This document shows positions 1 to 33,145 of a DNA stretch of 33,145 nt, piece after piece. The stretch is from Nesterenkonia massiliensis. Lineage in GTDB: Bacteria; Actinomycetota; Actinomycetes; Actinomycetales; Micrococcaceae. Position 1 is the first letter of the stretch, and each line of letters starts with the position of its first letter. The DNA is taken from assembly GCF_000455245.1 (NCBI RefSeq), contig NZ_HG005168.1, positions 190,570 to 223,714 of the forward strand, given 5' to 3'. A program made the position numbers and the translations under genes. The notes under the pieces were generated by a model, which was not told where the DNA came from, ran no database searches, and saw only the letters and a program-made list of their open reading frames with translations.

Positions 1-2
1 GA

Positions 3-914
3 TATCGGTATAACCAAAACCTAGGTCTGGGCACAGTCATGGCGGGCGGCACATTGGGACAGCTGATCCCGCCCAGCCTGAATATGATTATCTACGCGGC
101 TATGACGGGAGTTTCCGTCTCAAGCATGTTTGCGGGAGGCTTCAGTGCGGGCCTAGTACTAGTTGCCATATTCGTCATATATATCCTGATCCGCTCATAT
201 ATGAACAAGGATTTCGCGCCATCGCTGGAGCCTGAGAACCGTGCATCGATTAAAGAGAAAGTTATCTCCCTTAAGTCGGTGGTATTGCCGATTCTACTGG
301 TCGTAGTGGTGTTGGGCTCGATTCTCAGCGGCATCGCAACTCCTGTTGAAGCAGGCAGCGTTGGTGTCGTGGGAACTATCGTCATTGGACTGTTGAATCG
401 GCGCCTCACACGGGCCGACTTCGTCGACTCGTTGATGGAGTCCATCCGCATGACAGGCATGGTTGGTTGGATCTTGGCGGGTGCGGCTGCATTCAGTGCG
501 ATTTTCTCCGGCATTGGAGGGAACCGAGCTGTGATGAATCTCGGTGAGTCTTTACCTGGGGGAAGATGGGGTGTGCTCATAGTAGCGGTGCTCTTGATTT
601 TCGTTCTGGGGATGTTCCTGGAAACCATGGCGCTCATTATGCTGACCGCCCCGATCCTGACTCCTCTCGTGGTGGCGCAGGGATTCGATCCCCTCTGGTG
701 GGGAATTGTCTTCATGGTGGTGTTGCAACTGGCCTTCGTTACGCCGCCATTCGGGTTTGCGATCTTCTATTTGAAGAGCGCTCTGCGCAATACTGTCAGC
801 ATCGGCAGCCTGTACCAGGCAACTGTCCCTGTGATCGTCCTGCAGAGCATTGGCGTGATCGTTGTGATCCTGTTCCCGGGCGCTGTGTTGTGGTTGCCCG
901 AGCTGATTCGATAG
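3..914 (+). CDS. TRAP transporter large permease (DctM-like), 3' part only
   Basis: The frame is open from the left edge, so the gene starts outside the window; about 304 C-terminal residues are present. The first readable stretch contains GGTLGQLIPPS, the conserved DctM-family loop, followed by a series of long hydrophobic segments as expected for this roughly 12-TM membrane subunit. TRAP permeases work with a small DctQ subunit and a periplasmic or lipid-anchored solute-binding protein, importing organic acids with sodium; those partners would lie upstream and are not visible. The base composition is clearly less GC-rich than from 1096 onward, which suggests a different origin. The substrate cannot be read. 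The family call is firm; a link to the hydroxyproline genes downstream is only positional. Confidence 0.9.
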   Translation, partial: YRYNQNLGLGTVMAGGTLGQLIPPSLNMIIYAAMTGVSVSSMFAGGFSAGLVLVAIFVIYILIRSYMNKDFAPSLEPENRASIKEKVISLKSVVLPILLVVVVLGSILSGIATPVEAGSVGVVGTIVIGLLNRRLTRADFVDSLMESIRMTGMVGWILAGAAAFSAIFSGIGGNRAVMNLGESLPGGRWGVLIVAVLLIFVLGMFLETMALIMLTAPILTPLVVAQGFDPLWWGIVFMVVLQLAFVTPPFGFAIFYLKSALRNTVSIGSLYQATVPVIVLQSIGVIVVILFPGAVLWLPELIR

Positions 915-993
915 CTCGTTGCCATCGTGCGATCGAACTAGGGGGGGACAGCTGAAGATGCCATCCGTAAGTACATGATGCCTACCTGTAGTC
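915..993. other. Intergenic stretch with a good Shine-Dalgarno followed by an aborted start
   Basis: After the TRAP stop there is a seven-G run (about 942-948) and an ATG at 958 at ribosome-binding distance, but the frame closes after six codons. This could be the remnant of a third gene of the TRAP operon cut by a rearrangement. It may equally be chance. The composition change between the TRAP gene and the AGCS gene falls in this interval. Confidence 0.25.
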
Positions 994-1036
994 GTGCAAT
1001 GTCACAGTTGACATTTGCCACTAGTGGACAAAGAAT
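994..1036 (+). promoter_or_regulatory. Operator copy 1 (994-1006) plus candidate promoter for the AGCS symporter
   Basis: GTGCAATGTCACA at 994-1006 fits the shared motif GTRCAATGTYACA and has the dyad GTGnnATnnCAC. It is followed two bases later by TTGACA (1008-1013), a 17-bp spacer and AAGAAT (1031-1036), a reasonable -35/-10 pair. The 20 bases from 994 differ from those at 2601-2620 at only three positions. The operator sits just upstream of the -35 box, so it could serve activation or repression. Assignment to the GntR protein at 4607-5356 is inference. Confidence 0.6.
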
Positions 1037-1095
1037 AAATGAGATGCACGTCACATCTGCCCTCTCTCACCCTCAACCCGTAGGAGCCGTTCTTT

Positions 1096-2571
1096 ATGGA
1101 ACTCATCGGTGCTGTCAATGACTGGATCTGGAATCCCATGGCCTATTTCGCCCTGGCGGTGGGGCTCTTCTTCACCATCCTCACCGGAGCCGTGCAGTTC
1201 CGGCGCCTGCCGGACATGATTCGTCAGATCACGGAGAAGAAGAACAACGACGACGGGATCTCCTCGTTCCAGGCGCTGTTGCTGACCCTGTCTAGCCGCA
1301 TCGGTGTGGGAAACATCGCCGGCGTCGCCACCGCGCTACTGGCCGGAGGGCCCGGCGCGCTGTTCTGGATGGTGGTCGCAGCGCTGGTCGGGGCAGCCAG
1401 CTCATTCGCCGAGACGGTCCTGGCGCAGGTTTACAAGCGCAAGATCGACGGCGAGCACCGAGGTGGCGCACCGTTCTATGTGGAGTTCGGACTCAAGCTC
1501 CGCTGGCTCGCCGTCGTGCTCTCCACGCTCTATCTGCTGGGTTACGGATTCGTCTTCCCGGGCGTACAGTCCAACAACATCGCCTCCAGCATTGAAGTGG
1601 CCTTTAATGTGCCGGTCTGGCTGACTGCTCTTGGTCTCACCGCACTGCTTGCGTTCACCATCCTTGGCGGAACCCGCCGCATTGTGAAGACCGCGCAGAT
1701 CATGGTCCCGGTGATGGCTGTCGGGTACATCGTTTTCGCGATCCTGATCATCGGAGCCAATCTCGGCCAGGTGGTCCCCACCCTGCAGATGATTCTGGGG
1801 GCGGCCTTCGGAATGGACCAGGTCCTGGGCGGTATGGCAGGTGCTGCGATTGCGTGGGGCGTGCGCCGCGCGGTCTTCTCCAATGTCGCAGGAGTTGGAG
1901 AAGGCACCTTCGGGGCAGCAGCTGCCGCTGTTTCCCACCCTGCCAAACAGGGGCTGGTCCAAGCATTCTCGATCTTCATCGACACCGTTGTTGTCTGCAC
2001 CGCCACCGGAGTCATGATTCTGATCACCGACTCCTTCAATGTGGAGCACAACGGTGAAACCGTCATTGAACATGTGCCAGGGGTGCAGGCGGGAGTGGCC
2101 TACACCCAGGAGGCCGTCAACACCTTGTTCTCCGGGTTCGGGCCAGCCTTTGTTGCCATAGCGCTGTTCTTCTTCGCCTTCACTGCGTTGATCGCGTTCT
2201 ACTACATCGCGGACACCAACCTGGCCTACATCCGACGCCGCAGCGGCGGTGCTGCTGAATGGGTGCTCAAGATCGGGTTCCTCGCGATCACCTTCTTCGG
2301 TTCCGTGGCTTCGGCGGACCTGATGTGGGGACTTGGAGACATCGGCTACGGACTCCTGGGATGGGTCAACATGCTGGTCATCCTTGCGATGACGCCTGTA
2401 GTGCGCAAAGTCATCAAGGACTACGACGAGCAAATGCGGGCCGGGGTCAATCCGGTGTTTGACCCGCAGAAGCTGGGAATCTCAGGCGCACAGCATTGGG
2501 AGGAGGAAGTGGCTTACAGAAGCTCTCACCTCCCTGCAGAACCGCCCAGTCACCACGGACAGGGGTCGTAG
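1096..2571 (+). CDS. AGCS family alanine/glycine:cation symporter
   Basis: A 491-residue polytopic membrane protein of the sodium:alanine symporter family (AGCS, DagA/AlsT type), which imports small neutral amino acids with sodium or protons. The family-typical stretch GVGNIAGVATAL occurs near residue 72, with the long alternation of hydrophobic segments and a length normal for the family. AGGAG at 1082-1086 lies nine bases before the ATG. The gene precedes the hydroxyproline-type operon by about 100 bp and shares an operator-like motif with it, so import of hydroxyproline, proline or a D-amino acid is a fair guess; AGCS substrates cannot be told from sequence alone. The C-terminal tail after about residue 455 is hydrophilic. 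The conserved Ser-Gly before the GVGN loop reads Ser-Arg here. Confidence 0.92.
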   Translation: MELIGAVNDWIWNPMAYFALAVGLFFTILTGAVQFRRLPDMIRQITEKKNNDDGISSFQALLLTLSSRIGVGNIAGVATALLAGGPGALFWMVVAALVGAASSFAETVLAQVYKRKIDGEHRGGAPFYVEFGLKLRWLAVVLSTLYLLGYGFVFPGVQSNNIASSIEVAFNVPVWLTALGLTALLAFTILGGTRRIVKTAQIMVPVMAVGYIVFAILIIGANLGQVVPTLQMILGAAFGMDQVLGGMAGAAIAWGVRRAVFSNVAGVGEGTFGAAAAAVSHPAKQGLVQAFSIFIDTVVVCTATGVMILITDSFNVEHNGETVIEHVPGVQAGVAYTQEAVNTLFSGFGPAFVAIALFFFAFTALIAFYYIADTNLAYIRRRSGGAAEWVLKIGFLAITFFGSVASADLMWGLGDIGYGLLGWVNMLVILAMTPVVRKVIKDYDEQMRAGVNPVFDPQKLGISGAQHWEEEVAYRSSHLPAEPPSHHGQGS

Positions 2572-2585
2572 TTTCCCTCAATATC

Positions 2586-2620
2586 ACCAGTCAGTAACTG
2601 GTACAATGTTACAGTTCACA
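2586..2620 (+). promoter_or_regulatory. Operator copy 2 (2601-2613) with adjoining inverted repeat, before the catabolic operon
   Basis: GTACAATGTTACA at 2601-2613 fits the shared motif; its dyad reads GTAnnATnnTAC. The match to the copy before the AGCS gene continues through AGTTCACA (2613-2620; AGTTGACA in the other). Directly upstream, ACCAGT (2586-2591) and ACTGGT (2597-2602) form a 6-bp inverted repeat around a 5-base loop, overlapping the operator by two bases. This could be a second binding half or a weak terminator of the AGCS gene. TACAAT at 2602-2607 could be a -10, which would favour repression, but no good -35 is seen. Confidence 0.6.
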
Positions 2621-2672
2621 AAATGATGAGTCCCCAGGCGGACAGTCCATTCAAAAATAAGGAGACGTTTTC

Positions 2673-3575
2673 ATGACCGAGCACAAACCCTGGCACGGCG
2701 TCATCGTTGCCACTGCACTGCCCTTCCGTGATGACTACTCAGTGGATTACGACGCATATGCCGAGCATGTGAAGTGGCTGGCAGAAAGCGGTTGTGACGG
2801 GGTGGCTCCCAATGGATCCTTGGGCGAGTACCAGACCCTGACTGATGAAGAGCGTGCTCGCGTCATCACCACCGCTGTGGAGGCTGCCCCCGAAGGCTTC
2901 AGCGTGATGGCCGGTGTGGGCGCCTACTCCAGCCTGCAGAGCGAGCGGTGGGCCCAGCAGGCTGCAGAAGCCGGCGCAGACTGCGTCATGCTCCTGCCCC
3001 CGAACTCCTACCGGGCCAATCACGAGGAAGTCGTCGAGCACTATCGACGTGTAGGCAAAGCAGGCCTGCCGATCGTGGGATACAACAACCCGATTGACAC
3101 CAAAGTGGACCTGACCCCTGAGCTGATCGCCCGCATTCACGGCGAAGGCAATATGGTGGCAGTCAAGGAGTTCACCGGGGATGTCCGCCGTGCCTACGAA
3201 ATCAAGGAGCTTGCTCCTGAGATGGATCTGGTCATCGGCACCGACGACACTGTGCTGGAGATGGGCTTGGCCGGAGCAGTCGGCTGGGTCTCCGGATATC
3301 CCAATGCCATTCCGGAGTCCACCATTGAGCTCTACCGCCTCTCCACCAGCGGGAAGGTGGAGGACCTGGTGCGGGCCAAGGAGATCTACACGGACCTGCA
3401 TTCGCTGCTGCGCTGGGACTCCAAGACTGAGTTTGTGCAGGCCATCAAGCTGTCCATGGACATCGCAGGTCGCAAGGGTGGTCACTGTCGGCCACCGCGC
3501 GGTCCGCTCTCAGCATCCATGGCGGAAGCGATTACCGCAGATACCAAAAAGGCCCTGGCCAACGGATACAAATAG
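2673..3575 (+). CDS. DapA-family aldolase/deaminase, probable 1-pyrroline-4-hydroxy-2-carboxylate deaminase
   Basis: A 300-residue class I aldolase of the dihydrodipicolinate synthase/N-acetylneuraminate lyase family (TIM barrel, cytosolic). Visible landmarks are NGSLGEYQTL (residues 47-56, phosphate/carboxylate loop), Tyr137 in GYNNP and the Schiff-base Lys165 in AVKEFTGD. Beside a proline-racemase-type epimerase and a multi-subunit dehydrogenase, the most likely reaction is conversion of pyrroline-4-hydroxy-2-carboxylate to alpha-ketoglutarate semialdehyde plus ammonia, the third step of bacterial hydroxyproline breakdown. True DapA is less likely because no lysine-pathway gene is nearby. 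AAGGAG at 2659-2664 supports the ATG. It is the first gene of the operon, about 30 bp before the epimerase gene. Family is certain, substrate is inferred from context. Confidence 0.85.
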   Translation: MTEHKPWHGVIVATALPFRDDYSVDYDAYAEHVKWLAESGCDGVAPNGSLGEYQTLTDEERARVITTAVEAAPEGFSVMAGVGAYSSLQSERWAQQAAEAGADCVMLLPPNSYRANHEEVVEHYRRVGKAGLPIVGYNNPIDTKVDLTPELIARIHGEGNMVAVKEFTGDVRRAYEIKELAPEMDLVIGTDDTVLEMGLAGAVGWVSGYPNAIPESTIELYRLSTSGKVEDLVRAKEIYTDLHSLLRWDSKTEFVQAIKLSMDIAGRKGGHCRPPRGPLSASMAEAITADTKKALANGYK

Positions 3576-3605
3576 ACTGAACATAAACAGATAAGGATCG
3601 CTGGC

Positions 3606-4607
3606 ATGAGGACGTCCCACATCTACCACGCGGTGGACTCGCACACCGAAGGTATGCCCACGCGCGTGATCACCGGCGGCGTCGCGCCCATTCCGGGTAA
3701 GACCATGGCTGAACGCCGCCTGTGGTTCATGGAGCACCGGGACGGCCTGCGTCGTTTGCTGATGCGGGAACCGCGCGGGCACAGCGCCATGAGCGGAGCG
3801 ATCCTGCAACCCCCAACACGCCACGACGCCGACTGGGGCGTGCTGTTTATTGAAGTCTCCGGTCTGCTGCCCATGTGCGGTCACGGCACGATCGGTGTCT
3901 GTACCGTCCTGGTGGAGACCGGCATGGTGGAGGTCACCGAACCGGTCACACAAGTCCGGCTGGACACCCCAGCCGGACTTGTGGTGGCCGACGTCGCGGT
4001 CTCAGACGGCCGCGCCGAATCAGTGACCATCCGCAATGTGCCCTCATTCCTGCTGCGCCAAGAGGCTACGGTGGAGGTCCCCGGACTGGGCGAGGTCACC
4101 TACGACCTGGCCTTCGGCGGGAACTTCTATGCAGTGGTGGAGCTGGAGAAACTGGGGCTGCCCTTTGACCGCAAGGCTAAGGATCAGCTGTTAGCGGCGG
4201 GGCTGTCCATCATGGAAGCCATCAACACCGCGGATATGCCGGTGCATCCCGAACGCGAGGACATCCGCGGATGTCATCACGTCTACCTGCAGGCACCGGG
4301 GTCTACCGCCGAACATTCACGCCACGCCATGGCCATCCACCCGGGGTGGTTTGACCGCTCTCCCTGTGGGACCGGCACCAGCGCCCGCATGGCCCAGCTG
4401 CATGCCAAGGGTGAGCTGCCGCTGGAGACGGACTTCCTCAACGAGTCCTTCATCGGCTCCAGGTTCATCGGCAGGCTGGTGGAAGAAACCACGGTAGGGG
4501 GACTTCCCGCCGTCGTACCCACGGTGACCGGGCGCGCCTGGCTCACCGGCACGGCACAATACTTCCTAGACCCCACTGACCCCTACCCGGAGGGATTCGA
4601 ACTCTGA
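3606..4607 (+). CDS. Proline racemase family, probable 4-hydroxyproline 2-epimerase
   Basis: A 333-residue member of the proline racemase family. Both catalytic cysteines are present: Cys91 in MCGHGTIG and Cys254 in SPCGTGTSA. That separates it from trans-3-hydroxyproline dehydratases, which carry Thr at the first position, and marks it as a racemase or epimerase working without cofactor by a two-base mechanism. With the deaminase and amine dehydrogenase in the same operon, epimerisation of trans-4-hydroxy-L-proline to cis-4-hydroxy-D-proline is the likely job; plain proline racemase cannot be excluded. The stop overlaps the start of the regulator gene by one base, indicating translational coupling. 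Confidence 0.88.
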   Translation: MRTSHIYHAVDSHTEGMPTRVITGGVAPIPGKTMAERRLWFMEHRDGLRRLLMREPRGHSAMSGAILQPPTRHDADWGVLFIEVSGLLPMCGHGTIGVCTVLVETGMVEVTEPVTQVRLDTPAGLVVADVAVSDGRAESVTIRNVPSFLLRQEATVEVPGLGEVTYDLAFGGNFYAVVELEKLGLPFDRKAKDQLLAAGLSIMEAINTADMPVHPEREDIRGCHHVYLQAPGSTAEHSRHAMAIHPGWFDRSPCGTGTSARMAQLHAKGELPLETDFLNESFIGSRFIGRLVEETTVGGLPAVVPTVTGRAWLTGTAQYFLDPTDPYPEGFEL

Positions 4608-5356
4608 TGCCTGCCCACAACATTCCACTGGATACCATCCAGCAGTACCGGAGCCTGCGCAGCACGGTGACGGAGGCGCTGCGGACCGCCATCATCGTCG
4701 GCGACCTCGAAGAGGGCGAACTCTACTCCGCCCCGGCCTTGGCTGAGCCGCTGGGAGTCTCTGCCACCCCGGTGCGCGAGGCCATGATGGATCTGACCAA
4801 TGATGGCCTGGTGGTCCCGGTCAAGAACAAAGGCTTCCGGGTCACCGAGATGACTCCTGAAGACCTGCGGGAAACCACCGCGGTCCGCCAGCTGCTGGAG
4901 GCGCCGGCGGTGCGTGCCCTGACCGGCCGCCTCCCGGAGGCAGCGTTCCCGGAGCTGCGAGCCAAGGCCGAAGAGATCAGCGCGGCTGCCGCTGAGGGAG
5001 ACCTGCGCACTTATCTGGCAGAGGACCGGGCGTTCCACGCCGCGATCCTTCAGTACACCGGCAATACCCGCCTGGTAGATCTCTGCACCCGACTGCGCGG
5101 GCAGACCCGGTTGAAGGCGCTGCGCAGCCTGGTGGATGAAGGTCGCCTGGTGGAGTCTGCTCACGAGCACATCACGCTGCTGGACCGTATGCAGGCAGGG
5201 GATGCTGAGGGTGCCTATGAGGTCATCATGCATCATCTGGGCCATGCCTCCCAGCTGTGGGCACAGGGTACTGAAGGCACTGAAGCCTCCGAAGTCGTGG
5301 AGGTGACACCTCTTCTGGTGCGTGACTTGCCGAATCGGGCCGAGGATACCGAATGA
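4607..5356 (+). CDS. GntR-family transcriptional regulator, FCD type
   Basis: A 249-residue regulator. The N-terminal winged helix spans roughly residues 14-72, with the recognition region SATPVREAMMDLTNDGLV, followed by an all-helical ligand-binding FCD domain (about 85-225) with conserved Asp, Arg and His positions. FCD regulators usually bind short palindromes and release them when a pathway metabolite binds. The gene lies inside the catabolic operon, coupled on both sides (1-base and ATGA overlaps), so it is probably autoregulated. Its likely target is the GTRCAATGTYACA motif at 994, 2601 and 17948, with a weaker copy at 12142; FCD operators of comparable dyad type are known. Repression relieved by hydroxyproline or a pathway intermediate is inference. 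Confidence 0.9.
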   Translation: MPAHNIPLDTIQQYRSLRSTVTEALRTAIIVGDLEEGELYSAPALAEPLGVSATPVREAMMDLTNDGLVVPVKNKGFRVTEMTPEDLRETTAVRQLLEAPAVRALTGRLPEAAFPELRAKAEEISAAAAEGDLRTYLAEDRAFHAAILQYTGNTRLVDLCTRLRGQTRLKALRSLVDEGRLVESAHEHITLLDRMQAGDAEGAYEVIMHHLGHASQLWAQGTEGTEASEVVEVTPLLVRDLPNRAEDTE

Positions 5357-6555
5357 GTGCTGTCCCCCGGACTGGCGCTGATGTGCTGGTGATCGGTGCA
5401 GGTGCGGTGGGATCCGCCGTCGCGTTCTACTGCGCGCGGGCCGGCATGTCAGTGACGGTTCTGGATAAGGGCAAACCCGGGGGCGGAACCTCCTCCCGCT
5501 GCGAGGGCAACCTGCTGGTCTCTGATAAAGAGCACGGCCCGGAACTGGACTTGGCCAATTACTCGCTGGATCTGTGGCGCGGGGAGCTGGAGGAGTTCGG
5601 TCACCTCTGGGAGTTCGAAAACAAGGGCGGGATCATTGTGGCCTCCCGCGAGTCCTCTATGACGTCCCTGCAGCGTGCCCTGCGGACCCAGCGTGAGCAC
5701 GGCATCCGGGTGGAAGAGATCGACGTACCCCAGCTGCGCGAGCTGGAGCCCAACATCAGCGACGACGCCGTCGGTGCTGCTTTCTACCCCGATGATGCGC
5801 AACTGATGCCCATGCTGCTCACCGCGCATATGCTGCGCCTGGCGCGCTCTCACGGGGCGCAGGTGCACCCCGACACTGAAGTCACCGGATTCCTTTCCCA
5901 GGGAGAGCGGATCACCGGGGTGACCACCAACCGCGGGGAGTTCCAGGCGAATGTGGTGATCAATGCTGCTGGACCGTGGTCTGGTCAGCTGGCCTCGCTG
6001 GCAGGGGTCAGTGTGCCGGTGGAGCCGCGCCGCGGCTACGTGCTGGTGACCGAACCGCTGCCGCCGAAGGTCTTCCACAAGGTCTATGCCGCTGAGTACA
6101 TCGACAATGTCGGGTCCTCTGATGACGGCTTGCAGACCTCCCCGGTGGTGGAGGGCACACCCGCGGGCAGCATCCTCATCGGCTCCTCCCGCGAGCGGGT
6201 GGGTTTTGATCCCACTTTCAGTCCGACGGCGGTCCGGGACATCGCCCGCAACGCTGTTGAGCTCTTTCCTTTCTTAAGTGACGTGAGAATCTTGCGGCAC
6301 TATTTCGGGTTCCGGCCCTACAGTCCGGACCATGTACCGGTGATTGGTCCGGACCCGCGTGCTCCGGGGCTGTGGCATGCCTGCGGCCATGAAGGTGCCG
6401 GCATCGGTCTGGCATCAGGCACCGGCAAGCTGATCGCCCAGGCTGTGGCGGGGGAGCCGACGGATCTGGATTTGGCGGCTTTCGCACCGGACCGGTTCGG
6501 CGCGGCAGATTCTGAAGCAGCACAGTCTGGAGCAGCGAAGGAGGCAGCGGCATGA
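5353..6555 (+). CDS. FAD-dependent oxidoreductase (DAO family), probable D-hydroxyproline dehydrogenase catalytic subunit
   Basis: A 400-residue flavoprotein of the glycine/D-amino-acid oxidase (DAO) family. The Rossmann motif GAGAVG is at residues 15-20, and the C-terminal FAD-contact region includes GPDPRAPGLWHACGHEGAGIGLASG. Alone it could be a D-amino-acid or sarcosine oxidase. Together with the small ferredoxin-like and HcnB-like genes that follow it resembles the beta subunit of hetero-oligomeric D-hydroxyproline dehydrogenase (Pseudomonas aeruginosa type) and of hydrogen cyanide synthase HcnABC. It would oxidise cis-4-hydroxy-D-proline to pyrroline-4-hydroxy-2-carboxylate, passing electrons to the other subunits. 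ATGA overlaps join it to the regulator gene before and the ferredoxin gene after. The last 20 residues are Ala-rich. Confidence 0.87.
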   Translation: MSAVPRTGADVLVIGAGAVGSAVAFYCARAGMSVTVLDKGKPGGGTSSRCEGNLLVSDKEHGPELDLANYSLDLWRGELEEFGHLWEFENKGGIIVASRESSMTSLQRALRTQREHGIRVEEIDVPQLRELEPNISDDAVGAAFYPDDAQLMPMLLTAHMLRLARSHGAQVHPDTEVTGFLSQGERITGVTTNRGEFQANVVINAAGPWSGQLASLAGVSVPVEPRRGYVLVTEPLPPKVFHKVYAAEYIDNVGSSDDGLQTSPVVEGTPAGSILIGSSRERVGFDPTFSPTAVRDIARNAVELFPFLSDVRILRHYFGFRPYSPDHVPVIGPDPRAPGLWHACGHEGAGIGLASGTGKLIAQAVAGEPTDLDLAAFAPDRFGAADSEAAQSGAAKEAAA

Positions 6556-6812
6556 CAGCCAAGCCTGTGACCATCACCGTGGATGGTGAGTCAGTGCGCA
6601 CCGAATCCGGCCGCAGCGTGGCCGCAGCATTGACCCTGGAACAGCAGCGCACCGCATGGCGCAGCACCCGGTTCAACCAGGAACCGCGCGGACTGTTCTG
6701 CGGCATAGGCGCCTGCTTCGACTGCCTGATCACCGTGGATGGCACTCCTGGTCTGCGCGGCTGCATGGTGCAGGTGGAAGACGGCATGAGCGTGGAGACC
6801 GATAAGTCATGA
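6552..6812 (+). CDS. Small [2Fe-2S] ferredoxin-like subunit (HcnA-like)
   Basis: An 86-residue protein with four cysteines, Cys50, Cys55, Cys58 and Cys71, in the plant-type ferredoxin arrangement C-x4-C-x2-C-x12-C (CGIGACFDC then GLRGCMV). Proteins of this size and pattern form the gamma subunit of hetero-oligomeric D-hydroxyproline dehydrogenase and of HcnA-type enzymes, carrying electrons between flavins. ATGA overlaps with both neighbours imply fixed stoichiometry and complex formation. No transmembrane or signal segment is seen, so the complex is probably cytosolic or peripherally attached to the membrane. Confidence 0.88.
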   Translation: MTAKPVTITVDGESVRTESGRSVAAALTLEQQRTAWRSTRFNQEPRGLFCGIGACFDCLITVDGTPGLRGCMVQVEDGMSVETDKS

Positions 6813-8359
6813 CCGGCGGAGTTCAGGAAGCCGAAGCAGCGCCTGCAGAAGTGTTTGACGTTGCAGTGGTGGGTGCCGGTCCGGCAGGTTTGGCAGCTGC
6901 CGGGGAAGCCGCAGCCGCTGGCTGCTCGGTGCTGCTGGTGGATGCTGGCACTCAGTTTGGTGGCCAGTACTGGCGCCATGCCGCCCCTGAGGCTGAGGAC
7001 ACCGATCCCGGACGCTGGCACCACGGGTGGAGCATCTACCAGCGGTTGACGCAGCGGGTTCGGGATGCCGTGGATGTAGGACGGATCCGGCATCTGGCAT
7101 CAACCCATGTGGTCTCAGTACGCCGAGAACAAGCCGGTGGAGACGGTGCCGAGGGTTTCCTCCTGCAGGCTTCACTGCTTCCTGAGGCACAGAAACCTGG
7201 CTCCTATCAGGCCCCGCAGTTGCTGCAGGCGCGCGCACTGATTCTGTGCCCAGGCACCTATGACCGGCAGCTGCCGGTGCCGGGCTGGACTCTGCCCGGT
7301 GTGATGGCAGCCGGGGGAGTGCAGGCTTTCATCAAAACCCAGGGTGCGGCACCGGGTCGCCGAGTAGTGCTGGCCGGGACTGGGCCGTTCCTGCTCTCGG
7401 CTGCGGCGTCGGTGATTCACGCCGGTGCCGAGGTGGCGGCCATCTGTGAGAGCAACAGCCTGACCGGGTGGTTCCCTGGCGGCGCAGCGGCGGCCCTGGT
7501 GCCGTCGAAGGCTGCTGAGGGTGCCGGGTATGTGGCGCTGTTGGCCAAGCATCGAGTGCCTTATTACCGGAGCACTGCGGTGACTGCCATTCACGGTGAT
7601 GCAGCCCGGGAGGGGGCCGTTCGTTCGGTGACTGTATCTGCGTTGGATGCCTCGGGCACTCCGGTCCCGGGTTCGGGCAGGGAAGTTAACGACGTCGACG
7701 TCGTGGGTCTGGGCTGGGGCTTTGTGCCGCAGCCGGAGCTGCTGCTGCAACTTGGCGCGCAGACCACGCTGGACGAGGACGGTTCCCTGGTGGGGGTGGC
7801 TGACGCTGATCAGAGCAGCAGCATCCCGCGGCTGTACCTGGCTGGGGAGATTACCGGTGTGGCCGGGGCCGCTGCGGCGGTGGCTGAGGGTCGGATTGCA
7901 GGACGTGCGGCGTCGTCATCGGTGGGTCAGGCTGTGCGGGCAGGCGTTGCTGATATTCAGGACCGGGCTACCCGCGCTGCGCACCGGCGCTTCGCTTCGG
8001 TGATGCAAAAGGCGCACCCCATTCCGGAGGGCTGGACCCAGTGGCTGGAGGATGAGACGCTCATCTGCCGCTGCGAGGAAGTGCCGTGGGAGACCGCCCG
8101 TGCCGCGGCTGAGGAGCTTTCTGCTGAGGAGCCGCGCGGGCTCAAGGGCAGCACCCGGATAGGTATGGGCTGGTGTCAGGGCCGGATGTGCGGATTCGCC
8201 GCGCAGTGCCTGAGCAAGAAGGCACATGTTGGCGAAGGTGGAGCATCATCTGGGCGCGAGGCTGAACATGCGGCCGCGCTCAGTGCTGCTAAGCGGCCGC
8301 TGGCGGTGCCGATGCGGTTGGGAGATCTGGCAGAGGAGCCGGAGCTGACTCAGGAATGA
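6809..8359 (+). CDS. FAD/NAD(P)-binding oxidoreductase with BFD-like [2Fe-2S] domain (HcnB-like), probable dehydrogenase alpha subunit
   Basis: A 516-residue protein. The N-terminal Rossmann fold has VGAGPAGLAA near residue 20, a second dinucleotide fold (VLAGTGPFLL) lies around residue 185, and a C-terminal bacterioferritin-associated-ferredoxin-like segment at about 418-465 carries the cysteines CRCEE and WCQGRMCG. This domain order matches HcnB and the alpha subunit of hetero-oligomeric D-hydroxyproline dehydrogenase; it may relay electrons from the DAO-type subunit towards the respiratory chain. It is coupled by ATGA overlaps to the [2Fe-2S] subunit gene and to the MFS gene. The final 40 residues are Ala/Glu-rich and look non-conserved. 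Confidence 0.88.
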   Translation: MTGGVQEAEAAPAEVFDVAVVGAGPAGLAAAGEAAAAGCSVLLVDAGTQFGGQYWRHAAPEAEDTDPGRWHHGWSIYQRLTQRVRDAVDVGRIRHLASTHVVSVRREQAGGDGAEGFLLQASLLPEAQKPGSYQAPQLLQARALILCPGTYDRQLPVPGWTLPGVMAAGGVQAFIKTQGAAPGRRVVLAGTGPFLLSAAASVIHAGAEVAAICESNSLTGWFPGGAAAALVPSKAAEGAGYVALLAKHRVPYYRSTAVTAIHGDAAREGAVRSVTVSALDASGTPVPGSGREVNDVDVVGLGWGFVPQPELLLQLGAQTTLDEDGSLVGVADADQSSSIPRLYLAGEITGVAGAAAAVAEGRIAGRAASSSVGQAVRAGVADIQDRATRAAHRRFASVMQKAHPIPEGWTQWLEDETLICRCEEVPWETARAAAEELSAEEPRGLKGSTRIGMGWCQGRMCGFAAQCLSKKAHVGEGGASSGREAEHAAALSAAKRPLAVPMRLGDLAEEPELTQE

Positions 8360-9795
8360 CTGGCCCTATGACACCGGCGATGAACCCATCGCAGGTTCGT
8401 TGGGCGATCGCGGGGATCCTGGCGGTGTTCTTCACCGCCGGGCTTTCAATGAACATTGTGCTCACCGCGCTGCCGGTGATTGTCAGTGACCTAGATGGCA
8501 ACCAGATCCACTACTCCTGGGTGGTCATCATCAACCTGCTGGCCAATGCTGCCTCCACGCCCATCTGGGGGAAGCTGGCGGATATGGTCTCAAAGAAGAG
8601 GCTGTTTCAGTGTGCTGCGGTGATTTTCATTGTGGCCTGCCTGCTTGCCGGTTTCGCTCCGACTATGGAGGTGCTGCTGGCTGGGAGGCTCCTGCAGGGC
8701 ACTGCGATGGGTGGCGTGACCACACTGACTATGGCGATCATGGCCACTGTGGTGCCGCCCCGGGAGCGCGGTAAGTACGCCGGCTGGTTGGGGCTGTGCA
8801 TGACCACCTCTACCCTGGGCGGACCGCTGTTGGGTGGGTTCATTGTGGATGTTTCCAGCTGGCGCTGGTGCTTTTCGATCGGTGTCCCGCTGACGGTGAT
8901 CTCTGGGGTGCTGCTGACCAAGGTGCTGCAGGTGGTAGAGGAGAAGCGGCCGGTCAAGGTGGATTACCTGGGGTCGGTGCTGTTGGTGGCGGCCTCTTCG
9001 GCGCTGCTGATCTGGCTGTCTTTCGCCGGGGTGGAGGAGTATTTCGCGTGGGTGTCTTGGCAGTCGGGTGCGATTCTCTTTGGCGCTGTACTGCTGTTGG
9101 CGCTGTTTGCTCTGGTGGAGCGCGCCAGCAGCGAGCCGGTGGTGGCGCTGCGGATGATCGCCAATCGGACCACGTTCTTAGCCCTGGTGTCCTCGGTGTG
9201 CATTGCAGTGTCCTTGGGGGCGCTTCCGCCGTATCTGATGCAGTACTTCCAGTTGGGCAGAGGATTGGGGCCTACTGAGGCGGGGCTGATGCTGGTGCCC
9301 ATGATTTTCGGGAACCTTGTGGCCACTACAGTGACTGGCCGGTGGGTGACCCGGTCAGGGCGTTGGAAGAGGTACCTGGTGGTGGGAGCTGTGGTTCTTA
9401 CTGCCGGGCTGTTGGGTCTGGCCGCTGCGGCTGGGAGTGCGCCGGTGTGGGTGACCGGCGTGGTGCTGTTCGTGGTGGGGCTGGGCTTTGGTGCGCAGAT
9501 GCAGAACCTCATGATTGCGGTGCAGAACACTGTGCCGGTCACGCGTGTGGGGCAGGCCAGCTCTCTGATCGCATTCTTCCGGACCTACGGCGGCGCGGCC
9601 TGGAACTCAGTACTGGCCACTGTGATGGCGGTGCAGGTGGGAACACTTGCGGTTGCCACCCCGACGGTGGGGCACGGCGACCCGACGTATGCCAAGGCGG
9701 GGGCGGTGGCATTCCTGGTGGCGGCGTGCATCAGCTTGCCTGCCATCATCAGCAACGCACTGATGCGCGAAGAACCTCTGCGCACGACGATCTGA
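8356..9795 (+). CDS. MFS transporter, DHA2 (EmrB/QacA-like) type
   Basis: A 479-residue polytopic protein with about 14 predicted hydrophobic segments. MFS hallmarks are visible: the loop WGKLADMVSKKRLFQ (motif A) near residue 72, and GLCMTTSTLGGPLLGGF resembling the drug-exporter motif C. DHA2 proteins are mostly proton-driven exporters, yet as the last gene of a catabolic operon with an ATGA overlap it may move hydroxyproline, a pathway intermediate, or a toxic by-product. Family is firm, substrate unknown. Codons are very G-rich, like the adjacent dehydrogenase genes. No convincing terminator follows it. Confidence 0.88.
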   Translation: MTGPMTPAMNPSQVRWAIAGILAVFFTAGLSMNIVLTALPVIVSDLDGNQIHYSWVVIINLLANAASTPIWGKLADMVSKKRLFQCAAVIFIVACLLAGFAPTMEVLLAGRLLQGTAMGGVTTLTMAIMATVVPPRERGKYAGWLGLCMTTSTLGGPLLGGFIVDVSSWRWCFSIGVPLTVISGVLLTKVLQVVEEKRPVKVDYLGSVLLVAASSALLIWLSFAGVEEYFAWVSWQSGAILFGAVLLLALFALVERASSEPVVALRMIANRTTFLALVSSVCIAVSLGALPPYLMQYFQLGRGLGPTEAGLMLVPMIFGNLVATTVTGRWVTRSGRWKRYLVVGAVVLTAGLLGLAAAAGSAPVWVTGVVLFVVGLGFGAQMQNLMIAVQNTVPVTRVGQASSLIAFFRTYGGAAWNSVLATVMAVQVGTLAVATPTVGHGDPTYAKAGAVAFLVAACISLPAIISNALMREEPLRTTI

Positions 9796-9828
9796 GCTTG
9801 CTGCAGCTCGACGACGGAATCAGGCGTC

Positions 9829-9879
9829 CTGCTGGCTGAAGAGTTGCTCCTCGTACCATTGGCGCGGGTCTTGTGGACC
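9829..9879 (-). pseudogene. Possible C-terminal remnant of a lost gene
   Basis: On the minus strand a short frame reads QDPRQWYEEQLFSQQDA and then stops at 9829. It looks like a genuine protein C-terminus rather than a random frame, but it has no upstream coding part: the low-GC marR gene begins at once. It may be the tail of a gene cut when the marR-antiporter segment arrived. I cannot name the parent protein. A chance reading remains quite possible. Confidence 0.25.
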
Positions 9880-10332
9880 TCACTGCGGCTCAGATCGCTC
9901 CTGTAGTGCACGACGCAATGCGCTCATACCCTGGACGAGAGCAGCCAGGTCCGCCGAATCAAGTGAGGCAAGTAGCTCAGTGGAGGTGTCACGTCGATCC
10001 ATGACGAGATCGAAGAGCTGGAGGGTTTCTGTGGTTGGTGTCAACTCTTTTACCCTGCGGTCCGTTGGAGATTCTGACTGCTGGAGATGCCCCTGTTTCA
10101 CCAACTGATCTACAGCAACCGAGATGGTCGCCTTCGACACTCCCAGGACCATCGCCAAACGAGATGCAGTGGACGCGGCGCCTGACGCCACCAGAAGAAC
10201 GATCCGAAGCTGCTGAATCGTTAATTCCATGTCGAGGAATGGCTCTACGCGACTGCTTCCACGCAGTCGCAGTAGGGCGAGCCTTTCATCGAAGTACCGC
10301 TTAATCAGCTCATCGGCATCTGAAGAGCACAT
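9880..10332 (-). CDS. MarR-family transcriptional regulator
   Basis: A 150-residue winged-helix protein. The helix-turn-helix core LAMVLGVSKATISVAVDQLVKQG is followed by the wing SPTDRRVKELTPT, a classic MarR signature (DRR). It is divergent from the cation:proton antiporter gene at 10436, and the 100-bp gap holds two palindromes suited to a MarR dimer, so it very likely regulates that antiporter and itself. TAGAGT at 10339-10344 is six bases before the ATG, indicating a leaderless mRNA. Base composition is lower in GC than the flanking catabolic genes, as is that of the antiporter gene. Confidence 0.9.
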   Translation of the reverse strand: MCSSDADELIKRYFDERLALLRLRGSSRVEPFLDMELTIQQLRIVLLVASGAASTASRLAMVLGVSKATISVAVDQLVKQGHLQQSESPTDRRVKELTPTTETLQLFDLVMDRRDTSTELLASLDSADLAALVQGMSALRRALQERSEPQ

Positions 10333-10338
10333 CAGTCC

Positions 10339-10344
10339 ACTCTA
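10339..10344 (-). promoter_or_regulatory. -10 hexamer of marR, leaderless geometry
   Basis: On the minus strand TAGAGT is followed by exactly six bases and then the ATG, which places the transcript start at or next to the start codon. The same TAGAGT-N6-start arrangement is seen at 31245 and 32185. Confidence 0.5.
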
Positions 10345-10368
10345 CTTTCTCTACCGCGGCCGGACCTC

Positions 10369-10397
10369 TTGGTTAGATCTAACCTAACTGTTAGTCT
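10369..10397. promoter_or_regulatory. Two adjacent MarR-type palindromes over the antiporter promoter
   Basis: GGTTAGATCTAACC at 10371-10384 is a perfect 14-bp palindrome. Beside it CTAACTGTTAG (10384-10394) is an inverted repeat with a single central base; both share the half-site CTAAC/GTTAG. They lie inside a plausible antiporter promoter: TTGGTT (10369-10374), 17-bp spacer, TAGTCT (10392-10397). Binding of the divergent MarR protein here would block that promoter. Confidence 0.7.
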
Positions 10398-10435
10398 TTA
10401 TGTGATCAATACTGGACACTAGCTCGGAGACTCTT

Positions 10436-11638
10436 ATGGGTGAAGCACTACTCGGACTCGGCGTCCTCTTAGTCTTGGCGACCTATCTTGGGCGAGCCGC
10501 CCGTCTGGTCGGACTTCCCAGCGTTCCGATCTATATGCTTGTAGGTTTGCTCGCTAGTCCTGCCGTGGGTATAAGCCCGCTTCACATTTCTTACGAAGAC
10601 GTGCAGCTTTTAGCCACGGTCGGATTAGTGTTGCTCCTTTTCCACCTGGGCCTGGAGTTCGATACCGCGGCTTTCGCAAAGGACGCAAGGACCCTGATTC
10701 TGGCTGGTGTCTCCTACATTGTGATCAATTTCGGGGCCGGTCTGCTCCTAGGGTTCGCATTAGGATGGGGAGGCGCTGAAGCCTTTGTCATCGCTGGAAT
10801 GACCGGTATTTCTTCGTCAGCGATAGTCACCAAGTTGATGATCGACCTTAAAAAACTCGGCAAACCCGAGACTTCTCTCATTCTTGGCACCATCGTTATC
10901 GAGGACGTTTTCCTGGCCCTTTATCTGGCGATTCTGAACGTGCTGATCAACCCTGCCGACAACCTAGGAGCTTCGGCAGTGAAGCTGTTGATCTCTGTGG
11001 GCTTCCTTATTCTGCTGTTCATCATGGCTCGCCGCGGCAGCCGGATCGTCAGCCGTATCGTTGGTGAAAAGAGTTCGGAGCTGTTCATCGTCGGTTTGGT
11101 CGGCATCACCCTCTTCTTTGCTGGAGCAGCGGAAGAATTGGGAGTTTCCGATGCCATCGGAGCCTTTATGGTGGGTCTGATCGTTGCCGGAACTGACGCG
11201 CGTCACCGTGCGGAGACGGCCATTAATCCGCTTAGGGACACGTTCGCGGCCGTCTTCTTCATCGGCTTCGGTCTTACCCTGGATCCTTCCGAATTCGGCC
11301 AAGTGCTCGTGCCAGTCATAGTTGCCGTTCTGATCACTCTGGTCGCAAATGTGGCTGCTGGTGTGATAGCTGGCCGACTGCAACGTCTACCCCTGACCAC
11401 GGGGGTTGAGGTTGGTCTCATGCTGGTCAGCCGGGGAGAATTCGCGTTGATTCTGGCAACTATGGCAGCCGCAGCGAACCTAGACCCTCGGCTCACACCG
11501 TTCGCCGGCCTCTATGTCCTTGTGCTGGCTATCCTTGGTCCGATACTTGCCACCTATGGTCCACGACTCTGGCGCGGTAAGAGTGAGCAAGCATCCCAGG
11601 AGGCCATTAAGGCGGTACCCCGGTCTCCTGCATCCTGA
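10436..11638 (+). CDS. CPA2-family cation:proton antiporter (KefB/KhtU-like membrane domain)
   Basis: A 400-residue membrane protein with about 12 hydrophobic segments. Typical CPA2 elements are present: LLLFHLGLEFD near residue 66, GMTGISSSAIVTKLM near 120, and GTIVIEDVFLALYLA near 147 with the conserved acidic pair. It would exchange potassium or sodium for protons across the cytoplasmic membrane. There is no RCK/TrkA-N domain and no KhtT-like partner beside it; control seems transcriptional, by the divergent MarR gene. GGAGA at 10426-10430 supports the ATG. Lower GC and more A/T-ending codons than the flanking genes suggest recent acquisition of the marR-antiporter pair. Confidence 0.9.
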   Translation: MGEALLGLGVLLVLATYLGRAARLVGLPSVPIYMLVGLLASPAVGISPLHISYEDVQLLATVGLVLLLFHLGLEFDTAAFAKDARTLILAGVSYIVINFGAGLLLGFALGWGGAEAFVIAGMTGISSSAIVTKLMIDLKKLGKPETSLILGTIVIEDVFLALYLAILNVLINPADNLGASAVKLLISVGFLILLFIMARRGSRIVSRIVGEKSSELFIVGLVGITLFFAGAAEELGVSDAIGAFMVGLIVAGTDARHRAETAINPLRDTFAAVFFIGFGLTLDPSEFGQVLVPVIVAVLITLVANVAAGVIAGRLQRLPLTTGVEVGLMLVSRGEFALILATMAAAANLDPRLTPFAGLYVLVLAILGPILATYGPRLWRGKSEQASQEAIKAVPRSPAS

Positions 11639-11639
11639 G

Positions 11640-12130
11640 CTGTGATTGGATTTTCCTCTTAATCGCCGTGCGACAAAGCGAGGGCCTCGTCACCGGGTTG
11701 GAAGTGGAGGGCTTCGTGAGCCCGCTCGTCAAGCCGGCGGATGGCGGCCCCTGGTGGCCATCCGCCCAGTGCAGGACAACGAGGGCGTCGCAGAAGCGCG
11801 CGGCTAACTTGATGTCGTTCAGGGTCGCTGGGACGGTTCAATCCAGTCCCCTCGCCAGTTCGAGAACGTCGAGATAGTTTATTGGCCCATCGTGACCGGA
11901 CATGCCCATCAGGGAGAGCGCACACTCGGTTGCTGCGCGATCCTGGCCCGGGGGTGCGGCCAGTCGATAGTGCGGCGTCCGGCCTGGGGTCCGCTTCGGA
12001 GGCCTTAATTTAAGCGTGCGCTCGGGAACCTGATCTCCGAGAGGGTATAGAGCGGGCTCGAGGTCAGTTTTCATGAGCGCGGGGTGCCCTCCCATCTTCG
12101 CGCTCGCACAGTGTTTGCGGTGAGTGTGAA
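11640..12130 (-). pseudogene. Non-coding or degenerate stretch, possible minus-strand gene remnant
   Basis: About 500 bp without a convincing intact gene. On the minus strand a frame with protein-like composition starts around 12090 (MKTDLEPALYPL) and runs to LELARGLD, where TGA at 11838-11840 stops it. Reading through the stop continues with plausible sequence (TLNDIKLAARFCDALVVLHW), and after a frame change near 11750 a further plausible tail (IRRLDERAHEALHF) ends at 11659. A decayed gene of about 150 codons with one nonsense codon and one frameshift would explain this. I do not recognise the family, and the reading could be chance in GC-rich DNA. Confidence 0.3.
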
Positions 12131-12136
12131 ACTTAG

Positions 12137-12153
12137 TAATATGTAAAATTACA
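12137..12153 (+). promoter_or_regulatory. Diverged operator copy (12142-12153) at the glycosidase promoter
   Basis: TGTAAAATTACA at 12142-12153 is a near-perfect palindrome and agrees with TRCAATGTYACA at 9 of 12 positions. It sits directly behind TAATAT (12137-12142), a good -10, so a bound regulator would cover the transcript start. GTAAT (12136-12140) and ATTAC (12148-12152) also form an inverted repeat. The relation to the stronger copies is plausible but weaker. Confidence 0.45.
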
Positions 12154-12174
12154 CAGCGAGAGAGGGTCTTGGCC

Positions 12175-15165
12175 ATGCCGTCGAATTCAGTGCCTCAGGT
12201 GCCCAGGGTGTTCGCTACCCCGGAATCGGCCTGTCTTGTTGGTGTCCCACTCGCACAGGCTGTGATGGACACCTATGGCATCTTCGCTCCTGCCCGAGAA
12301 AAGATGTTGCACCTGGCACAGGTTTATCCCGTCGACAGAATCCTCGCCGTGTTCCGGGCCAACGCCGGACTGGACGCCCGCGGCGCTGAGCCGCCCGGCG
12401 GTTGGGAAGATTGGGGCCATCCCAACGAGCAGGCCTGGGGCGAACGGGACTACCCCGGCCGGGACCAAGCCCAAACCGCCAACCTGCTGCGCGGCCACTA
12501 CGCCGGGCACTTCCTCTCCATGCTTGCCCTCGCCTACGCCGGCACCCAGGACCAACACCTCAAAACCAAAGTCGACGACGTCGTCGATGGACTTGCCCAA
12601 TGTCAGCAGGCCCTTGCCACTACCGACCGCTACAGCCACCCCGGCTTCCTCGCCTCCTATGGTGAATGGCAGTTCGCTCGCCTAGAACACCTCGCGCCCT
12701 ACGGAGAAATCTGGGCGCCCTACTACACCGCGCACAAGATCATGGCCGGGCTGCTGGACGCCTACGAACTCGCCGGCAACCAACAGGCACTCAGCGTCCT
12801 GACCGGCATGGCCGACTGGGTCCACTACCGCCTGCACAAACTCACGCCCGAGCGCAGACAGCAGATGTGGTCCCTCTACATCGCCGGGGAATTCGGCGGC
12901 ATGAACGAGACCCTCGCCCGGCTAGCCAAGATCACCGGCCGCCCCGAGCACTTAGCCGCAGCCCAATTCTTCGACCAGACTGAACTGCTCGAAGCCTGCG
13001 CCCGCGGCGAAGACGTCCTGGACGGCAAACACGCCAACCAGCACATCCCGCAGTTCATCGGCTACCTCCACGAATACGACCTCACCGGGGACCAGCGATA
13101 CTTCGACGCCGCCGTCGGGCTGTTCGCCATGGTGGTTCCCGGGCGCACCTACGCCCACGGCGGCTCAGGGGAATCCGAGCTATGGGGCCCGCCCAACACC
13201 CAAGCCGGTGACATCGGCCGCCGAAACGCTGAAACCTGCGTGGCCTACAACATGATCAAACTGGCCCGCGAGCTGTTCATGCGCATAGCTGATCCGATCT
13301 ACACCGACTACATCGAACAAGCGCTGACCAACCAGATCCTCGGCTCCCGGAAGAACGCAGACTCGGCCAGCAACCCCTCGGGCAGCACCCACTCGGACAG
13401 CATCCCCTCAGACACCAGCCCCGAAGTCACCTACATGTTCCCGGTCCACCCCGGTGCCCGCCGAGAATACGGCAACACCGGCACCTGCTGCGGCGGCACC
13501 GGCCTGGAAAACCACGTCAAATACCAGGACAGCATCTTCTTCACAGCACCGAACCAGACCTGGATCAACCTGTACTCACCAGCCCAGCTCTCCGCCGAGG
13601 CCAACGGGATAGGCCTCCGCATTGAAGGGGACTACCCCTACTCAATCCAAGTGCGCATCGTGGTTGACGCTGTCCATGAGCGCACCCCCGATCACACACT
13701 GCACCTGCGTATCCCCGGATGGCTGGCACCCGCATCATCAGCACAGGAAAGCCCGGTGGTGAAGGTCAACGGTCAGCGGTCTGACCTCACCCCTGAGCCC
13801 GGCACTTACCTCTCACTCACGCGGGACTGGCAGCCCGGCGACGTCGTCGACCTTCACCTGCCCATGCGTCTGCGCGCCATCCCCACCATTGACGACCCCT
13901 CTGTGCAGCACCTGCAGATCGGCCCAGTGGTGCTTGCCGCCATCAGCGACCAGCAGAGCTCACTGCAGTTGCCGCTACTGGGCTTACGTGCCTTGGACGG
14001 CAGCCTCATCCCGGATACGCCAACCGGCGGGGGAGAGGGCTCGACCGCGAACACCGAGGAGATGCTGAAACAGCTGCGCCGGACCGGCAGCCTGGACTTT
14101 GCCGGACTGCAATGGGAGCCCGTCCACTCAGGCAATGAGGCCAGTTATCACATGTACGTCACCGCAGCAGATGACACCATCGCCTTCGCCGGGAAAGACT
14201 CGGGCGTGCCCAACCGGCTGCGCCCCAACGGGCAAACCGTCCTGGAGAGCCTATGGGCCGACGGCGGATTCTCCAGTCGTCACGGGTTCCTGGAGCGCAC
14301 AGCAGACGTAGTCACCGCAGCCCGAGAAGAGGGCGTGCTCTCCGCGACCGAAGCCGAAACGGTGCTGATCACCGCTGCCACCGCGCCCCTGGATGCCGCG
14401 CACCTCAACGCGGCGCCCCTCAATTCCCCGGGCCACAGTGCTCCGCCTGCCCGGACCAGCAGTACGGTGCAGGGCACGGGCCAGCGGGTCACGTTCGAAG
14501 ACAGCGCCGAATGCGAGTCCGTAGAACGCAAGCCCGCGATACACGATCTAGCCGATCACGAGCCAACCAACCACAAGCCAGTCGAACACGTCACCTGGCA
14601 TCTCCCGGTCCACTGGCACCAGATCACCGCGCCCCCGCTGGTCTCCATCAGCATCACCGGTCACGTCTCGCCCACCGGCTGGCACACCGAACACCCGCAG
14701 ATCACGCTCACCGCCGAGCAGCTCTCCAACAGCACTGACCAAGACCTGCAGTTGGAGTATCAGGTGGACGACGGCGCCTGGAACACCTACCGCGCGCCCT
14801 TCATCCTGGAGGTGGAAGGCGTCCACCGGCTGCGCGCCCGAGTCACCACCGCCGAGGGCACTGCGAATCTCGCCGAGGCCCGCCTGCAGATCGACACCAC
14901 CGCGCCGGTCACCGCCCACCAGGTGCTCATCAACGGCTCCGGTGCTGAAATCCGCCTCCGGGCAGAAGACTCAGTATCCGGGGTGGAACGGGTGCAGTGG
15001 GAAGGCCCAGGAACCTTCTGGGCCACCTACCAGGGGCCCTTTATGCGAGCCTTGACTGAGACCAAACAGATTATTGAATTCGCGGCCACTGATGTGGCTG
15101 GCAATGAAGAACCGCGTCGGCAGATCATCCTGCCGGCCCATCAACCCGAAGGAGATCACCGATGA
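12175..15165 (+). CDS. GH127/DUF1680 family glycosidase, probable beta-L-arabinofuranosidase, with C-terminal Ig-like domains
   Basis: A 996-residue protein from ATG 12175. The TTG at 12169 in the same frame is too close to the AGAGGG ribosome site at 12161-12166. Residues 1 to about 640 match DUF1680, the (alpha/alpha)6-barrel family containing GH127 and GH146 beta-L-arabinofuranosidases. The zinc-thiolate site is complete: Glu353 and Cys355 in NAETC, Cys438 and Cys439 in GTCCGG; in Bifidobacterium HypBA1 the equivalent pair includes the cysteine nucleophile. A Ser-rich insert lies near 390-416. After a Pro/His-rich linker, about 820-990 holds two beta-sandwich repeats of OmpL47/Ig-like type (VDDGAWNTYRAPF, GPGTFWATYQGPF). 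No signal peptide is visible, so action on imported glycosides is likely. Its stop overlaps the next start (ATGA). Confidence 0.85.
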   Translation: MPSNSVPQVPRVFATPESACLVGVPLAQAVMDTYGIFAPAREKMLHLAQVYPVDRILAVFRANAGLDARGAEPPGGWEDWGHPNEQAWGERDYPGRDQAQTANLLRGHYAGHFLSMLALAYAGTQDQHLKTKVDDVVDGLAQCQQALATTDRYSHPGFLASYGEWQFARLEHLAPYGEIWAPYYTAHKIMAGLLDAYELAGNQQALSVLTGMADWVHYRLHKLTPERRQQMWSLYIAGEFGGMNETLARLAKITGRPEHLAAAQFFDQTELLEACARGEDVLDGKHANQHIPQFIGYLHEYDLTGDQRYFDAAVGLFAMVVPGRTYAHGGSGESELWGPPNTQAGDIGRRNAETCVAYNMIKLARELFMRIADPIYTDYIEQALTNQILGSRKNADSASNPSGSTHSDSIPSDTSPEVTYMFPVHPGARREYGNTGTCCGGTGLENHVKYQDSIFFTAPNQTWINLYSPAQLSAEANGIGLRIEGDYPYSIQVRIVVDAVHERTPDHTLHLRIPGWLAPASSAQESPVVKVNGQRSDLTPEPGTYLSLTRDWQPGDVVDLHLPMRLRAIPTIDDPSVQHLQIGPVVLAAISDQQSSLQLPLLGLRALDGSLIPDTPTGGGEGSTANTEEMLKQLRRTGSLDFAGLQWEPVHSGNEASYHMYVTAADDTIAFAGKDSGVPNRLRPNGQTVLESLWADGGFSSRHGFLERTADVVTAAREEGVLSATEAETVLITAATAPLDAAHLNAAPLNSPGHSAPPARTSSTVQGTGQRVTFEDSAECESVERKPAIHDLADHEPTNHKPVEHVTWHLPVHWHQITAPPLVSISITGHVSPTGWHTEHPQITLTAEQLSNSTDQDLQLEYQVDDGAWNTYRAPFILEVEGVHRLRARVTTAEGTANLAEARLQIDTTAPVTAHQVLINGSGAEIRLRAEDSVSGVERVQWEGPGTFWATYQGPFMRALTETKQIIEFAATDVAGNEEPRRQIILPAHQPEGDHR

Positions 15166-16364
15166 CCACACTCGCGCTGCGCCGCGGACGCTTTCTGAAC
15201 CCAGCAGATGGGGAGATCACAGAAGGTGACATGCTCATCGAAGACGGCGTCATCGCCCAGGTGGGCACCATCAGCGGGGCCTTCGACGAAGAAGTCGACC
15301 TGGGCGGGCGCATTGTCATCCCCGGGCTGATCGACGCACACTTCCACGCCTACGCCCACGCCACCAGCGGCCCTGAACTAGAAACCCGGCACTTAAGCTA
15401 CGTGGCCATCAACGGGCTGCGCCGCTGCTCGGCCGCCCTGCGCCGCGGGTTCACCACTATCCGCGACGTCGCCGGCGGTGACCTCGGCTTCGCCCAGGCC
15501 CTGGAAGCAGATGACCAGCCCAACCCCCGCTACCTCTACACCGGCCCGGGGCTGAGCCAGACCGGTGGCCACGGTGACGCCCGCCCCGCCGAATACGACC
15601 TCTGCCTCAACCACGGACGCCACGGGCACATCGGCGAGGTGGTCGACGGTGCCGATGACATGCGCCGTGCCGTACGTGAACGCTTCCGCACCGGCGCCCA
15701 CGCCATCAAGATCATGGCCTCCGGCGGCGTCGCCTCGCCCACCGATCCGCTGCGCATCCCCCAGTACTCCTCCGAGGAGATCAAGGTGGCAGTAGAGGAA
15801 GCTACCCGCCGCGGCAGCTACGTGGCCGCCCACGCCTACACCGCCGACGCCGTCATCCACGCGGTCTCCAACGGGGTGCGCACCGTGGAACACGGCAACC
15901 TCATCGACCAGGGCGCCGCCGAGCTGATGGCCGAGCGCGGAGCCTACCTGGTCCCCACCCTGGTGGCTTATGACGCCATGAACCGCCGCGGCCCCGAGGC
16001 CGGACTGCCGCCAGTGAGCCAGCAGAAGAACCTTGAGGTACTCCATGCGGGTAAGGACGCGGTGCGTATCGCCGCCGACGCCGGGGTGAAGGTCGGCTGG
16101 GGCAGTGACCTGATGGGTGACCTCGAAGACGATCAGCTCATCGGCATCGCCCTGCAGGCCGAAGCCCAGAGCCCGGCTGAGCTGCTTCGCTCCCTGACCG
16201 TGGTCAACGCAGAGATCATCGGCATGCCAGAACTGGCCACCTTCGAAGAAGGCACCCCGGCGGACCTGCTGGTGCTTCAGGAGAACCCGCTGGATGACGC
16301 CTCAGTGCTGTGGGATGAGGCGCGTGAACGGACCGTGATCCGCGCCGGCGTCGTCGTCAGCTAA
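15162..16364 (+). CDS. Metal-dependent amidohydrolase, prolidase/imidazolonepropionase-like group
   Basis: A 400-residue amidohydrolase-superfamily protein. The binuclear metal set is visible: His60-x-His62 in DAHFHAY, Lys183 (carbamylated lysine) in IKIMASGG, His224, His244 in VEHG, and catalytic Asp316 in WGSDLMGD. This group contains Xaa-Pro dipeptidases, aryl-dialkylphosphatase-like and imidazolonepropionase-like enzymes; overall it looks most like the Sgx9260-type prolidases. GAAGGAG at 15148-15154 supports the ATG, which overlaps the glycosidase stop by four bases, so the two are co-translated. Beside a hydroxyproline operon, hydrolysis of an Xaa-Hyp or Xaa-Pro dipeptide is an attractive but unproven role. 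No signal peptide, so cytosolic. Confidence 0.82.
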   Translation: MTTLALRRGRFLNPADGEITEGDMLIEDGVIAQVGTISGAFDEEVDLGGRIVIPGLIDAHFHAYAHATSGPELETRHLSYVAINGLRRCSAALRRGFTTIRDVAGGDLGFAQALEADDQPNPRYLYTGPGLSQTGGHGDARPAEYDLCLNHGRHGHIGEVVDGADDMRRAVRERFRTGAHAIKIMASGGVASPTDPLRIPQYSSEEIKVAVEEATRRGSYVAAHAYTADAVIHAVSNGVRTVEHGNLIDQGAAELMAERGAYLVPTLVAYDAMNRRGPEAGLPPVSQQKNLEVLHAGKDAVRIAADAGVKVGWGSDLMGDLEDDQLIGIALQAEAQSPAELLRSLTVVNAEIIGMPELATFEEGTPADLLVLQENPLDDASVLWDEARERTVIRAGVVVS

Positions 16365-16384
16365 CCCCCACCCAAGCAGCAAGA

Positions 16385-16426
16385 CGAAGGGCCTGCCACC
16401 CCGGAATGCGGGAGGCAGGCCCTTCG
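16385..16426. terminator. Strong hairpin between convergent genes, probable bidirectional terminator
   Basis: CGAAGGGCCTGCC (16385-16397) and GGCAGGCCCTTCG (16414-16426) form a perfect 13-bp stem; the 16-base loop can pair further (CCC with GGG). It lies between the amidohydrolase stop (+) and the symporter stop (-). There is no long T run on either side, as is common in GC-rich actinobacteria. Confidence 0.8.
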
Positions 16427-16466
16427 CGTGTCTCGGTGTTGTCAGACGCCGGGTCAGACGCCGAGG

Positions 16467-17879
16467 TCAGGCGTTCTGCTCAACCTGCTCTTCAGGAAGA
16501 GCAGTGGTCTTCGGCTTGGTGACCAGGCTGACCAGGAGCAGCGTCACCACGGCCACCGGCAGGGAGACGACGACGGCGTTGAGGTCGCTGTTGGCGGCCT
16601 GCTCCCAGACGATGGTGACCACCACGCCCAGTCCCATGGAGGCCAGCACGCCCGCCGTCGTGGCTCGACGCCAGAAGAATGCGGCCATCAGCGCCGGCAC
16701 CAGTGCCACACCATAGACGGTGTAGGAGTACATCTGAAGCTGAAGGACAGTGGGGAAGAAGGTGCCCAGCACATAAGCGAGTACGGCGATGACCAGGATG
16801 GTGATGCGGTGGATAAGCAGGCGCTTCCGGTCGCTGAGTGGCTTGTCAGTAAAGCGGGCAAAACCGTCATAGACGATATTGCCGCCCACAGACAGCAGGA
16901 ACGATGATCCGGTGGTGATGATGAACGCCAGGGCACTGGCCAGGACCAGTGCACCCAGCAGTACGGGCAGGGTTCCGTCTCCTGCCAGGCCCAGGACGGC
17001 GTCGTCGGGGTTGCCGTCGGGCATCAGCGTCACGGCTGCAGTGGCCAGAATGGTCACCGGGGCGTAGATCAGGAAGGAGGCGAAGAACATTCCGGCCATT
17101 GACCGCCGGGCAGCTGCAGGGTCACGGGAAGCGCCCAGTCGCTGGTACATGTTCTGATCCGAGATGATCAGCAGGAACGTGGGCAGGAAGTAGCCCAGCA
17201 GAGCCAGTGCGCTTAAGCCCCCGGAGAAGTTCTGATGAGTATCAGGCAGGTTCTCCCACCAACCGGTGAATCCATCGGTCTGTCCCAGCACCACCGGAAC
17301 GGCAATGATCAGGCCCACCACAATGATGACCGCGGAGAAGAAGTCAGACCATGCCACTGATTTCAGTCCGCCGCCCAGGGCCAGGAACGTGATAATGGCG
17401 GTGGCGATGATGGCGCCCTGGCCGGGAGTCAGGCCGGTGACGATGGAGATGATGTTGCCGCCGCCGGTGAACTGGTAGGCCACGATGCCCACATAGGCCA
17501 GCACGGTGATGATGGCAGCCAGCATGCGCACCGAAATGCCGAAGCGCAGCTCCAGGATCTGCGGCACCGTGTAGGACCCAGAGACGCGAATGCGCTGGGC
17601 CAAGAAGTACAGGACCACCATGCCCACCGGGCCGCTTCCGAAGAAGATGATGGCCGCCAGTGGGCCATAGTTGTAGACGAAGCTGGCACCACCGATGATG
17701 GTGCCTGAGCCCACCCAGGTGGCGATCAGCGTTCCGACCATCACGATGGTGGGCAGCTGCCGCCCGGCGAAGATGAAGTCGTCTCCGGTGGAGACTTTCT
17801 TGGTGCGGCTGAACCACAGTCCGGTGGCGACAAGTCCTGCCAAATACAGGACGAGTACGACGATGTGGGTAGTTTCCAT
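16467..17879 (-). CDS. Sodium:solute symporter (SSS family)
   Basis: A 470-residue membrane protein of the SSS family (PutP/SGLT fold), about 13 hydrophobic segments, acting in the cytoplasmic membrane. Landmarks are GDDFIFAGRQLP near residue 32, ATWVGSGTIIGGA near 53 and GGLKSVAWSDFFSAVIIVVG near 174, a normal layout for sodium-coupled importers. GGAGGGG lies five bases before the ATG. The substrate is unknown; relatives carry proline, pantothenate, carboxylates or sugars. The divergent intergenic region carries the same operator motif as the hydroxyproline operon, which argues for a substrate of that system such as hydroxyproline, a dipeptide or a small glycoside. It converges with the amidohydrolase gene across a shared terminator. 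Confidence 0.9.
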   Translation of the reverse strand: METTHIVVLVLYLAGLVATGLWFSRTKKVSTGDDFIFAGRQLPTIVMVGTLIATWVGSGTIIGGASFVYNYGPLAAIIFFGSGPVGMVVLYFLAQRIRVSGSYTVPQILELRFGISVRMLAAIITVLAYVGIVAYQFTGGGNIISIVTGLTPGQGAIIATAIITFLALGGGLKSVAWSDFFSAVIIVVGLIIAVPVVLGQTDGFTGWWENLPDTHQNFSGGLSALALLGYFLPTFLLIISDQNMYQRLGASRDPAAARRSMAGMFFASFLIYAPVTILATAAVTLMPDGNPDDAVLGLAGDGTLPVLLGALVLASALAFIITTGSSFLLSVGGNIVYDGFARFTDKPLSDRKRLLIHRITILVIAVLAYVLGTFFPTVLQLQMYSYTVYGVALVPALMAAFFWRRATTAGVLASMGLGVVVTIVWEQAANSDLNAVVVSLPVAVVTLLLVSLVTKPKTTALPEEQVEQNA

Positions 17880-17937
17880 TAGGCCCCTCCAGCAGGTGCG
17901 AAGCGCAAGATGTGCGGTGCGTCATAGTGCTGGAACC

Positions 17938-17960
17938 AATCTACCCTGTGCAATGTTACA
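17938..17960. promoter_or_regulatory. Operator copy 3 (17948-17960) in the divergent symporter/pectinase promoter
   Basis: GTGCAATGTTACA at 17948-17960 matches GTRCAATGTYACA fully. On the plus strand TACCCT (17942-17947) abuts it as a possible -10 for the broken pectinase gene; on the minus strand TAGATT (17938-17943) could be the -10 of the symporter gene, placing the operator between its -35 and -10. One bound protein could control both directions. Confidence 0.62.
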
Positions 17961-17995
17961 TTCGCTAGACGTGTCCCAGAGGGGGTCTTGCTGAA

Positions 17996-19215
17996 ATGAA
18001 CAGCGCCGGTGACGTTCTGTCCTTTGACTTTGGCTGCAGCGGCGGCCCCGTAGCCGATAGCTACACCGAAGTCACCGAATCCACGCTTTACGACCCCAAC
18101 ACCGGCTACGGACTCAGTGCGCCGGTGGCCTGCCGAGACCGCGGATCCTTAGATGACATGCGCCGAGACTTCGTCCTTGCCGGCGGAGAGGAGTTCCGCG
18201 TAGACCTCCCAGACGGTGAATACCACGTCACTGTGATCTCCGGGGATGCCATCGCCTCGAACAACACCCAGCTCACCGTCCAGGGCGAAGACCAAGGAAG
18301 CCTGCAGCCCCGCGGGACAGGTGAGTTTGCCGAGCACAGCCTCTACACCACCGTCGACGACGGCACACTGACCCTCCAGCTATTCAATGACGGGCGCATC
18401 AACGGGCTCCACATCTCGCAGGTCGCCGCGCCCAGTGAAGTCAGCCTGGGTGAGATCGCTACGGTCCCGCCCAGTGTGACCCTGGACTGGGAGGAGCTCG
18501 AAGGTGCCTCCAACTACACCGTGTACAGGTCCCCGGCAGACCGGGCAGAGTACGAGGCCCTGGGATCTGTGGAGACCAACACCTTCCCCGACGAGTCAGT
18601 GGAGCTGGGATACAGCTACGACTACGTCCTGACCCAGATGAGCGTGGCAGGTGTGGAATCCGGCTACAGCGCCCCGGTGTGCGCCGACGTCGTCGATCCC
18701 ACAGTGGTTGCACCAGCGGCACCTGACTCGCTCAGCTTGGGCAAAGCCAACCGGAAAGGCACCACCATCACCTGGAACGGCGGTGATGACGTGCTGGAGT
18801 ACCACGTCTACCGCTCGCTGAGTCCGGACCGAGGGTTCGAACGAGTCGCCACAACCGAGAAGACCCCGTACTTCGCCGAAGGAGCAAGCGCGGTCAACTA
18901 TTACTACACCGTGCTGGCCGTCAACGCCGGCGGGGTCTCCGCTCAGCCGCAGCCGCTGTTGACCCCTGTGACCGACCGCGGCAATAACTCCAATCCGTTT
19001 GCACAATGCTCACCGGACGGGGCCGATGCGAAGGTTCAGCGCACTGGCGACACCTGGCGCGCCACCAACGGCAGCCAGACGGTCCTGGAGACCTACTCCA
19101 TGGTTTAGGCCATGCAAGCCGCCGTGGATAGCTTGACTCCAGGTCGCACTGAGCAGGAAAGCGTGGTGGTCCGCGGATCCGGCACCATGCCGGCCGACGC
19201 AAGTGTGGAAATTAG
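17996..19215 (+). pseudogene. Truncated pectin-degradation gene with in-frame amber stop (pectinase-type, FN3 domains)
   Basis: The frame opens at ATG 17996 behind AGAGGGGG. Residues 1-140 resemble the N-terminal beta-sandwich of rhamnogalacturonan acetylesterase/lyase-type proteins (FDFGCSGGPVADSYTEV, FRVDLPDGEYHVTVISGD). Two fibronectin type III domains follow, about 145-235 (VTLDWEELEGASNYTVYRS) and 240-330 (TTITWNGGDDVLEYHVYRS). A TAG at 19106-19108 then interrupts, yet the same frame resumes at once with MQAAVDSLTPGRTEQE and RGSGTMPADASVEI, which looks like the beginning of a right-handed beta-helix pectinase catalytic domain. About 35 codons later the similarity ends and the DNA runs into the convergent helicase gene. 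It therefore has both a nonsense codon and a 3' deletion of the catalytic domain. No signal peptide is seen. Confidence 0.72.
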
Positions 19216-19240
19216 CTGCCCGGCCACGGACAGGAGCACT

Positions 19241-21679
19241 TCACCCGCTACGGGTGTCCGCAGACTCCTTAGCCTCCCCGGCCGCGCGCAGCAGATCCAG
19301 GGCCCCGCGTTTGCTCAGCGGGTTGTTCTTATTGCCGCATTTAGGGGACTGCACACAGCTGGGGCAGCCATCAGCGCAGTCACAACGGTCGATGGCCGCC
19401 GCCGTCGCCCGCACCCATTCGACTGCCAGCTCATACCCGCGTGCGGCGAAACCGGCCCCGCCTGGATGCCCGTCGTAGACAAAAATGGTGGGCAGCTCAG
19501 TATCCCGGTGCAGCGCGGTGGACACCCCGCCGATATCCCAGCGATCCGAGCTGGTCAGCAGCGGCAGCAACCCGATCATCGCGTGCTCCGCGGCATGAAG
19601 TGCACCCGGAATATGCTCAACTGTCACCCCCGCGGCAGTCAGCGTGGTCTCCGGAACAGTCAGCCACACCGCCTGAGTCCGCAGCTGCGACGGCGGAAGA
19701 TCCAGCGGCTCATCCGAGAGCACCTCCGAGGTCCCCAGTGCCTTGCGCTGGAAGCCGACGACGGCGGAGGTCACCTCCACGGTTCCAAAACACAGCGTGA
19801 ACGCACCCCAGGGCTCCTGCCGCAGCGTCTGAAGCACCTCAATGGAAGTCGTCTCCCGAGCCTGGGTGTAATACGGCGGCAGAGCAGGACTGACCAGCAC
19901 CGTGTTCTGCTGCAGATCCAGCTCTTCCACGATGAAGGTGCGCCCCTGGTGCACATACACCGCCTGCGGATGGGCCTGCGGCTGCACCTGTGCGGCACCC
20001 ATGTCTCCCACCACGGTGCCATCCTTGGCGTTGACGATCGTGTAAGGCCCAGCGCCATCGGAACGCAGCTTCACCCAGGAAGCCGCGGAGGCGTCGTCGT
20101 GCCCAAAGAACCAACCCCGCGGACGACGACGCAGATGCCCTTGTTCAGTCAGTGAATCCACCAGCCACCGCAGACCCGCAAAAAGCCCGCCAGCTTCGGT
20201 GTCCTCCGTGGTCAGCGGCAGCTCCTGGGCGGCAGCCAACAGATGCGGGGCCGCCACATGCGGGTTCTGCGGATCCGTGACGGCGTCCTCCACCCCGGCG
20301 TCGAAGATCGTCTCAGGGTGAGCCAGCAGATAGGAATCCAGCGGATCATCACCAGCCACAAAGAACGCCGCCCCGCGCTGACCAGAACGCCCCGCCCGGC
20401 CCAGCTGCTGAAAAAACGAGGCGCGGGTCCCGGGCCAACCGGCAATCACTACGGCGTCGAGTCCGGAAATATCAATGCCCAGCTCCAGGGCCGGGGTGGA
20501 GGCCACGCCCAGCAGTTCTCCGCTGCGCAGCGCATTCTCGAGTTCCCGCCGCTCTTCCTTCAGATACCCGGAGCGGTAGGCCGAGACTCGGCCGGTCAGG
20601 GAGGGGTCCACCTCCATCAGGTTCTCCGCGGCGATCCTGGCGATGGTCTCGGCTCCGCGGCGGGACTTGATAAATGCCAGGCTGCGCCGCCCGGAGACCA
20701 CCAGATCGGTGAGGATATCGGCGGCTTCCACCGTCAGGCTGCGTTTCAGCGGCGCATCGTTATCCCCGGTCTGCTCCGAGTCCGCTGACTCCCACAGGTA
20801 CACATCTACCGCACCATGCGGGGAGCCGTCCTCGGTGATGGCGACGACGTCGGGCGGGGTTTCACCGATCAGTCGGGCAAAGGAGACGGCTGGGTCCCCC
20901 GAGGTGGCTGAGGCGCCGGCGAAGATCGGGTCCGCTCCGTAGGAGCGGGCCATCCGGCGCAGTCGCCGAAGCAGCAACGCAATATGAGAGCCGAAGATAC
21001 CGCGAGCAGTATGAGCCTCATCCACCATCACATACCGCAGCCGGGAGAAGAACCTCGCCCAGCCCCGGTGATTGGGCAGGATCCCGGCGTTGAGCATATC
21101 CGGGTTGGTCAGCACCACATTGGCGTGCTGGCGCACCCACTGCCGGGTCTGCGGATCAGTGTCCCCGTCATAGGCGGCCGGCCGAATACCTCCGTGCGGT
21201 CCTGCCGGCCCCACCGTTTCGGCCAGCACTGTCAGAGCATCCAGCTGATCGGCCGCCAGCGCTTTGGTCGGTGAGAGGTAGAGGATGGTGGCCTCACCCG
21301 TGGGATGAGCGGTGACAGCATCGGCAGCCGGGACGCCGAGGATGGCGGAAAGCCCCGCCAGCTGGATGGCCAACGACTTTCCTGAGGCAGTCCCGGTGGC
21401 AAGAATGGTGTGCCGCCCGGCGTGCAAAGCCTGGGCAGCAGCCACCTGATGCGCATAGGGCTGGGGTACGCCCATCTGCCGGTAGGCAGCCCGCAGCTCG
21501 GCGGGCACCCAGTCCGGCCACGGTGCCGCTGTGGCAGTCCGCGCAGGCAGAGTGCGGATGTGCTTGATCGGCGAGCCCTCGCCCACCCGCACCGGCAGCC
21601 CAGCGGCCCGCAGCAGGTCCATCGCTGCGGGGTCGCCAAAGGCGTCTTGGGCGGCGTCGTACTGCTGCTGCTCGGTCAC
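19241..21679 (-). CDS. DEAD/DEAH-box helicase with DUF1998 domain (SftH/Hrq1/MrfA-like)
   Basis: An 812-residue superfamily 2 helicase. Motif I (ATGTASGKS) is at residues 94-102, the Q-motif region QPYAHQ near 73-78, DEAH at 220-223, motif III (GASAT) near 258, and motif VI (QLGRAGRSGQRG) near 430. The C-terminal DUF1998 part has the four-cysteine cluster CDCADGCPSC...KCGNK around residues 772-786, as in Hrq1, mycobacterial SftH and Bacillus MrfA. Such enzymes unwind DNA 3'-5' and in Bacillus work with a nuclease in mitomycin damage repair; no MrfB-like gene is adjacent. The GTG start at 21679 is six bases behind TAGTCT, suggesting a leaderless mRNA. Its 3' end faces the truncated pectinase gene, marking the edge of the accessory region. 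Confidence 0.9.
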   Translation of the reverse strand: MTEQQQYDAAQDAFGDPAAMDLLRAAGLPVRVGEGSPIKHIRTLPARTATAAPWPDWVPAELRAAYRQMGVPQPYAHQVAAAQALHAGRHTILATGTASGKSLAIQLAGLSAILGVPAADAVTAHPTGEATILYLSPTKALAADQLDALTVLAETVGPAGPHGGIRPAAYDGDTDPQTRQWVRQHANVVLTNPDMLNAGILPNHRGWARFFSRLRYVMVDEAHTARGIFGSHIALLLRRLRRMARSYGADPIFAGASATSGDPAVSFARLIGETPPDVVAITEDGSPHGAVDVYLWESADSEQTGDNDAPLKRSLTVEAADILTDLVVSGRRSLAFIKSRRGAETIARIAAENLMEVDPSLTGRVSAYRSGYLKEERRELENALRSGELLGVASTPALELGIDISGLDAVVIAGWPGTRASFFQQLGRAGRSGQRGAAFFVAGDDPLDSYLLAHPETIFDAGVEDAVTDPQNPHVAAPHLLAAAQELPLTTEDTEAGGLFAGLRWLVDSLTEQGHLRRRPRGWFFGHDDASAASWVKLRSDGAGPYTIVNAKDGTVVGDMGAAQVQPQAHPQAVYVHQGRTFIVEELDLQQNTVLVSPALPPYYTQARETTSIEVLQTLRQEPWGAFTLCFGTVEVTSAVVGFQRKALGTSEVLSDEPLDLPPSQLRTQAVWLTVPETTLTAAGVTVEHIPGALHAAEHAMIGLLPLLTSSDRWDIGGVSTALHRDTELPTIFVYDGHPGGAGFAARGYELAVEWVRATAAAIDRCDCADGCPSCVQSPKCGNKNNPLSKRGALDLLRAAGEAKESADTRSG

Positions 21680-21685
21680 CAGATA

Positions 21686-21691
21686 AGACTA
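21686..21691 (-). promoter_or_regulatory. -10 hexamer of the helicase gene, leaderless geometry
   Basis: TAGTCT on the minus strand is followed by six bases and the GTG start. No ribosome-binding site is present, which agrees with a leaderless transcript. Confidence 0.45.
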
Positions 21692-21723
21692 TGCGGTCTG
21701 GGCAGACTACCCGGTCATTCACA

Positions 21724-21782
21724 TTTGGAGCGGGTTTTGCTTTTTGGAGCAGGAAATAACCCGCTCCAAAAAGCAAAACCCG
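21724..21782. repeat. Long hairpin with two mutually exclusive stems
   Basis: 21731-21750 and 21763-21782 form a perfect 20-bp inverted repeat around a 12-base loop. In addition 21724-21736 and 21758-21770 form a separate perfect 13-bp inverted repeat that uses part of the same bases, so only one stem can form at a time. The unit TTTGGAGC is directly repeated about 20 bp apart. It lies between two minus-strand genes, after the methyltransferase stop and before the helicase promoter. It may be a transcription terminator with U-rich segments or a small REP/MITE-like palindrome. Confidence 0.75.
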
Positions 21783-21826
21783 GTGTAGTTGCGTGCTGCC
21801 GTGCTGCGGCTCGGCCAGCTGTCCCG

Positions 21827-22876
21827 CTAGGCGCGGGCGCCCAGCGCCACGATGTTCTCCGGGAGACGTTCGTTGGACCCATACATGAAGTGGTTCTCCA
21901 TCCGCTCGGAGAACCGGCTGGCCTCAGTAGTCAGGCCCACGGCCTCAGCCACCTGACGGATGTGCATCGGCGAGGCACCGCAGCACACACCCAGATAGTT
22001 GACCCCGAGGTCGTGCGCCTCGCGGGCGAACGCGCCGATCTCATACCGGTTGGTGTAGAGCGGATCCAGCGCAGTGGGGAAGGTGCGGCCATGCGGGGAG
22101 GGCACCGAGGCGCGCACATCGGAGAGGTTGAAGAAGGTCGGCTCCTCCGCAGTGGTGCGGTAAGGAACTGGCAGCGCACCCACATGACAGGAAACCTTCT
22201 CGCGGATCTCCTTCAGATAGGGAAGCATCGTGTCGGGTCCGCGGAAGCAGTTGAGCCCGACGACGTCCGCACCGGCCTGCTCCAGACGCTGAGCAGTCTC
22301 CACCACGCTGGCGCCCTCGGCCATCTCATTGAGGCCCATCGGAGCCAGAGTCAGCACCACCGGGAGGCCCGAGGCCTTGGCAATTTCCAGGGCGGCCAGC
22401 GCCTCTTCGGCGTAGTAGAAGGTCTCGCCGATGATCAGGTCAGCGCCCTCCTCTACGGCCCAGCCGACCATCTCGGCGAACATCGAGCGGACCTCGGCCT
22501 GCTTGGTGGGATCGGCGGGATCCCAGATGTTGGAGTTGGAGATGTTGCCGGCCATGAGGTTGCCGGGCTTGGCATCAGCCACCTGCTTGGCGATCTGCAG
22601 GGCCGCACGGTTCAGCGGCTCCAGCAGATCTTCCTTGCCGATGACCCGCATCTTCTCGCGGTGGCCGTTGTAGGTGAAGGCCTCAACAATGTCGGAGCCG
22701 GCGCGCTGGAAATCCACATGCAGATTCCGCAGCGCATCCGGGAACTCCAGGGCTACTTCGGGGACGAATTCCCCGGCAGTGAGATAGCCGCGGCGTTCCA
22801 GCTCAAAGAGGAAGCCTTCGGCGCAGATGACAGGGCCGGCGTCTAGCCGGTCGAGCAGAGATGCGGGGGCGGTCAT
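21827..22876 (-). CDS. Homocysteine S-methyltransferase family protein, BHMT-like
   Basis: A 349-residue TIM-barrel enzyme of the Zn-dependent homocysteine S-methyltransferase family. The three zinc cysteines are visible: one in GLNCFRGP (near residue 209) and the pair in GVCCGASP (near 298-299). Features such as AEGFLFELERRGY at the start and the C-terminal NHFMYGSNERLPENI suggest the betaine-homocysteine methyltransferase branch rather than MmuM, though the methyl donor cannot be proved. It would make methionine in the cytosol. The ATG has AAGGAG on the minus strand, but that site lies inside a predicted hairpin of a roughly 100-base leader. It stands alone, followed by the long hairpin at 21724-21782. 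Confidence 0.87.
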   Translation of the reverse strand: MTAPASLLDRLDAGPVICAEGFLFELERRGYLTAGEFVPEVALEFPDALRNLHVDFQRAGSDIVEAFTYNGHREKMRVIGKEDLLEPLNRAALQIAKQVADAKPGNLMAGNISNSNIWDPADPTKQAEVRSMFAEMVGWAVEEGADLIIGETFYYAEEALAALEIAKASGLPVVLTLAPMGLNEMAEGASVVETAQRLEQAGADVVGLNCFRGPDTMLPYLKEIREKVSCHVGALPVPYRTTAEEPTFFNLSDVRASVPSPHGRTFPTALDPLYTNRYEIGAFAREAHDLGVNYLGVCCGASPMHIRQVAEAVGLTTEASRFSERMENHFMYGSNERLPENIVALGARA

Positions 22877-22990
22877 ACACCGCTCCTTTCAGTCGTGGGA
22901 CGTGAAGCTGCCACGTCAGGAGCGGCCGAGGCGAGGCCTCGCATATCCGGCCGTACAGTTGAACATTCCATGGCGGTGCCCACGACTATA
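22877..22990 (-). promoter_or_regulatory. Structured leader of the BHMT-like gene that can hide its ribosome-binding site
   Basis: On the minus strand TATAGT (22985-22990) is a good -10, giving a leader of about 100 bases. Within it 22918-22925 pairs perfectly (8 bp) with 22880-22887, which contains the Shine-Dalgarno. Nested inside, 22912-22917 (GACGTG on the minus strand) pairs with 22899-22904 (CACGTC) around a 7-base loop. Further upstream are a 12-bp palindrome (22931-22942) and a CGGCCG pair (22923-22928 with 22948-22953), the latter overlapping the sequestering arm, so alternative folds compete. It does not match SAM or SAH riboswitch cores that I can recall. Confidence 0.45.
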
Positions 22991-23079
22991 GCGCACATCG
23001 GCGTCACATCAGCAAGTTATGTTCAAATACTGGGAAAATGCGCCGTCCTTCCGCAGGCACCGCGACAGGATCTGCTGAA

Positions 23080-23790
23080 TCACTCGTTGAGCTGTTCGAC
23101 ATCCAGGGAGTGTGAATGCCGGCGCAAATCTGTGGAGCCGGGAGCGCCGAAGACGTGTACATCCCCCAGCAGCGTCCAGCCCAGATATTCATAGAGCTCC
23201 TGGCCGTCAGCGGTGGCCACCAAAAGCCCTTCAGAGACGTCATGCTCATGGGCCAGCGCCAGCAGGGCCCGTGTCACGAAGGTGCCCAGCCCCTGACGGC
23301 GATAATCCGGGGCGGTATAGATGCGGTCCAGGATGCAGAAGTCATCAGCCACCGCCATGCGTCCGCGGGCGGCCACATTCTCTCCCTGCCGAACAGTCAG
23401 CAGGGTCCAGTCGTCGAAGTCCTCGCGTTGGGTGGTGAAGGTCTCGGGAGTGATGGGATCCTCCACGTCCTGACTGTCCATATCCACCACCATGAGCTTC
23501 TCCTCATCGCTGATCAGCTCCAGGCCATCAACGCTGGAGACATCCAGCACATCGGCACCGGGTTCGGCGATCACCGTGAGCAGCCGCTGGGGGCTCTTGG
23601 AGACTGCTGAGGCCACTTTGCGCAGGTCACTCTCAGATGGCGCGTAAAGCACGTACTCCCATTCGGCGCGGTCAGTTCCGGGAAGGCCAACCGAGTGGAC
23701 CTTGCCTTCGTGCTGCACCTCATAGCCGTGGGTCCGGGCCCAACCGGTGACCCAGGTGCTGACAAGTGCGTCGCTGAGTTCTGCTGTCAT
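23080..23790 (-). CDS. GNAT-family N-acetyltransferase
   Basis: A 236-residue protein from ATG 23790. The C-terminal GNAT domain has the acetyl-CoA pyrophosphate loop YRRQGLGT at residues 163-170, preceded by the beta-strand GRMAVADDFCILDRIYTAPD and followed by the late motif LYEYLGWTLLGD near 199-210. The N-terminal 110 residues are acidic and not recognised. The acceptor substrate is unknown. A GTG at 23817 in frame would add nine residues, but TATGGT (23797-23802) six bases before the ATG favours the shorter, leaderless form. The gene is divergent from trhO. Confidence 0.85.
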   Translation of the reverse strand: MTAELSDALVSTWVTGWARTHGYEVQHEGKVHSVGLPGTDRAEWEYVLYAPSESDLRKVASAVSKSPQRLLTVIAEPGADVLDVSSVDGLELISDEEKLMVVDMDSQDVEDPITPETFTTQREDFDDWTLLTVRQGENVAARGRMAVADDFCILDRIYTAPDYRRQGLGTFVTRALLALAHEHDVSEGLLVATADGQELYEYLGWTLLGDVHVFGAPGSTDLRRHSHSLDVEQLNE

Positions 23791-23796
23791 GATTCG

Positions 23797-23802
23797 ACCA
23801 TA
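23797..23802 (-). promoter_or_regulatory. -10 hexamer of the GNAT gene, leaderless geometry
   Basis: TATGGT on the minus strand lies six bases before ATG 23790, with no Shine-Dalgarno. It decides against the longer GTG start at 23817. An overlapping TTATAT is an alternative -10. Confidence 0.38.
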
Positions 23803-23897
23803 TAAGCAAAGTCGCACATCAAGGTAGCCCTTTCAGGCAACTGTCAGATAACAATCGAGGCGTTGCGGCCAACGCGCGTACCGGTCCTGACCCCGCG

Positions 23898-23903
23898 TAC
23901 CCT
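23898..23903 (+). promoter_or_regulatory. -10 hexamer of trhO, leaderless geometry
   Basis: TACCCT is followed by seven bases and GTG 23911 (then ATG 23917 two codons on). This argues against the in-frame TTG at 23863, which would lie upstream of the promoter. Confidence 0.4.
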
Positions 23904-23910
23904 GGTAGGC

Positions 23911-24918
23911 GTGAGCATGTCCCGAATTGTCCTCTACTACCACTTCACCCCGCTGTCTGACCCCGAGGCTGTCAAACTCTGGCAGCAGGCGCTGTGCCGC
24001 GATCTGGGTCTCAAAGGGCGCATCATCGTCTCCGAGCACGGCATCAACGGCACCGTGGGCGGTGAGCTGAAGGCCGTCAAGCAATATGTGAAGCAGACGC
24101 GCAGCTATCAGCCCTTCCGGGAGATGGAATTCAAATGGTCCGACGGCGGCGCTGAGGACTTCCCACGGCTTTCTGTGAAGGTCAAACCCGAGCTGGTGGC
24201 TTTCGGTGTACCGGGCGAGGTCAAGGTGGACCAGAACGGCGTCGTCGGCGGTGGTCAGCACCTGAAGCCCCAGGAAGTCCACGAGCTGATCGAGGAGAAG
24301 AAGAAACAGGGCGTGGAAGTGGCCTTCTTTGATGGTCGCAACGCCATGGAAGCCCAGATCGGTAAGTTCAAAGACGCGATCGTCCCGGACACCGAGACCA
24401 CCCGTGACTTCATCACCGAACTGGACTCCGGAAAATACGACCACCTCAAGGACAAGCCGGTGATCACCTACTGCACCGGAGGAATTCGCTGCGAAGTGCT
24501 CTCCGCGCTGATGAAGAACCGCGGATTCGAAGAGGTCTACCAGATCGACGGCGGCATAGTGCGCTACGGAGAGACCTACCAGGACTCCGGCTACTGGGAA
24601 GGTGAGCTCTACGTCTTCGACGGACGGATGAACACCCGGTTCAGCGAGGATGCCAAGACCATCGGCGAGTGCGTCAACTGCTCCGGACCCACCTCCACCT
24701 TCTATAACTGTGTGGACCGTGGGTGCTCCACCTTGGCCCTGTACTGCGAGAACTGCAAGCACGTCCCCGAAAACACCCGTTGCGCTACCTGTGAGGCACG
24801 CCTGGCCCAGAACCCCTCCGATCCGAACTCGGGTCCGCTGGAGAAAACCCGGCGCCCGGCCAGCGCTGCGCAGCGCACGGGCACCCCGCAGCCTGAACCA
24901 CTGGCAGCTGACGCATGA
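23911..24918 (+). CDS. trhO: Rhodanese-domain tRNA uridine 5-oxyacetic/5-hydroxylation protein TrhO (YceA family)
   Basis: About 335 residues from GTG 23911 (333 from ATG 23917). The N-terminal domain ([21 protein letters not shown]) and central rhodanese domain with active-site Cys188 in YCTGGIRCE are the TrhO/YceA signature. Behind it lies a cysteine-rich zinc-like region (CVNC...CENC...CATC, about residues 253-298). In Escherichia coli and Bacillus, TrhO hydroxylates U34 of several tRNAs using oxygen, the first step to 5-methoxy- or 5-oxyacetyl-uridine. Both rhodanese cysteines are present. The stop overlaps the following methyltransferase frame by four bases (ATGA), so they were once co-translated. 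The Pro/Ala-rich tail after about 300 is not conserved. Confidence 0.9.
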
Positions 24919-26421
24919 GCCCCGACGACGCCGAAGTGCTCTCCTACCCCGGAACGCTTCCACCTGCAAGCGACGACCTTCAGCTGATCACCGCACTGCG
25001 TGAGGACCTGGCGGAGGCCGGGTTCAGCAATGAGGGCGTGGCCGAAGTCCTCGGTGCAGAGCCAGTGGCAGCCCTGGATCGGGATCAGCTGGTGGCTGGT
25101 CAGCTGCGCATCCAGCAGCTGCTGCGCGAAGACTCCCTGCCCCGGCAGCAATACGCCTGCGCAGTGCTCACCGGGCTGTGGCTGGTTTCAGCCGATGTCA
25201 CCGGTCATCAGCTGACCCGGGCCCTGCCGCGCACTGGAGCCCACGGCCTGCAGCAGCTGAACCTTGCTGATGTCCTGGCCACCGGAACCGACGACGGCGG
25301 GCGGGTGATCCCGCGGGCTGACTTGCGTCCCTACCAGGTGGAGACCCGCACCGGGGAGGCGGATCTGTGGATCAGCAGTGATCTCGCCGCGCACCAGCTG
25401 GCCGGGGCGCTGCCGCATGATCATGTCCTGGGTGTGGGTGGGGCCAGTCTGACCCTGGCTAGCGCCACTCACCGCCGCACTGTGAAGACGGCCCTGGACC
25501 TGGGCACCGGCTGCGGCATCCAACTGGTCCATCTGCTGGATCATGCAGAGCATGTGGTGGGTACCGACATCTCCGAGCGCGCCCTGGAATTTGCGCGCTT
25601 CAACTTATTGCTCAATGCACCGGCCCTGCGGTTAGATCCGGAGGCCCCTCAACCCGGGCGGGACGGCGCAGATGCTGGGCAACTGGGAGATCCAGGTGAA
25701 CGACTCGGCCGCTTCCGGCGCAGATCAACCTGACCAGGCCGATGCCCAGCAGCCCGGCGCAGACCAGACCGGCGCAGAGCAGGCTGACGTTTGGGAGGAC
25801 CGTCCGCGCAGCTGGGTACAGCAAGCTGGACTCCATGCCTGGGTCATCCAGCGTGACCGGCAGAGCCCTGCGCAGTATGCGGAGATCTGGCTGCGTGATG
25901 CCGCTGAAGAACGTGACCAGCAGCAGTACCAGCAGCGCTATGCCGAGTATCTGCGGGACTTCGCCTCCCGCCAGGTGGGAGGCGTGGGCTTCGGTCTGCT
26001 GTGGCTGCAGAAACCGGATACCCCGGACGCCGCACTGTGGCAGCGCTTCGAAGAGATCACCGGAGACGTTCAGCAGCCGCTGGGGCCAGCGATCGGACGC
26101 ACCGCAGAACGCGCCCTTTTTGCCCAGCACAGCTCCGAGCAGATCCTGGAGCAGCCGCTAACGGTCGCCGAAGATGTCACCGAGGAGCGTTACCAGCGCT
26201 TCGGTGCCGAACATCCGGAAGTGATCATTGCCCGGCAGGGCTCGGGATTCCGCCGGGCACGGCCGGTCAGCTCGGCAGCGGCTGGCTTCCTCGGTGCCGC
26301 CGATGGTGAATTCAACGCCGCACAGCTGATCCCCGCAGTCTGCTCTCTCACCGGTACCGAAGAGGATGCTCTGGCCGCCGAGGTGCTTGACCTCTATATA
26401 GATGGGTTCCTCAGTGCCTAG
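24915..26421 (+). pseudogene. Class I SAM-dependent methyltransferase gene broken by an internal deletion
   Basis: Two open frames together make one methyltransferase. The first (24915 to about 25640) holds an unrecognised N-terminal domain (about 1-145) and motif I, ALDLGTGCGIQLVHLL, then GTDISERALEFARFNLLLN. The second, in another frame, begins around 25648 with LNPGGTAQMLGNWEI and carries the C-terminal half (RPRSWVQQAGLHAWVIQRD, GGVGFGLLWL, GSGFRRARP) to 26421. In intact relatives about 60-80 residues separate these parts and include the catalytic NPP[FY] motif; here they are missing and the frames do not join. The first frame runs on only to a stop at 25731-25733 with nonsense sequence. 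An assembly error at this point cannot be excluded. Confidence 0.75.
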
Positions 26422-26453
26422 ATGAACGCCTCCACGGCGTGATCTAGGCACTG
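26412..26453 (+). terminator. Hairpin at the end of the methyltransferase remnant, before topA
   Basis: CAGTGCCTAGAT (26412-26423) and ATCTAGGCACTG (26442-26453) form a perfect 12-bp stem that includes the stop codon; inside the loop ACGCC (26426-26430) pairs with GGCGT (26436-26440). There is no T run. TATAGT at 26455-26460, just behind it, is a candidate -10 for topA. Confidence 0.65.
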
Positions 26454-26516
26454 TTATAGTGAGCATCCGACGGCCGGTCGGCCGTGCTGAAACCCCGTAA
26501 GCCTCCAAGGAGATCA

Positions 26517-29327
26517 GTGCCAGCAGGCAAAAAGCTCGTCATCGTCGAGTCCCCCGCGAAGTCCCGGTCCATCGCCAAGTACCTTGGTGATGACTTCATT
26601 GTGGACGCCTCCGCCGGGCATATCCGTGACCTGCCACAGCCCTCTGATTTGCCCCAGGACATGAAGAAGGGGCCCTTCGGCAAATTCGCGGTGGACCCGG
26701 AGAACGGCTTTGAGCCCTACTACGTCATCTCCGACTCCAAGAAGTCCAAGGTGCGGGAACTGAAGCAGCAGCTGAAGCAGGCCGATGAACTCTATCTGGC
26801 CACTGACGCCGACCGCGAAGGTGAAGCCATTGCCTGGCACCTCTACGAGGTGCTCAAGCCTAAGGTGCCCACTTACCGGCTGACCTTTACCGAGATCACC
26901 AAAGAAGGCATCAGCCGGGCAATGGAGAACCTTCGGGAGATCAACACGCACGTGGTGGACGCCCAGGAGACACGGCGCATCCTGGACCGGCTCTTCGGCT
27001 ACGAGATCTCCCCAGTGCTCTGGCGCAAGGTTGGCAAGGGCCTGTCCGCCGGACGTGTGCAGTCAGTGGCCACCCGCATGGTGGTCGAGCGCGAGCGTGA
27101 GCGCATGGCGTTCATCAAAGCTTCCTACTGGGATCTCTCCGGCACCTTCTCCACCGACGGCGGTGAGACCTTCGCCGCTAAGCTCAACGCAGTCGACGGG
27201 GCGCGCATCGCCACCGGCAGTGACTTTGATGACCGCGGTGAGCTGAAGAAGAGCCGCAAGGACGTCGTCGTGCTCTCCGAAGACGACGCCAAGAGCCTGG
27301 CCGAAAGCCTCACCGGGACCCGCTTCGGCGTGGACTCGGTGGAGGAGAAGCCCTACTCACGCCGGCCGCAACCGCCCTTCACCACCTCCACCCTGCAGCA
27401 GGATGCGGCCCGGCGCCTGCGGTTCTCCTCCCGGGTGACCATGCAGGTGGCGCAGCGGCTGTATGAGAACGGCTACATCACCTATATGCGTACTGATTCG
27501 ACCACGCTGTCGAATGAGGCGCTGAACGCCGCCCGCAAGCAGGCCACCGAACTCTACGGCGGGGAGTCCGTGCCCGCCTCCCCGCGCGTCTACGGCAAGC
27601 GCAGCCAGACCGCCCAGGAAGCCCACGAGGCCATTCGCCCCGCCGGTGACTCTTTCCGCACTCCGCGGCAGGTCAAGAACGAACTCTCCGCTGATGAGTT
27701 CCGGCTCTATGAGCTGATCTGGAAGCGCACTGTGGCCTCCCAGATGGAGGACGCGAAGGGCTTCACCGCCTCGGTGCGTCTCACTGGGACTGCCGCAGAC
27801 GGCCACGGCTCGAAGTACCGCGAGGCCACCTTCGCAGCCTCCGGCACGGTCATCACCTTCCCCGGGTTCCTGCAGGCCTATGAAGAGGTCGCAGATGATG
27901 CGGAGAAGAAGAGCGACGACGCCGACTCCCGCGGCGGCAACAAACGCCTGCCCAAACTGGAGGAGGGTGAGAACCTCACCAGCGAGGATATTGAGGCCAA
28001 GGGGCACGAGACCTCACCGCCGCCGCGCTTCACCGAAGCATCCATTGTGGCGGAGTTGGAAAAGCGTGAGATCGGCCGCCCCTCCACCTACGCTCCCACC
28101 ATCTCCACCATCATGGACCGCGGCTATGTCACCAAGCGTGGCTCCGCCCTGGTGCCATCCTGGACTGCCTTCAGCGTGATCCGACTGTTGGAGGAACACT
28201 TCGGCCAGTACGTCGACTATGACTTCACTGCCCGTCTAGAAGGTGACTTAGACCAGATCGCCCGCGGCGAGGTCGAGCGCGAAGCCTGGCTGCAGGAGTT
28301 CTACTTCGGGGCCTCCACCGGCGAAGAGGGCCTGAAAGCCGTGGTGGACAACCTCGGTGAAATTGACGCCCGCGCGATCAACTCCATCGAGATCGCCCCC
28401 GGGGTCAACCTGCGGGTAGGCCGCTATGGGCCTTACCTGGAACGACCCAATGCAGACGGTGAAGCCGATGAGAACGGCGAGCTGAAGATGGAGCGCGCCA
28501 ACATCCCGGAGGACCTGGCCCCCGATGAGCTGACCGCAGCCAAAGCTGAGGAGCTCTTCGAACAGGCTCAGCACTCCGGCCGGGTTCTGGGTACAGACCC
28601 GGAGACCGGCCGGGAGATCGTGGCCAAGGACGGACGATTCGGCCCCTACGTCACCGAAGTCATCGAGGAGATGACCGAAGAAGAGATCCAGGCCTATCTG
28701 GACGCTCAGCCCACCGAGTACTACAAGAACGGCAACCCCAAGCCCAAGAAGAAGCCGAAGCAGCCTAAGCCGTGCACGGCTTCGCTGCTGAAGTCCATGT
28801 CCCTGGAAACGGTGACTCTTCAGGAGGCTCTGCAGCTGTTGTCCCTGCCGCGTGTGGTGGGAACTGACGACGACGGCGAAGAGATCACCGCCCAGAATGG
28901 ACGCTTCGGCCCCTATCTGAAGAAGGGCAGCGACTCCCGCTCCTTGGAGTCCGAGGAGCAGCTGTTCACCATCACCCTCGATGAGGCGAAGAAGATCTAC
29001 GCCCAGCCGAAGCAGCGCGGCCGTGCTGCAGCCAAGCCGCCGCTGGCTGAGTTCGGCACGGACCCGACCACAGAAAAACCAGTGGTGGTCAAGGATGGTC
29101 GCTTCGGCCCCTACATCACCGACGGCGAGACCAATGTGACGGTCCCGCGCAGTATGACCCTTGAGGCGCTGACCCCCGAGCAGGCCTTCTCCCTGCTGGC
29201 TGAGAAGCGCGCCAAGGGTCCGGTGAAGAAAACCGCAGCGAAGTCCACTGCTCGGAAGACGCCGGCGAAGAAAGCACCGGCGAAGAAAACCGCCGGCGGG
29301 GCCAAGAAAGCAGCCTCCAAGGCTTAA
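26517..29327 (+). CDS. topA: DNA topoisomerase I (type IA)
   Basis: About 936 residues from GTG 26517, chosen because AAGGAG (26507-26512) sits just before it and VIVESPAK starts close behind; an in-frame GTG at 26484 lacks a ribosome site. The Toprim domain ([23 protein letters not shown]), the [20 protein letters not shown] region and the catalytic Tyr323 in YMRTDS are intact. Several C-terminal repeats of the actinobacterial type (RFGPYV/I/L...) lie from about 610 to 900, followed by a Lys/Ala/Pro-rich basic tail (about 905-936), as in mycobacterial and other actinobacterial TopA, where it aids DNA binding and processivity. It relaxes negative supercoils and is normally essential. A candidate -10 (TATAGT, 26455) lies upstream. 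Confidence 0.96.
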
Positions 29328-29345
29328 CGGGGAGAGACAACACTT

Positions 29346-30407
29346 ATGCGTCTAGGTGTGCTCGACATCGGGTCGAACACCGTGCATCTGCTTCTGGTGG
29401 ACGCCCATATCGGCGCCAAACCGGAGGCCTTCGCCTCACATAAGCGGCCGCTGTCGCTGGTGAAGTACCTCGACGACGACGGCGCTATCACCGCTGAGGG
29501 CCAGCAGGAACTGCTGGGCTTCATCTCCGAGGCGGTGCGCTTCGCCGCCCGGCACCGGGCCGAGGACATGCTCAGCTTCTGCACCTCAGCTGTCCGGGAG
29601 GCGGCCAATGGCGCTGAGGTGCTGGCCCTGGTGGAGAACGAGACCGGCGTGGAACTCACCGAACTCACCGGAGCGCAGGAATCGGCGATGACCTTTTTCG
29701 CGGTCCGACGCTGGCGCGGCTGGAGTGCCGGGCACATCCTGAACTTCGATATCGGCGGCGGCAGCTTTGAACTGGCCTACGGCCAATACGAGCTGCCCTC
29801 CACGGCGCTCTCAGTGCCCTTGGGCGCTGGCCGATTGACCAGGGAGTGGCTGCCGGAGTCCTATGCCGACGGCGCAGCGCCGTCGAAGGCTCAGATCAAG
29901 GCGCTGCGCAGCTACGTCCGGGAAGAGTTTGAAGCCGTGCGCCGGGAGTTCCCCTCGCTGAACCGGCACACCGAGATCACCGCAACCTCCAAGACTTTCC
30001 GCTCGCTGGCGCGAATGACCGGTGCCGCGCCCTCTGCGGAGGGTCCCTATGTGCCGCGCACCCTGGCCTACCGGGACCTCAAGCCGCTGGTGAAGCAGCT
30101 GGGGGAGATGACCGCCGCTGAGCGGGCCAAGCTGCCCGGTGTCTCAGCAATGCGCTCAGCACAGGTCTATGCCGGTGCTGTAGCTGCCGAGGCAGCTATG
30201 CGCGCCTTTGAGGTGGAAGAGCTGAGGATCTGCCCGTGGGCGCTGCGTGAAGGACTGATCCTGCGCCGGCTCGACGCGCTGTCGCGGGAGGCCGGAGTAG
30301 AGATCCCGCACGCCCCCGCCGTCGGACACGTGGATTTGGCCAGGGAATTGCGCAGACCCACTCATAAGGACGTCAAAGCACTCGCCGTGGAGCATGCCCG
30401 TGCCTGA
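29346..30407 (+). CDS. Ppx/GppA family phosphatase (exopolyphosphatase-like)
   Basis: A 353-residue protein of the ASKHA-fold Ppx/GppA family. LDIGSNTVHLLLVD at the N-terminus is the phosphate-1 motif, FCTSAVREA (near 78) and FDIGGGSFELAYG (near 135) are the other conserved stretches. It probably hydrolyses polyphosphate or pppGpp in the cytosol; actinobacteria often have two such paralogues with differing activity. The length fits the short two-domain actinobacterial form without the HD and C-terminal domains of Escherichia coli Ppx. GGGGAGA precedes the ATG, only 18 bp after the topA stop, so the genes may be co-transcribed. Its end overlaps the next gene by 14 bp. Confidence 0.9.
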   Translation: MRLGVLDIGSNTVHLLLVDAHIGAKPEAFASHKRPLSLVKYLDDDGAITAEGQQELLGFISEAVRFAARHRAEDMLSFCTSAVREAANGAEVLALVENETGVELTELTGAQESAMTFFAVRRWRGWSAGHILNFDIGGGSFELAYGQYELPSTALSVPLGAGRLTREWLPESYADGAAPSKAQIKALRSYVREEFEAVRREFPSLNRHTEITATSKTFRSLARMTGAAPSAEGPYVPRTLAYRDLKPLVKQLGEMTAAERAKLPGVSAMRSAQVYAGAVAAEAAMRAFEVEELRICPWALREGLILRRLDALSREAGVEIPHAPAVGHVDLARELRRPTHKDVKALAVEHARA

Positions 30408-31200
30408 GAAGCAGACCCCGCAAATTCCGGTGGCACTGTCCACCTCCTCGGTGTACCCCATGGGGGTGGCAGAGGGGTTCTCCATTGCCGAGGACCTCGG
30501 TTACGACGGCATGGAGGTGATGGTCACCCATCGTGCCGAGACGCAGTCAGCCGAGAAGCTCAACGAGTATTCACAGCGCTTCGGGCTGCCGATCTACTCC
30601 ATCCACGCTCCGACTCTGCTGCTGACTCAGCAGGTCTGGGGATCCGCCTGGGACAAACTGCACCGCTCGGCTGCTCTGGCCAAGGCTGTGGGCGCTGAGG
30701 TCGTCGTCGCCCATCCGCCCTTCCGCTGGCAGGGCAACTACGCGCTGGGCTTCGCCGACGGCATCGCGGAGATCGAGGAGGACACCGGGGTGCTGATCGC
30801 GGTGGAGAATATGTACCCCTGGCGGGCCGGCGGCCGAGAGGCCACCATGTACCTGCCGCATTGGGACCCGGTGCCTGAGCCGTACCCCCATGTGACCTGG
30901 GATTTCTCCCACGCAGCCACGGCAGAGGCGGATTCCTATGAGGCGGTGCGTGAACTCGGTGGGCGGCTGCGCCACGTGCACCTGACCGACGGCTGGTCCA
31001 ACGGGTTCAAAGATGATCACCTCGTGCCCGGCCATGGCGAGCAGCGGGTGGCCGAGACCATTGAGCTGCTCCCACAGCTGGGCTTCGACGGCGTGGTGGC
31101 GGTGGAGGTCACCACCCGTGGCGCCAAACAGGTGGGGGAGCGCGAGCGCATGCTCGCTGAATCGCTGGCCTTCGCCCGCAACCACCTGGGCCAAGAGTAG
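30394..31200 (+). CDS. Sugar phosphate isomerase/epimerase-like TIM-barrel protein (AP endonuclease 2 family fold)
   Basis: A 268-residue protein of the xylose-isomerase-like TIM barrel family. Metal-site stretches are visible: GYDGMEVMV near residue 33, IHAPTLLL near 70, VVAHPPFRW near 105, IAVENMYP near 134, WDFSHA near 168, HVHLTDG near 193, and a final VAVEV. The substrate is not known; members include sugar isomerases, hydroxypyruvate isomerase and dehydratases. It overlaps the phosphatase gene by 14 bp and forms the common actinobacterial ppx-isomerase pair. A GTG two codons further in (30400) is at a better distance from GGAG (30389-30392), so the true start could be either. Confidence 0.87.
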   Translation: MPVPEKQTPQIPVALSTSSVYPMGVAEGFSIAEDLGYDGMEVMVTHRAETQSAEKLNEYSQRFGLPIYSIHAPTLLLTQQVWGSAWDKLHRSAALAKAVGAEVVVAHPPFRWQGNYALGFADGIAEIEEDTGVLIAVENMYPWRAGGREATMYLPHWDPVPEPYPHVTWDFSHAATAEADSYEAVRELGGRLRHVHLTDGWSNGFKDDHLVPGHGEQRVAETIELLPQLGFDGVVAVEVTTRGAKQVGERERMLAESLAFARNHLGQE

Positions 31201-31244
31201 GTGGAGCGGGGGTAGCGGAACCTCAGTCCCCGCAGCCGGGCCTC

Positions 31245-31250
31245 TAGAGT
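31245..31250 (+). promoter_or_regulatory. -10 hexamer of proC, leaderless geometry
   Basis: TAGAGT is followed by six bases (GGAGAC) and ATG 31257. The GGAG is only three bases from the start, too near for normal ribosome binding, which also favours a leaderless message. Confidence 0.5.
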
Positions 31251-31256
31251 GGAGAC

Positions 31257-32105
31257 ATGACTGCACCGAAAATCGCGATGCTGGGGCTGGGTTCGATGAA
31301 TGGAGCCATCCTGGCTGGACTGCTGGGTGCTGGAGTGCCCGCCGAGAACATCACCGCCACCACCCGAACTGCAGCCTCAGCTCAGGCCAAAGCAGACCAG
31401 TACGGAGTCCAAGTCCTGGCTGAAGAGTCCACAGCTGAGGCCAATCAGCGCGCGGCCGCATCCGCAGGCGTAGTCTTCCTCGGTGTGAAACCGCCGCAGA
31501 TCACCGGGCTTTGCGCCGAGATCCGGGATGCGCTGAAGCCCGGGGCCGTCGTCGCCTCCGTGGCTGCCGCCGTCACTGTGGCAATGATGGAACAGGCGTT
31601 GAATCCCGGACAGCCGGTCATCCGCACTATGCCCAACACCCCGCTCTCAGTCGGACTGGGCGTCGTTGGGCTCACCCCCGGGCGCAGCACCGACCAGCAG
31701 CACACCGAGCAGGTAGCACAGCTGCTGGGAACCTCTGGGCGCGTCCACGTGCTGCCCGAGGAGCAGATCGATGCGCTCACCGGTGTAGCGGGTTCAGGGC
31801 CCGCCTACGCCTTCTACCTGGCCGAGCATATGGCCGCTGCCGGCGTGGAGATGGGGCTGGATCCGCAGCTGGCCGCAGATCTGGCCGCACAGACCATCTA
31901 CGGTGCCGGAAAAATGCTGGTGGAAAACTTGGGCACCCACGACGCCGCCCAGCTGCGCCGCAACGTCACCAGCCCCAACGGCACCACCCAGAAAGCCATC
32001 GAGACCTTCGACGCCGCGGATATGGGCTCCGCGATCCGGTCCGGAGCACAAGCCTCATCCACCCGGGCAGCGGAGATCACTGAGGAGCTCTCGGCACCGC
32101 AATAA
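31257..32105 (+). CDS. proC: Pyrroline-5-carboxylate reductase
   Basis: A 282-residue enzyme that reduces 1-pyrroline-5-carboxylate to L-proline with NAD(P)H, the last step of proline synthesis, in the cytosol. The Rossmann motif MLGLGSMNGAI is at residues 9-19, followed by VVFLGVKPPQI near 72, RTMPNTP near 122 and the family signature region GVAGSGPAYAFYLAEHM near 177, with NVTSPNGTT near 239. The length is normal. It looks like the housekeeping biosynthetic gene with its own leaderless promoter and is probably not part of the hydroxyproline system 20 kb away, although the chemistry is related. Confidence 0.95.
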   Translation: MTAPKIAMLGLGSMNGAILAGLLGAGVPAENITATTRTAASAQAKADQYGVQVLAEESTAEANQRAAASAGVVFLGVKPPQITGLCAEIRDALKPGAVVASVAAAVTVAMMEQALNPGQPVIRTMPNTPLSVGLGVVGLTPGRSTDQQHTEQVAQLLGTSGRVHVLPEEQIDALTGVAGSGPAYAFYLAEHMAAAGVEMGLDPQLAADLAAQTIYGAGKMLVENLGTHDAAQLRRNVTSPNGTTQKAIETFDAADMGSAIRSGAQASSTRAAEITEELSAPQ

Positions 32106-32184
32106 GGGACTTCTGCTGGTGCTGACATTCGGCGGCTCAACTATTCCCTGATGCTGCGAAATCACCTCTGGGCGGAATTCGTCG

Positions 32185-32190
32185 TAGAGT
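32185..32190 (+). promoter_or_regulatory. -10 hexamer of the potassium transporter gene, leaderless geometry
   Basis: TAGAGT is followed by six bases (AGGCGC) and the GTG at 32197. There is no Shine-Dalgarno. The arrangement is the same as at 31245 and 10339. Confidence 0.5.
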
Positions 32191-32196
32191 AGGCGC

Positions 32197-33145
32197 GTGC
32201 CGCAAGGGGACGCAGCCACATCAACCGCGTGGGAGACGATCAAACGAGCAGTCGGCCGACTGACTCGATCCTCACCCCCGCGCATGGCGTTGCTGATTTT
32301 CGCCGCGGTGATCGCTCTGTTCACCTCACTGCTGATGATGCCCTGGTCCACAGCAACAGGTGAGTCCCCTGAGTTCCATGACGCGCTGTTTGTGGCCACC
32401 TCTGCGGTCTCAGTGACCGGGTTGTCCCCGGTCAACACCGCTGAGCACTGGTCGCTGGCCGGGCAGATCGTCATCCTCACAGGCATCCAAGTAGGCGGCC
32501 TGGGCATCCTGACGTTGGCCTCACTAGTGGCAGCCTCAGTGACGCATCACCTGGGTCTTCGCACTCGTCTGGTGGCTCAGGAAGGCATCTCCACCGGAAA
32601 ACTCGGCGAAGTCGGCTCACTGATCAAGACCGTGGTGATCTGCAGCGTCGTCGCCGAGGCCATCCTCGCTCTGGTGCTGATACCCCGGCTGACCATCATT
32701 GAAGGCGACATCCTGCGCGGATTCTGGCACGGGATCTTCTACGCCATCAGCGCCTTCAACAATGCAGGCTTCGTCATTCACGCCGACGGCCTCGCCGGAG
32801 TCAACCACGACCCTATTGTGCTGTGGACGCTTATGGTCGGCGTATTTGTCGGAAGTCTCGGATTCCCGGTGCTCCTGCTGCTGTGGCGATACCGCTGGCA
32901 TATCAAGAGCTGGAGCCTGCACACGAAGCTCACCATGGAGATCACCACACTATTCCTGGTGGTGGGCGCAGTGCTTTACGCGATCCTTGAATGGAACCAC
33001 GTCGACACCATCGGCACCATGACCACCGGGGAGAAGATCCAGAACTCGATCTTCGCCTCGGTCATGATGCGCTCAGGCGGTTTCTCCGTGGTGGAGAACG
33101 TCATGGAGCACTCAGAGACCATGCTGAATGGACTCGCTGCTGTCC
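32197..33145 (+). CDS. TrkH/KtrB-family potassium uptake protein, 5' part only
   Basis: The frame opens with GTG 32197 and is still open at the right edge, giving 316 residues of an expected 440-480. It has hydrophobic segments from about residue 30 onward and the first selectivity-filter loop, ATSAVSVTGL (67-76), followed by QIVILTGIQVGGLGILTLAS, a strong TrkH/KtrB signature. A second pore loop, FNNAGFVIH, lies near 187, and a third, MMRSGGFSVV, near 290. This membrane subunit forms the potassium path and normally needs an RCK-type TrkA/KtrA partner, which would lie beyond the window. The start is supported by the TAGAGT promoter six bases upstream. Confidence 0.9.
   Translation, partial: MPQGDAATSTAWETIKRAVGRLTRSSPPRMALLIFAAVIALFTSLLMMPWSTATGESPEFHDALFVATSAVSVTGLSPVNTAEHWSLAGQIVILTGIQVGGLGILTLASLVAASVTHHLGLRTRLVAQEGISTGKLGEVGSLIKTVVICSVVAEAILALVLIPRLTIIEGDILRGFWHGIFYAISAFNNAGFVIHADGLAGVNHDPIVLWTLMVGVFVGSLGFPVLLLLWRYRWHIKSWSLHTKLTMEITTLFLVVGAVLYAILEWNHVDTIGTMTTGEKIQNSIFASVMMRSGGFSVVENVMEHSETMLNGLAAV

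What the first reader, a model, noticed from the sequence alone, without database searches (positions are those of the whole stretch)
994..17960. Possible plant hydroxyproline-arabinoside utilisation system spread over 17 kb
A complete-looking hydroxyproline route (epimerase, three-subunit dehydrogenase, deaminase, regulator, transporters) lies on the same side of the accessory region as a GH127-type enzyme, a prolidase-like amidohydrolase, a sodium symporter and a pectinase remnant. In plants, extensin and arabinogalactan proteins carry beta-L-arabinofuranosyl chains on hydroxyproline, and characterised GH127 HypBA1 acts on exactly such Hyp-linked arabinose. Cytosolic removal of arabinose, cleavage of an Xaa-Hyp dipeptide and oxidation of hydroxyproline would form one pathway. 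Shared operator motifs support joint control. The parts are known families; the combination as one regulated system is my inference.
Basis: partly seen in the sequence, partly recalled or inferred. Interest (0 to 1): 0.75.

Follow-up and report, generated by a model that had tools for sequence, protein, structure and literature searches.

The report
Plant glycopeptide hydroxyproline utilisation locus
This stretch of an actinobacterial chromosome looks like one version of a recurring gene set for taking arabinose off the hydroxyproline of plant cell-wall glycoprotein fragments, cutting the peptides and burning the hydroxyproline, a nutrient route not seen described in the papers searched.

Summary
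The parts are there: a complete trans-4-hydroxyproline (Hyp) operon, a GH127/146-type enzyme overlapping a prolidase-like amidohydrolase, and symporters, in a Nesterenkonia. The enzyme falls in a strongly supported actinobacterial clade. Of 38 named clade loci, 25 have the Hyp epimerase within about 16 kb on the same contig, in three gene orders; all 37 clade genomes checked hold a 70%-or-better epimerase, against 100 of 394 sampled class genomes at a looser cut. Relatives add an oligopeptide importer, prolyl aminopeptidase and aminopeptidase P, sometimes alpha-galactosidase. A shared operator precedes the Hyp genes and, as a weaker variant, the GH127/146 gene; a Nesterenkonia-trained matrix places one of its two best hits upstream of importer or Hyp genes in 32 of 37 loci of other genera (100 permuted matrices: mean 10.7, maximum 24). 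Corrections: the enzyme is GH146-like, not HypBA1-like (characterised GH146 enzymes do cut Araf-Hyp); this genome lacks araA, and the locus lacks the importer and peptidases; the 'pectinase' is an unproven fragment; a MarR/CPA2 pair interrupts. Sister-clade enzymes are unlinked. No activity was tested.

The parts
994..1014 (+). operator-like site upstream of the AgcS symporter
   Evidence: exact match; PWM score 28.9
1096..2571 (+). AgcS-type sodium:amino acid symporter
   Evidence: PF01235 E 7e-138, TIGR00835 above cut-off
2601..2621 (+). operator-like site upstream of the Hyp operon
   Evidence: site also upstream of the orthologous operon in G296 and G290
2673..3575 (+). DapA-family protein, likely delta1-pyrroline-4-hydroxy-2-carboxylate deaminase
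   Evidence: PF00701; specific role from operon context
3606..4607 (+). 4-hydroxyproline 2-epimerase
   Evidence: PF05544 E 3e-131; best NCBIfam PRK13971 357.8 bits, cut-off 376; both Cys motifs
4607..5356 (+). GntR/FCD regulator, candidate for binding the shared operator
   Evidence: PF00392, PF07729; binding is inference
5353..6555 (+). cis-4-hydroxy-D-proline dehydrogenase, DAO/SoxB-like subunit
   Evidence: PF01266 E 4e-82
6552..6812 (+). 86-aa 2Fe-2S-like subunit
   Evidence: cysteine pattern by eye
6809..8359 (+). dehydrogenase SoxA-like subunit
   Evidence: PF07992, TIGR01372 partial
8356..9795 (+). MFS transporter, also kept in N. alba and G296
   Evidence: PF07690; 70% and 68% matches
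12134..12154 (-). variant operator upstream of the GH127/146 gene
   Evidence: third and fourth best PWM hit in the window; like the sites before S33 in N. alba and G296
12175..15165 (+). GH127/146 beta-L-arabinofuranosidase, no signal peptide seen, C-terminal beta-sandwich domains
   Evidence: PF07944 E 6e-78; best structures GH146; clade placement
15162..16364 (+). cog1228-type prolidase-like amidohydrolase, likely Xaa-Hyp/Xaa-Pro dipeptidase
   Evidence: PF01979; best structures 3mkv, 3feq/3n2c; NF051886 212 bits, cut-off 500
16467..17879 (-). SSF sodium:solute symporter
   Evidence: PF00474
17948..17968 (+). operator-like site between SSF gene and fragment
17996..19108 (+). fragment of a modular protein with galactose-binding-like domain, identity open
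   Evidence: PF21254 29.8 bits, cut-off 27

Best explanation
The window holds the Nesterenkonia form of a modular catabolic locus for hydroxyproline-arabinosylated plant peptides (extensin-type). Shown by sequence: the Hyp oxidation operon; a GH146-like beta-L-arabinofuranosidase with the known catalytic residues, overlapping a prolidase-like amidohydrolase; and recurrent linkage of this enzyme clade to an oligopeptide importer, imino-peptidases and Hyp genes with a shared operator. Inferred: Hyp-bearing (glyco)peptides enter the cell, the glycosidase removes the beta-L-Araf attached to Hyp, imino-peptidases free Hyp, and Hyp goes to 2-oxoglutarate by epimerase, dehydrogenase, deaminase and aldehyde dehydrogenase, with the GntR protein sensing a pathway intermediate. 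In this genome import would use the symporters or MFS, and arabinose is probably not catabolised by the isomerase route.
For: Clade: 39 rows with 100/99 support hold the window, N. alba and 37 named loci. Linkage: Hyp epimerase of 71% or more within the 10-kb flanks in 16 of 38 named clade loci, plus 9 more on the same contig with gaps of 10.2-15.3 kb. Co-occurrence: 37 of 37 clade genomes checked at 70% or more, one of them a partial match, against 100 of 394 class genomes at E<=1e-130, which admits matches from 60%. Peptidase S33 or M24 at 50% or more in 38 of 38 clade loci, 0 of 40 Firmicutes loci. Operator. GH146 relationship and catalytic residues: with PMC10850190. Prolidase relationship. 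In G296 the amidohydrolase sits in one same-strand run with the Hyp operon. A true GH127 gene lies beside the Hyp genes in N. alba. GH36 alpha-galactosidase in 7 of 38 loci fits the alpha-galactosyl-serine of extensin (PMC5371791); arabinose and galactose genes follow in Leucobacter L052.
Against: In an even class sample the five other carriers of a GH127 relative do not have it linked to the epimerase: in four it is 0.65 Mb or more away, in the fifth no epimerase passes, and none has S33, M24 or importer matches in the 10-20 kb looked at; four of them fall outside the clade, the fifth was not placed. Within Nesterenkonia PF07944 (10 of 30) and epimerase (6 of 30) overlap in 2, the number expected by chance. 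G296 has Hyp operon, S33 and amidohydrolase but no PF07944 match, so the module works without it. The window shows no S33, M24, GH2 or OppD remnant and its genome no araA. 13 of 38 clade loci lack a nearby epimerase, one at 115 kb. True GH127 genes are no commoner beside clade enzymes (7 of 38) than in the Firmicutes loci (10 of 40). Model confidence at the active site is low.
Confidence: 0.78

Rival explanations
1. The Hyp genes serve free Hyp or Hyp peptides of any origin (collagen included) and the GH127/146 gene is an independent side-chain enzyme for pectic arabinan or AGP that merely sits in the same accessory region.
For: G296 and G290 carry the Hyp operon without any PF07944 match; GH146 enzymes also act on arabinan and AGP (PMC10850190); family-level co-occurrence in the genus is at chance; sister-clade enzymes unlinked.
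Against: Recurrent linkage in three gene orders across several families, peptidase neighbours in 38 of 38 named clade loci, and an operator shared with the Hyp genes.
Confidence: 0.15
2. The clade enzyme cleaves a different glycoside of Hyp-rich peptides, for example another pentose or hexose linkage on Hyp or Ser, rather than beta-L-Araf-Hyp.
For: The wider GH127/146 tree includes the aceric acid hydrolase BT1003 (figure legend in PMC10850190); only about 24% identity to solved GH146 enzymes.
Against: Residues known to matter in Bll3HypBA1 align and are invariant in 20 clade members; arabinose genes beside it in Leucobacter; araA in 29 of 29 clade genomes given to the search, of 38. But araA is absent in the window genome.
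Confidence: 0.07

Closest known systems
Bifidobacterium longum HypBA1/HypBA2/HypAA system and Bll4HypBA1 (GH127, GH121, GH43, GH146)
   Same: beta-L-arabinofuranosidases for Hyp-linked arabinose of plant HRGPs; the window enzyme is nearest the GH146 branch, whose Bll4HypBA1 acts on Araf-beta1-Hyp (as stated in passages of PMC10850190; the original paper not seen)
   Different: that system is described as harvesting arabinose (PMC6085000, passages); here the linked genes import and cut the peptide and oxidise Hyp. GH121 and GH43 were not searched for
Xanthomonas euvesicatoria XeHypBA1/BA2/AA (PMC6085000)
   Same: XeHypBA1, named among GH146 enzymes in PMC10850190, prefers Ara-Hyp; that organism is said not to use arabinose, as predicted for the window genome
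   Different: extracellular enzymes; the passages read mention no Hyp catabolism or peptide import
Bacterial trans-4-hydroxy-L-proline pathway (epimerase, dehydrogenase, deaminase, ketoglutarate-semialdehyde dehydrogenase; recalled)
   Same: genes of the families for all four steps are present, with a GntR-type regulator
   Different: joined here to a glycosidase and imino-peptidases
cog1228 prolidases Sgx9260b and Sgx9260c (3MKV, 3N2C; substrates recalled, names and source paper seen in passages of PMC10699109)
   Same: best structural relatives of the amidohydrolase
   Different: window protein untested; below the curated NCBIfam Xaa-Pro dipeptidase cut-off
Latescibacteria HRGP degradation prediction (PMC4454575)
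   Same: GH127 proposed for extensin arabinose
   Different: a list of enzymes in single-cell genomes; no linked Hyp or peptidase locus in the passages read

Membership tests
GH127 (HypBA1 type) | close sequence relationship to HypBA1 | tested here: not met
   HypBA1 entries absent at E<=0.001 by sequence, whereas the N. alba and L076 GH127 proteins do hit them; by structure HypBA1 ranks 12 and below, after GH146
GH146 | nearest to BT_0349 and Bll3HypBA1 | tested here: met
   best hits 5opj/6yqh/8qf8 and 8k7x/8k7y by sequence and fold, about 24% identity; CAZy assignment itself not checked
GH146 / clan GH-P | Zn-Cys3-Glu site with Cys nucleophile and Glu acid/base | tested here: met
   E335, E353, C355, C438, C439 and E239 align with Bll3HypBA1 E694, E723, C725, C804, C805, E578 (alignment; roles from PMC10850190) and are invariant in 20 members; geometry not tested
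GH146 | beta-L-arabinofuranosidase activity | not testable with these tools
   needs enzyme assay
Hyp catabolic pathway | epimerase with two catalytic Cys | tested here: met
   both motifs; PF05544; 18 bits under the curated PRK13971 cut-off
Hyp catabolic pathway | dehydrogenase, deaminase and semialdehyde dehydrogenase encoded nearby | tested here: met
   aldehyde dehydrogenase at L037:3247-4863, by family only
cog1228 prolidase | sequence relationship to Sgx9260b/c | tested here: met
   E 4e-90 and 2e-87 over nearly the full length
NCBIfam Xaa-Pro dipeptidase NF051886 | score above curated cut-off | tested here: not met
   212.3 against 500 bits
HRGP arabinoside system (Bifidobacterium type) | GH121 beta-L-arabinobiosidase and GH43 partner | not tested
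   no search made for these families

The most novel reading that the evidence does not exclude
Actinobacteria of several families share a dedicated locus that imports intact arabinosylated (and serine-galactosylated) hydroxyproline peptides through an oligopeptide ABC importer, strips the sugar in the cytosol with a GH146-like clade that evolved for this, cuts the peptide with imino-specific peptidases and burns Hyp, all under one GntR operator: a complete utilisation system for extensin-type glycoprotein, including its protein part. Arabinosylated plant peptide hormones would be possible substrates too.
Probability: 0.5. Interest if true: 0.85.

Novelty: new variant of a known kind. Interest (0 to 1): 0.74.

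Why it matters
How bacteria use the protein part of extensins and other Hyp-rich plant glycoproteins seems little described; the systems found in the papers seen harvest the arabinose. This gives named strains, genes, an operator and a testable pathway linking a cysteine glycosidase clade to hydroxyproline catabolism, of interest for plant-associated actinobacteria and for enzymes that de-arabinosylate plant peptides.

Tried and rejected
A remnant of the S33 peptidase, M24, GH2 or OppD in the window: none at useful E-value. Joint origin of the MarR/CPA2 pair with the system: rejected; GC falls to 53% at 10-11 kb and it sits where N. alba and G296 have the S33 gene. A GH127-Hyp link at family level inside the genus: not above chance, so the claim is limited to the clade. 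A palindrome-only motif CAATGTNACATTG: not significant at 3 mismatches (9 found, 7.05 expected). Long-ORF gene calling in high-GC loci failed and was replaced by codon-usage calling. Novelty searches were of open PubMed Central papers only and were seen as listings: 10 of 10 papers, 20 of 77, 2 of 2, 15 of 1,163, 12 of 17; none of the titles and abstract starts listed describes this gene set. One search (prolyl aminopeptidase with hydroxyprolyl) returned nothing.
Full report
What is in the window. The window is G000:C4:190570-223714, in a 2.67 Mb genome. G228, called same genus, has the 118,731-base contig of Nesterenkonia alba DSM 19423, so the genus is Nesterenkonia. The Hyp run 2673-9795 is tight and same-strand: deaminase, epimerase, GntR, three dehydrogenase subunits (the middle one an 86-aa iron-sulphur-like protein), MFS. 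Just left of the window lie an aldehyde dehydrogenase, an ornithine-cyclodeaminase-family protein and TRAP transporter genes, which would complete the route. The glycosidase at 12175 overlaps the amidohydrolase by 4 nt. Between the two halves sits a MarR/CPA2 pair of lower GC.

Relatives in the genus. In 30 Nesterenkonia genomes the epimerase is in 6: four at 84-100%, one at 68% (with an in-frame stop), one at 37%; the close amidohydrolase (71% or more) is in the window genome, G228 and G296. The close glycosidase is rare: in 295 genomes of the family, 5 match at E<=1e-20 and only the window genome and N. alba closely. In G296 one same-strand run reads deaminase, epimerase, GntR, dehydrogenase, MFS, S33-type hydrolase, amidohydrolase. 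In N. alba one contig reads MFS, S33, GH127/146, amidohydrolase, GH2, then the helicase that also flanks the window locus; a separate 6-kb contig carries the epimerase to dehydrogenase and then a cut-off GH127 gene that matches HypBA1 and other GH127 structures, not GH146. Epimerase-family genes also lie near the same helicase in G290 and G237. So the amidohydrolase belongs to the Hyp module; that the glycosidase was added between S33 and amidohydrolase, and that the window then lost S33, is inference. PF07944 as a family is in 10 of 30 genomes and overlaps the epimerase in 2, as expected by chance: the link is clade-specific.

The wider survey. A scan of the species-genome collection with the window and N. 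alba enzymes kept the best 80 of 419 places. Forty are actinobacterial (L048-L086, L111); forty are Firmicutes and serve as a contrast. The peptide patterns used favour this clade. In the tree (61 rows of 70 prepared) a 100/99 branch joins the window, N. alba and 37 named loci; L064 and L071, whose called proteins begin with a hydrophobic, signal-like stretch (twin-arginine-like in L064), lie outside. Counting the 38 named clade loci (N. alba included): S33 in 34, M24 in 37, at least one of the two in 38, importer parts in 34, epimerase within the flanks in 16, GH36 in 7, a true-GH127 match in 7. In the 40 Firmicutes loci, with the same 50% or 60% thresholds: no S33, M24, importer or epimerase; below them two epimerase-family matches of 42-43%, importer-family matches in six loci, an M24 match of 27%; and a true-GH127 match in 10. 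The queries come from actinobacteria, which disfavours the Firmicutes.

Distance and genome level. Nine more loci have the epimerase on the same contig with gaps of 10.2 to 15.3 kb, giving 25 of 38. Of the other 13, one has it 115 kb away (L073), eleven on another contig (several of these contigs are short), and L070 is not held. All 21 clade genomes searched have a match of 70% or more (one, G323, partial), so 37 of 37 with the 16 above; the two genomes outside the clade have 33%. In 394 class genomes the epimerase at E<=1e-130 (60% and up) is in 100 and the glycosidase at E<=1e-120 in 6; 5 of the 6 have both (4 of 5 without the window genome; Fisher one-sided p 0.015). But in none of the five others are the two linked: 0.65 Mb or more apart in four, no epimerase at that cut in the fifth, and no S33, M24 or importer beside the enzyme. 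Gene orders differ: GH127/146-DapA-epimerase-OCD-GntR-dehydrogenase-ALDH in Microbacterium, GH127/146-GntR-dehydrogenase-DapA-epimerase-ALDH in Glycomyces, and the Nesterenkonia order. In Promicromonospora the GntR and dehydrogenase run is divergent from the importer. Linked loci fall in Microbacteriaceae, Glycomycetaceae, Promicromonosporaceae, Kineosporiaceae, Micromonosporaceae and Ruaniaceae besides the window's family. Different orders in different families speak for selection on the combination.

What the added genes are. By Pfam: SBP_bac_5, OppC-type permease, ABC ATPase with oligopeptide tail, Peptidase_M24 with aminopeptidase P N-domain (all L053), GH36 melibiase (L049), and in Leucobacter L052 AraA, an FGGY kinase, a class II aldolase, GalT and GalK (the araB and araD names are inferred from family and place). 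M24 is nearest aminopeptidase P structures; S33 is nearest AT3g61540 and weakly proline iminopeptidases. GH36 is in line before the glycosidase in L049 and L052 and on the other strand before the importer in five Glycomyces loci. Extensin carries alpha-galactose on Ser and beta-linked Araf on Hyp (PMC5371791, abstract and passages), which fits GH36 beside the arabinofuranosidase.

The glycosidase. The nearest solved structures are GH146 (BT_0349 and Bll3HypBA1), by sequence and by fold; other GH127 enzymes follow, HypBA1 at rank 12 by fold and not at all by sequence. Residues reported essential in Bll3HypBA1 (PMC10850190, passages) align and are invariant in 20 members. The model has mean pLDDT 74 and under 50 near the active site, so no geometry is claimed. 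The extra C-terminal domains are of beta-sandwich type. No signal peptide was seen in the sequence; this is by eye.

The operator. A pattern taken from three window sites finds, in four loci of three Nesterenkonia relatives, 3 sites at up to 1 mismatch and 4 at up to 2 (30 shuffles: mean 0 and 0.2), upstream of the Hyp operon, the N. alba true GH127 and the G296 S33 gene. A matrix from seven relatives' sites ranks in the window 2601, 994, 12134 (glycosidase promoter) and 17948 first; none of 60 shuffles reaches the fourth score. These seven sites were themselves found with the window pattern, so this is partly circular. A matrix with no S33 or window-glycosidase site, but with 2601 and 994 among its seven, still ranks 17948 and 12134 next, and picks the S33 promoters of N. 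alba (first in its locus) and G296 (second); no shuffles were run for that step. Applied to 37 clade loci of other genera it puts a site among the top two hits within 400 bases upstream of importer or Hyp genes in 32 (29 as the top hit); 100 column-permuted matrices give a mean of 10.7 and a maximum of 24 (top hit 6.2 and 17). That GntR is the binder is inference.

Limits. In the window the importer, S33 and M24 are absent; an S33 paralogue of 42% lies elsewhere in the genome. No araA match is found in the window genome, G296 or G290, but all 29 clade genomes given to the search, of 38, have one, N. alba included. X. euvesicatoria is likewise reported unable to use arabinose (PMC6085000, passages). 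So in this strain the glycosidase may serve to unmask Hyp. Listings of the literature searches show no paper describing this combination; some of these listings showed only part of the hits, and subscription papers are not covered.

Verdict. On rechecking, the facts mended did not call for changed odds.

Noticed in passing
window 9880-11638: MarR regulator and CPA2 antiporter of lower GC lie where N. alba and G296 have the S33 peptidase: a replacement inside the locus.
   Followed up: partly
window 19241-21679 and L029, L032, L036: Hyp or Hyp-linked genes lie near the same Hrq1/MrfA-type helicase in the window, N. alba, G290 and G237, but not in the 20 kb seen of G296: a variable site for such islands.
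   Followed up: partly
L031:16737-18647, L032:2312-4270: A gamma-glutamyltranspeptidase gene neighbours the Hyp operon in G296 and G290.
   Followed up: no
L036:8016-8927: The G237 epimerase match holds one in-frame TGA; an M19 dipeptidase and solute-binding protein lie nearby.
   Followed up: no
L030:4855-6009: N. alba has a true GH127 gene (HypBA1 family) directly after the Hyp dehydrogenase, with its own operator-like site, broken off near the contig end.
   Followed up: partly
L064, L071: Isoptericola and Cellulosimicrobium homologues have a signal-like N-terminus, show a second GH127 match after them and lack peptidase neighbours: perhaps a secreted sister form.
   Followed up: partly
L174, L175: A second GH127 gene, 55-56% like the N. 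alba true GH127, precedes the sister-clade enzyme in two class-sample genomes.
   Followed up: no
window 17996-19108: Truncated modular protein with galactose-binding-like domain under an operator-like site; partner enzyme unknown.
   Followed up: no
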